Shown here in pieces: positions 1 through 64,000 of a stretch of 64,000 bases of DNA. The notes under the pieces are model-generated. The model had not been told where the DNA came from and made no database searches. It worked only from the letters and a program-made list of their open reading frames with translations. The stretch spans positions 1,798,001 through 1,862,000 of the forward strand of contig NZ_JACBZX010000001.1 in NCBI RefSeq assembly GCF_013408565.1, in the 5' to 3' direction. Position 1 is the stretch's first letter. Each line of letters starts with the position of its first letter. This DNA is from Janibacter alkaliphilus. GTDB taxonomy: Bacteria; Actinomycetota; Actinomycetes; Actinomycetales; Dermatophilaceae. The position numbers and the translations under genes were made by a program.

Positions 1-470
1 TCCGCACCGAGTTCCTCACCGAGACCCGCGGTACCGGCATCGCCCACCACGTCTTCGACGGCTACGAGCCGTGGGCGGGCACGATCACCACCCGGGTCTC
101 CGGCTCGCTGGTGGCCGACCGCTCCGGCCCGGTGACCTCCTACGCCATGGTCAACCTGCAGGAGCGCGGCACCCTCTTCACCGACCCCGGCACCGAGGTC
201 TACGAAGGGATGATCGTCGGCGAGAACTCCCGCGCCGACGACATGGACGTCAACATCACCAAGGAGAAGAAGCTCACCAACGTGCGCGCCTCCTCCGCCG
301 ACAACTTCGAGAAGGTCGTCCCCCCGCGCCGGCTCTCCCTGGAGCAGTCCCTGGAGTTCTGCCGCGAGGACGAGTGCGTCGAGGTCACCCCCGACGCCGT
401 GCGCATCCGCAAGGTCGAGCTCGACCACACCCTGCGCGCCCGCGCCGCGGCGCGCGCCCGCAACTCCTGA
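1..470 (+). CDS. typA: GTP-binding ribosomal factor TypA/BipA, C-terminal part
   Basis: This is the last 155 codons of a translational GTPase of the TypA/BipA family, which binds the ribosome and is linked to stress and cold growth. The 5' part lies outside the window; the first complete codon is at position 3. The visible part holds the end of the EF-G-like domain V and the TypA-specific C-terminal domain, recognised by [12 protein letters not shown] near the start and by [19 protein letters not shown] further on, which are signature stretches of this family. The GTPase domain is not in view. It ends 10 bp before the LpqW-like lipoprotein gene, the same neighbour order as in mycobacteria (Rv1165-Rv1166). 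The identification is secure; nothing odd is seen. Confidence 0.95.
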
Positions 471-480
471 GGCAGGACCC

Positions 481-2223
481 ATGACCGGCACCCCGACCCG
501 CTCTCGACGTGCCCGGCTGGCGGCCCTCGCGGCCACCGCCGGGGTGGTGCTCGCTGGATGCACCGGCGGCGACGACCAGGCCGAGGAGACCTCGACCCCG
601 GAAGGACCGGAGGGGGAGCTGACCCTGCTCGCCCAGGGGCCGGTGGACGCCTGGGACCCGCAGCGGATCGTCGACCGGCGCACCGCGGGGGTCGCCAGCC
701 GGCTGTGGATGCGCACCCTCACCGCCTACCCGCCGGCCGAGGACGCCGCCGGCCAGCGCGAGCTCACCGGTGACCTGGCCACCGACACCGGCACCCCCAA
801 CGAGGACCTCACCGAGTGGTCCTTCACCCTCCGCGAGGGCCTCACCTGGCAGGACGGGTCGCCGATCACCTGCGGCGACGTGCGCTACGGCGTCTCCCGC
901 GCCTTCGCCGAGGACACCGGCTCCGGCGGCTACGCCGTCACCTACCTCGACATCCCGAAGCGGGCGGACGGCACCTCCACCTATCCCGGGCCCTACGGCA
1001 GCGAGGGCCGCAGCAGCGACGCCCGGAAGCTCATCGCCGATGCCGTCGAGTGCGACGGCCAGACGGTGACCTTCAACCTCGGCGAGCCCGTGGCCACCTT
1101 CGACGAGATCGTCAGCGTGCCGGAGTTCGCGCCCTACGAGGAGGCCCAGGACGAGCAGGGCGACTCCGCGCACCTCGCCTTCTCCTCCGGCCCCTACATG
1201 CTCGAGGAGGACTGGACCCCCTCGGACGGCGGCACCTGGGTGCGCAACCCGGAGTGGAGCGAGGGCGACGACCCGCTCCGCGAGGCCGGGCCGCGCGAGA
1301 TCGTCCACCGCGAGGGCCTCGAGCCCGAGGACGCGCTGGCCGCACTCGCCGAGGACGACGGCACCCGCAGCCTCATGCTCGACCCGCTGCCGCCGGCCCT
1401 GGCCGACCAGCGCGAGCAGCTCGGCCAGGACGCGCGCTCGGTGACCGGGGACGGGCAGCTCGTGGAGTACCTCGCGCCCAACATGGAGAGCGACGCCTTC
1501 GCGAAGCAGGACGTGCGCCGCGCTTTCGCCCTGTCCACCGACCGCCGCGGCTACGTCGAGGCGCTCGGCGGACGCGACGCCGGCGGAGCGGCCTGGTCGC
1601 TGCTGCCGGAGATCCTGCCGTCCGCGCACGACGCGGTGATGGACGCCGGCCCGGGCGGCGACCCGGAGCGGGCCCAGGAGCTGCTCACCGAGGCCGAGGA
1701 GGACGAGCCGGTCGCGGTGACCGTCGCCTACCGCAGCGACACCGAGGGCATGGACGAGGCGATGCAGGCGCTCGCCGACGGCTGGGAGGCCGGGGGTTTC
1801 GAGGTGACCCTGGAGCCGGTCGAGACCGACTACTACGAGCAGGTCGGGGCCCGGCGGACCGCCGACGAGCGGGACGTCGTCTGGGCCAACTGGGGCCACG
1901 ACTACCCGTCGGCCGCCACCGTGCTGCCGCCGCTCTTCGACAACCGGGTCAACCTCACCTCCACCTCGCTCGGCCGCAACTACGGCCAGGTCGCCGACAC
2001 CGAGCTCAACGAGGCGATGGACGAGGCCGGGGAGACCCGCGGGGACTCCGCCCGCGCCGAGGCGTGGACCGAGGTGGACACCGAGCTGCTGCGCGACGGC
2101 GCCTACGTGCCGCTGCGCCAGACCCAGGTCACCTACGTCGCCGGGAGCGAGGTCACCGGTCTCGGGATCAACGCGGCCTACGGCGGGGTGCCCGACCTCG
2201 GCAGCGTCGGGGTGCGCCGGTGA
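481..2223 (+). CDS. LpqW-like solute-binding lipoprotein (SBP family 5)
   Basis: 580-residue exported lipoprotein of the oligopeptide-binding (DppA/OppA, SBP_bac_5) family. The N-terminus is an Arg-rich signal peptide with lipobox VLAGC, so Cys27 should be lipidated and the protein anchored outside the membrane. The body has the usual family landmarks (WSFTLREGLTWQDGSPIT near residue 115; a C-terminal segment on NWGHDYP). No permease or ATPase gene is adjacent, and it sits directly after typA, as LpqW does in mycobacteria, where LpqW is tied to lipoglycan synthesis rather than uptake. A wall-glycolipid role is therefore an inference from position; ordinary peptide binding is possible. Its TGA overlaps the GTG of mshB by 3 bases (GTGA). 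Confidence 0.85.
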   Translation: MTGTPTRSRRARLAALAATAGVVLAGCTGGDDQAEETSTPEGPEGELTLLAQGPVDAWDPQRIVDRRTAGVASRLWMRTLTAYPPAEDAAGQRELTGDLATDTGTPNEDLTEWSFTLREGLTWQDGSPITCGDVRYGVSRAFAEDTGSGGYAVTYLDIPKRADGTSTYPGPYGSEGRSSDARKLIADAVECDGQTVTFNLGEPVATFDEIVSVPEFAPYEEAQDEQGDSAHLAFSSGPYMLEEDWTPSDGGTWVRNPEWSEGDDPLREAGPREIVHREGLEPEDALAALAEDDGTRSLMLDPLPPALADQREQLGQDARSVTGDGQLVEYLAPNMESDAFAKQDVRRAFALSTDRRGYVEALGGRDAGGAAWSLLPEILPSAHDAVMDAGPGGDPERAQELLTEAEEDEPVAVTVAYRSDTEGMDEAMQALADGWEAGGFEVTLEPVETDYYEQVGARRTADERDVVWANWGHDYPSAATVLPPLFDNRVNLTSTSLGRNYGQVADTELNEAMDEAGETRGDSARAEAWTEVDTELLRDGAYVPLRQTQVTYVAGSEVTGLGINAAYGGVPDLGSVGVRR

Positions 2224-3197
2224 CGCTGGCGTCCGCCGCGCCGGTGCCGGTGCCGGGCCGACCGGCCCGGCTGCTGCTGGTGCACGCCCACCCGGACGAC
2301 GAGACCCTGGCCACCGGCGTGACGATCGCCCATCACGTCGCCGCCGGCGACGAGGTGCACGTGCTCACCTGCACCCTCGGCGAGGAGGGCGAGGTCATCC
2401 CGGACGAGCTGGCGCACCTGGCGGCCGACCGGGAGGACCGTCTGGACGCGCACCGTCGCGAGGAGCTGCGCGGCGCGATGGCCAGCATCGGCGCGCGCAG
2501 CCACGTGCTGCGCGACGGGAGCCCCGAGCGCTGGCGCGACTCCGGGATGGCCGGCAGCCCGAGCGCCGCGCACCCGCGGGCATGGGCGGGGGCCCCGCTG
2601 GAGGAGGCCGCGGCCGCGGTCCGCGAGGTGATCGCGCAGGTCGACCCGGACCTGGTCATCACCTACGACCAGCACGGCGGCTACGCCCACCCCGACCACA
2701 TCCGCACCCACGAGGCCACCTGCGCGGCGCTCGCCGCGATGCCGGCAGCCGCCCGGCCCGCGCTCTTCGGGATCTACACCCCGCGGTCCTGGGCGGACCA
2801 GGACCGGGACTGGCTGGCGGCGCACCCGGTGCCGGGCTGGACGCAGCCGGAGGGGCCCTACCCGCCGTCGGTGGTGGATGACGCCGTGGTCACCCACGCC
2901 GTCGTCGACCCGGACGCGGTCGCCGCCCAGGCCGCCGCCCTGGAGCACCACCGCACCCAGGTCACCGTGGCCGGCGAGACCTACGCCCTGTCCAACGACG
3001 TCGCCGCGCGGCTGCCGGGGCGCGAGGGCTTCGCCCGGCTGGACCCGGGGACCGGGCGGCCGCTGGCCGGCGACCAGCCCGCTGAGGTCGGCGACCGGCC
3101 CGCCGAGACGGGCGACAGGCTCGGCGACCCCGGTCAGGAGCGGCAGCCGTTGGTGCAGCGGACCGCGACCGCCGGATCGCCGGAGAGCTCGGGATGA
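2220..3197 (+). CDS. mshB: mycothiol biosynthesis N-acetyl-GlcN-inositol deacetylase MshB
   Basis: 325-residue zinc deacetylase of the PIG-L/LmbE superfamily. It should remove the acetyl group from GlcNAc-inositol, the second step of mycothiol synthesis in the cytoplasm. The zinc site is visible as AHPDDE (His24, Asp26/27) and HPDH at 157-160, and the closing region DQHGGYAHPDH is typical of MshB rather than generic LmbE proteins. The GTG start at 2220 is chosen because it overlaps the upstream stop as GTGA and gives the expected N-terminus before LLLVHAHPDD. The C-terminal 40 residues are a low-complexity tail (repeated GD-P-E motifs) not needed for the fold. It overlaps the flavin reductase gene by 4 bp. 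Mca (mycothiol-conjugate amidase) is the closest alternative; the position and length favour MshB. Confidence 0.85.
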   Translation: MTLASAAPVPVPGRPARLLLVHAHPDDETLATGVTIAHHVAAGDEVHVLTCTLGEEGEVIPDELAHLAADREDRLDAHRREELRGAMASIGARSHVLRDGSPERWRDSGMAGSPSAAHPRAWAGAPLEEAAAAVREVIAQVDPDLVITYDQHGGYAHPDHIRTHEATCAALAAMPAAARPALFGIYTPRSWADQDRDWLAAHPVPGWTQPEGPYPPSVVDDAVVTHAVVDPDAVAAQAAALEHHRTQVTVAGETYALSNDVAARLPGREGFARLDPGTGRPLAGDQPAEVGDRPAETGDRLGDPGQERQPLVQRTATAGSPESSG

Positions 3198-3679
3198 GCG
3201 TCACCGGAGACCAGCTGCGGCAGGTGATGAGCCGCTTCGCCACCGGGGTCACCGTGGTCACCACCACCGCCGGTGAGCACGACCACGCGATGACCGCGAA
3301 CACCTTCACCTCCGTCTCCCTGGACCCGCCGCTGGTGCTCGTCTGCGTCGAGCAGGACACCAGCTGGCACGACTCGGTCACCGCGGCCGGGGTCTGGGGC
3401 GTCTCCATCCTGCCGGCCTCGTCCCGCGCCGCCGCGGGCTGGCTGAGCACCGGCGGCCGACCGCTGCTGGGCCAGCTGGGGCGGGTGCCGCACCACCGCG
3501 GAGAGCTCGGGGTGGCGCTGCTCGACGGGGCACTGGCTACGGTGGAGTGCCGTACCACCCAGGCCCACCCCGCCGGGGACCACACCATCGTCGTCGGGGC
3601 TGTCGTGTCGGCCCGCGTCGACGAGCGCCCGGATGATGCACTGATCTACTACCGCAGCCGATACGGATCGACGAGGTGA
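3194..3679 (+). CDS. flavin reductase-like FMN-binding protein
   Basis: 161-residue protein of the flavin reductase (HpaC/FlaRed) split-barrel family, which binds FMN or FAD and reduces it with NAD(P)H for partner monooxygenases. The landmark N-terminal pattern FATGVTVVTT, followed by AMTANTFTSVSLDPPLVLVCV, is the flavin-binding strand region. The length is normal for the family and no signal peptide is present. It starts with an ATG that overlaps the mshB stop (ATGA) and ends overlapping the next GTG, so it is co-translated within a five-gene operon. No partner oxygenase gene lies nearby, so its electron acceptor is unknown. Confidence 0.85.
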   Translation: MSVTGDQLRQVMSRFATGVTVVTTTAGEHDHAMTANTFTSVSLDPPLVLVCVEQDTSWHDSVTAAGVWGVSILPASSRAAAGWLSTGGRPLLGQLGRVPHHRGELGVALLDGALATVECRTTQAHPAGDHTIVVGAVVSARVDERPDDALIYYRSRYGSTR

Positions 3680-5415
3680 CCGAGATGTCCAGCCACGAGT
3701 ACGCCGAGCCCCCTGCCCGGCGCGAGCCGCGCGGGCGCGGCTGGATCGCCGGTGCCTTCGTGCTGCTGGTCCTCGCCTTCCTCTACTTCGGGGCGGCCCT
3801 CTTCTTCGGCGACAAGGTGCCCTCTGGCACGACCGTCGGCGGGGTCAACGTCGGCGGCATGACCGAGGACGAGGCGCGCGAGGCGATCGAGCGCGACCTC
3901 GCCGACGACGAGGCCCGCGAGCTGACCATCAACGGCAGCGAGGAGTCGTTCAGCGTCGCCCCGGCCGACGCCGGCCTCGCCTACGACTACGAGGGCTCGA
4001 TCGACGGGCTCACCGGCTTCAGCGCCAACCCGGTCGACCTCGTCCGGCACGTCAGCGGCGGCACCGACCACCAGGTCGAGACCACCATCGACCACGAGAC
4101 GCTGCGCGCGACGGTCGACGAGGGGGCCGCCACGCTGGAGAGCGAGGCCGTCGAGGGCAAGGTGACCCTGGAGGGCGCCGAGGTCGAGGTGAAGAAGTCC
4201 CAGGAGGGTCTCGAGGTCGACCGTGACGCGCTGATCGCCTCGATCGAGGACGGCTGGCCGCGCTCGGTGGAGTACCGGGCCCCGGAGTCCGCGGTCGAGC
4301 CGACGCTGGCGCAGGACGAGATCGAGCGCTTCGTCGAGGAGGACCTCACCCCGCTGGTCTCCGGTCCGGTGACCATCACCACCACCGACCCGACCCGCAG
4401 CGGCAGCAAGGACGTCGAGTACGAGGTCAGCACCGAGGCCCTGGCCGAGGCGGTGAGCATCAAGAACGCCGACGGCACCCTCTCCGCGACCATCTCCGAC
4501 AAGACGATCGAGGAGGCCGTGCTGGCCGCCGGACGGTCCTCGGACACCCTGCGGGCGGCCACGGATGCCAGCGTGGAGCGCACCGGCACCCGCCGCTTCG
4601 AGGTGATCCCGGCCAAGAACGGGCTCACCCTGAAGACCGACAGCATCGCCGAGCCGGTCAAGGAGGCGATGACGAAGGAGGGCTCGAAGCGCACCGCGGA
4701 GGTCACCTCGGAGGCGGCCAAGCCCGAGCTGAGCACCACCCAGGCGCGGCGCACCGTGCCCAAGGAGGTCATCTCCACCTTCTCCACGACCCTCACCGAC
4801 GACGCCGAGCGCACCGAGAACATCGACACCGCGGCGCGCACCCTGGACGGCACCTACGTGGGTCCGGGGGAGAGCTTCAGCCTCAACGACGTGCTCGGCG
4901 AGCGGACCGCGGCGAAGGGGTACAACGAGGCCCCGGTCATCCTCAACGGCCGGCTGCGGATGGACTACGGCGGCGGCATCAGCCAGCTGTCGACGACCCT
5001 CTTCAACGCGGTCTTCTTCTCCGGGGCGAAGATCGAGGAGTTCCACCCGCACTCCTTCTACATCTCCCGCTACCCCGAGGGCCGCGAGGCGACGATCTCC
5101 TGGCCGGACGTCGACAACCGCTTCACCAACGACACCGGCGCCGGGATCCTCATCGAGGCCGAGGTCAGCGGCGGCGAGGTGACCGTCACCTTCTTCGGGC
5201 AGAAGAAGTGGGACATCGAGGCGGTCAAGGGCGACCGGCGCAACGTCACCCAGCCGGACCGGATCGTCGACGACTCCGAGGGCTGCGTGCCCCAGGCGGC
5301 GAGCCCCGGCTTCGACGTCACCGTCACCCGGATCTTCAAGGAGGGCGGCTCGGAGGAGAAGCGCAGCAGCTTCACCACGACCTACATCCCCGAGGACGAG
5401 GTCATCTGCCGCTGA
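3676..5415 (+). CDS. VanW-family membrane-anchored wall protein
   Basis: 579-residue protein with a short cytoplasmic tail, one membrane helix at about residues 23-44, and a long extracellular part. The middle holds two repeats of the putative peptidoglycan-binding (PG_binding_4) type (about 60-180 and 200-330), and the VanW domain runs from about 365 to 490, with the typical segments GPGESFSLNDVLGERT and DYGGGISQLSTTLFNA. VanW proteins occur in and outside vancomycin-resistance clusters and their biochemical role is unknown; there are no van resistance genes here, so it should be read as a wall-associated housekeeping protein. The GTG at 3676 overlaps the preceding stop (GTGA); an ATG at 3685 is an alternative start. 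A palindromic repeat cluster follows directly. Confidence 0.85.
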   Translation: MTEMSSHEYAEPPARREPRGRGWIAGAFVLLVLAFLYFGAALFFGDKVPSGTTVGGVNVGGMTEDEAREAIERDLADDEARELTINGSEESFSVAPADAGLAYDYEGSIDGLTGFSANPVDLVRHVSGGTDHQVETTIDHETLRATVDEGAATLESEAVEGKVTLEGAEVEVKKSQEGLEVDRDALIASIEDGWPRSVEYRAPESAVEPTLAQDEIERFVEEDLTPLVSGPVTITTTDPTRSGSKDVEYEVSTEALAEAVSIKNADGTLSATISDKTIEEAVLAAGRSSDTLRAATDASVERTGTRRFEVIPAKNGLTLKTDSIAEPVKEAMTKEGSKRTAEVTSEAAKPELSTTQARRTVPKEVISTFSTTLTDDAERTENIDTAARTLDGTYVGPGESFSLNDVLGERTAAKGYNEAPVILNGRLRMDYGGGISQLSTTLFNAVFFSGAKIEEFHPHSFYISRYPEGREATISWPDVDNRFTNDTGAGILIEAEVSGGEVTVTFFGQKKWDIEAVKGDRRNVTQPDRIVDDSEGCVPQAASPGFDVTVTRIFKEGGSEEKRSSFTTTYIPEDEVICR

Positions 5416-5428
5416 CCCCGGTGGTGCC

Positions 5429-5514
5429 TTTATCGGGTTACCCGATAATGCGCCGGTCCCCGGGGAAGCCTTCCCCCGCATGCGAGCGTTTATCGGGTAA
5501 CCCGATAAACGCTC
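5429..5514. repeat. composite palindromic repeat, locus 1 (two HP1 copies and one HP2)
   Basis: HP1 (TTATCGGGT-T-ACCCGATAA) lies at 5430-5448, HP2 (GGGGAAG-C-CTTCCCC) at 5462-5476, and a second HP1 at 5490-5508 is extended by GAGCG/CGCTC to 15-bp perfect arms (5484-5514). It fills the gap between convergent genes, and the second hairpin abuts the stop codon of the GNAT gene. It belongs to the five-locus family described in the findings. A role as bidirectional transcription terminator is possible, but there is no T-run after the stem. Confidence 0.85.
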
Positions 5515-6562
5515 AGGGCAGGCGCAGGTACTGGTAGGCGTGGTGGGGGCGCAGGCCGAGGTCGCGGTAGAGGGTCAGTGCCGCCTCGTTGGTGCTCTCG
5601 ACCTGCAGGTAGAGCGAGCGGACGCCCGCCTCGTGGGCCACGCGCGCCGCCGCCACCGACAGCCGCCGCCCGATCCCCAGACGCCGGTGCGGCATCGGCA
5701 CGCTCAGCCCGAAGATCCCGGCCCAGCCGTCGTTGACCGGCACCCGGACCACGCCGAGCACCTCCGGGCCGTCCTCCACCGACAGGAAGCGCTGGTCGGC
5801 AGGGCCGGTGACGACCCGCCGCGCGACGTCGCCGTGCGCGGCCACCGCCGGCCCGCAGGCCGCCCACCATCCCTCCGTGGGCTGCTCGCGCACCACGACC
5901 TGACCTGGCCCTGTGGTCTCGGCAGGAGCAGCACCGGCCACCTCGGCGCCGGTCACCTCGGTGCCGGCCACCTCGGCGCTCTCCCCGGTGAGCACCAGCA
6001 CCGGCGGGCCGAAGGGGGTGTACCCCCGTCTCAGCAGCTCGGCCCCCAGCGGGTCCGCCGCGACGGCGACCTCGGCGGATCCCGGTGGCCCGGGCAGCAT
6101 GACCAGCGGCCGCAGCCCGCGTTCCCGGTGCCACCCCGCGGCCATCTCCACCGCTTCTGGCAGCGGCACCCCGGGGTCCCCGAGGGGCAGCAGCGAGTTC
6201 GCCCTCCCGGTGTAGCCGCCGGCCGCGCGCAGCAGCCAGCCCCGCCCGGGGTCGCCGATCCAGGCACGCTCCAGCGGCGGGTTGCCCTCGGTCATCACCC
6301 GGTGCAGGTCGGCGACCCCGACCGCGCGGTGCGGGGCGCCGCGGCGGACCGGCCGCGGCGGCACCACCTTCGCCGCGACGATCTCGCTCCGTGAGAGGAC
6401 CACCGGACCGCGCCGCGACTCCAGGGTGACGCTCGCCTCGTCGACCGCGACCACCTCGCCGACGGTGTCGGTCAGCCGCGGCCCGTGCTCCGGTGGCGGG
6501 ACGATCCGGGCGCGCACCGCCATCCTCGTCCCTAAGGCGAACCTCACCTTCGCGTCGCTCAT
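5513..6562 (-). CDS. GNAT-family N-acetyltransferase with N-terminal SH3-like domain
   Basis: 349-residue protein. The N-terminal 60 residues form a small beta-rich domain ([11 protein letters not shown]... [25 protein letters not shown]), as in mycobacterial Rv0428c-type acetyltransferases; the middle is Pro/Ala-rich, and a GNAT domain occupies roughly residues 235-349. The acetyl-CoA pyrophosphate loop is seen in [11 protein letters not shown], followed by the Y-x-Q-V-E-x-x-N-x-x-A-L pattern of GNAT motif B. The substrate is unknown. Its ATG lies 7 nt after the TAGTAT of the promoter shared with fdxA, so the mRNA is probably leaderless; an in-frame ATG 9 nt upstream would overlap that box and is less likely. 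Confidence 0.8.
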
Positions 6563-6583
6563 CCGCCGCATACTATTGATCGC
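6563..6583. promoter_or_regulatory. symmetric divergent promoter between GNAT gene and fdxA
   Basis: The 21 bp between the two ATG codons contain one ATACTAT core (6570-6576). Read rightward it gives TACTAT ending 7 nt before the fdxA ATG; read leftward it gives TAGTAT ending 7 nt before the GNAT ATG. Neither gene has a Shine-Dalgarno sequence. Both transcripts would start at or within a base of their start codon. The overlap of two -10 boxes is read directly; transcription is inferred. Confidence 0.65.
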
Positions 6584-6910
6584 ATGACGTACGTGATCGC
6601 GCAGCCTTGTGTGGACCTGAAGGACAAGGCCTGCATCGAGGAGTGCCCGGTCGACTGCATCTACGAGGGTGAGCGCAGCCTCTACATCCACCCCGACGAG
6701 TGCGTCGACTGCGGTGCCTGCGAGCCGGTCTGCCCCGTCGAGGCGATCTACTACGAGGACGACGTGCCGGAGGAGTGGGCCGACTACTACAAGGCCAACG
6801 TCGAGTTCTTCGACGACCTCGGCAGCCCCGGCGGCGCCGCGAAGATGGGCATGATCAAGAAGGACCACCCGGTGATCTCCGTGCTGCCGCCGCAGGAGCA
6901 CGACGAGTGA
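6584..6910 (+). CDS. fdxA: seven-iron ferredoxin [3Fe-4S][4Fe-4S]
   Basis: 108-residue cytoplasmic electron carrier. Cysteines at 9, 17, 21, 25, 40, 43, 46 and 50 follow the pattern of actinobacterial seven-iron ferredoxins (FdxA/FdxC): [17 protein letters not shown] then [12 protein letters not shown]. The 50-residue C-terminal extension after the clusters ([22 protein letters not shown]) is normal for this type. It lies just upstream of dapC, the conserved actinobacterial arrangement (compare Rv1177-Rv1178). There is no ribosome-binding site before the ATG, and the -10 box TACTAT ends 7 nt upstream, suggesting a leaderless message. Redox partners cannot be read from this sequence. Confidence 0.95.
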
Positions 6911-6954
6911 CCCTGGGCGCCACCCGCCCCGCGGCCGCCTGAACGGGGGCGGCC

Positions 6955-8106
6955 GTGATCTCCTCGCTGCCCGACTTCCCCTGGGACTCGCTGCTCCCGG
7001 CGAAGGAGCGTGCCCGCGCCTTCACCGGCGCCACCCCGGACGAAGGGGAGGGGATCGTCGACCTGTCCGTCGGCACCCCGGTCGATCCCACCCCGCAGGT
7101 CGTCACCGACGCGCTCTCGGCCGCCGCCGACGCCCCCGGCTATCCGCAGACCTGGGGGACCCCTGACCTGCGCGAGGCCGTCGCCGACTGGTTCGCCCGG
7201 CGCCGCTCCGCGCCGGGCGTGGACCCGGACGGGGTGCTGCCGACGATCGGCTCCAAGGAGCTCGTCGCCTGGCTGCCCACCCTCCTGGGCCTCGGTCCCG
7301 GCGACGTCGTCGGCTTCCCCCGGGTGGCCTACCCCACCTACGACGTCGGGGCCCGCCTCGCCGGGGCGACCCCGACGCCGGCGGACGCCACCACCGCCTT
7401 CGGCCCGGCCGCGCCGCGGCTGCTGTGGCTGAACACCCCGAGCAACCCCACCGGGCAGGTCCTCGGGGTCGAGCACCTGCGCAAGGTCGTCGACTGGGCC
7501 CGCGAGCGCGGGGTGGTCGTCGCCTCCGACGAGTGCTACGCCGAGCTGGACTGGCGCACCGTCGAGGAGCGGGCCGCCGACGGCGACGGGCCGGACGCGG
7601 TGAGCACGCCCAGCCTGCTCGACCCGCGGGTGTGCGGCGGCGACCACACCGGGCTGCTGGTGGCCTACTCGCTGTCCAAGCAGTCCAACCTCGCCGGCTA
7701 CCGGGCCGCCTTCCTCGCCGGTGACCCGCGCCTGGTGGCCGGGCTGCTCGAGGTGCGCAAGCACGCCGGGATGATCGTGCCGTGGCCGGTGCAGCGGGCG
7801 ATGCTCGCCGCCCTGGGCGACGGGGGGCACGTCGCGGAGCAGAAGGCGCGCTACCGGGCCCGTCGGGGCGTGCTCGAGCCGGCGGTCGCGGCCGCCGGGC
7901 TGCGGGTCGACCACTCCCGGGCCGGCCTCTACCTCTGGGCCAGCGCGGACGAGCCCAGCCGGGTGACCGTGGACCGGCTGGCCGAGCGCGGGATCCTCGT
8001 CGCCCCTGGCGACTTCTACGGCACCGCCGGCGCGCAGCACGTGCGGATCGCGCTGACCGCGACCGACGAGCGGATCGCCGCCGCTGCCGCGCGGCTGGGC
8101 CGCTGA
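6955..8106 (+). CDS. dapC: succinyldiaminopimelate aminotransferase DapC
   Basis: 383-residue class I/II PLP-dependent aminotransferase that converts N-succinyl-2-amino-6-ketopimelate to N-succinyl-LL-diaminopimelate, using glutamate, in the meso-DAP/lysine pathway. The PLP lysine is Lys242 in SLSKQSNLAGYR; the NTPSNPTGQV segment and ASDECYAEL give the cofactor-binding Asn and Asp-x-x-Tyr. The GTG start follows a GGGGGCG purine tract and gives the standard MISSLPDFPWDSL N-terminus. It is 44 bp after fdxA, the usual actinobacterial pairing. With dapD and dapE in the same window, three steps of the succinylase route are encoded within 7 kb. Confidence 0.92.
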   Translation: MISSLPDFPWDSLLPAKERARAFTGATPDEGEGIVDLSVGTPVDPTPQVVTDALSAAADAPGYPQTWGTPDLREAVADWFARRRSAPGVDPDGVLPTIGSKELVAWLPTLLGLGPGDVVGFPRVAYPTYDVGARLAGATPTPADATTAFGPAAPRLLWLNTPSNPTGQVLGVEHLRKVVDWARERGVVVASDECYAELDWRTVEERAADGDGPDAVSTPSLLDPRVCGGDHTGLLVAYSLSKQSNLAGYRAAFLAGDPRLVAGLLEVRKHAGMIVPWPVQRAMLAALGDGGHVAEQKARYRARRGVLEPAVAAAGLRVDHSRAGLYLWASADEPSRVTVDRLAERGILVAPGDFYGTAGAQHVRIALTATDERIAAAAARLGR

Positions 8107-8242
8107 CTGGCCGGGACGCCCCGTCCACGAGGCGACCCCACATGGTCATCAGCGCCACGGCTGGGGTAGCGTCACAAGTGACCGGCGCGCCGGCCCACGA
8201 CGCCGTGCCGCGCCCATCCGTACAACATGAACGGGGAACGAC

Positions 8243-9526
<1,284 letters not shown>

Positions 9527-9546
9527 CCCACCCCTTCTCACGCACC

Positions 9547-9622
9547 GAACGAGCCTTTATCGGGTAACCCGATAAAGGCTCGTTCTCGTGGGAAGGCTTC
9601 TCCGGGGACCGAGAGGTTCTCG
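9547..9622. repeat. composite palindromic repeat, locus 2 (HP1-HP2-HP3)
   Basis: HP1 is here the longest in the window: 19-bp perfect arms around a single A (9547-9585), with the core TTATCGGGTAACCCGATAA at 9557-9575. It is followed by a degenerate HP2 (GGGAAGGCTTCTCC, about 9590-9603) and HP3 CGAGA-GGT-TCTCG at 9610-9622. It lies between the convergent genes for citrate synthase and the lysozyme-like protein. Confidence 0.85.
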
Positions 9623-9666
9623 ACATTCCGCGTGCCGCGACCTGCTGGCGAGCCGGTCGAGCGAGT

Positions 9667-9691
9667 GACCTTCCCGGGGCGAAGGGAGGTC
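9667..9691 (-). terminator. hairpin at the 3' end of the lysozyme-like gene
   Basis: GACCTTCC and GGGAGGTC form a 7-of-8-bp stem around a 9-nt loop, overlapping the stop codon (9690-9692) of the minus-strand gene. No T-run is visible. It is only a candidate terminator. Confidence 0.35.
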
Positions 9692-10610
9692 AGTCGTTGA
9701 GGGTGATGACCACCCGGGTGCCGTCCACCGGCGTGTCCGAGTCGTGCCACTCCAGCGCGTCGTTGCCGCCGCCACGCCGCCACTCCTGGCCGCCCACCTG
9801 GACCGCGGTGATCTGCCGGGCGCCCGCCTGAGCCACCGCCCAGGCACCGACCCCCCAGGCTCGGTCCGCGTCCGGCGCGTCGACGACCACCGTGATGCCG
9901 CTGCCGAGGTTCTCCTGGCTCGCGGTCAGGCCGGTCTGCTCGTCGATCGCCGAGATCAGCGTCTCCGGCCGCCCTGGCGCGTCGGGGTCGTCCAGCCGGC
10001 AGCCGATCGCCGCGGGGGAGTGGCCGGCGATGACCGAGGCGAGGGTGCGCCCTTCCTGCTCGTGGTCGGCGTACGCCTCGGGGTAGGCGCTGCGCTGCAC
10101 CTCCTGGGCGATCTCGGTGATCCGCATCTCCTCCCAGCCCTCGACCTGCACCAGGGCGTCGTAGAAGGCGGTGGTCGCGTAGATCGGGTCGAGCAGCTCG
10201 GCCTCGGTGCCCCAGCCCTGGCTCGGGCGCTGCTGGAAGAGCCCCACCGAGTCCCGGTCGCCGTAGGTGAGGTTGCGCAGCTTGGACTCCTGGATCGCCG
10301 TGGCCACCGCGATGCTCCCGCCCCGGGCGGGCAGCCCGCGCCGCACCCCGAGCTGGACGATCGTCGAGGCGTGGTTCACCTGCACCGGGTCGAAGGTGAC
10401 CGTCTCCCCGGCGGCGGTGGCCTCGCAGCTCTCCCCGAAGAAGAGCCCGATCCGGTCCCGGGCGTACCAGACCCCGGCCGCCACGACGGCGATCACGCAG
10501 AGGACGGCGACGAGCACGACGAGCCGCGAGGTGCCGGTGTCGGGCATCTCGGGCGGGTGCTCGGGGTCCTCCCCGCGGCGCGGGCGCCGGGGTCGCTCAG
10601 GGGTGGTCAC
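9690..10610 (-). CDS. membrane-anchored lysozyme-like (transglycosylase-fold) protein
   Basis: 306-residue protein: a charged Pro/Arg-rich cytoplasmic N-terminus, one membrane helix at about 30-50, then an extracellular domain. The segment IAVATAIQESKLRNL (Glu108) followed by DRDSVGLFQQRPSQGWGT matches the Glu-containing helix and the GLFQ-like motif of lysozyme-fold transglycosylases, so peptidoglycan cleavage or binding is plausible. Close relatives in databases have often been labelled as metal transporters, which the sequence does not support: there is only one membrane helix and no metal motif. GTG start 6 bp after the dapD stop, so the two form an operon. Activity is unproven. Confidence 0.7.
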   Translation of the reverse strand: MTTPERPRRPRRGEDPEHPPEMPDTGTSRLVVLVAVLCVIAVVAAGVWYARDRIGLFFGESCEATAAGETVTFDPVQVNHASTIVQLGVRRGLPARGGSIAVATAIQESKLRNLTYGDRDSVGLFQQRPSQGWGTEAELLDPIYATTAFYDALVQVEGWEEMRITEIAQEVQRSAYPEAYADHEQEGRTLASVIAGHSPAAIGCRLDDPDAPGRPETLISAIDEQTGLTASQENLGSGITVVVDAPDADRAWGVGAWAVAQAGARQITAVQVGGQEWRRGGGNDALEWHDSDTPVDGTRVVITLND

Positions 10611-10616
10611 GGGGGA

Positions 10617-11546
10617 TCAGTTGGCGTGCAGGGCCTCGTTCAGCGCGATGCCGTCGCCGGTGCGGTCGCGGGCCTCGACGGCGCCGGAGACCGAGTTCCG
10701 GATGAAGAGGAGCCCGTCCCGCCCGGAGAGCTCGCGCGCCTTGACGACGCCGCCGTCGGGCAGGGTGACCTTGGTGCCGGCGGTGAGGTAGAGCCCGGCC
10801 TCGACGACGCAGTCGTCGCCCAGGGCGATGCCGACCCCGGCCTCGGCGCCGACCAGGCAGCGCCGACCGATGGCGACCCGCTCGGTGCCGCCGCCGGAGA
10901 GGGTGCCCATCGTCGAGGCGCCGCCGCCGATGTCGGAGCCGTCACCGGCGACGACACCCTGGCTGATCCGCCCTTCGACCATCGAGGCGCCGAGGGTGCC
11001 GGCGTTGAAGTTGACGAAGCCCTCGTGCATCACGGTGGTGCCCTCGGACAGGTGGGCGCCGAGCCGGACCCGGTCGGCGTCGCCGATCCGGATGCCCGCC
11101 GGGGTCACGTAGTCGACCATCCGCGGGAACTTGTCGACCGAGTAGACGGTGACGTGGCCGCGTGCCCGCAGCTGGGCCCGGGTGAGCTCGAAGCCCTCCA
11201 CCGCGCACGGCCCGTGGTTGGTCCACACGACGTTGGTCAGCTGACCGAAGAGGCCGTCGAGGTTGATCGTGTTCGGCGCGACCAGCCGGTGGCTGAGCAG
11301 GTGCAGCCGCAGGTAGGCGTCGCTGCCGCCCGCCGGCGCCGCGTCGAGGTCGATGCTCACGGTGACCACCTCGGTGCGCACCCCGCGCGCGGCGTCCTCG
11401 CCGACGAGCGCGTCGAGCTCGGCCGGGGCGCTCACGCCCTCGGGGGCGTGACCCAGCGTCGGGCTCGGGTACCAGGTGTCCAGCACCGTCCCGTCGGCGG
11501 TGAGCGTGGCGAGGCCGTGGCCCCAGGCTGCGCGGGTCTCAGTCAT
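10617..11546 (-). CDS. dapD: tetrahydrodipicolinate N-succinyltransferase DapD
   Basis: 309-residue acyltransferase that puts succinyl from succinyl-CoA onto tetrahydrodipicolinate in the meso-DAP/lysine pathway. The C-terminal half is a left-handed parallel beta-helix built from hexapeptide repeats (about residues 160-270; [29 protein letters not shown]). The N-terminal domain and length match the actinobacterial type (M. tuberculosis DapD, 317 aa). Start ATG at 11546: TACCAT ends 6 nt upstream and there is no Shine-Dalgarno, so a leaderless start is likely; an upstream in-frame start at 11588 would include the promoter. It is co-transcribed with the lysozyme-like gene. Confidence 0.95.
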
Positions 11547-11666
11547 GCCCGAATGGTAGGCAACGGAGCGTGGTGCCTCCCAACTCACCCGTCCGGAGCA
11601 TCGGTTCGGCGACGGCGCGCGCTAGATTCCTCTCCGTCGCGAAGGCTCGTGAATGGAGGACGAGGC

Positions 11667-11696
11667 ATGAAGGCAACGCTGGCCTGTGGTGGATGA
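11667..11696 (+). CDS. 9-codon upstream ORF (possible leader peptide)
   Basis: ATG at 11667, preceded by a strong GGAGG 7 nt upstream (GGAGGACGAGGC-ATG), encodes MKATLACGG and stops at 11694-11696, inside the first codons of the following 150-residue gene, which starts in another frame at 11686 or 11689. The signals are read directly. It may couple translation of the next gene or mark a frameshift in a longer gene; no function is claimed. Confidence 0.4.
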   Translation: MKATLACGG

Positions 11697-12138
11697 CACT
11701 GCCCTCGATGACGATGGTTCGCTCGAGAACGACTGCTCGGTACGGCTCGTCTACGTGAGGTCGGGGCCTGGCGACGACTCCGTCGAACCCCTGGTGGCGG
11801 TTGTTGCGTCGGAGGCTGAGGCCCTGGCCATCTACCACGAGCTGGCGAGCAGGATGCCGGACGCGTACACGTCGTGGGAGCACCACCCGCTCCAGGGGTA
11901 CGAGATCGGCAGCACCCCGCCGGAGGTGGTGCACGTCGTGATGTCTGGGTGGGCGGAGGATCGCATGGCAGACGGTCCGCGGGAGATGACCGATCCGATC
12001 GGTGCGGCCGCCTTCGTCGACCTGGACGACGCAGGGCGCCTGGCTGCGGAGCTTGCTGCTGCTGAGGCTCCGGACTTCGCGGTGTGGTCACGCCGACTGG
12101 GCGAGCGGCGTCACGGGTGGCCCTTCGTCCCCTCCTGA
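11686..12138 (+). CDS. hypothetical protein, 150 aa, acidic
   Basis: I do not recognise this family. The product is small, acidic and cytoplasmic, with no signal peptide or membrane segment. The first 70 residues carry a beta-alpha pattern (VRLVYVRS... VEPLVAVVASEAEALAIYHELAS) and a region with two histidines (WEHHPLQGYEIG); the end is PDFAVWSRRLGERRHGWPFVPS. Two GTG codons (11686, 11689) could start it, neither with its own ribosome-binding site; the 9-codon ORF just upstream with a strong Shine-Dalgarno overlaps the start, so initiation by coupling is plausible. The base composition is a little less extreme than its neighbours, and it separates dapD from dapE, which are divergent here. Confidence 0.6.
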   Translation: MVDDTALDDDGSLENDCSVRLVYVRSGPGDDSVEPLVAVVASEAEALAIYHELASRMPDAYTSWEHHPLQGYEIGSTPPEVVHVVMSGWAEDRMADGPREMTDPIGAAAFVDLDDAGRLAAELAAAEAPDFAVWSRRLGERRHGWPFVPS

Positions 12139-12232
12139 GGCATCGGTCCAGACCAGCAGCAGCCTTCGGTGGCGGACGGCGTCGAGCGCGCGATCAGAAG
12201 GGCTGTCGCCGACCTTTTGTACGGTGGCGGGC

Positions 12233-13315
12233 ATGACAGACCAGCTCGACCTCGGCGCGGACATCGTCACGCTCACCCGGCAGCTCTGCGACATCGAGTC
12301 GGTCAGCCGTGACGAAGGGCGGATCGCCGACGCCGTCGAGGCCGCGCTGCGGGCGCTGCCGCACCTGAGCGTCAGCCGCACCGGGCACACCATCGTCGCC
12401 CGCACCGACCTCGGGCGCGACGAGCGGGTCGTGCTCGCCGGGCACCTGGACACCGTGCCGCTGACCGACCCGCCGAACCTGCCCACCCGCCTCGAGGAGC
12501 GCGACGGCGAGGAGGTGCTCTGGGGCCGCGGGACGGTGGACATGAAGGGCGGCGTCGCCGTCCAGCTCAAGGTCGCCGCGAACGTCCCCGAGCCGAGCCG
12601 CGACCTCACCTTCCTCTTCTACGAGGCCGAGGAGATCGAGGAGCGCTACAACGGCCTCAAGGCGCTCGGCGAGCGCGACCCCGAGGTGCTGCGCGAGGCC
12701 GACCTGGCGATCCTCTTCGAGGGCACCCGCGCCGAGGTCGAAGGGGGCTGCAAGGGCACCCTGCGGGTCGAGGTCCGCACCACCGGCACCGCCGCCCACT
12801 CGGCCCGGCCCTGGCGCGGGCACAACGCCATCCACGACGCGGCCGACGTGCTGCAGCGGCTGCGCGACCACATCCAGCAGGAGGTCGAGGTCGACGGCCT
12901 GACCTACCACGAGGCGCTGCAGGCGGTCGGCATCCGCGGCGGCATCGCCGGCAACGTCGTCCCCGACGAGTGCGTCGTCACCGTCAACTACCGCTTCGCC
13001 CCGGACAAGAGCGGCGAGCAGGCGCTCGCCCACGTCCAGGACGTCTTCGACGGCTACGAGCTCACCGTCACCGACCTCGCCGAGGGCGCCCGCCCCGGCC
13101 TGGACCGCCCGGCGGCGCAGGCCTTCGTCGCCGCCCTGGGCGTCCCGGTCGGCCCCAAGGAGGGGTGGACCGACGTCGCCCGCTTCTCCGCGCTCGGCGT
13201 CCCGGCGATCAACTTCGGCCCGGGCGACCCGGGGCTGGCCCACCAGGCCGACGAGCACACCCCGACGGCGCAGCTGCGAGCCGCGGAGGCCGCCGTGCTG
13301 CGCTGGCTCGCGTAG
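12233..13315 (+). CDS. dapE: succinyl-diaminopimelate desuccinylase DapE
   Basis: 360-residue M20-family zinc hydrolase that removes succinate from N-succinyl-LL-diaminopimelate, the step after DapC. Metal and catalytic regions are visible: LAGHLDTVP (His, Asp), WGRGTVDMKGG (bridging Asp), YEAEEIEE (catalytic Glu and ligand) and the C-terminal ligand His in GLAHQADEHTP. Start ATG at 12233: the box TACGGT (12220-12225) ends 7 nt upstream and there is no Shine-Dalgarno, so a leaderless mRNA is likely. A longer in-frame start at 12002 would run through the preceding gene and is rejected. The stop TAG doubles as the start of the next gene's -10 box. Confidence 0.93.
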   Translation: MTDQLDLGADIVTLTRQLCDIESVSRDEGRIADAVEAALRALPHLSVSRTGHTIVARTDLGRDERVVLAGHLDTVPLTDPPNLPTRLEERDGEEVLWGRGTVDMKGGVAVQLKVAANVPEPSRDLTFLFYEAEEIEERYNGLKALGERDPEVLREADLAILFEGTRAEVEGGCKGTLRVEVRTTGTAAHSARPWRGHNAIHDAADVLQRLRDHIQQEVEVDGLTYHEALQAVGIRGGIAGNVVPDECVVTVNYRFAPDKSGEQALAHVQDVFDGYELTVTDLAEGARPGLDRPAAQAFVAALGVPVGPKEGWTDVARFSALGVPAINFGPGDPGLAHQADEHTPTAQLRAAEAAVLRWLA

Positions 13316-13324
13316 GTTGGCCCC

Positions 13325-14092
13325 GTGAGCCAGCAGAGCCAGCCGCCGGAGCGCAGCTACCACAAGGGCCCGGTGCTCATGCGTGGCGCGCAGGTGCCGC
13401 GCTCGACCACCGACCAGCGGCTGCTGGATACCTCCGGCACCGCCGACTGGGTGCACACCGACCCGTGGCGGGTGCTGCGCATCCAGGCCGAGTTCGTCGA
13501 GGGCTTCGGCGCGCTCGCCGAGCTGGGCCCGGCGATCACCGTCTTCGGCAGCGCCCGGCTCGGCGCCGGCACCCGGTGGTACGACGAAGGGGTGCGCCTG
13601 GGGGAGGCCCTCGTCCGCGAGGGCTACGCCGTGATCACTGGAGGCGGGCCCGGCGCGATGGAGGCCGCCAACAAGGGCGCGAAGGAGGCCGGCGGCACCT
13701 CCGTCGGTCTGGGCATCGAGCTCCCCTTCGAGGCCGGGCTCAACCCCTACGTGGACCTCGGGGTGAACTTCCGCTACTTCTTCGCCCGGAAGACGATGTT
13801 CGTCAAGTACGCGATGGGCTTCATCGTGCTGCCGGGGGGCTTCGGCACCCTGGACGAGCTCTTCGAGGCCCTGACCCTCGCGCAGACCGGCAAGGTCACC
13901 TCCTTCCCGGTGGTGCTCGTCGGCCGCGACTACTGGGGCGGGCTGCTGGACTGGCTCCGTGAGAGCGCGCTCGGCGACGGCATGGTCTCGCCGGAGGACA
14001 TCGACCGGCTCTACCTCACCGACGACGTCGACGAGGCCGTGGCCTACGTCCGCTCCGCCTCCGCCCGCGCCGTCGGCGACCCGGAGGGCTGA
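13325..14092 (+). CDS. LOG-family nucleoside-monophosphate phosphoribohydrolase (TIGR00730)
   Basis: 255-residue Rossmann-fold protein of the LOG (cytokinin-activating) family, which cleaves the N-glycosidic bond of nucleoside 5'-monophosphates. The two family signatures are present: GGGPGAMEAAN at 106-116 and PGGFGTLDE at 170-178. The N-terminal 60 residues (YHKGPVLMRGAQVPRSTTDQRLL) are an extension found in the actinobacterial TIGR00730 subgroup next to dapE (compare Rv1205). The GTG start lies 6 nt after TAGGTT (13313-13318), which overlaps the dapE stop codon, so it probably has its own leaderless promoter inside the dapE end. The physiological substrate here is not known. Confidence 0.88.
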   Translation: MSQQSQPPERSYHKGPVLMRGAQVPRSTTDQRLLDTSGTADWVHTDPWRVLRIQAEFVEGFGALAELGPAITVFGSARLGAGTRWYDEGVRLGEALVREGYAVITGGGPGAMEAANKGAKEAGGTSVGLGIELPFEAGLNPYVDLGVNFRYFFARKTMFVKYAMGFIVLPGGFGTLDELFEALTLAQTGKVTSFPVVLVGRDYWGGLLDWLRESALGDGMVSPEDIDRLYLTDDVDEAVAYVRSASARAVGDPEG

Positions 14093-14096
14093 GCCG

Positions 14097-14501
14097 GTGG
14101 TCTGGGTCCTCTTCATCGTCGTCGCGGTGCTCGTCTGCGCGGTCACCGCCGCGCTGATCACCGGGCGGCTGGTCGGCGACCCGATGGCCGAGGCCCGTGC
14201 CAGCACCCCGGACCCGGGGCTCAGCCCGGGCTTCGCCGTGGCCGACATCGACGAGGTCCGCTTCGACACCGCGCTGCGCGGCTACCGGATGGACCAGGTC
14301 GACGACGTCCTCGACCTGCTGCAGGCGCGGATCGCCGAGCTCGAGGGCGGCGCCCCGGCGGCGTCCGAGGGCAAAGCCGCACCGGCCAGCACCGACGAGC
14401 TCGTGCTGGACCGGTCCGTGCCCGCCGAGCGACCCGCGCCCGACGAGCCGACCGCGCCGGCCGAGCGGCCCGCCCCCGCCGACCCCGACGGCCCGCGATG
14501 A
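14097..14501 (+). CDS. DivIVA-domain membrane protein
   Basis: 134-residue protein. Residues 3-22 form a membrane helix (VWVLFIVVAVLVCAVTAALI); residues 40-80 carry the DivIVA-like motif (VADIDEVRFDTALRGYRMDQVDDVLDLL), which in full-length DivIVA/Wag31 marks polar or septal membrane sites; the rest is a Pro/Ala-rich tail. It is much shorter than real DivIVA and has no long coiled coil. GTG start, 5 bp after the LOG gene stop. Its position after dapE and LOG matches the conserved actinobacterial order (compare Rv1209). The role is unknown. The stop overlaps the next ATG (ATGA). Confidence 0.75.
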   Translation: MVWVLFIVVAVLVCAVTAALITGRLVGDPMAEARASTPDPGLSPGFAVADIDEVRFDTALRGYRMDQVDDVLDLLQARIAELEGGAPAASEGKAAPASTDELVLDRSVPAERPAPDEPTAPAERPAPADPDGPR

Positions 14502-14995
14502 CCGCCGTCGAGGAGCGGGCCCGCTGCACCGCCCCAGTGGCGGTCCTCTGGGAGGTGCTCATGGACCTCCCGGCGACCACCGAGCAGGTGCCGCTGACCA
14601 CGGGCACCGGCGACCCCGGGCCGGTCCGGCTGGGCTGGTCCTTCACCGCGCGCACCAGCCTGGGCCCGCTGCACCTCGACGACGAGATGGTCGTCACCGG
14701 CCTGACCCCGCCGAGCGACGGGTCGCCGGGGCGGGTGCGGATCCTCAAGACCGGGCGGCTGCTCGCCGGGTGGGCCGAGATCGAGGTGCGCCCCGATGAC
14801 GAGGGCAGCGACGGCCGCGACGGCGACGGCAGCCTGCTCGTGTGGCGCGAGGAGGTCGGTCCACGGGCTGCGCCGCTGGCCGCGCTGACCCCCGGCCCGC
14901 TGCAGGACCGGTCCACCCGCGAGTTGCTGCGCCGGATGGTCGCGGACGTGGTCGCCCGCGCCGAGCAGCGCGCCGACGGACCGGTCCCCGGGTGA
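14498..14995 (+). CDS. SRPBCC (START-like) family protein
   Basis: 165-residue protein of the polyketide cyclase/START-like superfamily, whose members bind hydrophobic ligands in a helix-grip fold. The recognisable features are the opening VEERARCTAPVAVLWEVLMDLPATTEQVP, the central beta strands (VRLGWSFTARTSLGPLHLDDEMVVTGL) and the C-terminal helix LLRRMVADVVARAEQR. It is cytoplasmic, with no signal peptide. It overlaps the DivIVA-like gene (ATGA) and the mannosyltransferase gene (GTGA), so the three are co-translated. The ligand is unknown and cannot be inferred from context. Confidence 0.75.
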   Translation: MTAVEERARCTAPVAVLWEVLMDLPATTEQVPLTTGTGDPGPVRLGWSFTARTSLGPLHLDDEMVVTGLTPPSDGSPGRVRILKTGRLLAGWAEIEVRPDDEGSDGRDGDGSLLVWREEVGPRAAPLAALTPGPLQDRSTRELLRRMVADVVARAEQRADGPVPG

Positions 14996-16281
14996 CCGTC
15001 GCCGACCGCCCGCGCACGACGGTGCGCGAGCTGCTCTCCAGCGACGGACGGCACACCGTCTTCCAGCGGTGCCTGCACCGCCCGGTCCGCTCGCTGCTGG
15101 TCATCTACGCCATCAGCCGGCTGATCGCCCTGCTGGCCATCTGGGTGGCCGCCCGCTACTACCAGAACCCGGCGGGTGTCGGTCACCTCGAGCCCGGGCT
15201 GGCCGACATGTTCCTGCTCTGGGACAGCGACTGGTACCACCAGATCGTCACCGACGGCTACCCGATCCCGCTGCCGGCCAACCCCCGCACCGGCGACATC
15301 ACCTACAGCTCGTGGGCGTTCTTCCCGCTCTTCCCCGGGCTGGTGCGCCTGGTGATGCTCACCGGCCTCGACTTCACCGCCTCGGCGGTCCTGCTCAACG
15401 TCCTGCTCGGCGCCGGCGCCACCATCCTCGTCTGGAAGGTGCTCAGCCACCCCGGCCACGCCGCCTCGCAGCCGGCCCGCGACCGGCTCGCCTTCGTCGC
15501 CGCCGCCCTGTGGTGCTTCTACCCGGCGACCGGGGTGATGCTGCTGCCCTACACCGAGGCGCTGGCGGCGCTGCTCATCACCGGGGCGCTGCTGCTGCTC
15601 ATGCGCCAGCAGTACCTCTGGGCGACGGTCGTGGTGCTGCTCATCGGCTTCTCCCGCGGGGTCGCCGCGCCGCTCGGACTGGCCGTGCTGGCCCACCTGG
15701 CGGTGCGCTGGCGCGACGACCGGGCCGCCGGCGTCCCGGTCTTCGCCCACGACCGCGCCAAGATCGCCGCCCTGGTCCTGGCCACCGGCATCTCCGGGGT
15801 CGCCTGGCCGCTGACCGTCGGCTACCTCTCCGGCCTGCCGGACGCCTTCTTCCAGGTGCAGGCCGCCTGGGGGCAGCGCCCCGACGAGGGCCCCTTCGTG
15901 CTGTGGTTCAACTGGGCCTTCACCGAGCGCGGCTGGATGGGCGTCATCGTCATGGTCGGGCTGGTCGCCACCTACCTGGCGCTGGTCCTCGGCCGCCACG
16001 GCCGGTGGATCCCGCTGGAGGTGCGGATGTGGGCGGTTGCCTACCCGCTCTACCTCTTCGCCGTGGTCCGCCCGATCACGAGCATGTGGCGCTTCCTGCT
16101 GCTCGACGTGCCGCTGGCCGCGCTGGTGGCCTCGGTGACCATGCGCACCTCGACCGGCCAGCAGGTGGTGCGGCACTGGCGCCGCCGCGCGGTGGTCGTC
16201 GTGCTCGTGTGCATCGGCGGCATCTTCGCCTGGTCGTGCGGTCTGCTGCCCTACGTGCCCTGGCACGTCACCCCACCGTGA
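14992..16281 (+). CDS. PIG-V-type mannosyltransferase (GT-C fold membrane protein)
   Basis: 429-residue integral membrane protein with about 8-9 predicted helices. The segment LWDSDWYHQIVTDGYP near residues 77-92 holds the D-x-D/E-type acidic motif in the first outer loop of GT-C enzymes that use polyprenyl-phosphate sugars, and SSWAFFPLFPGLVRL is the conserved follow-up of the PIG-V/GPI mannosyltransferase 2 family. In actinobacteria such proteins mannosylate lipids or secreted proteins outside the membrane. The substrate is not shown by the sequence. GTG start overlaps the previous stop (GTGA). It sits where mycobacteria have gpgP-region genes, so a glycolipid role fits but is inferred. Confidence 0.75.
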   Translation: MTVADRPRTTVRELLSSDGRHTVFQRCLHRPVRSLLVIYAISRLIALLAIWVAARYYQNPAGVGHLEPGLADMFLLWDSDWYHQIVTDGYPIPLPANPRTGDITYSSWAFFPLFPGLVRLVMLTGLDFTASAVLLNVLLGAGATILVWKVLSHPGHAASQPARDRLAFVAAALWCFYPATGVMLLPYTEALAALLITGALLLLMRQQYLWATVVVLLIGFSRGVAAPLGLAVLAHLAVRWRDDRAAGVPVFAHDRAKIAALVLATGISGVAWPLTVGYLSGLPDAFFQVQAAWGQRPDEGPFVLWFNWAFTERGWMGVIVMVGLVATYLALVLGRHGRWIPLEVRMWAVAYPLYLFAVVRPITSMWRFLLLDVPLAALVASVTMRTSTGQQVVRHWRRRAVVVVLVCIGGIFAWSCGLLPYVPWHVTPP

Positions 16282-16395
16282 GCCGGATTAGCGGCGACGC
16301 ACCTCGCGAGGGATAATGGGGGCCTGACAACTGGCGCACCGCGTCGACGTCGGCGAGGTCGCCGAGGTCATCCAGTGATGAAGGGAACACGAGTC

Positions 16396-16569
16396 ATGGC
16401 TGCCATGAAGCCGCGCACGGGAGACGGGCCCCTCGAGGTCGTCAAGGAGGGCCGCGGCATCGTGCTGCGGATGCCCCTGGAGGGTGGCGGCCGCCTGGTC
16501 GTCGAGATGACCCCCGACGAGGTCAAGTCGCTCGGCGAGGCGATCGACAGCTGCGAGGGCCTGTCCTGA
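16396..16569 (+). CDS. DUF3117 small protein
   Basis: 57-residue protein that matches the actinobacterial DUF3117 family almost end to end (AAMKPRTGDGPLEVVKEGRG, then GRLVVEMTPDEVKSLGEAID). The function is unknown. The ATG at 16396 follows AAGGGAACACGAG; an in-frame ATG nine bases on (MKPRTG) and one at 16375 are possible alternatives, but the family begins close to AAMKPRTG. It has its own upstream gap of about 115 bp and is followed by a very strong hairpin terminator, so it is transcribed alone, as for its mycobacterial equivalent (Rv1211). Confidence 0.9.
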   Translation: MAAMKPRTGDGPLEVVKEGRGIVLRMPLEGGGRLVVEMTPDEVKSLGEAIDSCEGLS

Positions 16570-16588
16570 CGCCAGTCCTCCCGCACGC

Positions 16589-16624
16589 ACGCGGCCCCCG
16601 GAGCGATCGCTCCGGGGGCCGCGT
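16589..16624 (+). terminator. strong perfect-palindrome terminator after the DUF3117 gene
   Basis: 36-nt perfect palindrome, 18-bp arms (ACGCGGCCCCCGGAGCGA), centred on GCGATCGC. It starts 20 bp after the DUF3117 stop. There is no T-run, as is common in high-GC actinobacteria. It also lies 26 bp before the -10 box of pepA and would insulate it. Confidence 0.75.
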
Positions 16625-16662
16625 CGTGCCCCGGGGCATGTCCGGCGGCTAGGGTCGAGCGC

Positions 16663-18129
16663 GTGCCGGACGACGACCTGCTGAGCCCCCCGACCACCGA
16701 CCTGCGCGCCGCGGCCACCCTCGGGGAGGCGCTCGCCGAGCTGCCCGAGCCGGCCGTGGACCTGCTCGTCGTCGACCGCGAGCGGGTCGAGGAGCTGGCC
16801 GCCGCCGGCCTGCGCGTCGCCGGCACCGAGCACGTCCGCTGGCCCGAGGACCCGGACGAGCTGGTGGTGATCGGCCGCGCCGACGGCGAGCGGCCGGTGC
16901 TGGTCAGTGCGGCCGCGCCGACCCCCACCGCGACCGCGCTGCGTACCCTCGGCGCCCGCATCGGACGGGCCGGGACCGGCCTCGGTCAGGTGGTCGTGGC
17001 GGTCGCCGGCGACGACCTGCGGCCGCTGCTGGAAGGGCTGCTGCTGGGCGGGCACCAGCCGGTCGCGCGGCGAGCCTCCGGGCCGGTGCCCGGGGCACGG
17101 CCAGCCGGGCGCACGGTCGTCGTGGGCGCCGCGGCCGAGGATCTGTCGCAGGTCGCCACGGCTGTCCGGGCCGGTCTGCTCGCCCGCAACCTGGCCAACG
17201 CCCCCTCCAACGTCAAGGATCCGCAGTGGATGGTCGAGCGGGCCCGTGCGGTGGCCGAGCGCCGCGGCCTGGACATGACCGTCCTCGAGGAGGACGCGCT
17301 CGCCGAGCGCGGCTACGGCGGGCTCGTCGCCGTCGGCGGGGGCTCGGTTAGCCCGCCGCGGCTGGTGCAGCTCGCGTACCGGCCGGACGGGGCGAAGGGC
17401 GGTGCACCGCACGTGGTCCTCGTCGGCAAGGGGATCACCTTCGACACCGGCGGGGTCAACGTCAAGCCGGCCGCCGGGATGCTGGCCATGCGCACCGACA
17501 TGTCCGGCTCGGCGGTCGTGCTGGCGGTGATCGACGCCGCCGCCGCGCTCGGGCTGCCGCTGCGGGTGACCGCGCTGCTGCCGCTCGCCGAGAACGCGAT
17601 CGGCGGCGCCTCCTACCGCCCCGACGACGTCATCACCCCCTACGGCGGGCGGCGCACGGTGGAGATCACCAACACCGACGCCGAGGGCCGGCTGGTGCTC
17701 GCCGACGCGCTGGCCCACGCCGACATCCACCTCGACCCGGACCTGGTCGTCGACGTCGCCACCCTGACCGGGGCCGCCCGGGTGGCCCTGGCCCGCAGCA
17801 TGGCCGCCCTCTTCAGCGACGACGACGAGCTCGCCGCCGGGCTGCTCGCCGCCGGCGAGCGCACCGGGGAGCCCTTCTGGAGGCTGCCGCTGCACCACGC
17901 CTACCGGCCGATGCTGGACAGCGCGGTGGCCGACCTGGACAACGCCCCCGGGCAGGCCGGGGCGATCACCGCGGCCCTCTTCCTCGCCGAGTTCGTCGGG
18001 GACCGGCGCTGGGCGCACCTGGACATCGCCGGCCCCGGGCGGTCGGATGATGACACCGGGCTGCTCAGCGAGGGCGCGACCGGCTACGGTGCCCGGGCAC
18101 TGCTCACCTGGCTGGAGGACCTGACATGA
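16663..18129 (+). CDS. pepA: leucyl aminopeptidase (M17)
   Basis: 488-residue two-metal cytosolic aminopeptidase. The C-terminal catalytic domain has all landmarks: KGITFDTGG (Lys256), the metal-ligand stretch MRTDMSGSA, and the family signature NTDAEGRL at 337-344. The N-terminal domain (1-150) is divergent and Ala/Gly-rich as usual. The GTG start lies 7 nt after TAGGGT (16650-16655) with no Shine-Dalgarno, so it is probably translated from a leaderless mRNA. It overlaps the next small gene by 4 bp. PepA-type DNA binding in plasmid recombination is a feature of the E. coli protein and should not be assumed here. Confidence 0.93.
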   Translation: MPDDDLLSPPTTDLRAAATLGEALAELPEPAVDLLVVDRERVEELAAAGLRVAGTEHVRWPEDPDELVVIGRADGERPVLVSAAAPTPTATALRTLGARIGRAGTGLGQVVVAVAGDDLRPLLEGLLLGGHQPVARRASGPVPGARPAGRTVVVGAAAEDLSQVATAVRAGLLARNLANAPSNVKDPQWMVERARAVAERRGLDMTVLEEDALAERGYGGLVAVGGGSVSPPRLVQLAYRPDGAKGGAPHVVLVGKGITFDTGGVNVKPAAGMLAMRTDMSGSAVVLAVIDAAAALGLPLRVTALLPLAENAIGGASYRPDDVITPYGGRRTVEITNTDAEGRLVLADALAHADIHLDPDLVVDVATLTGAARVALARSMAALFSDDDELAAGLLAAGERTGEPFWRLPLHHAYRPMLDSAVADLDNAPGQAGAITAALFLAEFVGDRRWAHLDIAGPGRSDDDTGLLSEGATGYGARALLTWLEDLT

Positions 18130-18500
18130 ACGCCGGATACGGGATGTCCGTGAGGTGGTCGCTGGCCGACGCCCCCGACGGGGTGGAGGAGCAGCTGCGC
18201 GAGTACGTCGTCGGCACGTCGATGGCGAACTTCATGTTCCTCGACGGGCTCGCCTTCAAGACGTGGCGGATGCGGGCCGGGGAGTGGTTCGAGGGGACCT
18301 ACGTCTTCGGCGAGGCCCGGGACCGGGACGCCTTCCTCGAGGGCTTCCGTCCGGGCGCGGCCACCGCCCCCGGCAGCGAGATCATCGGGTCCGCCCCGAC
18401 GCACATCGAGACCTTCGAGGTGGTCGCCGTCGCCGAGGGGCCGGCGCAGTTCCGCCGCGGCCCCGGCCCGGGGACCGACGGCGCGCCGCAGCGGGTCTGA
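18126..18500 (+). CDS. conserved hypothetical, possible dimeric alpha/beta-barrel (YdhR-like) protein
   Basis: 124-residue cytoplasmic protein. The pattern MSVRWSLADAPDGVEEQLREYVVG, then FLDGLAFKTWRMRAGEWFEGTYVF and EARDRDAFLEGFR resembles small ferredoxin-like monooxygenase-fold proteins (YdhR/ABM type): strand-helix-strand with a central Trp and a helix ending in a conserved Phe. The match is by eye and modest. ATG overlaps the pepA stop (ATGA), so it is co-translated with the aminopeptidase. The last 25 residues are a Pro/Gly-rich tail. The function is unknown. Confidence 0.6.
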   Translation: MNAGYGMSVRWSLADAPDGVEEQLREYVVGTSMANFMFLDGLAFKTWRMRAGEWFEGTYVFGEARDRDAFLEGFRPGAATAPGSEIIGSAPTHIETFEVVAVAEGPAQFRRGPGPGTDGAPQRV

Positions 18501-18512
18501 GGCCGTCGCGGG

Positions 18513-19145
18513 TCAGCGCTTGACGGCGGTGAGCAGCCCGTCGCCGACCGGCAGCAGCGCGCTGACCAGCCGCTCGTCGTCCCGGATCTGCTTGCCGAGG
18601 TCGCGCAGCAGCACGGTCGTCTCGTCCCGGCTGGCCGGGTCGGCGACCTTGTCGTGCCAGAGCATGTTGTCCATGGCCAGCAGCCCGCCCGGGCGCAGCA
18701 GCCGGATCGCGTGCTCGACGTAGTCCGGGTAGCCGGCCTTGTCGGCGTCCACGTGCACCAGGTCGTAGGAGGCGTCGTTCATCCGGGGCAGCACGTCCAC
18801 GGCGGCACCGGTGATGACCCTGGTCCGCTGCGCCGGCACCCCGGCGGCGGTGTAGGCCTGCCGGGCGGCCCGCGCGTGCTCCGGCTCGATCTCGATGGTG
18901 GTCAGCACCCCGTCCGCGGGCATGCCCCCGAGCAGCCACAGGCCGGAGGAGCCGCCGCCCGCGCCGATCTCCACGACGTGCCGGGCACCGACGGCGGCGG
19001 CCAGCAGGCGCAGCGTCGACCCGCCACCGGTGCCGATCGGCGCGGCCCCGAGCTCTGCCCCGCGCAGCCGCGCCTGCTCCGTGGCGGGCTCCTCGGCGAC
19101 GAAGCCCTCGGCGTAGGTGATCGAGGCGATACGGCTGGCGCTCAT
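18513..19145 (-). CDS. SAM-dependent O-methyltransferase (class I, family 3)
   Basis: 210-residue Rossmann-fold methyltransferase of the catechol/caffeoyl-CoA O-methyltransferase type. SAM motif I is [15 protein letters not shown] (about 57-71); the metal-binding Asp residues are in [15 protein letters not shown] and LLAMDNMLW. It lies back to back with sigE, the same arrangement as Rv1220c-Rv1221 in mycobacteria. Start ATG at 19145, 8 nt after a TAGTCT box on the minus strand; an in-frame ATG 9 nt further upstream is possible. The acceptor substrate is unknown. Confidence 0.88.
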
Positions 19146-19221
19146 GGAGGGCAAGACTAGTCCGGGCGGGCGCCGGGCCCGGTCACAGGCTGCGCCCAGG
19201 TTGGTCGCGCACCATGGACGG

Positions 19222-19851
19222 GTGAGCAGCTCGACGACCCCGGACCCCTCCGCCGCCGCGGACTGGGTGCCCCCGACCTGGGAGCAGGTGGTCAGCGAGC
19301 ACTCGGCGCGGGTGTACCGGCTGGCCTACCGGCTCACCGGTGACCCGCACGACGCCGAGGACCTCACCCACGACGTCTTCGTCCGGGTCTTCCGCTCCCT
19401 CGACGGCTACACCCCCGGCACCTTCGAGGGGTGGCTGCACCGGATCACCACCAACCTCTTCCTCGACCGGGCCCGGCGCAAGCAGCGCCTGCGCTTCGAC
19501 GCCCTGACCGACGAGCTGTCCGCGCGGCTGCACGCCGCCCAGCCGGGCCCGGAGCAGGTCTTCGACGCCACCCACCTCGACGAGGACGTGCAGCGGGCGC
19601 TGGACGCGCTGCCGCCGCAGTTCCGCGCCGCCGTGGTGCTGTGCGACATCGAGGGCCTCAGCTACGAGGAGGTGGCCGAGGTGCTCGGCATCAAGCTCGG
19701 CACGGTGCGCTCGCGCATCCACCGGGGCCGGGCCCAGCTGCGGGAGAGCCTGAGCCACCGGGCCCCGACCCCCTCCGCCGAGCCGCCTGCCCGTCGCCGT
19801 GGCCGCGCCTCCGGCTTCCCGGTGGCCCGCCCGGTCACGGGGCTGCTGTGA
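19222..19851 (+). CDS. sigE: ECF RNA polymerase sigma factor SigE
   Basis: 209-residue extracytoplasmic-function sigma factor. Region 2 ([28 protein letters not shown], then [20 protein letters not shown] for the -10-binding part) and region 4 ([27 protein letters not shown]) are complete. The opening [20 protein letters not shown] and the htrA-tatB neighbours identify it as the actinobacterial SigE of the envelope-stress response. GTG 19222 is the best start; no Shine-Dalgarno is visible. A Pro/Arg-rich 35-residue tail follows region 4. The anti-sigma gene rseA, which usually sits between sigE and htrA, is missing: only 55 bp separate them. Confidence 0.9.
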
Positions 19852-19906
19852 CGCGGATCGCCGGGGACGGCCGCACGCCGTCGCCGCGACACGGCAGAAT
19901 CGGGGC

Positions 19907-21142
19907 ATGAGCTCTCCCTACGAGCCCCCGCACCAGGGCGGCCCCGGACCCGCCGGGCCGCCCCAGGGCACGGGCGCGCCCGCAGGGCCGGGACGGCCGG
20001 CGCCGCACCCCACCCAGCCGCTGCCCCCCTTCTACCGCGACGCGCAGACGCCGCCCCCGCAGGGCGGGGCCGGTCAGCCGCAGCCGGGCGGCCGGCGCGG
20101 ACCTGGGTGGATCGCGGTCGTGGCCATCGCCATGGTGGCTGCGCTGTGCTCCGGCACGCTTGGCGGTCTCGGCGGGGCGCTGCTCGCCGGCAGCGACGAC
20201 GAGCCCGCGCGCGCCGAGGGAGCCATCACCGACATCGCCGCCCAGACCGTGCCCAGCGTGGTCACCATCCGGGTCGGGGGCAGCGCCGCGAGCGGCGGCA
20301 CCGGCACCGGCTGGGTCTACGACGACCAGGGGCACATCGTCACCAACAACCATGTGGTCGCCGACGGGGGCGACGACATCGCCATCCAGACCGACGCCGG
20401 CGACCGCTACGACGCCGAGCTCGTCGGCCGTGACGTCTCCTACGACCTGGCCGTCATCAAGGTCGAGGGGGCCGACCTGCCGCCGCTGCCGGTCGGTGCC
20501 TCGAAGGACGTCGTCGTCGGCGACGAGGTGGTCGCGGTCGGCTCGCCGCTGGGGCTGTCCTCGAGCGTCACCTCCGGGATCGTCTCCGCGATCGAGCGCC
20601 CGGTCACCGCCGGCGAGGAGGGCGAGGAGTCCTTCATCTCGGCGATCCAGACCGACGCGGCGATCAACCCGGGCAACTCCGGCGGCCCGCTCATCGACGA
20701 CGCCGGGGAGGTCGTCGGGGTCAACTCGGCCATCGCCCAGCTGCCCGGCGGCCAGGCCTCCGGGTCGATCGGCGTGGGCTTCGCCATCCCCTCGGACGTG
20801 GTCGCGCGCACCGCCGACCAGCTCATCGCCGACGGCGAGGCCGAGCACCCGGCGATCGGGGTGAGCCTGGACACCCGGTGGTCCCAGGAGGGCGCCCGGG
20901 TGCTCGAGGACAGCGACGCCGACGGCGGCCAGGCGGTGCTGCCGGACGGGCCGGCGGCGAAGGCGGGCGTGCAGCCCGGCGACGTCATCGTCGAGATGGA
21001 CGGCCAGCGGATCACCAGCCACGACCAGCTCATCGTGCGCATCCGGGCGAAGGCGGTGGGCGACCAGGTCACCCTCACCGTGCAGCGCGGCGACCAGGAG
21101 GAAGAGCTGACCATGACCCTCGAGCCGGCGCAGGAGCAGTAG
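19907..21142 (+). CDS. htrA: HtrA/DegP-type trypsin-like serine protease with PDZ domain
   Basis: 411-residue membrane-anchored protease. A Pro/Gly-rich cytoplasmic segment (1-65) is followed by one membrane helix (about 68-94), a trypsin-like domain with catalytic His149 (TNNHVV), Asp180 (YDLAVIKV) and Ser258 (GNSGGP), and a single PDZ domain (about 310-405). Such proteins degrade or refold damaged exported proteins. It follows sigE, whose regulon it usually belongs to. The ATG lies 6 nt after CAGAAT, so a leaderless start is possible. Its stop TAG shares a G with the GTG of tatB, so the two are coupled. Confidence 0.93.
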   Translation: MSSPYEPPHQGGPGPAGPPQGTGAPAGPGRPAPHPTQPLPPFYRDAQTPPPQGGAGQPQPGGRRGPGWIAVVAIAMVAALCSGTLGGLGGALLAGSDDEPARAEGAITDIAAQTVPSVVTIRVGGSAASGGTGTGWVYDDQGHIVTNNHVVADGGDDIAIQTDAGDRYDAELVGRDVSYDLAVIKVEGADLPPLPVGASKDVVVGDEVVAVGSPLGLSSSVTSGIVSAIERPVTAGEEGEESFISAIQTDAAINPGNSGGPLIDDAGEVVGVNSAIAQLPGGQASGSIGVGFAIPSDVVARTADQLIADGEAEHPAIGVSLDTRWSQEGARVLEDSDADGGQAVLPDGPAAKAGVQPGDVIVEMDGQRITSHDQLIVRIRAKAVGDQVTLTVQRGDQEEELTMTLEPAQEQ

Positions 21143-21552
21143 TGGGCATCGTCTCCGGCTGGGAGTTCATCCTCCTCATCGTGCTGGCCATCGTCATCCT
21201 CGGCCCGACCAAGCTGCCCGAGTACTCGGCCAAGCTCGCCCGCCTCGTGATGAACGTGCGGCGGATGGCCTACGACGCCCGCGGGCAGCTGCGCGAGCAG
21301 ATGGGGCCGGAGTTCGACGAGCTGAACTGGAAGCAGTACGACCCGCGCCAGTACGACCCGCGCAAGATCGTGCGCGAGGCGTTGATGGAGCCGCTGGAGG
21401 ACGCCTTCAGCATCGAGGACGGCCGGTCCTCGGCCGGCTCGGACCGGCGCAGCGGGTCGACCGCGGCCGACGAGCTCGTCGAGAGCGGGGCGGGGGCTGA
21501 CGGCACGTCCGACGGTCCCCGTCCGACCCCGTGGGACCCCGAGGCCACCTGA
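21142..21552 (+). CDS. tatB: Sec-independent translocase subunit TatB
   Basis: 136-residue protein with the TatA/B layout: one short N-terminal membrane helix (about 5-20, ending in LGPTKLPE), an amphipathic helix (YSAKLARLVMNVRRMAYDARGQLREQM) and a variable hydrophilic tail. The length and its place after htrA (compare Rv1223-Rv1224) point to TatB rather than TatA. It takes part in export of folded proteins, such as the Tat-type L,D-transpeptidase at 27516. GTG start overlaps the htrA stop by one base. The middle carries QYDPRQYDPRK, a short internal repeat. Confidence 0.9.
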   Translation: MGIVSGWEFILLIVLAIVILGPTKLPEYSAKLARLVMNVRRMAYDARGQLREQMGPEFDELNWKQYDPRQYDPRKIVREALMEPLEDAFSIEDGRSSAGSDRRSGSTAADELVESGAGADGTSDGPRPTPWDPEAT

Positions 21553-21564
21553 GGCTGAGGCGGC

Positions 21565-21613
21565 CTGAGGCGCGGTCCCAGGGAGGCGGTCCCAGGGCAG
21601 GAGGGCGCCTCAG
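21565..21613. terminator. inverted repeat between convergent tatB and mrp
   Basis: CTGAGGCGC (21565-21573) and GCGCCTCAG (21605-21613) are perfect 9-bp arms around a 31-nt loop that contains two copies of GGCGGTCCCAGGG-like sequence. The right arm covers the mrp stop codon. It could act in both directions on the convergent messages. Confidence 0.45.
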
Positions 21614-22755
21614 CGGCCGCTCGGGGTCAGCCCCAGGCTGCGGCCGGCCAGCCCACGGCTGCGGGTCGCCAGCGACCGGGCGATACCGCGCAGCGCCACC
21701 GCCGCCGGCCCGTCCGGGGAGGCGGTGACCACCGGGTCGCCGTGGTCGGCGCCCTCGCGCAGGCTCGGGTCGAGCGGGATCTGCCCCAGCAGCGGCACCT
21801 CGGCGCCGATCGTGCGGGAGAGGCTGTCGGCGACGGAGCGCCCGCCGCCGGCGCCGAAGATCTCCTGCCGGCTGCCGTCGGGCAGCTCCAGCCAGGACAT
21901 GTTCTCGATGACCCCGACCACCCGCTGGTGGGTCTGCACGGCGATCGAGCCGGCCCGCTCGGCCACCTCGGCCGCAGCCTGCTGGGGAGTGGTGACGACG
22001 AGGATCTCGCTGCCCGGGATGAGCTGGGCCACCGAGATGGCGATGTCGCCGGTGCCCGGCGGCAGGTCGAGCAGCAGCACGTCCAGGTCGCCCCAGAAGA
22101 CGTCGGCGAGGAACTGCTGCAGCGCCCGGTGCAGCATCGGCCCGCGCCAGACCACCGGCTGGTTGCCGGGGACGAACATGCCGATCGAGATCACCTTCAC
22201 CTCGGAGGCGATCGGCGGCAGGATCATGTCGTCGACCTGGGTCGGCTGGTGGGTGACGCCGAGCATCCGGGGGATGGAGAAGCCGTAGATGTCGGCGTCG
22301 ACGACGCCCACCTTCAGCCCCTCGGCGGCCATCCCGGCGGCCAGGTTGGCTGTGATCGAGGACTTGCCGACCCCGCCCTTCCCGCTGGCGACGGCGTAGA
22401 CCCGGGTCAGCGAGCCCGGCTTGGCGAAGGGGACCTCCCGCTCGGCCTGGCCGCCGCGCAGCTGCTCCTTGAGCTGGGCGCGCTGCTCGTCGTCCATCAC
22501 CCCGAGGGTGACGCTGACGTCGGTGACCCCCTCGACGCCGTGCAGCGCCTTCTCGGTGTCCTCGGTCAGCGTGGCCTTCATCGGGCAGCCGGCGACGGTG
22601 AGCAGGATCGTCACCCGGGCGTGGCCGTCGGCGTCCACCGAGGCGTCACCGACCATGCCGAGCTCGGTGATCGGGCGGCGGATCTCGGGGTCGACGACGG
22701 TGCTCAGCGCCTGGCGGAGCGCGTCGTCGGTGATCGTGGGGTGCGCAGCGGACAT
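21610..22755 (-). CDS. mrp: Mrp/ApbC-type P-loop ATPase, iron-sulfur carrier
   Basis: 381-residue protein: an N-terminal MIP18/DUF59 domain (about 1-95, with VDPEIRRPITELGMV and the Cys of AGCPMKATL), then a MinD-like ATPase with the deviant Walker A GKGGVGKSS at 125-133 and the Mrp signature segment WGDLDVLLLDLPPGTGD. These proteins carry or insert Fe-S clusters. ATG 22755: TACGAT ends 7 nt upstream, indicating a leaderless mRNA; an in-frame ATG 9 nt upstream would overlap that box. The order tatB-mrp-(DUF1003)-(MgtE-N) matches mycobacteria (Rv1224-Rv1232c). Confidence 0.92.
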   Translation of the reverse strand: MSAAHPTITDDALRQALSTVVDPEIRRPITELGMVGDASVDADGHARVTILLTVAGCPMKATLTEDTEKALHGVEGVTDVSVTLGVMDDEQRAQLKEQLRGGQAEREVPFAKPGSLTRVYAVASGKGGVGKSSITANLAAGMAAEGLKVGVVDADIYGFSIPRMLGVTHQPTQVDDMILPPIASEVKVISIGMFVPGNQPVVWRGPMLHRALQQFLADVFWGDLDVLLLDLPPGTGDIAISVAQLIPGSEILVVTTPQQAAAEVAERAGSIAVQTHQRVVGVIENMSWLELPDGSRQEIFGAGGGRSVADSLSRTIGAEVPLLGQIPLDPSLREGADHGDPVVTASPDGPAAVALRGIARSLATRSRGLAGRSLGLTPSGR

Positions 22756-22790
22756 GCCCTCCATCGTAGGTCGCCGCCGCGACGGTGCTG

Positions 22791-23342
22791 TCAGCCGGTG
22801 GGCCCGCCGGGGGCGTGGTCCTGGCCACCGTCCTCGCGCCGGCGCACCTCCAACCCCTTCTCCTCCATGTCCTCCAGCAGCTGACGCAGCTCGCTGCGCA
22901 CGAAGTCACGGGTGGCCGAGTCGCGCAGCGCGATCCGCAGCGCGGCCACCTCGCGGGTGAGGTACTCGGTGTCGGCCAGCGCCCGCTCGGCCTGGACCCG
23001 GTCCTGCTCGGCCTGCACCCGGTCACGGTCGTCCTGGCGGTTCTGGGCCAGCAGGATCAGCGGGGCGGCGTAGGAGGCCTGCAGGGAGAGGATGAGCGTC
23101 AGCAGGGTGTAGTTCAGCGCGCGCGGGTCGAACTGGGCGCTCTCCGGCATGAAGGTGTTCCACGCCAGCCAGGCGACGACGAAGACCGACATCCCGATGA
23201 GGAAGCTCGGGGTGCCCATGAAGCGGGCGAACTTCTCCGAGAGCACCCCGAAGGTCTCGACGCTCATCACCGACGGCCGGCGCACCCAGCGGCGCCGGAC
23301 CTCCCGGGGCTGGTCGACCCGGGGCACGTGACGCTCAGACAT
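22791..23342 (-). CDS. DUF1003 membrane protein
   Basis: 183-residue protein with two closely spaced membrane helices (about 55-75 and 87-110; MGTPSFLIGMSVFVVAWLAWN and PRALNYTLLTLILSLQASYAA), typical of DUF1003. The C-terminal half is a charged coiled coil (QDDRDRVQAEQDRVQAERALADTEYLTREVAALR). The function of the family is unknown. It starts 8 bp inside the end of the MgtE-N/CBS gene, so the two are translated from one message and may act together. Confidence 0.85.
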   Translation of the reverse strand: MSERHVPRVDQPREVRRRWVRRPSVMSVETFGVLSEKFARFMGTPSFLIGMSVFVVAWLAWNTFMPESAQFDPRALNYTLLTLILSLQASYAAPLILLAQNRQDDRDRVQAEQDRVQAERALADTEYLTREVAALRIALRDSATRDFVRSELRQLLEDMEEKGLEVRRREDGGQDHAPGGPTG

Positions 23343-24612
23343 CGGTCACCTCGTGCCGCTCGTCGCGCCAGTCGTCGGGGAGGATGTGGTCGAGCACGTC
23401 GTCGACGGTGACCGCGCCGAGCAGCCGGCGCTGCTCGTCGACCACCGGCAGCGAGATGAGGTTGTAGGTGGCCAGCTGCCGGGTGACCTGACCCAGCGGG
23501 GCGTCGACGAGGATCGGGTCCACGCCGGTGTCGAGGTAGCTGCCGACGGGCTGGTGCGGCGGCTCGCGCAGCAGCCGCTGCAGGTGGACCATGCCGAGGT
23601 AGCGGCCGGTCGGGGTCTCCAGCGGGGAGCGGCAGACGTAGACCGCGGCCGCGTCGGCGGCGCTGATCTCCTCGCGGCGCACGATCGCCAGCGCCTCGGC
23701 GACGGTGTCCTCGGGGCCGACGACGACCGGCTCGGTGGTCATCAGCCCGCCGGCGGTGTCCTCCTCGTAGGTCAGCAGCCGGCGCAGCGGCGCCGCGTCG
23801 TCGGGCTGCATCAGCTGCAGCAGGCTCTCGGCGCGCTCGGGCGGCAGCGCGGAGAGCAGGTCGGCGGCGTCGTCGGGCTCCATCGCCTCGAGCACGTCGG
23901 CGGCCCGGGAGCCCTTGAGGGTGACGATGATCTCGGCCTGGTCGTCCTCGCCGAGCTCCTGCAGGATGTCGGCGAGCCGGTCGTCGTCGAGGGCGGCGAC
24001 GACGTCGGAGCGGCGCTCGGGCGCGAGGTCGGAGATGACGTCGGCGAGGTCGGCGACCTTGAGGTCCTCGAAGGACTCCAGCAGCTTGGCGGCGGACTGC
24101 TCGACCTGGGTGCGCCGCCCGGACAGGCCGGTGACCTCCTCCAGCGGCACCGTGAAGGTCTCGCCGCGACGGCGGGTGAGCAGGCCCCGGGTGTGCTTGC
24201 GCCCGGCGCGGACGAAGACCCGGTTGACGTCCCAGTTGCGGTTGGCCTGCTGCTCGATGCCGATGTCCTCGACGGTCGCCTCGACCGGCCCGTCGTCGGT
24301 GTTGACCGTGACCTGGCGCTCGATGAGCTCGGCCAGCACGAGGGTCTCGTTGGCCCGCTGCTCGAAGCGGCGCATGTTCACCAGCCCGGTGGTGATCACC
24401 TGCCCGCCCTCGACGGAGGTGACCCGGGTCATCGGCACGAAGACCCGCCGCCGGCCGGGGACCTCGACGACCAGACCGATCGCCCGCGGCCGCCGCCGGG
24501 TGCTGGAGAAGACGACGACGACGTCCCGCACCCGACCCACCTGGTCACCGAGCGGGTCGAAGACGTTGAGGCTGGCCAGGCGCGCGACGTAGAAACGGGC
24601 GGGCGCACTCAC
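23335..24612 (-). CDS. PRC-barrel, MgtE-N and CBS-pair protein without transporter part
   Basis: 425-residue soluble protein. An N-terminal PRC-barrel-like domain (about 8-90, FDPLGDQVGRVRDVVVVF), a second beta-rich segment (90-180), an MgtE N-terminal superhelical domain (about 190-285; LADVISDLAPERRSDVVAALDDDRLADILQELGEDDQ) and two CBS domains (about 295-415, entered by GGLMTTEPVVVG) can be seen. The membrane domain of true MgtE magnesium channels is absent, so it should be a regulator or sensor, not a transporter. GTG start 24612 is 7 nt after TAACCT, suggesting a leaderless mRNA. DUF1003 follows with an 8-bp overlap; compare Rv1232c. Confidence 0.85.
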   Translation of the reverse strand: MSAPARFYVARLASLNVFDPLGDQVGRVRDVVVVFSSTRRRPRAIGLVVEVPGRRRVFVPMTRVTSVEGGQVITTGLVNMRRFEQRANETLVLAELIERQVTVNTDDGPVEATVEDIGIEQQANRNWDVNRVFVRAGRKHTRGLLTRRRGETFTVPLEEVTGLSGRRTQVEQSAAKLLESFEDLKVADLADVISDLAPERRSDVVAALDDDRLADILQELGEDDQAEIIVTLKGSRAADVLEAMEPDDAADLLSALPPERAESLLQLMQPDDAAPLRRLLTYEEDTAGGLMTTEPVVVGPEDTVAEALAIVRREEISAADAAAVYVCRSPLETPTGRYLGMVHLQRLLREPPHQPVGSYLDTGVDPILVDAPLGQVTRQLATYNLISLPVVDEQRRLLGAVTVDDVLDHILPDDWRDERHEVTDV

Positions 24613-24647
24613 GGGGGACAGGTTAGTGCCGCCGCCCACCCGGAGCC

Positions 24648-24714
24648 TTTATCGGGTTACCCGATAATCGCTCGCTCCCCGGGGAAGCCTTATCCGGGAA
24701 CCGAGAGGTTCTCC
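24648..24714. repeat. composite palindromic repeat, locus 3 (HP1-HP2-HP3)
   Basis: HP1 TTATCGGGT-T-ACCCGATAA at 24649-24667, a degenerate HP2 (GGGGAAGCCTTATCC) at 24681-24695, and HP3 (CGAGA-GGT-TCTC) at 24702-24713. It lies after the 3' end of the minus-strand hypothetical gene and upstream of the MgtE-N/CBS promoter, 23 bp from its -10 box. Confidence 0.85.
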
Positions 24715-24740
24715 GCACCCTTGCGCGTCGGCCCCCTTCG

Positions 24741-25316
24741 TCATGTCGGTGGCCTACCGCCACGCACCGGTCGGCGGCGGCCGCGACCGCCCAGGTGCCA
24801 CGGGCGCCGGACCGGGGTCGTTGCGTCGGACGCTCCCACCGGACCGCCGACGCGTCCCTGCGGGTCCGGCCCGGGCGTCCCGGGCGCCTGCTCCGGGGTG
24901 CCGAAGGGGAGCAGCGCCCAGAGCGTGCTCCCGGCCCGCCAGGTCGCCACCACGTCCGTGGGGGCGTTCAGCCGCTCCGCGCGAAGGGCGTCGGCCGTCA
25001 CCTGCCACTCGGAGTCGCCGGGGTCGCCGGATTCGCCGGGGTCGCCGGGGTCGAGCCGGCGTGCCTGCACACGCAGGGTGAGCAGCCGACCGCCGTCGCC
25101 CTTGCTGCGCAGCACCAGCCGGGTGCCCTCGGCCAGCTCGCCCAGGTCCGGCTCGATCCCCCCGGAGACGAGCAGCACCTGCCCGGCCAGCGGGCCGTCG
25201 GCGGGGCCGGTGGCGAACCAGGTGGCCCGCTCGTGCCCGCTCGCGCCGACCCACAGCACGCCGGAGGTGCTCAGGGCCTTCTCGGTGAGGGCGGAGACGT
25301 TCACGTCGGGGCTCAC
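24741..25316 (-). CDS. conserved hypothetical protein, 191 aa
   Basis: No family is assigned with confidence. The first 150 residues look like a compact beta-rich fold ([45 protein letters not shown], then [19 protein letters not shown]), somewhat like the split barrel of PNPOx-type flavin proteins. A Gly/Asp/Pro insert ([13 protein letters not shown]) repeats a short unit, and the last 40 residues are an Arg/Gly/Pro-rich tail. GTG start 25316, 6 nt after CAGGAT, no Shine-Dalgarno. It is divergent from the CitE-type lyase operon and ends just before a composite palindromic repeat. Soluble and cytoplasmic by inspection. Confidence 0.65.
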
Positions 25317-25433
25317 CCCGCCATCCTGCCCTGCGCGGGGCGGCGAGTGGGCTTGCTCACAGGCCGACCGGCCCGCGGCGCTGATACGTTCGGCGCGAGC
25401 CCACCCATCCCGTCGGAAGGACGCCACCTCGCC

Positions 25434-26510
25434 ATGCGCCCCGCCAAGGACTTCTTCGCCCCGCTCGCCGTCGGAGCCCCCGCCCCGGTCCACGAGGTCC
25501 CGGCCCGACCGGCCCGGATGATCCACTTCTTCGACCCGAGCAACCCGAAGATGGCCGCCAAGGTCCCGGACATGGTCGGCACCGTCGACGTCCTCCTCGG
25601 CAACCTCGAGGACGCGGTCAAGGCGGAGTCGAAGGAGGCCGCCCGCGAGGGCCTGGTCCGGATCGGGCGGGACACCGACTTCGGCGAGCACACCCAGCTG
25701 TGGACCCGGGTGAACGCCCTCGACAGCCCCTGGGTGCTCGACGACCTCACCACGCTGGTCACCGAGATCGGCGACACCCTCGACGTCATCATGGTCCCCA
25801 AGGTCCAGGGCCCCGAGGACATCCACTACGTCGACCGGCTGCTCGCCCAGCTCGAGGCGAAGGCGGGGATCGAGCGCCCGATCCTCGTGCACGCCATCCT
25901 CGAGACCGCCCGCGGCGTCGCCAACGTCGAGGAGATCTGCGGCGCCAGCCCGCGGATGCAGGGGATCAGCCTGGGCCCGGCCGACCTGGCCGCGGACCGC
26001 CGGATGAAGACCACCCGGGTCGGCGGCGGGCACCCCGGCTACCTGGTGCGCCAGGACCCGGTCGCCGGCGCCGACGGCACCCCCGACTACGCCGGCGAGC
26101 GCCCGCACTTCCAGCAGGACCTGTGGCACTACACGATCGCCCGGATGGTCGACGCCTGCGCGATGCACGGGATCTTCCCGTACTACGGCCCCTTCGGCGA
26201 CATCAAGGACACCGTCGCCTGCGAGGACCAGTTCCGCAACGCCTTCCTCCTCGGCTGCGTGGGCACCTGGACGCTGCACCCGGTGCAGGTGGACATCGCC
26301 AAGCGGGTCTTCAGCCCCACCGCCGAGGACGTCGCCCACGCCCGCCGGGTCAAGGAGGCGATGGGCGACGGCACCGGCGCGGTCATGCTCGACGGGAAGA
26401 TGGAGGACGACGCCAGCCTCAAGCAGTGCCTGGTCATCCTCGAGCTCGCCGACCGCCTCGCCGCCACCGACCCCGAGCTCGCCGAGCTCTACGCGCAGAA
26501 GGAGGCCTGA
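25434..26510 (+). CDS. HpcH/HpaI-type lyase, probable L-malyl-CoA/beta-methylmalyl-CoA lyase (Mcl1-like)
   Basis: 358-residue TIM-barrel lyase of the CitE/HpcH superfamily. Hallmarks are [12 protein letters not shown] (metal and CoA site), [28 protein letters not shown] (metal-ligand Glu), [14 protein letters not shown], and a long C-terminal part with [16 protein letters not shown] and [13 protein letters not shown]. The length and the GPFGDIKD segment fit the malyl-CoA/beta-methylmalyl-CoA lyase branch better than the shorter citrate-lyase branch. Such enzymes split malyl-CoA or methylmalyl-CoA into glyoxylate and acetyl- or propionyl-CoA. A GGAAGG motif lies 13 nt before the ATG. It is followed after 3 bp by a second lyase, an operon of two related enzymes. 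Confidence 0.8.
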
Positions 26511-26513
26511 GCC

Positions 26514-27392
26514 GTGAGCGCCAGCCCCGAGACCAGCTACACCCCCCGCCGCTCGGTCCTCTACATGCCCAGCAGCAACGCCCGGGCGCTGGAGAAGGCC
26601 AAGACCATCGCCGTCGACGCCCTCATCCTCGACCTCGAGGACGCGGTCGCTCCCGACGACAAGCCGGCCGCCCGTGAGGCCGCCTGCGCCGCCGTGACCT
26701 CCGGCAAGTACGGGGACAAGGAGCTGACCATCCGGGTCAACGGGATCGGCACCCGGTGGCACGAGGAGGACCTCGCCGCCGCGGCGAAGGCCGGTCCGGC
26801 CGGGATCGTCGTGCCGAAGGTGGGCAGCGCCGACGAGGTGCGCTCCCTGGTCGCGGCGATGGAGGCCGCCGGCGCACCGGAGCGAACCCGGCTGTGGGCG
26901 ATGGTCGAGACCCCCGCGGCGATCTTCTCGGCGCGGGAGATCGCCCAGGCCTCGCCGCGGCTGGAGGCCTTCGTGCTGGGCACGAACGACCTGGTCAAGG
27001 AGCTGCAGGCGCAGCACGTCCCGGGCCGCGAGCCGCTGCTGACCAGCCTGCAGCTGGCACTGCTGGCCGGCCGTGAGGCCGGGATCGCCGTGCTCGACGG
27101 GGTCTACAACGACGTCAAGGACGCCGAGGGCTTCGCCGCCGAGTGCGTCCAGGGCCGGGACATGGGCTTCGACGGCAAGACCCTCATCCACCCGGGCCAG
27201 GTCGAGGCGTGCAACGCCACCTTCGCCCCGGACGAGGCCGCCGTCGAGGACGCCCGAGGGGTCCTGCAGGCCTGGCAGGACGGTGCCGGCAGCGGCGTCG
27301 TGACCTACCAGGGGCGCCTGGTGGAGCAGCTGCACGTCGACATCGCCGAGCGGGTCCTGGCGACCCACGAGGCGATCGTTGCGCGAGGGTGA
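26514..27392 (+). CDS. CitE-like CoA-ester lyase (malyl-/citramalyl-CoA lyase or malyl-CoA thioesterase)
   Basis: 292-residue short-form member of the same superfamily as its upstream neighbour. Features: RSVLYMPSSNARALEKA at the start, LILDLEDAVAPDDK, IVVPKVGS, AMVETPAAIFSAREIA (ligand Glu), LGTNDLVKEL and GFDGKTLIHPGQVEACN. The length equals CitE subunits and Mcl2-type malyl-CoA thioesterase, and the LIHPGQ end is common to both. No other citrate-lyase subunits are near. GTG start; AAGGAGG inside the end of the previous gene gives a good ribosome-binding site. The tandem with the Mcl1-like gene suggests that they act in one pathway (malyl-CoA cleavage and hydrolysis); the exact substrate is inferred. 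Confidence 0.8.
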   Translation: MSASPETSYTPRRSVLYMPSSNARALEKAKTIAVDALILDLEDAVAPDDKPAAREAACAAVTSGKYGDKELTIRVNGIGTRWHEEDLAAAAKAGPAGIVVPKVGSADEVRSLVAAMEAAGAPERTRLWAMVETPAAIFSAREIAQASPRLEAFVLGTNDLVKELQAQHVPGREPLLTSLQLALLAGREAGIAVLDGVYNDVKDAEGFAAECVQGRDMGFDGKTLIHPGQVEACNATFAPDEAAVEDARGVLQAWQDGAGSGVVTYQGRLVEQLHVDIAERVLATHEAIVARG

Positions 27393-27515
27393 CCGACGCT
27401 GTCGGTGCCAGGCCATAGATTCCTCCCCAACGACAGGCAACCGCGGAGGCGGCTGCGGCGTCTGAGGGTGTGACGACCCGGGCCGCGGTCGTCCACCGCC
27501 GAAGGGGGAGACGCC

Positions 27516-28220
27516 ATGACCGCCATCGACATCGACCGACGCACCCTGGTCCGAGGGGCCGCCGCGACCACCCTGGCGGGCGGGCTGCTGGTGACCGCGG
27601 GCGAGGACGCCCGGGCCGCCCGGCCCCGCCTGCTCAATGAGGGTGACCGCGGCTGGTGGGTGCAGAACGTCCAGCGCCGGCTGAAGAGCGCCAACTACTG
27701 GCTGCGCTACACCAACGGGGTCTACGACGACACCACCCAGCAGGCCGTCATGGCGCTGCAGAAGGTGCACGGCCTCAGCCGTGACGGGATCGTCGGGCCG
27801 AGCACCTGGAGCGCCATCTACGACCCGATCACCCCGCGCCCGCGCACCGCCTCCTACTGGGAGATCGACCTGGACCGGCAGATCATCATCGACGCCAGCT
27901 ACGGCTGGGGGAAGTGGATCTTCAACACCAGCACCGGCAACGGCGAGCGCTACTGGTCCTCGCAGTCCGGCCGCTACCTCACCGCCGTCACCCCGCGCGG
28001 GCGGTACCGCTTCTTCCGTGAGGTCAACGGCATGCGGCACGCCCCGCTGGGGCGGCTGTGGCGGCCGAAGTACTTCAACGGAGGCATCGCCATCCACGGG
28101 GCGCCCTCGATCCCGGGCTACCCCGCCTCGCACGGCTGCGCCCGGATGAGCAACAAGGCGATCAACTGGGTGTGGTGGAAGGGGCGTGCCCCGATGGGGC
28201 GTAGCGTGTACGTCTACTGA
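27516..28220 (+). CDS. L,D-transpeptidase with peptidoglycan-binding domain, Tat-type signal
   Basis: 234-residue exported enzyme. The N-terminus DRRTLVRGAAATTLAGG has paired arginines and a mild hydrophobic core, fitting a Tat signal. Residues 40-105 form a PG_binding_1 domain (GDRGWWVQNVQRRLKSANYW, DGIVGPSTW). The YkuD domain follows (about 115-234) with His194 in IAIHGAPS and the catalytic motif ASHGCARMS (His206, Cys208). It should form 3-3 cross-links or attach proteins to peptidoglycan outside the membrane. A TAGATT box lies about 95 bp upstream. A close paralogue follows; the catalytic stretch HGAPSIPGYPASHGCAR is identical in both, pointing to tandem duplication. Confidence 0.88.
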   Translation: MTAIDIDRRTLVRGAAATTLAGGLLVTAGEDARAARPRLLNEGDRGWWVQNVQRRLKSANYWLRYTNGVYDDTTQQAVMALQKVHGLSRDGIVGPSTWSAIYDPITPRPRTASYWEIDLDRQIIIDASYGWGKWIFNTSTGNGERYWSSQSGRYLTAVTPRGRYRFFREVNGMRHAPLGRLWRPKYFNGGIAIHGAPSIPGYPASHGCARMSNKAINWVWWKGRAPMGRSVYVY

Positions 28221-28230
28221 GGCGTGACGA

Positions 28231-28257
28231 GGATCCGGGCCGACCGGGGCCGGATCC
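28231..28257 (+). terminator. hairpin between the two L,D-transpeptidase genes
   Basis: GGATCCGG (28231-28238) and CCGGATCC (28250-28257) form an 8-bp stem with an 11-nt GC-rich loop, 11 bp after the stop of the first gene. It could separate transcription of the paralogues. Confidence 0.45.
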
Positions 28258-28344
28258 ACCGACCAGGACGCGCAGGGCCGAGGGCGCGCGTCTCGTACCA
28301 GGACACCAGCGGTGCACGAGCGCCGTGAGCAGGGGAGCAGGACG

Positions 28345-29238
28345 ATGAGCAGGGGACGACGGCGGGCAGCCGCCGGGATGGTGGTGTGTGCCGCGCTGGC
28401 GGCCGGGGTCGTGGGATGCAGCCTGCAGGCCGACGAGCTGGCGGCGCAGTCACCGACGCACAGCAGCGCCGGGAGCACGAGCGCGACCGGCAGCGGGAGC
28501 AGCAGCACGAGCAGCAGCGGGAGCGCCAGCACCGCTGGCAGCGACCGCAGCGGCACGGGTGCGGAGGACACCGCCGAGGGCGAGGGCACCGAGACCGCCG
28601 CTGGTCAGGACGGTGCCAGCGCCGAGGGTGCCGGCACCGCCGACGAGCCGCTGCAGCCCGGCGACTCCGGCCCCGAGGTCCGCGATCTGCAGCGCCAGCT
28701 CTCCGACCTCGGCTACTGGCTCGGCACCGCCGACGGCACCTACGGCCACTCGACCGCCCAGGCGGTGCTGGCCCTGCAGAAGTCCGCGGGCCTGGACCGG
28801 GACGGCGTCGCCGGCGAGGCCACCCTCGAGGCGCTGGCCGAGGGGACGCTGCCCCCGCTGCAGGGCGGGCCGGCCGACCGGGTCGAGATCGACCTGGACC
28901 GGCAGGTGCTGCAGGTTGTCGCCGACGGCGAGCGGGTGCTCGTGCTCAACACCAGCACCGGCTCCAACGAGTACTTCACCAGCGACGGCTACACCCGGGC
29001 CGCGGTCACCCCGCCGGGCACCTTCGCCGTGGACCGGGTCTACGACGGCGTGCACACCGGCCCGCTCGGCAGCCTCTACCGGCCGCGCTACTTCAACCAG
29101 GGCATCGCCGTCCACGGCGCCCCATCGATCCCCGGCTACCCGGCCTCGCACGGCTGCGCCCGGGTGAGCAACGCCGCCATGGACATGCTCTGGGCGCAGG
29201 ACCACCTGCCGATGGGCGGCACCGTCGTCGTCCACTGA
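28345..29238 (+). CDS. L,D-transpeptidase lipoprotein with Ser-rich linker
   Basis: 297-residue lipoprotein: a signal peptide ending in lipobox VVGC (Cys25), a 75-residue low-complexity Ser/Gly/Thr then Glu/Ala-rich linker (about 40-105), a PG_binding_1 domain (LQPGDSGPEVRDLQRQLSDLG) and a YkuD domain (about 180-297) with catalytic Cys271 in ASHGCARVS. It is a paralogue of the gene just upstream but is anchored by lipid rather than exported by Tat, so the pair probably acts at different wall depths. GGGGAG precedes the ATG at 28345. An in-frame ATG at 28312 exists but would precede the signal peptide by 11 residues. Confidence 0.88.
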   Translation: MSRGRRRAAAGMVVCAALAAGVVGCSLQADELAAQSPTHSSAGSTSATGSGSSSTSSSGSASTAGSDRSGTGAEDTAEGEGTETAAGQDGASAEGAGTADEPLQPGDSGPEVRDLQRQLSDLGYWLGTADGTYGHSTAQAVLALQKSAGLDRDGVAGEATLEALAEGTLPPLQGGPADRVEIDLDRQVLQVVADGERVLVLNTSTGSNEYFTSDGYTRAAVTPPGTFAVDRVYDGVHTGPLGSLYRPRYFNQGIAVHGAPSIPGYPASHGCARVSNAAMDMLWAQDHLPMGGTVVVH

Positions 29239-29333
29239 CGGCTGCGGGCGTGTCTGACGCCACCGACCACCACGTGGCGGTGGCGGCCGACCGGTTGCGA
29301 TACTGAGCGGCACACACCCTTCATCGACCCGAG

Positions 29334-30551
29334 GTGGCGATCAACCGCATGTCCCGACTCCAGACGACCGACGGCCTGACCGAGGAGCAGAGCGAGCTGC
29401 TCAAGCTGGTGCGGGAGTTCGTCGACGAGCAGATCATCCCGGTCGCCCAGGAGCTCGAGCACGCCGACGAATACCCGCAGAAGATCGTCGACCAGATGAA
29501 GGAGATGGGGATCTTCGGGCTGATGATCCCCGAGGAGTTCGGCGGGCTCGGCGAGTCGCTGCTGACCTACGCGCTGTGCGTGGAGGAGATCTCCCGCGGC
29601 TGGATGCCGGTCTCCGGGATCATCAACACCCACTTCATCGTCGCCTACATGATCCTCAAGCACGGCACCGAGGAGCAGAAGCAGCACTACCTGCCGAAGA
29701 TGGCTACCGGCGACATCCGTGGCGCCTTCTCGATGTCCGAGCCGGGCCTGGGCTCCGACGTCGCCGGGATCAAGACCAAGGCGGTCCGCGACGGGGACAG
29801 CGACGACTGGACCATCAACGGCCAGAAGATGTGGCTGACCAACGGCGCCAGCGCCAACCTCGTCGCCGTGCTCGTCAAGACCGACCTCGGTGCCGACGGC
29901 GCGCACAAGAACATGACGACCTTCCTCATCGACAAGGAGTCCGGCTTCGGCGAGACCGCGCAGGGCGTCTCGGTGCCGGGCAAGATCGAGAAGATGGGCT
30001 ACAAGGGGGTCGACACCACCGAGCTCATCCTCGACGGGCACCGCACCACCTCGGACAAGATCCTCGGCGGGGAGCCGGGCAAGGGCTTCTACCAGATGAT
30101 GGACGGCGTCGAGGTCGGCCGGGTCAACGTCGCCGCCCGCGCCTGCGGCCTGTCGATGCGCGCCTTCGAGCTGGGCGTGGCCTACTCCCAGCAGCGGGAG
30201 ACCTTCGGCAAGAAGATCGTCGACCACCAGGCGATCCTCTTCCGCATCGCCGACATGGCCAGCAAGGTCGAGGCCGCCCACCAGCTGATGGTCAAGGCGG
30301 CCCGCCTCAAGGACAAGGGCGAGCGCAACGACCTCGAGGCCGGGATCGCCAAGTACATGGCGGCCGAGTACTGCGCCGACGTGGTGAACCAGAGCTTCCG
30401 GATCCACGGCGGCTTCGGCTACTCCAAGGAGTACGAGATCGAGCGTCTCTACCGCGAGGCGCCGATGCTGCTCATCGGTGAGGGCACCGCCGAGATCCAG
30501 AAGATGATCATCGGCCGCTCCATCCTCAAGGACTACCAGCTGAAGGGCTGA
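29334..30551 (+). CDS. acyl-CoA dehydrogenase
   Basis: 405-residue FAD enzyme, complete acyl-CoA dehydrogenase fold: N-terminal helices (TEEQSELLKLVREFVDEQI), the middle beta domain (FSMSEPGLGSDVAGIKT, GQKMWLTNGASANLVAV) and C-terminal helices with QQRETFGKKIVDHQ, RIHGGFGYSKEYEIERLYRE and Glu383 in IGEGTAEIQ, the catalytic-base position. The substrate is not evident. Its closeness to the two CitE-type lyases suggests a short-chain or methylsuccinyl-CoA substrate, but true methylsuccinyl-CoA dehydrogenases are often longer, so this is only inference. GTG 29334 (MAINRMSRLQ) or ATG 29349 may start it. A GATACT box lies about 35 bp upstream. Confidence 0.85.
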   Translation: MAINRMSRLQTTDGLTEEQSELLKLVREFVDEQIIPVAQELEHADEYPQKIVDQMKEMGIFGLMIPEEFGGLGESLLTYALCVEEISRGWMPVSGIINTHFIVAYMILKHGTEEQKQHYLPKMATGDIRGAFSMSEPGLGSDVAGIKTKAVRDGDSDDWTINGQKMWLTNGASANLVAVLVKTDLGADGAHKNMTTFLIDKESGFGETAQGVSVPGKIEKMGYKGVDTTELILDGHRTTSDKILGGEPGKGFYQMMDGVEVGRVNVAARACGLSMRAFELGVAYSQQRETFGKKIVDHQAILFRIADMASKVEAAHQLMVKAARLKDKGERNDLEAGIAKYMAAEYCADVVNQSFRIHGGFGYSKEYEIERLYREAPMLLIGEGTAEIQKMIIGRSILKDYQLKG

Positions 30552-30556
30552 GCACG

Positions 30557-31189
30557 ATGTCGATGAACCAACCGCCGGCCGGAGGGCTGGCCGCCAGCGG
30601 GCTGCTGACGCTCAACTACCCGATGTCCCTCGGGGTCTACGACGAGTACGGCGAGGCGCAGAAGGCGGTCGACTACCTCGCCGACCACGAGTTCCCGGTG
30701 CGCGACGTCATGATCGTCGGGACCGACCTGCGTCAGGTCGAGCGGGTCACCGGCCGGATCACCACCGGCCGGGTGCTCGCCGGCGGGCTGCTGTCCGGCA
30801 TCTGGATCGGGGTCTTCGTCGGGCTGATCTTCGCGATGTTCGAAGGGGGCGAGTCGCTGTGGGCGCGGCTGCTGTCCACCGTCGCCATCGGCGCCGTCTT
30901 CGGCCTGGTGTGGGCCTGGATCGGCTACCGGGCGACCGGTGGTCAGCGCGACTTCTCCTCGATCGCCCAGGTCGTCGCGACGAAGTACGAGGTGCTCGTC
31001 GAGCACAAGCACATCGAGCGCGGCCGCGAGCTGCTGGCCGAGCTGGACCCGATGCGCGCCGCCCAGGACCGGGCCCGACGGATGCAGGAGCGGGCGGCCG
31101 AGCAGGCGGCCCGCTCGGGTCAGGCGGGGCAGCCGGGTTCGGCGGGTCAGGCGGGTCAGGCGGGTCCGCCGCCGGCCGACCGCGCCTGA
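30557..31189 (+). CDS. general stress protein 17M-like membrane protein
   Basis: 210-residue protein of the GSP17M/YflT-like type: an N-terminal alpha/beta segment (MSLGVYDEYGEAQKAVDYLADHEFPVRDVMIVGTDLRQVERV) followed by two membrane helices (about 75-95 and 103-122; GLLSGIWIGVFVGLIFAMFE, TVAIGAVFGLVWAWIGY) and a charged C-terminal tail. The tail ends in a run of Gln-Ala-Gly repeats (from a 9-bp tandem repeat in the DNA). Proteins of this family are linked to stress in Bacillus; the mechanism is unknown. It starts 5 bp after the acyl-CoA dehydrogenase stop, so it is co-transcribed. Confidence 0.75.
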   Translation: MSMNQPPAGGLAASGLLTLNYPMSLGVYDEYGEAQKAVDYLADHEFPVRDVMIVGTDLRQVERVTGRITTGRVLAGGLLSGIWIGVFVGLIFAMFEGGESLWARLLSTVAIGAVFGLVWAWIGYRATGGQRDFSSIAQVVATKYEVLVEHKHIERGRELLAELDPMRAAQDRARRMQERAAEQAARSGQAGQPGSAGQAGQAGPPPADRA

Positions 31190-31297
31190 TCCGCGGCGCG
31201 GCTGATCAGGTCTGGACCGCCGGGCGGCGGGTCAGGCGTGATCTCCTTGGCGGCCGATGACGCCTGATCTGCGGCCCGGCCACCTAGGCTGAGGGCC

Positions 31298-32032
31298 GTG
31301 AGCGAGGCGCTGCAGCCCCTGGACGAGGACCGGTTCGACTCCGTGCTCTGCGTGGTCGCCCACCCCGACGACATCGAGTACGGCACCGCGGCAGCGGTCT
31401 CCCGCTGGACCGCCGCGGGCAAGCGGGTGGCCTACTACCTGCTGACCCGCGGCGAGGCAGGGATCGATGGCCTGGACCCGGTCGACGCCGCCCCCGCCCG
31501 CGCCGACGAGGAGCGGGCCAGCGCGGCGGTCGTCGGCGTGGACACGGTCGAGTTCGGTGACTGGACCGACGGGGTGATCGAGCACGGCGTCCCCCTTCGT
31601 CGGGACATCGCCGCCGCGATCCGTCGGCACCGGCCTGACCTCGTGGTCACCCTGTGCCGGCACGAGACCTTCGACGGGGGTGGCCTCAACCAGGCCGACC
31701 ACCGCGCGGTCGGGCTGGCGACGCTGGACGCGGTCGCCGACGCCGGCAACCGGTGGATCCACCCCGAGCTGGCCGCCGACGGGCTGGAGCCGTGGCACGT
31801 CTCCCTGCTCGCCTTCGCCGCCTCTCCGCAGAGCGGGCACTACGTGGACGTCACCGGCCATCTCGACGCGGCGGTCGAGTCGCTCGAGGAACACCGGGTC
31901 TACAACGCCGCGCTGCCCGCGGACTTCCCGGCGCCGCGGGAGCTGCTGGAGGCCATCCTCGGCGGCGGGGCTCAGCGCGTCGCCGACCCCGAGGTCAGCC
32001 ACGCGCTCGCCCTGGAGGTCGTCGAGCGCTGA
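31298..32032 (+). CDS. LmbE/PIG-L family zinc deacetylase
   Basis: 244-residue protein with the zinc motif VVAHPDDIEYGTA at about 19-31 and the second-metal segment NQADHRAVG near residue 130. It is of the LmbE type (N-acetylglucosaminyl deacetylase superfamily) but lacks the features of MshB or Mca, so the substrate is unknown; bacillithiol BshB-like or antibiotic-sugar deacetylation are alternatives. The GTG start is 7 nt after TAGGCT (31285-31290) with no Shine-Dalgarno, so a leaderless transcript is likely. The upstream 108 bp contain two 19-bp near-direct repeats (GCCTGATCCGCGGCGCGGC-like at 31184 and 31262). Confidence 0.8.
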   Translation: MSEALQPLDEDRFDSVLCVVAHPDDIEYGTAAAVSRWTAAGKRVAYYLLTRGEAGIDGLDPVDAAPARADEERASAAVVGVDTVEFGDWTDGVIEHGVPLRRDIAAAIRRHRPDLVVTLCRHETFDGGGLNQADHRAVGLATLDAVADAGNRWIHPELAADGLEPWHVSLLAFAASPQSGHYVDVTGHLDAAVESLEEHRVYNAALPADFPAPRELLEAILGGGAQRVADPEVSHALALEVVER

Positions 32033-32100
32033 GAGCGTCGGGCGTCTGGACAGCAGGCGCCGCGCGTCGGGACGCCGACGGGGGAGAAGCGCTCGGATGC

Positions 32101-32150
32101 GGGAGAAGCCTTCCCCGGCGAACGGGACATTATCGGGTTACCCGATAAAG
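32101..32150. repeat. composite palindromic repeat, locus 4 (HP2-HP1, inverted orientation)
   Basis: HP1 TTATCGGGT-T-ACCCGATAA lies at 32130-32148, and an HP2-like GGGAGAAGCCTTCCCC at 32101-32116 on its left, so the unit points opposite to the other loci. No clear HP3 is present. The TAA of pdxT (32138-32140) lies at the centre of HP1, so the repeat supplies the end of the pdxT reading frame. Confidence 0.85.
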
Positions 32151-32748
32151 GCTCGGGGAGCGGCGGTCATCGCGAGGAGGGAGCGGTGGGCCGTGGGGTC
32201 GCCGGTCAGCTCGGGGTGCAGCGCCAGGCCGAGCAGCTGGCCCTGGCGCACGCCGACCACCCGGTCCTGCCGGTCGACCGCCATCGTCGCGACGATCTCG
32301 ACACCGGGCCCGGTCTGGACCACCTCGGGCGCCCGGATCGCGGCCGCGCGCAGCCGGGTCGGGCCGTCGGGGCCGGCCTCCCAGGTGGCCGTGGTCTCCA
32401 CCGAGTCGACCTGCCGCCCGAAGGCGTTGCGGCGCACGGTCACGTCGAGCAGCCCGAGGCTGCGCTGGCCGGGTGCCGGGTTCGCCACCCGCGCGGCCAG
32501 CAGCACCAGCCCTGCGCAGGTGCTCAGGGTCGGCAGGCCGCCGGCAACCGCCTCGTGCAGCGCCGAGCGCAGCCCGGCCACGTCGAGCAGCCGGTCGAGC
32601 ACCGAGGACTCGCCGCCGGGGATCACCAGCGCGTCCAGCCCGTCGAGGTCGGCGGGCCGGCGGACCCGGCGCGAGGTCACCCCCAGCCCGGTGAGGAGCC
32701 GTTCGTGCTCGGCGACCCCGCCCTGGAGGGCGAGCACCCCGACGGTGG

Positions 32749-32752
<4 letters not shown>
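32138..32752 (-). CDS. pdxT: pyridoxal 5'-phosphate synthase glutaminase subunit PdxT
   Basis: 204-residue class I glutaminase that feeds ammonia to PdxS for PLP synthesis. The triad is visible: nucleophile Cys in [10 protein letters not shown] (near residue 80) and His/Glu in [10 protein letters not shown] (near 178-180); the oxyanion segment is [11 protein letters not shown] start overlaps the pdxS stop (GTGA), so the two subunits are co-translated. The last six residues (PRAFIG) and the stop codon are encoded by the palindromic repeat HP1, which suggests that the repeat arrived at, or formed, the 3' end of the gene. Catalytic residues are all upstream of this point, so activity should be intact. 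Confidence 0.95.
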
Positions 32753-33708
<956 letters not shown>

Positions 33709-33730
33709 GGGCCGAGTCTGCGCCCGGAGA

Positions 33731-33785
33731 CTGGTCCATCGGAAGGTCCAGATCCAGCACATCCGAGTAGACCACTATGAGTGGT
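33731..33785. promoter_or_regulatory. candidate PdxR operator in the pdxS-pdxR gap
   Basis: CTGGTCCATCGGAAGGTCCAG (33731-33751) is an interrupted inverted repeat (CTGG-N-CC / GG-N-CCAG, 7-nt spacer), followed by a further GATCCAG (33751-33757). A separate palindrome ACCACT-ATG-AGTGGT lies at 33771-33785, just before the TAGCCT -10 box of pdxR (33792-33797). Repeated half-sites in this gap are expected for MocR-type regulators; binding is inferred. Confidence 0.5.
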
Positions 33786-33804
33786 GTGGCGTAGCCTCCC
33801 CGAC

Positions 33805-35277
33805 GTGCGTCACCCTCACGACATCGACGTGCCGCTCGTCCTCGACCGGACGAGCGAGGTGGCGCTGCCGCGGCAGATCGCCGCCGGTCTGCGGCGCGCG
33901 GTGGAGTCCGGCGTGCTCCGGCCGGGCGACCCGCTGCCGTCGACGCGCACCCTGGCCGCCCGGCTCGTGGTCTCCCGGGGGACCGTCGTCGCCGCCTTCG
34001 ACCAGCTCCACGGCGAAGGGTGGCTCCTGGCCGACCGCGGGGCCACCCGCGTCGACCCCGACCTGGCCCGGCACCCGGTGCCCGGTCCCCGGCCCACCCG
34101 GCGGACGACCGGACCTGGGCCGTCGGCGGAGGCAGGTGCGGGCACCGGTCTCGTCGACCTTCGCCCCGGCCAGCCGGACGTCTCCGCGGTGGTCGGCGGC
34201 GACTGGCGGGCGGCCTGGCGCGCGGCCAGCGCAGGCGTGGGCAGGCGACACGAGCCGGCCGGTTCGCTCCGGCTGCGGACCGCGCTCGCCGAGCACCTGC
34301 GCCTGGCCCGAGGGACGCTCGCCGAGCCGGATGACCTGATCGTCACGGCCGGGGTCCGGGACGGCTGGCAGCTGGTCCTGACGGCGCTCGCACGGCGGGC
34401 CGGCCGCCCGCTGGTGGTCGCGGTGGAGGATCCCGGCTACCCGGCGCTGCGACGGGTCCCGGCCATCCTCGGTCACGAGGTGCGCCCGGTCCCGGTCGAC
34501 GCCGACGGGCTCCTCGTCGAGGCGCTCGCCCGGGGTGCCACCCCCGACCTCGTGCTGGTCACCCCCAGCCACCAGTACCCCCTCGGCGGCGCGATGCCGG
34601 TCGCCCGGCGCCTGGACCTGCTCGCCTGGGCGGGGGAGCACGAGGTGCTCGTCGTCGAGGACGACTACGACGGCGAGCTGCGCTTCACCGGAGAGCCGGT
34701 GCCGGCTCTGGCCGCGCTCGACCGACGCGCCTACGGCCACGGCCGCCACGTCGTGACGCTCGGCTCCTTCGCCACGGTGCTCGCCCCGGGCCTGGGTGCC
34801 GGTCACGCCCTGCTGCCGCCCGACCTGCGCGCCGAGCTCGTCATGCTGCGCGAGGCGCTGGGCAGCCCGGTCGCCGCGACCGTGCAGGACGCGCTGACCC
34901 ACTACCTCGACGCCGGCGCGCTGCGTCGGCACACCGCGCGGATGCGGCGCCGCTACCGGACGCGGCGCGACCTCGCGGTCTCAGCCCTCGACGGCCTGAC
35001 CGGGGTACGGGTGCGTCCGATGGCCGGCGGTCTGCACGGTGTCGTCGAGCTCGTCGACGCCGATGCCGAGCGGGAGCGCACGCTCGTCGCCGCGGCGGCG
35101 GAGTATGGCGTGCTCGTCGCCGGCATGGCCGGCTACTGGGCCGGTGAGGTCGCGGCCCCCGGGCCGCCATCGACGCCGCCCGCAGACCTGCCGCAGCACG
35201 GCCTGGTCGTCGGCCTCGGCGCGGAGCGCCTCGCGGAGGGTCTCGACCTGCTCCGCGAGGCGCTCACCGGCTCGTGA
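33805..35277 (+). CDS. pdxR: MocR-type regulator PdxR lacking the PLP lysine
   Basis: 490-residue GntR/MocR fusion: winged helix-turn-helix at about 15-75 (LPRQIAAGLRRAVESGVLRPGDPLPSTRTLAARLVVSRGT) and a fold-type I aminotransferase-like domain (about 100-485). It is divergent from pdxST, the place of the activator PdxR. The cofactor domain keeps EDPGYPALRR, TPSHQYPLGG and EDDYDGELRF, but the Schiff-base region reads LGSFATVLAPGLGAG instead of the usual S-F-S-K-x-L-x-P: Thr324 occupies the lysine position. Covalent PLP binding is therefore unlikely. GTG start 7 nt after TAGCCT, no Shine-Dalgarno (leaderless). Confidence 0.85.
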   Translation: MRHPHDIDVPLVLDRTSEVALPRQIAAGLRRAVESGVLRPGDPLPSTRTLAARLVVSRGTVVAAFDQLHGEGWLLADRGATRVDPDLARHPVPGPRPTRRTTGPGPSAEAGAGTGLVDLRPGQPDVSAVVGGDWRAAWRAASAGVGRRHEPAGSLRLRTALAEHLRLARGTLAEPDDLIVTAGVRDGWQLVLTALARRAGRPLVVAVEDPGYPALRRVPAILGHEVRPVPVDADGLLVEALARGATPDLVLVTPSHQYPLGGAMPVARRLDLLAWAGEHEVLVVEDDYDGELRFTGEPVPALAALDRRAYGHGRHVVTLGSFATVLAPGLGAGHALLPPDLRAELVMLREALGSPVAATVQDALTHYLDAGALRRHTARMRRRYRTRRDLAVSALDGLTGVRVRPMAGGLHGVVELVDADAERERTLVAAAAEYGVLVAGMAGYWAGEVAAPGPPSTPPADLPQHGLVVGLGAERLAEGLDLLREALTGS

Positions 35278-35283
35278 CGAGGC

Positions 35284-35808
35284 TCAGACCCGCGGCCGGC
35301 TCACCCCCAGCAGGTCCTCGACGACCTCCTCGACGAAGGGCCACGCCCCGAAGCCCGACGCCGGGTTGGCGTGCCCGACGTGGCCTGCCGGGACGAGGGC
35401 GTCGTCCTCGCTGACCAGCACCGTGCTGGCGAAGGGCAGCCGGCCCGAGGGCACCGGCAGCCACCCGGCCTCGCGCATCTGCGACAGGCGGGGGTAGACC
35501 GGCGGCAGCTCGGCACGCAACGTCGGCGGCGTGACCAGCAGCCCGGCGACGACCCGCCGTCCCTGCTCGGCCGAGGCCCGGGCAGCCCAGTGCAGCAGGG
35601 TGAGCACCCCGGCGCTGTGCGCCACCAGCAGCACCGGCCCGGAGGCCGAGGAGACCACCGCGTCGAGATCGCCGACCCGACCGTCGAGGTCGAGCGGGTC
35701 GCGCCCCACCGGCAGGTGGGTGGCGCCGGTGGTCGCCGCCATCCGCTCCTGCCAGTGGTCCGGCGCCGAGCCGCGCAGGCCCGGGACGAGGACGATCTCG
35801 GTGCTCAT
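35284..35808 (-). CDS. RBBP9/YdeN-type serine hydrolase
   Basis: 174-residue small alpha/beta hydrolase. It opens with VLVPGLRGSAPDHWQ, a signature of the RBBP9/YdeN family, has the nucleophile elbow VAHSAGVL (Ser) and the C-terminal His in VGHANPASGFGAWP with acidic partner in SEDDALVP. The substrate is unknown. Its ATG overlaps the stop of the MFS remnant (ATGA), so it was the last gene of the operon that has decayed upstream; it is intact itself, but its promoter and coupling to the broken genes may have been affected. Confidence 0.85.
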   Translation of the reverse strand: MSTEIVLVPGLRGSAPDHWQERMAATTGATHLPVGRDPLDLDGRVGDLDAVVSSASGPVLLVAHSAGVLTLLHWAARASAEQGRRVVAGLLVTPPTLRAELPPVYPRLSQMREAGWLPVPSGRLPFASTVLVSEDDALVPAGHVGHANPASGFGAWPFVEEVVEDLLGVSRPRV

Positions 35809-36968
35809 CGCGCCCACCCCGGCCCTGCCGGACCGGCCACGGCCGGGTCCGTCGACGGCGCCACGGGGGCGCCCACCTTCGCCAGGCTCACGGTGTAGCG
35901 CGACCGGCCCCACAGCAGCAGCCCGATGACCACCACGGAGATCAGCGGCGCCAGGCCCAGCGCGGGCCCCAGGCCCATCCGGTCGGCCAGCGCCCCGACG
36001 ACCATCGGGCCGGCGGCCAGACCGAGCAGGTTGTTGGCCATCGACAGCGTGGCGAAGGCGGTGGCCCGGATCGACGACGGCGTCAGGTTGGCCACCATCG
36101 CTCCGGCGGGTCCGGTGATCGCCGCGCAGAAGAACGCTCCCAGGCAGAGCACCCCGACCTGCGCCGGCCCGTTCGGCAGCCGGAAGCCGACGAGCAGGAA
36201 GACCATCGAGAGCAGGCAGAAGGCGATCGATGCCTCCCAGGTGCGGATCGGCACCTTCTCGCTGATCCGGTCGGTGATCGCGCCGTTGAGCACCATGCCG
36301 ATCGCCACGACGAGCACGACCAGCCCGGCGAAGGCACCGGCCGCGGTCGTCGACACCTCGTACTCGCGCACGAAGAAGCTCGGCAGCCAGGCGTAGAGCG
36401 CGCCCACGACGAGCAGCTGCAGGCCGCTGGCCAGGTAGGCGGCGATCACCGAGGGCGTCGAGACCAGGGTGATGAAGCGGCCCTTGACGTCGCCGGACTC
36501 GGCCGCCGACATCCGCTCCTGCTCGGGGTCGGCGTTGCGGGCCAGCCGCTTGTCGGTGATCGCCAGCGCGTAGAAGGCGGTGAGCACGATCCCGGCGAGG
36601 CCGAAGGCGATGAAGGCGGCCCGCCAGCCGAAGGCGTCGGCCACCGCGCCACCGATCATCACCCCGAGCACCGAGCCGACCGAGGCGCCGGCCAGGAACG
36701 CGCCGGCGGGCCCGGCCGAGCCGGTCGCCGACGATCGACAGCGGGACCGCGAGGATCGCCACGCTGAGGCTGACGACGCTGTTCAGGGTCGCCAGGCGGG
36801 TATCGAACAGCGCCCACTCCTCCTTCAGGAGCGGGAAGATCGCCGGGACATGTAGTCCGAGAGCAGCAGACCGAAGGTGAGGGCGAAGACCGCCCACTTG
36901 AACCAGGGTGCCGGGCCGGAGGCCCCGTCCCGGTCGGGACGGGGCCTGGCCATCGCGATGGACGCCAT
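35805..36968 (-). pseudogene. MFS transporter, broken by two internal deletions
   Basis: The original ATG is at 36968. Frame A reads MASIAMARPRPD... and the first membrane helix to SDYMSR, then breaks near 36842. Frame B continues with AIFPLLKEEWALFDTRL to the loop GDRLGR, then breaks near 36717. Frame C carries on with GAFLAGASVGSVLGVMIGG and the rest of the transporter to 35805. Compared with MFS relatives, a few residues are missing at the first break and about 65 residues (helices 3-4) at the second; both deletions also shift the frame. It cannot make a full protein. The long frame-C part (288 codons from an internal ATG) would lack the N-terminal helices. It sat between the BKACE and hydrolase genes in one operon. 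Confidence 0.85.
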
Positions 36969-36996
36969 CGTCCCTCGCTCGTCGCGACGCTCGCCG

Positions 36997-37545
36997 TCAG
37001 GCGAGCGCCGGCGCCTGCTCGGTGCTGGTGCCCGCGTCCGGGGTGCCGGCGTCCGTGGTGCCCGCGTCGGCGCTGGCGTCGCTGCCGGCGCCCTCGGTGG
37101 TGGCCGGGGTGGCGGTGCGGATCACCGGACGCTCGTGCATGAGGAAGCCGCGCTGGCCGGGCAGGCGGTTCGGCGGCAGGCCCAGGTAGCGCAGGGCGTC
37201 GTCGACGTCGTCGTAGTACGTGCCGATCTGGTACAGCTCACGTGCCTCCTTCGCGGTGGCCACCTCGCGGCCGAGCTCGCCGGCCAGCCGGACGATCTGC
37301 TCGATCTGCTGCACCGACGTGGCGTGCTCGCCCTTCTTGCCCCACAGGGTGTCCTCGTCCTCGTTGCCGCAGCAGGTGTGCAGACCCATCGCGGTCGCCA
37401 TCGCGTTGATCGGCAGCACGTTGCGCTGGATCGACTCCAGGGTGAGGCTGGCGCCGTCCGGCACGCGCCGGATGAACTCCATCATGTTGTACGGGCTCGG
37501 GCCGTCGAAGCCGCCACCGATGGCGACCCACGTGTGCGAGCGAGG
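36997..37545 (-). pseudogene. BKACE (beta-keto acid cleavage enzyme) C-terminal fragment
   Basis: The C-terminal half of a 3-keto-5-aminohexanoate cleavage-type enzyme: GGGFDGPSPYNMMEFIRRVP, LPINAMATAMGLHTCCGNED (with the metal-ligand Glu region), SVQQIEQIVRLAGELGREVAT and YLGLPPNRLPGQRGF. The N-terminal half of the TIM barrel, with the metal-binding His-x-His, is gone; upstream of about 37545 the reading frame runs into AraC-gene sequence. The tail after residue RTATP is an Ala/Thr/Asp-rich repeat (TDAGTPDAGTSTE). No start codon of its own is left. BKACE enzymes turn beta-keto acids plus acetyl-CoA into acetoacetate and a CoA ester; no activity is expected here. Confidence 0.8.
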
Positions 37546-37970
37546 ACGCGGTGGTGCTGCGCGGCGACGACCTCGATGCGGTGGCGGCCGACGACGACCC
37601 ACAGCAGCGGGCCTACGCGCAGCGCTTGCTCGCCTCGCTCGCCTCGGCGGAGGAGACCACGCGCACGGCGCAGGTGCGGCGGCTGGTCACCGTGCTGCTG
37701 CCGACGGGGCGCTGCTCGGCGCCGCGGGTCGCGGCCAGCCTCGGGGTGGAGCGACGGACCCTGCAGCGCTGGTTGGGCGCGGAGGGGGAGACCTTCGGCG
37801 GGGTGGTCACGCAGGTGCGGCGGGACCGGGCCGAGGGGTTGCTCATCGAGGGGCGGCAGAGCCTCATCGAGGTCGCCGAGGCGCTGGGCTTCACCGAGCC
37901 GAGCAGCTTCTCCCGGTGGTTCTCGGGGGAGTACGGGGTGAGCCCGAGCGCGTGGCAGCGGAGCCGGTAG
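37536..37970 (+). pseudogene. AraC-family regulator, C-terminal fragment
   Basis: The DNA-binding half of an AraC-type activator: a linker (SEDAVVLRGDDLDAVAADDDPQQRAYAQRLL), then two helix-turn-helix units, GRCSAPRVAASLGVERRTLQRWL and SLIEVAEALGFTEPSSFSRWF, ending GVSPSAWQRSR. The ligand-sensing N-terminal domain is absent; the frame to the left of about 37536 is BKACE sequence on the other strand. A GTG at 37551 could start a 139-residue stub, but no ribosome-binding site is seen. In the ancestor the regulator was divergent from the BKACE-MFS operon; one deletion seems to have taken both 5' ends and the promoter between them. Confidence 0.75.
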
Positions 37971-38361
37971 CTGCCCGACGGCGACGACTCGACGGGCGAC
38001 GACTCGCCGTCACCTGGCCCTAATCCGCCCTTCACCTGTGCGCCCTACGAAAATGCTGCCGGCTGCATCTGCGTGAGCCAGCAGCAGCTCGAGGTGCTGC
38101 TGGCTGACGAAACTGCAGCCACGTGACGGCGAGAGCCTGACGCCGATGGGTCTGGTGGCGACCGCGCTGACGGCGACCGCCGACGACGACGCCGCGGGAC
38201 TGCCACGCGGACCACTCGCCCAGACGGGGCCGGCCCTGACAGGTGCTCACCTTCGTCTCATCCGCTCGGCTTGCAACCTGAGGGGATCCAGCTGCCTAGG
38301 CGGTTGGGCAGGAGGGGGGCAGGAAGGGGGCGGGGGCGGGAGGGGCTGGTCGGGGCCGGGG
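37971..38361. other. gene-free stretch with hairpins (390 bp)
   Basis: No convincing gene on either strand. It begins with an inverted repeat after the AraC fragment (GACGGCGA 37977-37984 / TCGCCGTC 38004-38011). Then comes the two-level hairpin at 38048-38120. The part from 38121 to 38300 shows nothing I can name, and 38300-38361 is a G-rich run (repeated GGGGGC/GGAGGGG) downstream of the LysR stop. It may be scar tissue of the decayed locus. Confidence 0.6.
38048..38120. other. two-level hairpin with alternative pairing
   Basis: GGCTGCA (38061-38067) pairs with TGCAGCC (38114-38120); inside, after a symmetric 8x8 internal loop, AGCCAGCAGCA (38076-38086) pairs with TGCTGCTGGCT (38095-38105) around an 8-nt loop GCTCGAGG. 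The sequence CGAAA-TGC-GCC occurs twice (38048-38060 and 38108-38120), so GGCTGCA can also pair 6 of 7 with the upstream TGCTGCC. This gives two exclusive folds. The function is unknown. Confidence 0.5.
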
Positions 38362-39291
38362 TCAGCCGGAGGTGGGGCGGCGGGGTGCGGCGAGGGCGAG
38401 CAGGTCGGCGGTCACACCCGTGGGACGCTGCCGCGGGTGCCAGACGGCCCGCAGCCGCCTCGGCAGCCGGAGGTCGCTGACCGTCACCCGGTGCAGGCTG
38501 CCGGCGGCCAGCTCGGCCTCGACCGCGAGCGAGGAGAGCACCGCCGGGGAGCCGGTCACCTGGACCAGGCTGCGCGCCGCCGCGGTCGAGGTGACCTCGT
38601 GGGCCGGCTCGACCATCTGCTCCAGGCCCAGCTCGAGGGTGCGCCGGGTGCCGGAGCCGCGCTCGCGCAGCACCAGCGGGGTCCTGGCCAGCTCGGCCCG
38701 GGTGATGCCCCGCCGGCGCCGGGCCCACGGGTGGTCCGGGGCCACGACGACCACGAGCTCGTCCTGGGCGACGGTGCGGCTGCTCAACGATCGCGGGATG
38801 CTCGGGCACTCGACGAAGCCGAGGTCGCTCTCCCCGTCGGCGACCCGGGTGAGCACCTCCTCGGAGTTGCCGGGATGGACCTGGACGCGCACCTGCGGGT
38901 GCCGGGTCCGCAGCTGCGCCGCCCACGCCGGCAGCAGGCACTCCGAGACGGTGTTGCTCGCCGCGACCCGGGTGGTGGTGCGGGTCGCCGGGCGCAGCCC
39001 GGCGACACCCGTGCTCAGCGTGCTCGCCGCGCGCAGCACGTCGTGCGCCCAGGTGACGACGACCTGACCGGACGGGGTCAGCCGCACCCCTTGCGTGGAG
39101 CGCTGGAAGACGGCGACGCCGAGGACCCCTTCGGCGGTGCGCACCCGGGCGCTGACCGCCTGCTGACTGATCCCCAGCCGGGTCGCGGCCGCAGACATGC
39201 TGCCGGACTCGGCCACGAGCACCAGGGCGAGCAGGCCGTCGAGGTCGGGGACATGGGCCAGCTCGAGGGGCTGACGGGCAGCAGCGTCCAT
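38362..39291 (-). CDS. LysR-family transcriptional regulator
   Basis: 309-residue LysR regulator: N-terminal winged helix-turn-helix (about 12-72, LLALVLVAESGSMSAAATRLGISQQAVSARVRTAE), then a periplasmic-binding-like effector domain (about 95-295). It is divergent from the TDT transporter gene with a 96-bp gap that holds a perfect CACAACC-TCT-GGTTGTG palindrome, so it probably controls the transporter and itself. ATG 39291 is chosen; longer in-frame starts to 39429 would run into the transporter gene. The effector is unknown; an organic or inorganic anion moved by the transporter would fit. Confidence 0.88.
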   Translation of the reverse strand: MDAAARQPLELAHVPDLDGLLALVLVAESGSMSAAATRLGISQQAVSARVRTAEGVLGVAVFQRSTQGVRLTPSGQVVVTWAHDVLRAASTLSTGVAGLRPATRTTTRVAASNTVSECLLPAWAAQLRTRHPQVRVQVHPGNSEEVLTRVADGESDLGFVECPSIPRSLSSRTVAQDELVVVVAPDHPWARRRRGITRAELARTPLVLRERGSGTRRTLELGLEQMVEPAHEVTSTAAARSLVQVTGSPAVLSSLAVEAELAAGSLHRVTVSDLRLPRRLRAVWHPRQRPTGVTADLLALAAPRRPTSG

Positions 39292-39313
39292 GCTGCTCAG
39301 CCTACGCCCGTGC

Positions 39314-39330
39314 CACAACCTCTGGTTGTG
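39314..39330. promoter_or_regulatory. LysR-type operator between LysR and TDT genes
   Basis: Perfect 17-bp interrupted palindrome CACAACC-TCT-GGTTGTG, 23 bp from the LysR start and 57 bp from the transporter start. LysR proteins bind such dyads between divergent genes. It is the only strong palindrome in the gap. Binding is inferred. Confidence 0.6.
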
Positions 39331-39387
39331 ACCTGACAGTCCCAGGCCAGGTTTCCGCCTCAGGCCGTGGCTCGAGAAGGTGAGGAC

Positions 39388-40551
39388 ATGACGACGATCT
39401 CCGAGGGCGAGAGCACGGTGGCCCAGCACGTGGAGGTGGCCGGAGCCGCCCGTGCCGGCTCCGGGATCGTCCGCCGTGGAGCTGCTGGCGCTGCACGGGC
39501 CGGTCGAGGCGCGGCAGCGCCCGTGGTGCCGCCGGTCGGACCGCCGTGGTTCGGCGCGGTCATGGGTACCGGCATCCTCTCGTCGCTGCTGCAGCGTGCC
39601 GAGCTCGGTGCGCTCAGCGCGATCGGTGCCCCGGTGCTGCTGGGCCTGGGCTGGCTGCTGCTGCTCGGGCTGGCCCTGGGCTACCTCGTCCGGCTCCGCG
39701 CCGGCCGGACGAGCCTGCGGCAGAGCGTCGCCGCGGTGGCCGACGCCACTGCCTGGGGCCTCGTCGCGATGGGTGTGCTGAGCATCGGCGGCGCCACTCT
39801 GGCGACGCTACCGAGCCTCGGGGCACCCACCGGTCTGGCCGTCACGCTCGCCGCCGCCCTGTGGGTCGCGGGGACGCTGCTGGGGCTGGTGACCACGCTC
39901 GCCTTCGCCCGGCGGGTGCCGCGGGAGCCGGGGGCGCCCACCTTCACCTGGGGTCTGCCGGTGGTGCCGCCGATGGTCTCGGCGACCACCGGGGCCGCGC
40001 TCGCGGCCGCGCTGACCACCTCGGGCGTTGCGCTCGCGGTGCTGGTGGTCAGCGCCGCCTGCTTCGTGCTCTCCCTCGTGGTCGGCGGGTGGATCTTCGC
40101 CGCCGCCTACCGGCACCACCGGCGGGTACCGCTGCCGCTGGCAGCGAGCGTCTCGGCGTGGATCCCGCTCGGGATCGTCGGTCAGTCGACGGCGGCGGCG
40201 CAGGGGATCGCCCCGGAGACCGGCCGGTGGTCGAGCCCGGACGTGGCCGAGCTGCTGCGGGGGCTGGCCGTCGGCTACGGCGCCGTGGTCCTCCTCGTCG
40301 GCATGCCGCTGGTGCTCTGGGCGGTGCGGCGGACGGTGTCCGGACTGGCCCAGGGCATGCCCTTCTCGCCCGGCTGGTGGGCGCTCACCTTCCCCCTCGG
40401 CACGCTGGCGCTGGGCGCCGGCGCGCTCGGTGCCGGTGCGGGGAGCGCCGCGCTCGTGGCGCTCGGGGTGGCCCTCACCCTGGCCCTGGTCGGCACGGGG
40501 ACCTTCTGCGCGCTCGCCACGGTGCGGGTGCTGGTCGCCGCGCGCCGGTAA
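39388..40551 (+). CDS. TDT-family transporter (TehA/SLAC1 fold)
   Basis: 387-residue membrane protein with about 10 helices. The start of the domain, PPWFGAVMGTGILSSLLQ, is the family signature (G-A-V-x-G-T-G), followed by hydrophobic pairs typical of the tellurite-resistance/dicarboxylate transporter and SLAC1 anion-channel fold. The family exports or channels anions such as malate, sulfite or chloride; the substrate is not given by the sequence. The N-terminal 45 residues are an Ala/Arg-rich cytoplasmic tail. ATG 39388 follows GAGAAGGTGAGG; an upstream in-frame start at 39367 is less well placed. It is divergent from a LysR gene and probably under its control. Confidence 0.82.
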   Translation: MTTISEGESTVAQHVEVAGAARAGSGIVRRGAAGAARAGRGAAAPVVPPVGPPWFGAVMGTGILSSLLQRAELGALSAIGAPVLLGLGWLLLLGLALGYLVRLRAGRTSLRQSVAAVADATAWGLVAMGVLSIGGATLATLPSLGAPTGLAVTLAAALWVAGTLLGLVTTLAFARRVPREPGAPTFTWGLPVVPPMVSATTGAALAAALTTSGVALAVLVVSAACFVLSLVVGGWIFAAAYRHHRRVPLPLAASVSAWIPLGIVGQSTAAAQGIAPETGRWSSPDVAELLRGLAVGYGAVVLLVGMPLVLWAVRRTVSGLAQGMPFSPGWWALTFPLGTLALGAGALGAGAGSAALVALGVALTLALVGTGTFCALATVRVLVAARR

Positions 40552-40563
40552 CCGCCGGTGATC

Positions 40564-40663
40564 TGGTCCGCTGTGCTGCCCCTCTGCTGACCCGGCCGGG
40601 TGCGGCCCCGGATCCTCGGGGCAGCACCGCGCCCTCGTCGGAGACCTGCAGCACAGCGGACCA
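40564..40663. repeat. long inverted repeat with 68-nt loop between convergent genes
   Basis: TGGTCCGCTGTGCTGC (40564-40579) is exactly reversed at 40648-40663. The loop contains GCCCCG-GATCCT-CGGGGC and a third GCAGCAC copy, so a branched RNA is possible. No target-site duplication flanks it. It lies between the ends of the TDT gene (+) and the hydratase gene (-), where a bidirectional terminator would be useful. Confidence 0.6.
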
Positions 40664-40703
40664 CCTGGAGCTCGCGGCGACCCGCCCGGAGCCCCCGGGA
40701 AGG

Positions 40704-41768
40704 TCAGCGGCGGGGGATGAGCACCGTGTAGTCGAGGTCGAGCACGACCTCGGGCAGGTACTTCCCGTCCTCGCCCTTGTAGGGGAAGTCCTCGCAGGTG
40801 CGGTCCTTCGTCGCGACAGTCCGCAGCCGCAGCGCGCCGACATCGGTGCGCCCGGGCAGCTCGATCCGCTCCAGCACCTCCGACCAGGCGTGGATGGTGT
40901 CGCCGGCGAAGGTGGGGTTGGCGTGCACGCCGGCGTTGATCGCCGCGACCACCTGCGCGTTGGCGAGCCCGTTGAAGCTCAACGACCGGGCCAGGCTGAT
41001 GACGTGGCCGCCGTAGATGAGCCGCCGCCCGATCTTCGTCTCCCGCTGGGCGAGGGCGTTGAAGTGCACCTTGGCGGTGTTCTGGTAGAGCCGGGTGGCC
41101 AGCATGTGGTCCGACTCCTCGATGGTCATGCCGTCGACGTGGTCGATCCGCTCGCCGACCTCGTAGTCGTCCCAGAGGTCGGTGCTGCCGGCCAGGGCGG
41201 TGAGCTCGCCGGCGTAGTCCACCCCGGTGAGGTCGAAGGGGACGTGCAGATCCTCGGCGGCCACGGCGCCGGGCAGGTCGGGCACCACGGTCTCGGGAGC
41301 CGGGAACGCGGCGTCGCGCTTGTGCACCATCACCCAGCGCACGTAGTCCAGGACGGTCTCGCCCTTCTGGTTCACCCCGACCGAGCGCACGTGCACGACG
41401 CCGGTGCGGCCGTTGCTGTTCTCCTTCAGGCCGATCACGGTGCTCGTCGTCGTCACGGTGTCGCCGGGGTAGAGCGGCGCGCCGAAGACGCCGCCGGCGT
41501 AGCCGAGGTTGGCGACGGCGTTGAGCGAGATGTCCGGGACGGTCTTGCCGAAGACCAGGTGGAAGGCGAGCAGGCTGTCCACCGGCATCCGCTCCAGCCC
41601 CATCGACCCGGCGAAGGTGGCCGCCGAGGTCATCGCGAAGCGGCTGCCGTAGAGAGCGGTGTAGAGCGCGATGTCGCCCTCGGTGACCGTGCGCGGCGTG
41701 GCGTGGACGATCTCCTGGCCGACCGCGAAGTCCTCGAAGTAGTTGCCGGGGAAGGTCTTGCTGGGCAT
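40704..41768 (-). CDS. MaoC-type double hot-dog hydratase, mesaconyl-CoA hydratase (Mch)-like
   Basis: 354-residue protein with two hot-dog domains. The N-terminal half carries FEDFAVGQEIVHATPRTVTEGD, YGSRFAMTSAATFA and a long conserved run through FHLVFGKTVPDISLNAVANLG; then YPGDTV, VIGLKENSNGRTGVVHVRS and RWVMVHKRD. This set matches the mesaconyl-CoA hydratase (beta-methylmalyl-CoA dehydratase) subgroup of MaoC proteins, which acts between methylsuccinyl-CoA dehydrogenase and the Mcl lyase. That function would fit the Mcl1-like gene at 25434, 14 kb away, but the genes are not together. GAGAGG precedes the ATG by about 11 nt. A 46-bp palindrome stands upstream. Confidence 0.8.
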   Translation of the reverse strand: MPSKTFPGNYFEDFAVGQEIVHATPRTVTEGDIALYTALYGSRFAMTSAATFAGSMGLERMPVDSLLAFHLVFGKTVPDISLNAVANLGYAGGVFGAPLYPGDTVTTTSTVIGLKENSNGRTGVVHVRSVGVNQKGETVLDYVRWVMVHKRDAAFPAPETVVPDLPGAVAAEDLHVPFDLTGVDYAGELTALAGSTDLWDDYEVGERIDHVDGMTIEESDHMLATRLYQNTAKVHFNALAQRETKIGRRLIYGGHVISLARSLSFNGLANAQVVAAINAGVHANPTFAGDTIHAWSEVLERIELPGRTDVGALRLRTVATKDRTCEDFPYKGEDGKYLPEVVLDLDYTVLIPRR

Positions 41769-41830
41769 GCGCGCGTCGGCCTCTCGGTGGGGTGCGGGTC
41801 CGCGCCATCATCCCACCCACGACGACCCGG

Positions 41831-41876
41831 CTACCACGCAGGAAGTGTTGTGATCACGACACTTACTGCGTGGTAG
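41831..41876. repeat. 46-bp near-perfect palindrome
   Basis: The 23-bp left half begins CTACCACGCAGG and the centre is GTGATCAC. The two halves match at all positions except one G/A mismatch (41842/41865) and one T/G pair (41849/41858). It lies downstream of the aminopeptidase P stop and upstream of the hydratase start. It is less GC-rich than its surroundings. It may be a terminator or the trace of an inserted repeat. Confidence 0.75.
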
Positions 41877-41930
41877 CCCGCGTCGTAGGGGGCGCCGCAG
41901 GTGCTCAGGCCCGGGTGGGCGAAGGGGGAG

Positions 41931-43421
41931 TCAGCCGGCCTGGACCTCGGCGATCCATGCCTCCACCTCGTCGGCCGTCGTCGGGAAGCCCGCCGAGAGG
42001 TTGCGGCAGCCGTCCTCGGTGACGACGACGTCGTCCTCGATGCGCACGCCGATGCCGCGGACGTGCTCGGGCACCTTGAGGTCGTCGGCCTTGAAGTACA
42101 GCCCCGGCTCGACGGTGAGCACCATGCCCGGCTCGAGCACCGCGTCCATGTACTCCTCGCGGGTGGCCAGCGCGCAGTCGTGCACGTCGATGCCGAGGTG
42201 GTGGCTCGTGCCGTGCACCATCCACCGCCGGTGGTACTGCCCGTGCTCGGTGTCCAGGGTGTCCTCGACGCTGACCCCGTCGGGCAGGTACCCCCAGGCG
42301 TGCAGGTGCTCGGCGATGACCCGGATGGCGGCGGCGTGCACGTCGGAGAACCTGTTGCCCGGCTTGACCGCGGCGATCCCGGCGGCCTGGGCCTCGCGCA
42401 CCGCCTCGTAGATCTCGCGCTGGGTGTCGGTGAAGCGCCCCGAGACGGGCAGCGTGCGGGTGATGTCGGCGGTGAAGAGCGAGTCGAGCTCGACCCCGGC
42501 GTCCAGCAGCAGCAGGTCGCCCTCGCGCACGTCACCGGTGTTGCGGATCCAGTGCAGGGTGTTGGCGTGGTCGCCGCTGGCGCAGATCGAGTCGTAGCCG
42601 ACCCCGTTGCCCTGGTGGCGGGCGTGCAGCCCGAAGACCCCTTCGACCCACCGCTCGCCGCGACCCCGGGCGACGGCCTCGGGCAGGTCGGCGATGACCG
42701 CGTCGAAGCCCACCTTCGTGGCGTCGACGGCGGCCTGCATCTGCTCGATCTCCCAGTCGTCCTTGACCATCCGCAGCACCGAGAGCTCGTGGGCGAGCGC
42801 GTCGTCGGTCTCGGCCAGGGTCTCCTCGGTGGCACCGCCGGCGACCCGGGCGGCGTCCAGCCGCGCGGTGAGCTCGCGGTCGGCGTCGCGCACCACGCGC
42901 ACGGTGATCTCGCCGGCGTCCTTGGCGGCCGCGTCGACGAGCCCGTCGACGTGCGCCCCGGTCAGCCCGAGCTCGGCCTCGATGTCCTCGACGGTCGGCC
43001 CGGCACCGATCCAGAACTCGCCGTAGCGCGGATCGCCGAAGAACTCCTCGGAGTCGCGCGGCGCCATCGGCCGGAAGTACAGGGTCGCGTCGTGCCCGCC
43101 CCCGTCGACCGGCTCCATGACGAGCACGGCGTCCGGCTCCCGGTCGGCCCCGAGCCCGGTGAGGTGGGCGAAGGCGGAGTGCGGCCGGAAGACGTAGTCG
43201 GTGTCGTTGCTGCGCACCGTCAGCCCGCCCGCGGGGATGACCAGCCGCTCGCCCGGGTGGGCGGCCGAGACGGCCTCCCGGCGGACCGCGGCCCTGCGGG
43301 CGGCTTCGGTGCGCACCGGTCGCTCGTCGGAGCGCGGCGCCCAGTCCTGCGCGACGTACTCGCGGAACTCCTGGGTCGTCGGGCGCCTGCGGTTCTCGGC
43401 CTGGGTCTGCTCCTCGCTCAC
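41931..43421 (-). CDS. pepP: Xaa-Pro aminopeptidase (aminopeptidase P, M24B)
   Basis: 496-residue pita-bread-fold metallopeptidase that removes an N-terminal residue before proline. The N-terminal creatinase-like domain (about 60-220) is followed by the catalytic domain with all five metal ligands in place: Asp in LLDAGVELDS, Asp in FTADITRTLP, His in VHGTSHHLGIDVHD, Glu in LTVEPGLYF and Glu in GVRIEDDVVV. The first 60 residues are a charged extension. The start is GTG 43421, 6 nt after TACCCT on the minus strand, with no Shine-Dalgarno, so a leaderless message is likely. It is divergent from the PHP gene, whose TAGGGT box is only 18 bp away. Confidence 0.93.
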   Translation of the reverse strand: MSEEQTQAENRRRPTTQEFREYVAQDWAPRSDERPVRTEAARRAAVRREAVSAAHPGERLVIPAGGLTVRSNDTDYVFRPHSAFAHLTGLGADREPDAVLVMEPVDGGGHDATLYFRPMAPRDSEEFFGDPRYGEFWIGAGPTVEDIEAELGLTGAHVDGLVDAAAKDAGEITVRVVRDADRELTARLDAARVAGGATEETLAETDDALAHELSVLRMVKDDWEIEQMQAAVDATKVGFDAVIADLPEAVARGRGERWVEGVFGLHARHQGNGVGYDSICASGDHANTLHWIRNTGDVREGDLLLLDAGVELDSLFTADITRTLPVSGRFTDTQREIYEAVREAQAAGIAAVKPGNRFSDVHAAAIRVIAEHLHAWGYLPDGVSVEDTLDTEHGQYHRRWMVHGTSHHLGIDVHDCALATREEYMDAVLEPGMVLTVEPGLYFKADDLKVPEHVRGIGVRIEDDVVVTEDGCRNLSAGFPTTADEVEAWIAEVQAG

Positions 43422-43463
43422 CTCTTCAGGGTACGGGCCCCGGTGACGCCCTAGGGTTGAGCC

Positions 43464-44309
43464 GTGATCGACCTGCACACCCACACCGACCGCAGCGACG
43501 GCACCGACACCCCGACCGGGCTCGTCGAGGCAGCGCTCGCCGCGGGGGTGAGCACGCTGGCGATCACCGACCACGACACCACCGCGGGCTGGGCCGAGGC
43601 GCAGGCCGCCGCCGACCGGCTCGGCATCACCCTGGTCCGCGGCGCCGAGCTGTCCACCCGCTGCCACGGGATCAGCGTGCACCTGCTCGCCTACCTCTTC
43701 GACCCCGACGACACCGCGCTGGCCACGGAGATGGCGCTCACCCGGGACGACCGGCTGCCCCGGCTGCACCGGATCGTCAAGCGCTTCGTCGACGACGGCT
43801 TCGACCTCACCTGGGAGGACGTGGAGGCCGAGATGGCCGAAGGGAGCACCCCCGGCCGGCCGCACGTCGCCGACGCGCTGGTGACGAAGGGGTACGCCGA
43901 GCACCGCAACGACGTCTTCTCCCGCTGGCTGCACAACGGCAGCCGCTACTACGTCCCGCACCACGCCACCGAGACCTCCGACGCGGTGCGCCTGGTCCGG
44001 GCCGCCGGCGGGGTGCCGGTGCTAGCCCACCCCTTCGCAGCCTCCCGGGGCCGGGTCATCGACCCCGACGACGTGCGCCACCTCACCGAGGCCGGGCTGC
44101 TGGGCATCGAGGTGCGCCACCGGGACCACGACGCGCAGGAGGTGGCGCGGGCGGCCGACCTCGCCGCCGAGCTCGACCTGATCCCCACCGGCAGCAGCGA
44201 CTACCACGGCACCGGCAAGCACAACCGGCTCGGCGAGCGCACCACGGCCCCGGAGTCGCTGGAGCGGATCGAGGCGTTGGCCTCCGGGACCCCCGTGCTG
44301 CGCGGCTGA
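43464..44309 (+). CDS. PHP-domain phosphoesterase
   Basis: 281-residue protein of the PHP family. Metal-binding motifs are clear: DLHTHTDRSDGTDTP at the N-terminus, ITDHDTT near residue 40, ELSTRCHGISVHLL near 66, and DYHGTGK near the C-terminus. The arrangement fits the YciV/RnaAM-like branch (3',5'-nucleoside bisphosphate or short-RNA 5' hydrolase). The exact substrate is not shown. GTG start lies 6 nt after TAGGGT (43452-43457), leaderless type. Next downstream is ParA, 85 bp on. Confidence 0.85.
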   Translation: MIDLHTHTDRSDGTDTPTGLVEAALAAGVSTLAITDHDTTAGWAEAQAAADRLGITLVRGAELSTRCHGISVHLLAYLFDPDDTALATEMALTRDDRLPRLHRIVKRFVDDGFDLTWEDVEAEMAEGSTPGRPHVADALVTKGYAEHRNDVFSRWLHNGSRYYVPHHATETSDAVRLVRAAGGVPVLAHPFAASRGRVIDPDDVRHLTEAGLLGIEVRHRDHDAQEVARAADLAAELDLIPTGSSDYHGTGKHNRLGERTTAPESLERIEALASGTPVLRG

Positions 44310-44394
44310 CCGGCGTGCCGGTCCGAGCCCGGCGGCGCACCTGACAAGATGGCCCCGGCACATCGACCAGGGGGACCGAGGAGGAAGGCCGCGC

Positions 44395-45168
44395 GTGGCA
44401 CGAGCGAAGAAGGCGGCGGTCATCGCCGTCGCCAACCAGAAGGGTGGCGTCGCCAAGACGACCTCCGTCGCCTCGATCGGCGCCGCGCTCGCCGAGCAGG
44501 GCAAGCGGGTGCTGCTGGTCGACCTCGACCCGCAGGCGAGCCTGACCTTCAGCCTCGGCATCGACCCCGACGCTGTCGAGCTGTCCGTCAACGAGGTCGT
44601 GCTCGGCCAGGCGGAGATCGCCGAGAGCATCCTCGAGGTCGACGAGCACGTCGACGTGCTGCCCTCGACGATCGAGCTGGCCGGCGCGGAGGCACAGCTG
44701 CTCACCCGGCCGGGCCGCGAGTACGTGCTCTCCTCCGTGCTGGACGAGGTGCGCACCGACTACGACGTCATCATCCTCGACTGCAGCCCCAGCCTCGGCG
44801 TGCTCACCCTGGCCGCGCTCACCGCCGCCACCGGGCTGGTCATCCCGATGCAGGCGGAGATGCTCAGCCACCGCGGCGTCGGCCAGCTGCTGGACACGGT
44901 CAAGGACGTCAAGCGGCTGCTCAACAAGAAACTCAAGATCATCGGGATCCTGCCGACGATGTACGACGGGCGCTCGAACCACTCCCGCGAGGTGCTCGAG
45001 GACCTCGGCACCCGCTACAAGCTCCCGGTGCTCAGCCCGCCGATCCCGCGCACGGTGCGCTTCGCCGAGGCTCCTGCCGTGGGGCGGTCCGTGCTGGACA
45101 CCGCGCGCCGGAGCAAGGGCGCCGAGGCCTACCGCGAGGTCACCGACAGCATCCTCGCGGCCCTGTGA
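44395..45168 (+). CDS. ParA/Soj-type ATPase
   Basis: 257-residue ParA/MinD-family ATPase with the deviant Walker A KGGVAKTTS (about 16-24), Walker A' DLDPQAS and Walker B-type VIILDCSPSLG. It has no N-terminal DNA-binding extension and no ParB partner downstream, so it is not the chromosomal parAB; it corresponds to the orphan ParA-like gene near rhlE in mycobacteria (Rv3213c). Such ATPases position cargo on the nucleoid or membrane. GGAGGAAGG precedes the GTG start. The stop overlaps the start of the glycosyltransferase gene (GTGA), so they are co-translated. Confidence 0.88.
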   Translation: MARAKKAAVIAVANQKGGVAKTTSVASIGAALAEQGKRVLLVDLDPQASLTFSLGIDPDAVELSVNEVVLGQAEIAESILEVDEHVDVLPSTIELAGAEAQLLTRPGREYVLSSVLDEVRTDYDVIILDCSPSLGVLTLAALTAATGLVIPMQAEMLSHRGVGQLLDTVKDVKRLLNKKLKIIGILPTMYDGRSNHSREVLEDLGTRYKLPVLSPPIPRTVRFAEAPAVGRSVLDTARRSKGAEAYREVTDSILAAL

Positions 45169-47042
45169 ACCCGCGGGACGAGCTCGCCCGCCAGGTCACC
45201 CGGGCCCGACGGGCCTGGCAGCGCACCGAGGGGGACCCGGCCGCGCGCAAGGAGATGGGCCGCACCGCGGTGCGCCGGGCCCGCAAGAAGGTCACCGCCT
45301 GGCGGCACGGGGTGCGCACCACCGTCGCGCTGCCTGCTGCCGAGATCCCGGACGGGCCGGTGGAGCGCCCCGACCTGCGGGTCGCGGTGATCCTCGACCC
45401 CTTCTCCGAGATGGCGTTCCGCTACGAGTGGGACCAGGTGCTGATCACCCCCTACGGGTGGCGGGCCGAGCTCGAGGCGCGCCGGCCGGCGCTGCTCTTC
45501 GTCGAGTCGGCGTGGCAGGGCAACCGCGGCGCGTGGCGGCTGGCGATGTCCACCGAGCGCGGTCCCAGCGCCGAGCTGGTGGAGCTCGTCGCGTGGTGCC
45601 GCGAGCAGGGCATCCCCACGGTCTTCTGGAACAAGGAGGACCCGCCGAACTACGACCGCTTCATCGAGACGGCGCGGCTCTTCGACCAGGTCTTCACCGT
45701 CGATGCCGACAAGATCCCCACCTACGTCGCCGACCTCGGGCACGAGAAGGTGGGGCTGCTCCCCTTCGCCGCGCAGCCGCGGATCCACAACCCGGTCCAG
45801 CGCGGCCCGGGCCGGGTCCGTGAGGTCGCCTTCGCCGGCACCTACTTCGCCGACAAGCACCCGGAGCGGCGCGAGCAGATGGACGTCCTGCTCGGCGCGG
45901 CGCTGGAGCACGACCTGGAGATCTGGTCTCGGCAGCAGGGTGACGACCCGCGCTACCGCTTCCCGGCACGCTTCGCCCGGCGGATCGTCGGCTCGCTGCC
46001 GTACGAGCAGATGCTGTCGGCCTACACCGCCTACAAGGTCTTCCTCAACGTCAACTCCGTGACGGAGAGCCCGACGATGGGCGCGCGCCGGCTCTTCGAG
46101 CTGTCCGCCGCGCAGACGGCCATCCTCTCCGGGCCGGCCGCCTCGATCGAGCCCTTCTTCGGCGACACGATCACCGTCGCCACCGAGCCCGAGGCCGCCC
46201 GCCGGGACCTCAAGGTGCTGCTGGAGCAGGACGCCTACCGCGACCGGCTGGCGCTGCGGGCGCACCGGCGGGTCTTCGATGAGCACCTCTACCGGCACCG
46301 GGTCGACACCGTGCTGGCGAGCACCGGCGTGGCCGCGCGCGAGCCGGACCGGTCGCTCTCCGCGGTCGTGGCGACGATGCGCCCGCACGAGCTGGAGCGG
46401 GTCGCGGCCAACCTCGCCCGGCAGCGGCACACCGACCGTGAGCTCGTGCTGGTCACGCACGGCTTCGAGGCGCCCGCGGGGCTGGTCGAGCGGTGGCGCG
46501 ACGAGCACGGGCTGGAGGCGGTGACGGTCGTGCCGGCCGAGGGCGGGCTGACCCTCGGCGCCTGCATGAACCTCGGCGTCGCGGCGGCCTCCGGGCGGTA
46601 CGTGACGAAGATGGACGACGACAACTACTACGGCCCGGGCTACCTGCAGGACCTGGTGCGCGCCTTCGACTACACCGACGCCGCCGTGGTCGGGAAGTGG
46701 GCCCACCACGTGCACCTCGCCGCGACCGACGCGACCGTGCTGCGCTTCGCCCACGCCGAGCACCGCTACACCCGGCTGGTCCAGGGCGGGACGATCATGA
46801 CCGCGCGGGACACGCTCGCCGACATCCCCTTCCGGGACATGCCGCGGGCGGTGGACACCACCTTCCTCGAGGCCGTGCACGAGGCCGGGGGTCGGGTCTA
46901 CTCGGCCGACCGCTTCGAGTACGTCTCGCGGCGGGCGGCGAGCACCGAGGGGCACACCTGGGGGATCGGCGACCTGGAGCTGCTCAGCCGCTCCTCGCAG
47001 CTGCTCTTCTACGGCGACCCCACCGCCCACGTCACCGTCTGA
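45165..47042 (+). CDS. two-domain glycosyltransferase (CgeB-like plus GT2)
   Basis: 625-residue cytoplasmic protein. After a basic helical start (about 1-50), residues 65-400 resemble CgeB/spore-maturation-type GT-B glycosyltransferases (VFWNKEDPPNYDRF, VFTVDADKIPTYV, VAFAGTYFADKHPERR, GARRLFELSAAQT), and residues 405-610 a GT-A family 2 domain with ACMNLGVAAASGRYVTKMDDDNYY, where DDD is the metal-binding motif. A protein with two transferase domains can add two sugars in turn. The target is unknown; teichoic-acid-like or surface polymers are possible. It is coupled to ParA by a GTGA overlap, an unusual pair. A composite palindromic repeat follows. Confidence 0.82.
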   Translation: MNPRDELARQVTRARRAWQRTEGDPAARKEMGRTAVRRARKKVTAWRHGVRTTVALPAAEIPDGPVERPDLRVAVILDPFSEMAFRYEWDQVLITPYGWRAELEARRPALLFVESAWQGNRGAWRLAMSTERGPSAELVELVAWCREQGIPTVFWNKEDPPNYDRFIETARLFDQVFTVDADKIPTYVADLGHEKVGLLPFAAQPRIHNPVQRGPGRVREVAFAGTYFADKHPERREQMDVLLGAALEHDLEIWSRQQGDDPRYRFPARFARRIVGSLPYEQMLSAYTAYKVFLNVNSVTESPTMGARRLFELSAAQTAILSGPAASIEPFFGDTITVATEPEAARRDLKVLLEQDAYRDRLALRAHRRVFDEHLYRHRVDTVLASTGVAAREPDRSLSAVVATMRPHELERVAANLARQRHTDRELVLVTHGFEAPAGLVERWRDEHGLEAVTVVPAEGGLTLGACMNLGVAAASGRYVTKMDDDNYYGPGYLQDLVRAFDYTDAAVVGKWAHHVHLAATDATVLRFAHAEHRYTRLVQGGTIMTARDTLADIPFRDMPRAVDTTFLEAVHEAGGRVYSADRFEYVSRRAASTEGHTWGIGDLELLSRSSQLLFYGDPTAHVTV

Positions 47043-47073
47043 GCCCCACCCGCCCCGATCTCCCACCTGTCCC

Positions 47074-47143
47074 CGCTTTATCGGGTTACCCGATAAAGCG
47101 CCGGTTACCGGGGAAGGCTTCTCAGGTTTTCGAGAGGTTCTCG
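47074..47143. repeat. composite palindromic repeat, locus 5 (HP1-HP2-HP3)
   Basis: HP1 core TTATCGGGT-T-ACCCGATAA at 47078-47096, extended to 13-bp arms (47074-47100); HP2-like GGGGAAGGCTTCTC at 47110-47123; HP3 CGAGA-GGT-TCTCG at 47131-47143. It stands 35 bp after the glycosyltransferase stop and 90 bp before the -10 box of the regulator gene. Confidence 0.85.
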
Positions 47144-47245
47144 CCGGCCGGTGTGGGCCCGCCTTCGGTATGGATGAAGGGGGAGAGCGCTCTGCCGAGA
47201 GCAGAACGGTGCGACCACGAGAGCAGGGCGGCGTAGCGTCGGACC

Positions 47246-47614
47246 ATGACGAAGCTGTGGCGGCAGATGCTCGGCGACGCGATCCGCGGAACCCGGCGGG
47301 AGCGGGGCGAGCGGCTCGTCGACGTCGCCGAGACCGCCGGGATCTCCCCGCAGTACCTCTCCGAGATCGAACGCGGCCGCAAGGAGCCGTCCTCAGAGAT
47401 GGTCGAGGCGGTCGCCGAGGCGCTCGGGCTGACCACGCTCGACCTCGTCCGGCGTGCCGCCGACGAGTCCGCTTCCGCCACCGGCCCGACCACGACCTCG
47501 CGCCTGGCGAGCGTGACGAGCCTCCGGTCCGACGGGTCCGACGGGTCCGACCGGACCGACCGGCCAGAGCGGCCGGATCGCACGCGGGCGTCCGTGCTGG
47601 CACTCGCCGGCTGA
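47246..47614 (+). CDS. ClgR/PopR-like XRE-family regulator
   Basis: 122-residue helix-turn-helix protein. The DNA-binding domain (about 5-75) reads GDAIRGTRRERGERLVDVAE then GISPQYLSEIERGRKEPSSEM, very close in style to ClgR and PopR, the actinobacterial activators of clp genes. Its gene ends 13 bp from the end of the convergent clpP operon, the place expected for such a regulator. The C-terminal third is low complexity (SDGSDGSDRTDRPERPDRT, from a 9-bp tandem repeat) and it ends VLALAG, an apolar tail reminiscent of the degrons by which ClgR and PopR are destroyed by Clp; that is inference. ATG is 6 nt after TAGCGT (leaderless type). Confidence 0.8.
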   Translation: MTKLWRQMLGDAIRGTRRERGERLVDVAETAGISPQYLSEIERGRKEPSSEMVEAVAEALGLTTLDLVRRAADESASATGPTTTSRLASVTSLRSDGSDGSDRTDRPERPDRTRASVLALAG

Positions 47615-47627
47615 GGGACACGCCCGG

Positions 47628-48248
47628 TCAGTCGCCCGGGCCGCCCGGCCCCTCATCGCCTCGCGGCTCCACGATCTCGTCGACCAACCCGTAGGCCAGC
47701 GCTGCCGGCGCGTCGAGGACGTGGTCGCGGTCGGAGTCTGCCCGCACCTGCTCGGGGGTCCGACCGGTGTGCCGGGCGAGCACCTGCTCCATCTCCCGGC
47801 GCAGCCGGAGGATCTCGTCGGCCTCGACGACGAGATCGGGGATCGCGCCCCGGCTGCCCCCCTTCGGCTGCTGCAGCATCACCCGGGAGTGCGGCAGGAT
47901 CGTCCGCCGCCCACGCGCCCCTCCGGCGAGCAGGGCGACAGCGCTGCCGCTGGCCTCGCCGACGCAGGTCGTCGCCACCGGGGCGCGCAGCAGCTGCATC
48001 GTGTCGTAGACGGCGAGCGTCGCGTTCATCGCACCTCCGGGGGAGTTGAGGTAGAGGTCGATCGGCCGGTCCGGGTCGGTGGCCTCGAGATGCAGCAGCT
48101 GGCCGATGATCGCGTTGGCGACGCCCTCGTCGACCGGAGTGCCCACGTAGACGATCCGCTCGCCGAGCAGGTGGGTGAAGAGGTCGAGAACCCGCTCGCC
48201 GCGGCTGTCCCGGGCGACGACGTTCGGGATGAGATAGCTGCCGCTCAT
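47628..48248 (-). CDS. ClpP-like subunit with degenerate catalytic triad
   Basis: 206-residue ClpP paralogue. The fold is complete (RIVYVGTPVDEGVANAIIGQ, DLYLNSPGGAMNATLAVYDTM, LPHSRVMLQQP, ALAYGLVDEIV). At the nucleophile, where ClpP has A-A-S-M-G, it reads EASGSAVALL, which puts Gly at the Ser position with Ser on each side; at the His position (normally V-M-I-H-Q-P) it reads VMLQQP, so His is Gln. The Asp in DSDRDHVLDAP remains. It is therefore probably inactive and structural, like ClpR subunits. It overlaps the active clpP gene by 4 bp (ATGA) and should form mixed rings with it. Confidence 0.85.
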   Translation of the reverse strand: MSGSYLIPNVVARDSRGERVLDLFTHLLGERIVYVGTPVDEGVANAIIGQLLHLEATDPDRPIDLYLNSPGGAMNATLAVYDTMQLLRAPVATTCVGEASGSAVALLAGGARGRRTILPHSRVMLQQPKGGSRGAIPDLVVEADEILRLRREMEQVLARHTGRTPEQVRADSDRDHVLDAPAALAYGLVDEIVEPRGDEGPGGPGD

Positions 48249-48829
48249 GCCGCCGCCCCGATCTGGCCGAAGTCGCTGACGACGTGGTCGAGGAAGCCGT
48301 ACTCGCGGGCGGCCTCCGCCGAGAACCAGCGGTCCCGTTTGGCATCCTCGAAGACCCGCTCGAAGGGCTGACCGGTCCGGGTGGCCGTGATCCGCATGAC
48401 CTCGTCGATGAGCGCGCGCAGGTCCTCCGCCTGCAGCTCGATGTCGGCGGCCGACCCGCCGAAGCCGGCCGACCCCTGGTGCAGCAGCACCCGGCTGTGC
48501 GGAAGGGCGTAGCGCAGGCCGGGCTCACCGGCGGTGAGGAGGAACTGGCCCGCGCTCGCGGCCATCCCCATCGCCAGCGTCGAGACGCGGCACGGCAGCG
48601 CGTCCATCGTGTCCGCGATCGCCATCATCGCCGGAACCGAGCCGCCGGGGGAGCTGATCCACAGCTGGACGTCCTTGCGGCTGTCCTGCTGGGCGAGCAC
48701 CCAGAGCTGGCTGATGAGACGGGTGCCGCCGGAGTCGTCGAGCTCGCCGTCGAGGACGACGATGCGGCGGAAGAAGAGCTCGTCCTGGATGCGGCTGTCG
48801 AGGGACGGGTGCAGCGGTGTCGTGGTCAT
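48245..48829 (-). CDS. clpP: ClpP-type protease subunit, active
   Basis: 194-residue serine protease subunit. The triad is intact: Ser in GMAASAGQFLL (near 93), His in VLLHQGSAGF (near 118) and Asp in AKRDRWFSAEAA (near 167). The start DELFFRRIVVLDGELDDS and WISSPGGSVPAMMAIADTMD are typical. It is the first gene of a two-gene operon with the degenerate subunit, a non-essential-type pair as in Streptomyces clpP3-clpP4; no clpX or clpC is nearby, so the unfoldase comes from elsewhere. The upstream 90 bp contain the operator-like GGCGAAGGGGAC inverted repeat and a third half-site. The ATG follows a weak GGTGGC. Confidence 0.92.
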   Translation of the reverse strand: MTTTPLHPSLDSRIQDELFFRRIVVLDGELDDSGGTRLISQLWVLAQQDSRKDVQLWISSPGGSVPAMMAIADTMDALPCRVSTLAMGMAASAGQFLLTAGEPGLRYALPHSRVLLHQGSAGFGGSAADIELQAEDLRALIDEVMRITATRTGQPFERVFEDAKRDRWFSAEAAREYGFLDHVVSDFGQIGAAA

Positions 48830-48858
48830 GGCGCCACCGTGCGCCGGTCCGCGGCCAT

Positions 48859-48945
48859 GGCGGAAGGGGACGAGGCTGCCGGCAGATCCGCCCAGGGCAG
48901 CAGGTCGCCGTCAGGGGGCGAAGGGGACTGATCGTCCCCTTCGCC
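48859..48945. promoter_or_regulatory. candidate operator upstream of the clpP operon
   Basis: GGCGAAGGGGAC (48917-48928) and its exact reverse complement (48934-48945) are separated by TGATC. A further copy with one extra base, GGCGGAAGGGGAC, lies nearer the gene at 48859-48871. A weaker match, GATGAAGGGGGA, is found at 47173-47184 upstream of the ClgR/PopR-like gene. This layout (dyad plus extra half-site) fits binding by a dimeric regulator; binding is inferred. Confidence 0.5.
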
Positions 48946-48960
48946 TCCGGCCTGTCACGT

Positions 48961-49192
48961 GCCCGGGCAGTTGCGCGGCTGGTGGTGATTTTGCCCGGGC
49001 AGTTGCGCGGCTGGTGGTGATTTGCCCGGGCAGTTGCGGGACTGGTGGTGATTTGCCCGGGCAGTTGCGGGACTGGTGGTGATTTGCCCGGGCAGTTGCG
49101 CGGCTGGTGGTGATTTGCCCGGGCAGTTGCGGGACTGGTGGTGATTTGCCCGGGTTGTTGCGGGACTGGTGGTGATTTGCCCGGGCAGCTGC
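48961..49192. repeat. 31-bp tandem repeat array, seven full units and one partial
   Basis: Units begin GCCCGGGCAGTTGCG and end GGTGGTGATTT. The first unit is 32 bp and the next six are 31 bp; the eighth (from 49179) is partial and runs to the DEAD-helicase stop codon. Two variants alternate: GCGCGGCTGG (units 1, 2, 5) and GCGGGACTGG (3, 4, 6, 7); unit 7 also has TTG for CAG. Each unit but the seventh carries the palindrome GCCCGGGC. 31 bp is not a multiple of 3, so it is not coding. The array lies between the 3' end of the helicase gene and the clpP operator. Confidence 0.95.
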
Positions 49193-49197
49193 GCGTG

Positions 49198-50796
49198 TCA
49201 GTCGGTGGAGGGGGCGGACTGGCCGCCGCGGGTGCGGCGCCGGTTGCGGTTGCGGCGCCGACGCGGCCGGTCGCCGCCGCCGTCACCGTCGGACCCGCCG
49301 GAGGAGCGCTCGCCCTGGCGCTGGCCACCGCCACCGCTGCGGCCCCCGCCACGGTTGCCGCCGCGACCGCGACCACCGCGGTCGCGACCACCGCGGTCAC
49401 CGCCGGAGCGGCGCCCGCTGGACTTGCCGGTCTCCCCGAGGTCCTCGACCTCCTCGGCGTCCAGACCGGCGCGGGTGCGCTGGCTCTTGGGCAGCCGGCC
49501 CTTGGCGCCCTCGGGGATCTCGAGGTCGGCGTAGAGGTGCGGGCTGGAGGAGTAGGTCTCCTGCGGCTCCGGGATGCCGAGGTCGAGGGCCTTGTTGATG
49601 ACCGCCCACTTCGTCAGGTCGTCCCAGTCGACGAGGGTGATCGCGATGCCGGTGTTGCCGGCGCGACCGGTGCGCCCGATCCGGTGCACGTAGGTCTTGT
49701 CGTCGTCCGGGCACTGGTAGTTGATGACGTGGGTGACGTCGTTGACGTCGATGCCCCGGGCGGCGACGTCGGTGGCCACGAGGATGTCGACCTTGCCGTT
49801 GCGGAAGGCGCGCAGCGCCTGCTCACGGGCGCCCTGGCCGAGGTCGCCGTGGATCGAGGCAGCGGCGAAGCCGCGGTCGGCGAGCTCGTCGGCCACCTTC
49901 GCCGCGGTGCGCTTGGTGCGGCTGAAGATGATCGTCAGCCCACGGTCCTTGGCCTGCAGCACCCGCGCCAGCAGCTCGACCTTGTCCATCGCGTGCGCCC
50001 GGTAGACGAACTGCTCGATGGCCTTGACGGTCTGGCGCGAGTCGCCGTCCTCGCTCATCGCGCGGATGTGCGTCGGCTGGCTCATGTAGCGGCGGGCCAG
50101 GGCGACGATCGCCCCCGGCATGGTCGCCGAGAAGAGCATGGTGTGCCGGCTGGCGGGGGTCATCGCCATGAGCTTCTCGACGTCCGGCAGGAAGCCGAGG
50201 TCGAGCATCTCGTCGGCCTCGTCGAGCACGACGGTCTTGGCCGCGGAGAGGTCCAGGTGACCCTGCTGGGCGAGGTCGATGAGCCGCCCCGGGGTGCCGA
50301 CGACGACGTGCACGCCCTTGGTCAGCGCCTCGATCTGCGGCTCGTAGGCGCGGCCACCGTAGACGGTGAGCACCTTGATGCCGCGGCGCTTGCCGGCACG
50401 TTCCAGGTCGCTGGCCACCTGCACCGCGAGCTCGCGGGTGGGGGCGACGGCCAGGGCCTGCGGGCGCCGGTCGTCGCTGTCGATCTCGACCCGGTTGAGC
50501 ATCGGCACGCCGAAGCCCAGGGTCTTGCCGGTGCCGGTCTTGGCCTGGCCGATGATGTCGTGCCCGCCGAGCGCGACCGGCAGGGTCATCGCCTGGATGG
50601 GGAAGGGGTGGACGATGCCGGCGTCGGCCAGCGCGGCGACGATGTCGGGGTCGACGTCGAAGTCGGCGAAGGTCGGGGTGGGCGCCTCGGGTGCGTCGGT
50701 GGCGACGGCGTCGGTGACGTCGGCCTGCGGGGCGTCCTCGCCCTCCGGCAGGGTCGCGGGGTCGGTCTCGGGCAGCGTGGTGCCGTGCTCGGTCAT
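49198..50796 (-). CDS. rhlE: DEAD-box RNA helicase with RGG-rich tail (RhlE type)
   Basis: 532-residue ATP-dependent RNA helicase. Motifs in order: Q motif (FADFDVDPDIVAALADAG, PFPIQ), I AKTGTGKT, Ia PTRELAVQ, II DEAD in VVLDEADEMLDLG, III SATMP, IV IIFSRTKR, V ATDVAARGID and VI HRIGRTGRAG. The core spans about 60-420. The tail is Arg/Gly-rich (repeated GGR/RGG) and ends in basic runs, a nonspecific RNA-binding region. The first 50 residues are acidic. It corresponds by position to rhlE (Rv3211). ATG 50796 is chosen because of the acidic start MTEHGTTLPETD; GAGAG lies upstream. Confidence 0.92.
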   Translation of the reverse strand: MTEHGTTLPETDPATLPEGEDAPQADVTDAVATDAPEAPTPTFADFDVDPDIVAALADAGIVHPFPIQAMTLPVALGGHDIIGQAKTGTGKTLGFGVPMLNRVEIDSDDRRPQALAVAPTRELAVQVASDLERAGKRRGIKVLTVYGGRAYEPQIEALTKGVHVVVGTPGRLIDLAQQGHLDLSAAKTVVLDEADEMLDLGFLPDVEKLMAMTPASRHTMLFSATMPGAIVALARRYMSQPTHIRAMSEDGDSRQTVKAIEQFVYRAHAMDKVELLARVLQAKDRGLTIIFSRTKRTAAKVADELADRGFAAASIHGDLGQGAREQALRAFRNGKVDILVATDVAARGIDVNDVTHVINYQCPDDDKTYVHRIGRTGRAGNTGIAITLVDWDDLTKWAVINKALDLGIPEPQETYSSSPHLYADLEIPEGAKGRLPKSQRTRAGLDAEEVEDLGETGKSSGRRSGGDRGGRDRGGRGRGGNRGGGRSGGGGQRQGERSSGGSDGDGGGDRPRRRRNRNRRRTRGGQSAPSTD

Positions 50797-50992
50797 GGGT
50801 CGTGGTCTCTCGATCAGCCGTGGGCGGCCGCGGGGCGGCCACCGTCGTGGACGGGCCGATCGGGGATCTGCCGTGGTCCTGCCTGACGAAGGAGGCGGAC
50901 CGCGCCGGACGTCTCGTCCGGGTTCACTCACGTGCCGACCGGGCACCGGATGTCACCAGCATCCTACCGGGTCGGCCGATAGGCTCCGCGAC

Positions 50993-51697
50993 ATGGACGA
51001 CGACGCCCCGACCAGCGCACCCGCCGCGGACCTCGGCGACCGGGAACGGGAAGGGGTGATCGAGCTCCTCGGGGCCATCTCCTACGGCGCCATCGCCGGC
51101 TTCACCCGGCTGGCCGCAGACAGCGAGCTCTCCGACGACCTCGGGCTGAAGCGCGCGCTGGCCGGGATGGCGGTCACCGAGTTCCACAACCACGAGGCGC
51201 TGGTGGCGCACATCGAGCAGCTCGGCGGCGAGCCGAACGCGGCGATGGACCCCTTCCGGGAGGCCTTCGACGCCTTCCACCGGCGCACCCGACCGCGCGA
51301 CCTCGTCGAGGGGTTGGTCAAGGCCTACATCGGGGACGGCATCGCCAACGACTTCTTCCTCGAGATCGCGCGCTACGTCGACCCGGAGAGCCGGGCGATC
51401 ATCGAGCGGGCGGCGGCCAAGGACACCGACACCGAGGTCATCGTCGAGGCGGTGCGCAGCCGGATCCGGGCGAACCGACGGCTGGCCGGGCCGCTGGCGC
51501 TGTGGGGCCGCCGGCTGGTCGGCGAGGCGCTGACCCAGGGGCAGGTCGTCGCCGGCCAGCGCGAGGCCCTGGCCGAGCTTGTGCTGGGGCTGAGCCACGA
51601 CCGCCCGGGCGCGGACCTGGCCGAGATGGCCCAGATCATGGAGCGGCTCACCGACGCCCACCAGCGGCGGATGGGGCGGCTGGGCCTGCACGCCTGA
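50993..51697 (+). CDS. ferritin-like fold protein
   Basis: 234-residue helical protein of the ferritin-like group found next to rhlE in actinobacteria (compare Rv3210c). Four helices carry the Glu/His pattern of such proteins (GAISYGAIAGFTRLAADSEL, MAVTEFHNHEALVAHIEQLG, LVKAYIGDGIANDFFLEIARYVD); distant similarity to the tRNA hydroxylase MiaE type is possible. The EFHNHE segment could bind metal, but a full di-iron site cannot be confirmed by eye. The ATG lies 7 nt after TAGGCT (50980-50985), leaderless type. Divergent from the helicase gene. The function is unknown. Confidence 0.75.
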   Translation: MDDDAPTSAPAADLGDREREGVIELLGAISYGAIAGFTRLAADSELSDDLGLKRALAGMAVTEFHNHEALVAHIEQLGGEPNAAMDPFREAFDAFHRRTRPRDLVEGLVKAYIGDGIANDFFLEIARYVDPESRAIIERAAAKDTDTEVIVEAVRSRIRANRRLAGPLALWGRRLVGEALTQGQVVAGQREALAELVLGLSHDRPGADLAEMAQIMERLTDAHQRRMGRLGLHA

Positions 51698-51794
51698 CGC
51701 GGCGCGCGACGGGGTCACCACGACGGGGCGGCGTACCGACCGGAGCGCGACGAGCGGATCACGACGACTGCGCGCAGGACGACTGCGCGCACGA

Positions 51795-51834
51795 CGACGG
51801 GGTCGGCCGCGAGGTATCGCGGCCGACCCCGTCG
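51795..51834. terminator. strong hairpin between ferritin-like and GlsB genes
   Basis: Perfect 18-bp arms (CGACGGGGTCGGCCGCGA) around a GGTA loop. It lies between convergent genes, about 100 bp after the ferritin-like stop. Just before it a 14-bp unit, GACGACTGCGCGCA, is repeated in tandem (51764-51791). Confidence 0.75.
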
Positions 51835-51877
51835 GCGGTGCTGGTGGGGGCGGTGCCGCGCCAGGGTGCGGTGCGCC

Positions 51878-52147
51878 TCAGGTCTGCTTGCGACCGATCA
51901 GCGAGCCGTAGGCGACGATGAGCAGCGCGGCGACCGCGACCCCCGCGAAGAACGGGATGATCTCGAAGCCGCCGTTCTCGTTGTCGTAGCCGAGCTGGTA
52001 GACCAGCCAGGAGCCGACGAGCGAGCCGAGGATGCCGAGGATGATGGTGACGAGCACCGAGATGCTCTGCTTGCCGGGCAGCACCAGCCGCGCCAGGGCG
52101 CCGATGATCGCGCCGCCGATGATCGCGCCGAGGACGGTTGTGATCAC
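51878..52147 (-). CDS. GlsB/YeaQ/YmgE family small membrane protein
   Basis: 89-residue protein with three membrane helices rich in Gly (VLGAIIGGAIIGALARLVL, ISVLVTIILGILGSLVGSWLV, PFFAGVAVAALLIVAYGSLIG), the typical pattern of transglycosylase-associated/GlsB stress proteins. The true role of the family is not known. GTG start after a good AAAGGAG. A TAGGTT box lies about 70 bp upstream on the minus strand. Confidence 0.88.
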   Translation of the reverse strand: MITTVLGAIIGGAIIGALARLVLPGKQSISVLVTIILGILGSLVGSWLVYQLGYDNENGGFEIIPFFAGVAVAALLIVAYGSLIGRKQT

Positions 52148-52273
52148 GATCGTCTCCTTTCATCCGCCCGGACTGTCGTCCGGGCGCGGCCCGGACCACC
52201 CGGGCTGCGCCGGACAACCTAGCGCTCAACCACCCTTCGCACCCCGTCTGACCTGCACAGACGGCGTGTCGGC

Positions 52274-52492
52274 TCAGGCGCCGAAACCCACCCGGCCGCG
52301 GCTCGGCTCGCCGACCTCGATGTAGCCCAGGGCGCCGGCCGGGACGCTCACCCGACGACCGCGCTCGTCGGTCAGCACCAGGTGCCCGCCCTCGAGCGCG
52401 CTCTGGATGGCTGCCTCGATCTCGCTCTGCTCGCCGGCGGCGTCGATGACGATCTCGCGGGCGACGTTCTGCACGCCGATCTTGACCTCCAC
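52274..52492 (-). CDS. DUF3107 protein
   Basis: 72-residue protein of the actinobacterial DUF3107 family (VKIGVQNVAREIVIDAAGEQ, then GALGYIEVGEPSRGRVGFG). Small beta-rich protein, function unknown; mycobacterial Rv3208A is the equivalent. GTG start with AGGAG 6 nt upstream. It follows the TetR gene on the same strand, as in mycobacteria, separated by 46 bp. Confidence 0.9.
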   Translation of the reverse strand: MEVKIGVQNVAREIVIDAAGEQSEIEAAIQSALEGGHLVLTDERGRRVSVPAGALGYIEVGEPSRGRVGFGA

Positions 52493-52538
52493 GGTGGTCT
52501 CCTCTCGCTGGGGTGGCTACGGCTTCGCAGCCATCGTG

Positions 52539-53201
52539 TCAGGCGCCGCCGACGGCCTCGTCGGCGGTGGTCGCCGTGATCGCGTCCGGGGACTCCTTGG
52601 GCGGGAAGGAGCCGATCCCGCGCCAGGCCAGCCGTCCCGCGGCCAGCGCGGCCGTCTCGAGGTCCATGCCCCCGGGGTGGCTCAGCCAGGCGCGGGCCGA
52701 GACCTGGGACATCCCGGCCAGGCCCACCCCGAGCAGGGTGGCCAGCTCGGCCGGCAGCCCGGTGTCCTGGGCGATCCGGGCGGCGATCCCGTCGGCGACC
52801 TGCGCCTCCAGCGCGTCCAGGCGGTGGCGCACCCCCGGGTCGTTGGTCAGGTCGGACTCGAAGACCAGCCGGAAGGCGAAGCCCTCGTCGCCGACGAAGC
52901 GGAAGAAGGCCCGGATCGTCGCGTAGACCCGCTCCTTGTGGGTCCCGGGGGTCTCCAGCGCCTCCAGCACGAGCGCCTCGAGCCGGTCGCACTGCTCGTC
53001 CAGCAGCGCCGTGTAGAGCTCCAGCTTGCCCGGGAAGTGCTGGTAGAGCACCGGTTTGGAGACGCCCGCCTCCTCGGCGATGTCCTCCATGGCGGTGGCG
53101 TGGTAGCCCTTGTCCACGAAGACGGTCAGGGCCGCGCCGAGCAGCTGCGCTCGGCGCTGGGCGCGAGGCATCCGCTGCACGCGCGGGGTGGGGGCAGTCA
53201 T
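52539..53201 (-). CDS. TetR-family transcriptional regulator
   Basis: 220-residue TetR regulator: the DNA-binding domain (about 15-65) reads RRAQLLGAALTVFVDKGYHATAMEDIAEEAGVSKPVLYQHFPGK, followed by a helical ligand-binding domain. It corresponds by position to Rv3208, next to DUF3107. ATG 53201 follows GGGAGA at 7 nt. A longer in-frame start at 53837 runs antisense through adnA and is rejected. It is divergent from adnA with a 109-bp gap, so it may control itself and the adnAB operon; no clear dyad was found there. Confidence 0.9.
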   Translation of the reverse strand: MTAPTPRVQRMPRAQRRAQLLGAALTVFVDKGYHATAMEDIAEEAGVSKPVLYQHFPGKLELYTALLDEQCDRLEALVLEALETPGTHKERVYATIRAFFRFVGDEGFAFRLVFESDLTNDPGVRHRLDALEAQVADGIAARIAQDTGLPAELATLLGVGLAGMSQVSARAWLSHPGGMDLETAALAAGRLAWRGIGSFPPKESPDAITATTADEAVGGA

Positions 53202-53310
53202 GCGTATCTCCCGACTGTGGTCCGGGTCACGCATCCTACCGACGGGTACCGCCGCGGTCCTGGCGGGGTTGGCCCCGGTGGTTGTCGGTCCCGGGTGATG
53301 GGATGTCGAC

Positions 53311-56300
53311 ATGTCCACCACGGTCCGCCTCGCCACCACCGGCCCGGCCGTCGGCGCACCCGCCGACGCCGCCGTGGCCGAGCTGCTCGACCCCGAGCAG
53401 GCGGGCGCGGTGGCTGCCCGGGGTCGGCTGGTCCGGGTGCTCGGCGGCCCCGGCACCGGCACGAGCACGGTGGCGGTCGGGTGCGTCGTGGACCGGGTCC
53501 GGCGGGGCGAGCGGCGGCTGGACGAGATCGTCCTCATCGGCCCCACCCGCCAGGCGGCGGCGCGGCTGCGCGACGCGGTCACCGCGCGCACCGGGGGGAC
53601 CGGCACCCGGCCCCGCGCCCGGACCATGGCCAGCCTCGGCTTCGGCATCCTCCGCCAGCAGGCGAGCCTCCAGGGCCGGCCCGTGCCCCGGCTGCTGAGC
53701 GGCGCCGACCAGGACGTGGTGATCGGCGACCTGCTCGCCGGGCACGCCGCCGGGGAGGGCGCTCCCGGCTGGCCGCCGGGGGTGGCGGAGGCGCTGGGCA
53801 CCCGCGGCTTCCGGGACGAGCTGCGGGACCTGCTCATGCGCTCGGTCGAGCACGGTCTGGGCCCGGCGGACCTGGCCCGGCTCGGCGAGGTGCACGACCG
53901 CCCGGAGTGGGTCGCCGCCGCCCGGGTCGCCGCGGAGTACGACGAGGTGACCGCGCTCTCCCGGCCGGGCGCCTACGACCCGGCCTGGGTGCTCACCGCG
54001 GCCGCCGACCTGCTCGAGGACGACCCGGAGGCGGCGGACCGGGTCGCCGCCGAGCTGCGCTGCGTCGTCGTCGACGACGCCCAGGAGCTCACCGCCCCGG
54101 CGGCGCGGGTCCTGGGCATCCTCGCCGGGCTGGGTGCCGACCTGGTGCTGCTCGGCGACCCGGACGCGGCCGTGCAGACCTTCCGCGGGGCCCGGCCGGA
54201 GCACCTGGTCCAGGACTGGCCCGGGATCGACGGACCGACGCACGTGCTGCGCACCGGGCACCGGCTGCCCGCCGCGGTGGCGACTGCCGACGCCCGTGTG
54301 GTCAGCCGGATCGGCGCGCTCGGTGGTGGCGGGCAGCGCCCCCCGGCGGCGACGGCCGCGCCGGGCGAGGTCGAGGTGGCCGTGCTGCGCTCCTCGGCGC
54401 AGGAGGCGGCCTGGGTGGCGCAGGCGCTGCGCCGGGCCCGCCTCGTCGACGGGGTGCCATGGTCCGAGCTCGCCGTGGTGGTCCGCGGAGCCGGCCGCCT
54501 CGGCACGCTGCGCCGGGTGCTCGCCGCGCGGGGCGTGCCGGTGGACAGCCCCGCGGGAGAGTCGCCGGTGCACGAGGAGCCGGCTGCCCGGCCCCTGCTG
54601 ACGCTGCTGCGGATCTGCCTGGACCTGGCCCAGCACGGCCGGCCACCGGTCGTCGAGGACGTCGTCGACGTGCTGACCAGCCCGCTGCTGGGCAGCGACG
54701 CCGTGGCCCTGCGTCGGGCCCGGCGGGTGCTGCGCGCCGCCGAGCTGGAGTCAGGGGGCGGGCGCACCAGCGACGAGCTGCTCACCAGCGCCGTCACCGA
54801 CCCGACCCTGCTGGTGATGCACGGCCCCGAGGTCGCCCCGCTGGCCCGCCTGGCAGCCGTCGTGGCGGCCGGTGTCGCGGCCGCCCGGGTCGACGAGGAC
54901 GGTCGGTGGGCGGCCGGGGTCACCGGGGAGAGCGTGCTGTGGGACCTGTGGTCGGCGGTCGGGATGGCCGACGCCTGGCGGGAGCAGGCGCTGGCCGGGG
55001 GAGCGGCCGGACGCCGGGCCGACCGGCTGCTCGACGCGGTGGTGGCCCTGCTCGACGCGGCCGCGGCGCACCAGGACGCGCTGCCGGCCGCCGGACCCGA
55101 CTCATTCCTCGCCGCCGTCGGGTCCAGCGCGGTGGCCGCCGACTCGCTGGCCGCCCGCGGCGACGCCTCGGGGACCGTGGCCCTGCTCACCCCGCAGTCG
55201 GCGGCCGGGCGCCAGTGGCGCCGGGTGGTCGTCGCCGGGGTGCAGGAGGGCGTCTGGCCGGACCTGCGGCTGCGCGGGTCGCTGCTCGGCTCCGAGCACC
55301 TCGTCGACGTGCTCACCGGGCGGGACGTCGGGGTGCGGGCGGCCCGGGAGAAGGTGCGCGACGACGAGACCCGGCTGCTGCACGTCGCGCTGACCCGAGC
55401 CACCGAGAGCGTGCACGTGACCGCGGTGAGCTCCGAGGACGAGCAGCCCTCGGTCTACCTCGACCTGATCGACCCGCGGGGCCCCGACGCCGGTGCCCGG
55501 CCGAGCGTCGAGGCGCCGCTGCAGCTGGACCTCGTCGGCGTGGTCGCCCGGCTCCGCCAGTACCTGGCCGGACCGGCAGACGTCGCCGCGGCGGCCGCCC
55601 GGCGGCTGACGGACCTGCACCGGGCCGGGGTGCGTGGCGCCGACCCTGCGTCCTGGTGGGCGTTGCGCGGTCTCAGCGACGACCGCCCCGTCCGACCGGC
55701 GGACGCGCTGGTGCCGGTGAGCCCCTCACGGGTCGAGGGCTACCAGCGCTGCCCGCTGCGCTGGTTGCTCACCAGCAGCGGCGGCGACGGGGTGGGCCAC
55801 GTCTCCTCCGAGCTGGGCACGCTCATCCACGCGGTCGCCGAGGAGCTCGGGGACGTGCCCGAGGAGGACATCCGCGACGAGATCGACCGGCGCTGGCCAC
55901 AGCTCGGCCAGCGCCCCGGCTGGGTCGCCGACCAGAACCTCGCCCGGGCGCACGCGATGGGCCGGTGGCTGGCCCGCTACTACCGGCAGGCGGCCGGCAG
56001 CGGGTGGACGAAGGTGGGCGCCGAGGTCCCCTTCGCGGTGGAGGTGGGCCGGGCGCGCCTGGCCGGGCGGGTGGACCGGGTCGAGCGCGACCCCGACGGC
56101 CGGCTGCGGGTGGTCGACTACAAGACAGGCTCGAGCGCCCCGACGAAGCCCGAGCTCGCCGTGCACCCGCAGCTGGGCACCTACCAGGTGGCCGTCGAGG
56201 CGGGCGGCTTCCCGGCGCTGGGGCGGGAGAGCGGCGGTGCCGCCATCGTCAACCTCGGCAAGGCGGCCAACCCGAGCAACACCGTCATGCCGCAGCCGCC

Positions 56301-56469
56301 GACCGGCGAGGCCGACGACCCCGCCTGGGCGCAGCGCCTGGTCGCCGAGACGGCCGAGGGGATGGCCGCGGCGCGCTTCGTGGCCCGGCCGGACGAGGGG
56401 AAGGTGTGCGGCACGTGCCCGGTGCGCACCTCCTGCCCTGCTCGCGACGAGGGGATGATGCTGCGATGA
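53311..56469 (+). CDS. adnA: AdnA subunit of the AdnAB helicase-nuclease
   Basis: 1052-residue subunit of the actinobacterial double-strand-break resection machine. The N-terminal UvrD-like motor (about 20-750) has a degenerate P-loop, GGPGTGTSTV, with Thr in place of the lysine of GKT/S, so ATP hydrolysis here is unlikely. The C-terminal nuclease domain (about 810-1050) has the RecB-type motif VVDYKTGSS and the four cysteines of an AddB-like iron-sulfur staple: one in YQRCPLRW and three in VCGTCPVRTSC. The length equals mycobacterial AdnA (about 1050). ATG 53311 has no clear Shine-Dalgarno. The stop overlaps adnB (ATGA). Confidence 0.92.
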   Translation: MSTTVRLATTGPAVGAPADAAVAELLDPEQAGAVAARGRLVRVLGGPGTGTSTVAVGCVVDRVRRGERRLDEIVLIGPTRQAAARLRDAVTARTGGTGTRPRARTMASLGFGILRQQASLQGRPVPRLLSGADQDVVIGDLLAGHAAGEGAPGWPPGVAEALGTRGFRDELRDLLMRSVEHGLGPADLARLGEVHDRPEWVAAARVAAEYDEVTALSRPGAYDPAWVLTAAADLLEDDPEAADRVAAELRCVVVDDAQELTAPAARVLGILAGLGADLVLLGDPDAAVQTFRGARPEHLVQDWPGIDGPTHVLRTGHRLPAAVATADARVVSRIGALGGGGQRPPAATAAPGEVEVAVLRSSAQEAAWVAQALRRARLVDGVPWSELAVVVRGAGRLGTLRRVLAARGVPVDSPAGESPVHEEPAARPLLTLLRICLDLAQHGRPPVVEDVVDVLTSPLLGSDAVALRRARRVLRAAELESGGGRTSDELLTSAVTDPTLLVMHGPEVAPLARLAAVVAAGVAAARVDEDGRWAAGVTGESVLWDLWSAVGMADAWREQALAGGAAGRRADRLLDAVVALLDAAAAHQDALPAAGPDSFLAAVGSSAVAADSLAARGDASGTVALLTPQSAAGRQWRRVVVAGVQEGVWPDLRLRGSLLGSEHLVDVLTGRDVGVRAAREKVRDDETRLLHVALTRATESVHVTAVSSEDEQPSVYLDLIDPRGPDAGARPSVEAPLQLDLVGVVARLRQYLAGPADVAAAAARRLTDLHRAGVRGADPASWWALRGLSDDRPVRPADALVPVSPSRVEGYQRCPLRWLLTSSGGDGVGHVSSELGTLIHAVAEELGDVPEEDIRDEIDRRWPQLGQRPGWVADQNLARAHAMGRWLARYYRQAAGSGWTKVGAEVPFAVEVGRARLAGRVDRVERDPDGRLRVVDYKTGSSAPTKPELAVHPQLGTYQVAVEAGGFPALGRESGGAAIVNLGKAANPSNTVMPQPPTGEADDPAWAQRLVAETAEGMAAARFVARPDEGKVCGTCPVRTSCPARDEGMMLR

Positions 56470-59400
56470 GCGAGCAGCTGCCGCTGCTGCACAACGACGA
56501 GGACGTCGCGACGCGGCGACCGCAGGAGCCGTGGATCGACGCCGTCGGCCTGAGTCGCGCGCTCGGGCAGGCGCACCCGCCGACCGCCGAGCAGCAGGCG
56601 GTCATCGAGGCGCCGCTGGAGCCGACCCTCGTGGTGGCCGGGGCCGGCTCCGGCAAGACCGAGACGATGACGGCCCGTGTCGTCTGGCTCGTGGCCAACG
56701 GGTTCGTCCAGCCCGACGAGGTGCTCGGGCTGACCTTCACCCGCAAGGCCGCCGGCGAGCTGGCCGAGCGGATCGGCGCCCGGCTGGACCGCCTCGCCGC
56801 GTCCGGCCTGAGCGTCCCCACGGCGCCCGCTGACGGGCTCGCCGCGGCGCCGACGGTCAGCACGTACCACGCCTACGCCGGCAGCGTGGTGCGCGAGCAC
56901 GCGCTGCGCCTGGGGCACGAGCGGGACGCCCGGCTGCTGTCCGAGGCGGCGGCCTGGCAGCTGGCCCACGAGGTGGTCGTCGGCTACGACGGCCCGATGG
57001 AGGGGGTGGACTGGGTCGAGAGCACGGTGACCGGCATGGTTGTCGCCCTCTCCGGCGAGCTCGCCGAGCACCTGCGCACGCCCGAGGAGATGCAGGCTCA
57101 CCTGCGGGCGCTCGCCGACCGCTGGGAGTCGGTGGGCGAGCGCGCCGAGAAGGCCCCGACCAAGGGCTTCCTCGGAGAGATCCCGCCGCTGCGGGCACGC
57201 GCCGCGGTGCTGCCGATCGTCGCGCGGTACCGCGAGGTGAAGCGGGCCCGCGGGGTGCTCGACTTCGCCGACCAGATGGCCCTGGCGGCCCGCCTGGCGC
57301 AGGAGGTCCCGCAGATCGGGGAGCAGGAGCGGGACCGCTTCCGGGTGGTCCTGCTGGATGAGTTCCAGGACACCTCCGAGGCCCAGCTGACCCTGATGAC
57401 CGGTCTCTTCGCCCCGCACGGTCGAGCCTCGGGCGGGATCACGGCGGTCGGTGACCCGCACCAGTCGATCTACGCCTGGCGCGGGGCCAGCGCCACCACG
57501 CTGGGCGCCTTCGCCGAGCGCTTCGGCGCGCGGCGCCTGGCGCTGGGCACGAGCTGGCGCAACGACACGAGCATCCTCGAGGCGGCCAACGTGGTCGCCG
57601 ACGAGCTGCGTGCCGGCGCCCCCGTGCCGGTGCCGCAGCTGAGCGCCCGGCCGGACGCGCCCCGCGGGGAGGTCACCGTCGCGCGGGTGGCGACCGCGGC
57701 GGAGGAGGCCGACCTGGTGGCCCGGTTCATCGCCGAGCGCCGTGGCCAGCGACGCACCGCGGCGGTGCTGTGCCGCAAGCGCAGCCAGTTCACCTCGGTG
57801 GTGGAGGCGCTGGTCGCCCACGACCTGCCCTACGAGGTGGTCGGTCTCGGCGGCCTGCTGCTGACCAGCGAGGTCAGCGACGTCGTCGCCCTGCTCAGCG
57901 TGGTGCAGGACCCGGCCCGGGGGGACCGGCTGATGCGGCTGCTCACCGGACCCACCTGCCGCCTCGGCGCCGCCGACATCGCCGGGCTCGGCGGTCGGGC
58001 GCGCGAGCTCTCGCCGCGCCGGGACCGCAGCGCCGGCACCGACCTCGCGCCCGACTCTGCCGACGGGGTCACCATCGTCGACGCCCTCGACGACCTCCCG
58101 GCGCCGGGCTGGCAGGGCCCCGGCGGAGAGACGATCAGCGAGACGGCGCTGACCCGGCTGGCCGCCCTGGCCGGCACCATCCGCCAGCTCCGCGGCCTGG
58201 CCGGTCTGCCGCTGCCCGACCTCGTCGGCGAGGCGGAGCGCGCGCTGGGCGTCGACATCGAGGTGCTGGCCCGCCCGGGGTGGTCACCGGGTGCCGCGAG
58301 AGCGCACCTGGACGCCTTCGCCGACGTCGCGGCCGGGTTCGCGGCCGGGGCCGACCGGCCGACGCTCGGCGGCTTCGTGGACTGGGTCGAGGCGGCCATC
58401 GAGCAGGAGCGTGGTCTCGACAAGCCGGTCGTCGACCCCACCCCGGAGGCCGTGCAGGTGCTCACCTGCCATGCCGCGAAGGGGCTCGAGTGGGACGTCG
58501 TCGCGGTGCCGGGCCTCGTCGAGGGCACCTTCCCGGCGCACTCGGCCCGGGTCACCCCGGACAAGGAGACCGGGGGCTGGAAGATCGGGAGCCCCACCGA
58601 CCGCGGCTGGCTGGCCGGGGTCGACGGCGGGGTGCCCTACCCGCTGCGGGGCGACCGGGCCGGGCTGCCCGAGCTGGACGTCTCCGGGGCCACCCCGAAG
58701 GAGGTGACCACGGCGATCGAGGACTTCCGGCGGGCCGGCGGCGAGCACGCGGTCGTCGAGGAGCGCCGCCTGGCCTACGTCGCGCTGACCCGCGCGCGGC
58801 ACGACCTGCTGCTCGTGTCGGCGCAGTGGGCGAGCGCGCAGGCCCCGCGGATGCCCTCACGGTTCTTCACCGAGGTGGCCGCGCTGCCCGGGGTCACCCG
58901 CCGCGGCGAGCTGCCGGCGGACGCCATGCCCGACGGCGGGGAGACCAACCCCGCCTTCGCCGAGCTGCACGCGGTGCCCTGGCCGCCGGAGACCCCGGCC
59001 GCGCCGGCGGACGAGGTGGCCGCGCTCGAACGGGCACGTGGACGGTTCGAGGAGCAGACCTCGCCTGGGACAGCAGAACCCGCCGCGGTGACCAGCCGCT
59101 ACGCCGCGCTCGACGCGCAGATCACCGCCCTGCTGGCCGAGCGCGAGGAGCGTCGGCGCGGTGGTGACGTGGAGATCGCCCTCCCCGCGCACCTGTCCAC
59201 GTCCGACCTGGTCGCGCTGGCCGCGGACCGGGCTGCCTTCGCCGCCGAGCTGCGCCGTCCGATGCCGCGCCGGCCGCAGCCGGCCGGACGGCGGGGGACC
59301 GCCTTCCACGCCTGGGTCGAGGAGCACTACGGGCGGGCCGCGATGGTCGACGTGCTGGAGCTGCCCGGCAGCGCGGACGCCGACCTCGACGACGGCGAGC

Positions 59401-59759
59401 TGGCCGGCATGCAGCGGCGCTTCCTGGACAGCCCGTGGGCGCAGCGGACGCCGCTGGAGGTCGAGCTGAGCCTGGAGACGGTCGTCGCCGGCCGGGCGGT
59501 GCGCGGGCGGGTGGACGCCGTCTTCCGCGACGAGGACGGCGGGGTGACGGTCGTGGACTGGAAGACCGGCGTCCCCCCGACCGGGGCGCAGGCACGGGCC
59601 CGGGCCGTCCAGCTGTCCGCCTACGTCCTGGCCTACGCGCGCTGGGCCGAGCTGCCGGTGGACCGGGTGCGCGCCGCCTTCTTCTACGCGGGCACCGGGG
59701 AGACCCGGGCGCCGGAGCTGCTCGGCGAGGACGAGATCGCGGCGCTCCTCACGGGGTAG
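56466..59759 (+). CDS. adnB: AdnB subunit of the AdnAB helicase-nuclease, lead motor
   Basis: 1097-residue superfamily I helicase-nuclease. Motor motifs are intact: Q motif (TAEQQAVIE), Walker A GAGSGKTET, Ia LTFTRKAAGEL, II VLLDEFQDTSE, III VGDPHQSIYAWRGA, V VLTCHAAKGLEWDVV and VI YVALTRARHDLLLV. The C-terminal RecB-like nuclease has VVDWKTGVPPTG with catalytic Asp and Lys. Together with AdnA it resects DNA ends before RecA loading. The contrast with AdnA's broken P-loop fits the known division of labour in mycobacteria, where AdnB drives unwinding. It is co-translated with adnA by a 4-bp overlap. Confidence 0.93.
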   Translation: MSEQLPLLHNDEDVATRRPQEPWIDAVGLSRALGQAHPPTAEQQAVIEAPLEPTLVVAGAGSGKTETMTARVVWLVANGFVQPDEVLGLTFTRKAAGELAERIGARLDRLAASGLSVPTAPADGLAAAPTVSTYHAYAGSVVREHALRLGHERDARLLSEAAAWQLAHEVVVGYDGPMEGVDWVESTVTGMVVALSGELAEHLRTPEEMQAHLRALADRWESVGERAEKAPTKGFLGEIPPLRARAAVLPIVARYREVKRARGVLDFADQMALAARLAQEVPQIGEQERDRFRVVLLDEFQDTSEAQLTLMTGLFAPHGRASGGITAVGDPHQSIYAWRGASATTLGAFAERFGARRLALGTSWRNDTSILEAANVVADELRAGAPVPVPQLSARPDAPRGEVTVARVATAAEEADLVARFIAERRGQRRTAAVLCRKRSQFTSVVEALVAHDLPYEVVGLGGLLLTSEVSDVVALLSVVQDPARGDRLMRLLTGPTCRLGAADIAGLGGRARELSPRRDRSAGTDLAPDSADGVTIVDALDDLPAPGWQGPGGETISETALTRLAALAGTIRQLRGLAGLPLPDLVGEAERALGVDIEVLARPGWSPGAARAHLDAFADVAAGFAAGADRPTLGGFVDWVEAAIEQERGLDKPVVDPTPEAVQVLTCHAAKGLEWDVVAVPGLVEGTFPAHSARVTPDKETGGWKIGSPTDRGWLAGVDGGVPYPLRGDRAGLPELDVSGATPKEVTTAIEDFRRAGGEHAVVEERRLAYVALTRARHDLLLVSAQWASAQAPRMPSRFFTEVAALPGVTRRGELPADAMPDGGETNPAFAELHAVPWPPETPAAPADEVAALERARGRFEEQTSPGTAEPAAVTSRYAALDAQITALLAEREERRRGGDVEIALPAHLSTSDLVALAADRAAFAAELRRPMPRRPQPAGRRGTAFHAWVEEHYGRAAMVDVLELPGSADADLDDGELAGMQRRFLDSPWAQRTPLEVELSLETVVAGRAVRGRVDAVFRDEDGGVTVVDWKTGVPPTGAQARARAVQLSAYVLAYARWAELPVDRVRAAFFYAGTGETRAPELLGEDEIAALLTG

Positions 59760-59784
59760 ATGCCGTCGCGGTCAGTGCCGGTGG

Positions 59785-59796
59785 GGGAGCGCTCCC
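59785..59796. terminator. short palindrome between convergent adnB and phosphotransferase genes
   Basis: GGGAGC-GCTCCC, 12-bp perfect palindrome 25 bp after the adnB stop, followed by a near copy (AGCGCTCTCGGG). A weak candidate terminator in a 55-bp convergent gap. Confidence 0.35.
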
Positions 59797-59814
59797 GGGT
59801 CAGCGCTCTCGGGA

Positions 59815-61233
59815 TCAGCCGACGGCCGAGCTCCCGCTGCGCGGTGCCTCGTCGTCCCCGTCGTCGAGGTCACCCGAGGCGTCGTCGTCCGCGACACCAT
59901 CGTCGAGGTCGCGGTCCCCGGGAGCGGCCCGCACGCCGGTGTCGTCGTCGACGGGCCCGAGCACGAGCGGCTCGGTGATCTTCGTCGACCGGGTGCCGTC
60001 GCGGTCCGGCGCATCCTCGGCGGGCGCGACGTCAGCCGAGGCCTCCGGGACCACCGCGTCGTCAGAGGCGGGCGCGCGACCGTCCTCGCCCGGGTCGTCG
60101 TCACGCACCTCGTCGTCGCCGACGAGGTGCTCGTCCCCCAGCGGGCGCTCGTCATCCACCGGCTGGTCGTCGACCTCCGGGTCCTCGCCGGCGCTGTGCT
60201 CGTCACCGCCCGGCTCGTCACCGCCCGGATCGTCACCGTCCGGCTCATCCGCGGGGACCGTGCGGTCCTGCGGGTCGAGGCTGGCGGGCACGACACCGGG
60301 ACCCGCGGACGAGTCGTCCTCGGCCGCCAGCTCGTCGTCCAGGCGACGCAGCCGCGCGGCGTACCGCTCGGCGGTCACGTCGTCGTCGGCGGCCACCGCG
60401 GCCGTCATCGCGTGCACCAGGCGCATCTCGTCGACCAGGCGGGCCCGCTCGATCAGGTGCGCGTCGGGGCGCTGCACCCGGGTGTGCGCGTACGCCTCCA
60501 TCACGGTGTCCAGGGTGGCCTCGTCGACGACCGAGACGACCGCCGCCAGGTCGTCGGCGGGGTCGGCGACCTGCGCCGACTCCCACCCGAGGAAGGCCTT
60601 GAGCTCGGCGTCGTCGTCCCCCGGCACGGCCAGCACGCTGCCCTCGCCGATCGCGCCGTGGGTCGGCACCGGCTGGAAGCGCCACCGGCTGACGTCCTCG
60701 AGCACGCTCTCCCAGCGGCCGAGCAGACCGGTCGGCACCCGCCCCGTCGCCGCGGCACGGTCGAGATCGGCCAGGCGCCGCACCCGGTAGGCCTCCGCGT
60801 CGTAGACCGGCACCCCGGCCTCCTCGTAGACCCCGGCGTCGAGGTTGTGCAGCTGCGCCAGCGCACGGCCCAGCCCTGCGGCCAGCCGCGACCCGGCGGT
60901 CAGACCGGCCAGGTCGACGAGCTGCCCGGTGAGGTAGGCGTGCACGGCGGCGCGGCCGCCCTCGGGCAGCGCCGTCCACCCCTTCACCGTCGGGACCGGG
61001 GTGGTCAGCCGGCGGGCCAGCAGCCCCAGCAGCGCCGCGGACTGCTCCAGCTGGGCCGAGGCCGCCGGGGTGCGGGGGCAGCGGATCACCCACCGCCGGT
61101 GCTCGGAGTCCTGGACGAAGGCGACGTCGAAGGGGTGCGCCGGATCGGTGACGACACCCTCGACCGAGGCAGGGTCGAGGTCCGGCACCGCGGCGCTGGC
61201 GAGAGCGGCGAGTTCGAGCGGTCCACGGGTCAC
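59815..61233 (-). CDS. aminoglycoside/macrolide phosphotransferase-like pseudokinase with acidic tail
   Basis: 472-residue protein. Residues 1-300 follow the APH/Mph kinase fold (WVIRCPRTPAASAQLEQSAALLGLL, GRALAQLHNLD, PTHGAIGEGSVLAVPG, FLGWESAQVADPADDLA). The catalytic loop normally reads H-G-D-x-x-x-x-N/H; here it is HGAIGEGS, so Asp is Ala and the second ligand is Ser. The DFG-like Asp (I/L-D-W) is Gly. Phosphotransfer is therefore unlikely. Residues 325-460 are Asp/Glu/Gly-rich, disordered. It lies in the adnB-nudC-uvrD2 locus where mycobacteria have Rv3200c. GTG 61233 is 6 nt after TACGGT (leaderless). It should not be called an antibiotic-resistance gene. Confidence 0.75.
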   Translation of the reverse strand: MTRGPLELAALASAAVPDLDPASVEGVVTDPAHPFDVAFVQDSEHRRWVIRCPRTPAASAQLEQSAALLGLLARRLTTPVPTVKGWTALPEGGRAAVHAYLTGQLVDLAGLTAGSRLAAGLGRALAQLHNLDAGVYEEAGVPVYDAEAYRVRRLADLDRAAATGRVPTGLLGRWESVLEDVSRWRFQPVPTHGAIGEGSVLAVPGDDDAELKAFLGWESAQVADPADDLAAVVSVVDEATLDTVMEAYAHTRVQRPDAHLIERARLVDEMRLVHAMTAAVAADDDVTAERYAARLRRLDDELAAEDDSSAGPGVVPASLDPQDRTVPADEPDGDDPGGDEPGGDEHSAGEDPEVDDQPVDDERPLGDEHLVGDDEVRDDDPGEDGRAPASDDAVVPEASADVAPAEDAPDRDGTRSTKITEPLVLGPVDDDTGVRAAPGDRDLDDGVADDDASGDLDDGDDEAPRSGSSAVG

Positions 61234-61306
61234 CCGCCCACCGTACGGCCCGCCACCACCGGAACGCGGGAGCGGCGAGGGGCGAGTCACCACCTACGCT
61301 GGGTGG

Positions 61307-62239
61307 GTGCCCCTGGACCCCTTCGCCGACCTGCCGCTGACCCTCCCCGGAGCCGACCGCGAGGGGCACCGACGCACCGACCCGGGGCGCCTCGACGAGG
61401 CGCTGACCGACCTCGCCACCCGCGTCCTCGACGTCACCGCCGGACGGGTGCAGACACGCGACGGCGAGCTCCGGCTGCGCCCGGCGACCGCGAGCGACGC
61501 CGACCGGCTGGTGCTCCACCTGGGCCGTCTCGACGGCGGCGCGGTGCTGGCCGTGGTGCACGACCCCCCGTCGCCCGAGCAGGCCACCGGCGACGAGGAC
61601 GACCTCGACGCCGCAGCCTGGACCGACCTGCGCGGGGCCGCCGACGGGCTGCCCGCGGCGCAGGCGTCGCTGGCGGCGACCGCGGTCGCCCTCGCCAACT
61701 GGCACGCCGCGCACCCGCGGTGCCCGCGCTGCGGCGAGCCAGCCGAGCCCGCGGCCGCCGGCTGGGTGCGCCGCTGCCCGGCCGACGGCTCCGAGCATCA
61801 CCCGCGCACCGACCCGGCGGTCATCGTCGCGGTCACCGACCCGGACGACCGGCTGCTGCTGGCCCGCAACCAGGGCTGGCCCGAGGGCCGGTTCGCGATC
61901 ATCGCCGGCTTCGTCGAGCCCGGCGAGACCCTGGCCGCCGCGGTCGCCCGCGAGGTGGGCGAGGAGGTCGGCCTGCAGGTGGAGGACGTGCGCTACGCCG
62001 CCGACCAGCCGTGGCCCTTCCCGGCGTCGCTGATGATCGGCTTCTCCGCGCGGGCCACCGGCACCGAGATCACCCTGCTCGACGGCGAGATCGCCGAGGC
62101 CGGCTGGTACACCCGGCAGGAGTACCTGGAGGCGGTGCGCTCGGGGCGGGTGCGCCGGGCTGGCCGGCTCTCGATCAGCGCCCGGCTCGTCGAGCAGTGG
62201 CTCGGTCGCCGCCTCGACGACCTCGACGACCGCGGCTGA
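61307..62239 (+). CDS. nudC: NAD(+) diphosphatase / NADH pyrophosphatase NudC
   Basis: 310-residue Nudix hydrolase that cleaves NADH and can remove NAD caps from RNA in other bacteria. The order is: N-terminal domain, zinc ribbon (CPRCGEPAEPAAAGWVRRC, three cysteines as in many actinobacteria), then HHPRTDPAVIV and the Nudix box GFVEPGETLAAAVAREVGEEVG with all catalytic Glu residues, followed by the NudC marker PWPFPASLMIGF. GTG 61307 lies 6 nt after TACGCT (leaderless). It is divergent from the pseudokinase gene and 35 bp before uvrD2, as in mycobacteria (Rv3199c-Rv3198c). Confidence 0.93.
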   Translation: MPLDPFADLPLTLPGADREGHRRTDPGRLDEALTDLATRVLDVTAGRVQTRDGELRLRPATASDADRLVLHLGRLDGGAVLAVVHDPPSPEQATGDEDDLDAAAWTDLRGAADGLPAAQASLAATAVALANWHAAHPRCPRCGEPAEPAAAGWVRRCPADGSEHHPRTDPAVIVAVTDPDDRLLLARNQGWPEGRFAIIAGFVEPGETLAAAVAREVGEEVGLQVEDVRYAADQPWPFPASLMIGFSARATGTEITLLDGEIAEAGWYTRQEYLEAVRSGRVRRAGRLSISARLVEQWLGRRLDDLDDRG

Positions 62240-62274
62240 GCCGGTCGTCGGTGTCGTCTGAGAGAGTGCCGAGC

Positions 62275-64000
62275 ATGACCCAGCCCCCGCCGGTGGCCCC
62301 CTCGGCCGACGACATCCTGGAGGCGCTGGACCCGGAGCAGCGGCAGGTCGCCGCCGAGCCGAGCGGACCGATGGCGGTGCTCGCCGGCGCCGGCACCGGC
62401 AAGACCCGGGCGATCACCCACCGGATCGCCTACGGGGTGCACGCCGGTGCCTACCAGCCCACCCGGGTGCTCGCGGTGACCTTCACCGCGCGGGCCGCGG
62501 GAGAGATGCGCACCCGGCTGCGGGACCTGTCGGTGGCCGGGGTGCAGGCGCGCACCTTCCACGCCGCCGCGCTGCGTCAGCTGCACTACTTCTGGCCCCA
62601 GGCCATCGGCGGCGCCGCGCCGGAGCTGATGCCGCAGAAGTTCTCCGCCGTCGGCGAGGCCGCCGGCCGGCTGGGGCTGCGTCTGGACCGGACCGAGCTG
62701 CGCGACGTCGCCTCCGAGGTGGAGTGGGCGAAGGTCTCGCTGCTCACCCCGGAGAGCTACGCCGACGCCGCCCGCCGAGCCCGTCGCGAGCCGCCCGGGA
62801 TGGACCTCACCGCGATGGCCCGGCTGCTGGAGGCCTACGAGGAGGTGAAGTCCGCCCGAGGGGTCATCGACTTCGAGGACGTGCTGCTGCTGACCGTGGG
62901 CATCCTCCAGGAGCGCGAGGACGTCGCCGCGACCATCCGTGATCAGTACCGCCACTTCGTCGTCGACGAGTACCAGGACGTCAACGCCCTGCAGCAGCGG
63001 TTGCTCGAGCTCTGGCTCGGCGGACGCTCGGACATCTGCGTCGTCGGCGACCCGGCCCAGACGATCTACAGCTTCACCGGCGCCACCCCCGAGCACCTGC
63101 TGCGCTTCACCGCGCGGCACCGCGGCGCCGGGACGGTGCGGCTGGTGCGCAGCTACCGCTCCACGCCGCAGGTCGTCGAGCTGGCGAACCGGATGCTCAC
63201 CGACCCCTCCGGCGGTCGGCGGCACGGCTCGGTGCAGCTCGTGGCCCAGCGCGAGGCCGGTCCGGCGCCGCGGCTGACCGTGCTCGACGACGACCCGACC
63301 GAGGCCGCGTGGGTGGCCGCCGAGGTGGGCCGCCTCGTCGCCGCCGGACGGCCGCTGTCGCAGATCGCCGTGCTCTTCCGCACCAACGGGCAGTCCGAGG
63401 CCTTCGAGTCCGCGCTGGCCGACGCCGGGATCCCCTACCTGGTGCGCGGCGGCGAGCGCTTCTTCTCCCGCGCCGAGGTCCGCGACGCGATCGTGCTGCT
63501 GCGCGGCGCCGCCCGCACCGACGACGGCAGCAAGCCGCTGCCCGACCTCGTCGAGGACGTGCTCGGCGGGCTGGGCTGGAGCCGCCAGCAGCCGGGCACC
63601 GCCGGCGCGGTCCGCCAGCGGTGGGAGTCGCTCAAGGCGCTGGTCGACCTCTCCGCCCGGGTCGCCGCCCGCGGCGAGGAGGTCCGGCTGCCGGACCTGG
63701 TGCGTGAGCTCGACGAGCGCATCGCCGCCCAGCACGCGCCCGACGTCGAAGGGGTGACTCTGGCGTCGCTGCACGCGGCGAAGGGGTTGGAGTGGGACGT
63801 CGTCGTCCTCGCCGGGTGCAGCGAGGGGCTGCTGCCGATCGCCATGGCCGACGGGGCCGAGGAGGTCGAGGAGGAGCGCCGGCTGATGTACGTCGGGGTG
63901 ACCCGGGCCCGGGAGGTGCTGCACCTGACCTGGGCGCGCTCCCGGGCCCCCGGCGGTCGGGCCTCGCGCCGGCCGAGCCGCTTCCTCGAGCCGGCCGCGG
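62275..64000 (+). CDS. uvrD2: UvrD2 DNA helicase, N-terminal 575 codons (cut by window end)
   Basis: Superfamily I 3'-5' helicase of the UvrD2 type. Visible motifs: Q motif LDPEQRQVAA, Walker A AGAGTGKTRAI, Ia VTFTARAAGEM, Walker B FVVDEYQDVN, III VGDPAQTIYSFTGA, IV VRSYRSTPQVVELAN, V VTLASLHAAKGLEWDVV and VI MYVGVTRAREVLHL. The order after nudC matches mycobacterial uvrD2 (Rv3198c). The C-terminal zinc (four-cysteine) segment and HRDC domain that define UvrD2 lie beyond the window. ATG 62275; no Shine-Dalgarno, only a GAGAGT 7 nt upstream. Confidence 0.9.
   Translation, partial: MTQPPPVAPSADDILEALDPEQRQVAAEPSGPMAVLAGAGTGKTRAITHRIAYGVHAGAYQPTRVLAVTFTARAAGEMRTRLRDLSVAGVQARTFHAAALRQLHYFWPQAIGGAAPELMPQKFSAVGEAAGRLGLRLDRTELRDVASEVEWAKVSLLTPESYADAARRARREPPGMDLTAMARLLEAYEEVKSARGVIDFEDVLLLTVGILQEREDVAATIRDQYRHFVVDEYQDVNALQQRLLELWLGGRSDICVVGDPAQTIYSFTGATPEHLLRFTARHRGAGTVRLVRSYRSTPQVVELANRMLTDPSGGRRHGSVQLVAQREAGPAPRLTVLDDDPTEAAWVAAEVGRLVAAGRPLSQIAVLFRTNGQSEAFESALADAGIPYLVRGGERFFSRAEVRDAIVLLRGAARTDDGSKPLPDLVEDVLGGLGWSRQQPGTAGAVRQRWESLKALVDLSARVAARGEEVRLPDLVRELDERIAAQHAPDVEGVTLASLHAAKGLEWDVVVLAGCSEGLLPIAMADGAEEVEEERRLMYVGVTRAREVLHLTWARSRAPGGRASRRPSRFLEPAA

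Follow-up and report, generated by a model that had tools for sequence, protein, structure and literature searches.

The 19-bp palindrome that recurs in the window (the whole stretch of 64,000 nt analysed here) belongs to a family of composite units dispersed over the genome, and the pairing of these palindromes with a gene family is well supported by sequence comparison among relatives. The units probably derive, as non-autonomous copies, from the end of a genetic unit of the REP/RAYT-like kind. Its partner gene is predicted to encode an AbiEi-like DNA-binding part joined to a PD-(D/E)XK nuclease that resembles Vsr and homing endonucleases. Sequence comparison establishes the dispersed palindromes of fixed sequence, the gene that they flank and the variants that match between the two, and modelling supplies the predicted fold. 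To our knowledge, REP/RAYT is the best known case of a gene and dispersed palindromes evolving as a pair.

The palindrome, TTATCGGGTNACCCGATAA (HP1), occurs six times in the window, and 100 dinucleotide shuffles gave 0 matches. The sequence-only reading described the copies correctly: all six are exact, all have a single T or A at the centre, a second hairpin (HP2) lies beside each, and the third palindrome, HP3 (GAGAGGTTCTC, with HP2 between it and HP1), was found at three loci. It was also right that at least one gene ends toward each of the five loci and that three of them (5430/5490, 9557 and 32130) are convergent, those at 24649 and 47078 being tandem according to a simple gene caller. 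The units, in window coordinates, are as follows.

5430 to 5508, no strand: double unit of HP1 (5430-5448), HP2 (5454-5484) and HP1 (5490-5508), between convergent genes
9557 to 9622, plus strand: HP1 (9557-9575, arms of 19 bp), HP2 (9581-9611) and HP3 (9610-9622), between convergent genes
24649 to 24714, plus strand: HP1 (24649-24667), HP2 (24673-24703) and HP3 (24702-24714, last base departing), between tandem genes
32083 to 32148, minus strand: HP1 (32130-32148), HP2 (32094-32124) and an HP3 variant, GAGCGCTTCTC (32083-32095), between convergent genes
47078 to 47143, plus strand: HP1 (47078-47096), HP2 (47102-47132) and HP3 (47131-47143), between tandem genes

Some arms do extend beyond 9 bp, by 10 bp at 9557, 6 at 5490 and 4 at 47078, while those at 5430, 24649 and 32130 stop there. 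A C-rich box (47061-47077) directly precedes HP1 of the last unit, and the called minus-strand gene at 32083-32148 ends inside HP1. An Rfam scan of the window returned 0 matches at or above the gathering score. In an empty-site search, the genes beside the 47078 unit were sought in the relatives' loci L016-L039 and not found. Half-sites of the DNA-uptake type were ruled out, the 9-mer being present in the window only as part of full palindromes.

The whole-genome count that had been proposed as a check was made on the single contig of 3,323,277 bp, of which the window covers 1,798,001-1,862,000, and gave 64 exact copies, far beyond the window's six, against 0 for a reversed control pattern. 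The ORF at 52407-59759 of the window has its best named matches in Marihabitans, Janibacter, Knoellia and Phycicoccus, genera of the Dermatophilaceae/Intrasporangiaceae. The surroundings of all 64 were extracted, oriented and aligned; they align gap-free over ~85 bp as HP1-HP2-HP3, in the order C-rich box or longer HP1 arm, HP1, AGGCTCG-like spacer, HP2 (around AAG-S-CTT) and HP3. HP3 looks like a second HP1 cut short. At 5430/5490 and at three other exact pairs a complete HP1 replaces it, and the two HP1 of such a double unit start exactly 60 bp apart, a spacing that is also seen in genomes G022 and G466. The HP2-HP3 portion is more variable, with a mean pairwise identity of 73% among the genome's copies and 549 of 3,008 alignment cells differing from the commonest letter. 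HP1 copies had been picked as exact, and a search with HP2-HP3 was made ignoring HP1: 53 of 55 places carried an exact HP1 at exactly the expected distance (some sharing one HP1), and the remaining two were a copy with a single HP1 mismatch (1909340) and the mirror reading of a known unit. This blind search rules out ascertainment bias as the cause of the exact HP1. Allowing two mismatches in HP1 adds only 2 copies to the 64, and the 13-bp core occurs 65 times in the genome; together with the HP2-HP3 search, these counts therefore indicate that HP1 stays intact even as the sequences next to it drift. RNA structure was rejected as the main constraint, since the HP2 and HP3 pairs of the 64 copies show no clear compensatory change beyond shuffles. 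Identical HP2 arms occur in 5 of 64 units against 0.5 expected by random pairing, and some arms are therefore matched.

The partner gene was recognized in four congeners (G002, G006, G007 and G009), where HP1 pairs ~1.1-1.3 kb apart enclose one gene. Fold comparison predicts that its product joins an AbiEi-like DNA-binding part to a Vsr/homing-endonuclease-like nuclease, whereas comparison by sequence gave no match among PDB chains. AbiEi defence models hit the N-terminal part (AbiEi_4 in 57 of 58 homologues), and the predicted fold contains a Vsr-like PD-(D/E)XK domain with conserved acidic residues. Homologues at E <= 1e-10 are present in 105 of 119 family genomes. At E <= 1e-35 they occur in 22/22 genomes with at least 5 copies of either palindrome type as against 18/97 others (Fisher p = 2e-13, relatedness among genomes being ignored). 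In 20 of these 22 repeat-bearing genomes a gene of ~300 aa lies beside the genome's own palindrome, and in 19 the palindrome stands on both sides.

Gene flanked on both sides by the palindrome: G002, G007, G009, G022, G032, G230, G484, G486, G487, G490, G495, G499, G508, G514, G517, G522, G016, G466 and G468
Partner gene of the own genome (G000), C1:2804986-2805927, encoding a protein of 313 aa, outside the window: one unit directly after the stop

The strict test for a pair of odd palindromes alone recovers 10 of 30 loci. The other flanked loci were assigned by looser matches, namely core matches, a 39-bp inverted repeat (G484) and, in G487, G514 and G522, palindromes that depart from the pattern at one or two positions. 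In the own genome a second, oppositely oriented unit lies on the 5' side, beyond the neighbouring DJ-1/PfpI gene. The gene adjoins uvrC at seven extracted loci in six genomes (G000, G487, G468, G466, G016 and, for one of its two genes, G517).

Gene and palindrome vary together. The flank and the dispersed variant are both TTCTCGGGTNACCCGAGAA in most copies of G002, and the flank GTATCGGGTNACCCGATAC of G517 was also read at one dispersed place. For G495 (flank GTATCGGGTNACCCGATAC), G484 (TTATCGGGTCGCCCGATAA) and G487 (TTATCGGGTTRTCCGATAA), the mismatch and exact counts fit the flank variant, the dispersed copies being counted rather than read. A different palindrome, TTTCGGGGTNACCCCGAAA, flanks the gene in G016 and G466 and proved to be dispersed in both, as predicted from the pairing (37 and 25 copies within one mismatch). 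It has 14 copies in G468 and 45 in G517, each of which has a gene flanked by it, and 4 one-mismatch copies in G495; it is absent from the other 114 of 119 family genomes, the own genome included. G517 has two genes, each beside its own palindrome, and thus holds two systems.

A tree of 29 proteins, from which G490 and the short G522 piece were excluded, requires 5 changes of palindrome type (minimum 4; shuffled mean 16.0; 0 of 200 shuffles as low), and three types form single clades. Nine of ten sampled homologues from loci lacking these palindromes form one separate clade; two have other inverted repeats. Six uvrC-adjoining genes fall into one group (support 90/94), so that at one shared location the palindrome changed from the TTATCGGGT to the TTTCGGGGT type or the reverse. 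Beyond the family, 155 of 296 class genomes have a homologue at E <= 1e-20. Among the best 30 loci of this class search, 26 lie outside the family. The two flanks of a single locus share an inverted repeat of 16 bp or more at 17 of these 26 and at 20 of all 30; of 870 mismatched flank pairs, which include some drawn from related species, 17 do so.

The distribution of the palindrome itself is patchy. Among 394 genomes sampled evenly across the class, two have the exact 19-mer, the own genome and one of the same family. Within two mismatches it is found in 21 of 119 family genomes (5 to 66 copies in 19, one copy in two) and not in the other 98, and presence often differs inside one genus. A search of related genomes for the 19-mer and the HP1-HP2-HP3 layout had also been proposed as a check. 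In the six congeners and two other genera that were read, the 19-mer recurs, with the centre nearly always C or G. The second hairpins beside these 19-mers are unrelated, having an entirely different sequence.

Could the units instead be a specialised terminator or RNA 3'-end stabiliser, acting at gene ends in both directions? We regard this as improbable. By our own simple gene caller, 28 of the 64 copies lie between convergent, 27 between tandem and 8 between divergent genes and one inside a called ORF, so that the 3'-end location claimed for every locus from the sequence alone fails genome-wide. Convergent gaps are enriched (25 of 58 unit-bearing gaps versus 36 of 170 others of at least 30 bp, within the extracted stretches; Fisher p = 0.002) and the five window units fold as RNA (z -1.7 to -7.4), both of which would suit such a role. 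Against it, of 63 cases 42 have a gene end and 21 a gene start on the HP1 side, and the unit is therefore no directional 3'-end signal; the HP2 and HP3 pairs, moreover, show no clear compensatory change in the genome. Over 12 nt at all 64 copies, the longest T-run is at most 3 after HP1, 2 after HP3 and 2 on the opposite strand beyond HP1, and a terminator scan of positions 1-20000 gave no match at 5430/5490/9557. The gap between rpmB and thiL (encoding L28 and AIRS-domain proteins) is instructive, as in the own genome another hairpin, which has no T-run, already precedes the unit. All 15 congeners have a hairpin in this gap; 5 or more consecutive T follow it in 12 of them, and an interrupted T-rich stretch in G002, G007 and G009. 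HP1 within 6 mismatches is absent from all 15 (260 bp after rpmB; 159 bp for G015). The gap is too diverged between species to define the unit junctions, and with them a target-site duplication such as a MITE of a DDE transposon would leave. The specialised bidirectional terminator of the sequence-only reading is thus disfavoured by the missing T-tract, the empty scan and this additional unit; a unit may nevertheless act secondarily as a terminator or stabiliser.

A fixed network of binding sites is somewhat less improbable but still unlikely. Here the AbiEi-like nuclease or another conserved protein would bind HP1 at dozens of intergenic sites for chromosome organisation or silencing, with host selection rather than mobility maintaining the sites. 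The near invariance of HP1 among variable neighbours agrees with this, as do unit positions along the chromosome that show no departure from uniformity (KS p = 0.21; the GC skew of sampled fragments gave no clear origin). Such a network is harder to reconcile with sites that some species of a genus have and others lack, with the orthologous rpmB-thiL gap lacking the unit in 15 congeners, or with the unit lying in frame within an ABC-transporter-type ORF (ABC_tran domains, the unit preceding a weak match to a C-terminal domain). Inverted units also stand on either side of the partner gene, just as REPs flank RAYT genes. Least probable, and very much so, is a defence or addiction device in which the nuclease would destroy DNA depending on whether or not it carries HP1, the dispersed copies marking or protecting the chromosome. 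The AbiEi defence models matched by the N-terminal part and the Vsr-like nuclease part speak for it. However, the own gene's three neighbours tested encode UvrC, DJ-1/PfpI and Rieske proteins, with no DUF1814 (AbiEii) toxin or modification enzyme among them, and the repeats of G490 persist although the flanked gene is broken.

The preferred reading, a REP/RAYT-like unit, is best judged against the known systems. In REP/RAYT systems, palindromes are dispersed and also form inverted double units, two inverted copies enclose the partner gene, and partner and palindrome co-vary (PMC2817692). The HP1 system, which has tens of copies, shares these features with REP, BIME and REPIN elements and their RAYT genes; its partner stands between inverted copies in 19 of the 22 repeat-bearing genomes (in the own genome directly on one side), although that gene is no RAYT. 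By contrast, the GTAG/GTGG head that abuts a REP palindrome does so in 0 of 64 HP1 copies (16 of 64 contain it somewhere in the unit, on either strand), and RAYT is a Y1 (HUH) transposase, whereas the HP1 partner is predicted to have another fold. The Y1 transposase model PF01797 gave 0 matches when run on the own genome, and it matches 5 of 14 control genomes. The earlier suggestion of a REP/BIME-like family consequently holds for the way the repeats are organised, as scattered composites that can join into inverted double units and that, in relatives, enclose a partner gene in opposite orientations, and not for membership.

In TIRtrons, too, a gene is enclosed by terminal inverted repeats, and some of these repeats form dispersed families as well (PMC3733652); the HP1 system shares both traits, but TIRYT genes encode HUH tyrosine transposases. 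The HP1 partner differs from I-Bth0305I and Vsr endonucleases in its fusion to an AbiEi-like part and its pairing with tens of cognate palindromes. With the type IV toxin-antitoxin protein AbiEi it has in common the N-terminal winged helix and the following domain; in contrast to that antitoxin it carries a nuclease part, and none of the three neighbouring genes tested encodes a DUF1814 toxin. Inverted repeats are bound by AbiEi-family proteins (PMC7319586). The proposed binding site of a chromosome-organising protein therefore fits as regards protein binding, the likely binder being the AbiEi-like part of the partner nuclease and not a general organiser. The literature searched gave no account of repeats of this kind paired with an AbiEi/Vsr-like gene, which is weak evidence of absence, as most subscription papers and bioRxiv lay outside the coverage. 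On the best reading, the HP1 system acts like REP/RAYT without being a member, with a Vsr-like nuclease in place of the Y1 transposase, and it looks like an independently evolved counterpart.

Binding, cutting and copying or mobility by the partner would then proceed as follows. The AbiEi-like part would bind the 19-bp palindrome as two half-sites, and the nuclease would cut at or near it. Repair or copying would spread the unit and keep HP1 intact, leaving HP2 and HP3 to drift, and units would persist mainly where insertion is tolerated, that is, between genes and above all convergent ones. Several observations count against this explanation: the own 5' unit is set apart from the gene by the DJ-1/PfpI gene; no HP1-flanked gene was found in the examined loci of G457 and G510 (5 and 6 copies); G490 retains 28 copies though its flanked gene has an in-frame TGA; and 18 of 97 repeat-free genomes have clear homologues.

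It is conceivable, and we put it forward tentatively, that these systems represent a class of bacterial selfish repeats that does not depend on HUH transposases and is found widely in Actinomycetes. An AbiEi-type DNA-binding part joined to a Vsr/homing-endonuclease-type nuclease would copy its own palindromic ends round the chromosome, with one palindrome dialect per gene lineage; the nuclease would purge or correct palindromes that had changed, leaving only the exact ones. If the REP/RAYT organisation recurs in a second enzyme family unrelated to the first, this would show that the arrangement arises repeatedly, and it would assign a function to the many genes whose present names refer only to AbiEi-domain or very-short-patch-repair-like proteins. 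The spread and exactness of palindromes in the absence of a classical transposase would thereby become testable with one protein and one 19-mer.

An open reading frame with ABC_tran domains (C1:363518-365356 in the J. alkaliphilus genome; L101:2717-4555 in the fetched locus) contains one unit in frame, which amounts to about 25-30 extra residues and lies upstream of a weak C-terminal-domain match. At 32130-32148 of the window the 19-bp palindrome HP1 holds the end of a called minus-strand gene, whose TAA stop is supplied by the palindrome centre, GGGTAACCC. A tRNA-Arg gene of congener G004 has HP1 14 bp behind it (L150:111-219).

The J. alkaliphilus genome encodes three additional homologues of the nuclease:

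C1:1529485-1530363, additional homologue 1, its flanks bearing their own 26-bp inverted repeat
C1:3122352-3123230, additional homologue 2
C1:154950-155813, additional homologue 3

Coordinate comparison placed no HP1 copy within 9 kb of any of the three. Genome G230 carries a second homologue (C3:89668-90555; L261/L285) between the copies of a different, 35-bp inverted repeat that starts with CTTTCCCGCC. The flanked nuclease gene on contig C2 of genome G490 (L253) has an in-frame TGA, yet this genome retains 28 palindromes.

A short motif, CCCTTCGCCCC / GCGAAGGGGG, recurs beside genes and units in J. alkaliphilus and in congeners:

window, around 9686
window, around 48926
flanks of many J. alkaliphilus units

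Other short palindromic repeats, around TGCATTGCC/GGCAATGCA and CCTTAAGG, are present in the rpmB-thiL gap of congeners G010 (L271), G012 (L269) and G015 (L275), and these palindromes perhaps represent further repeat families.
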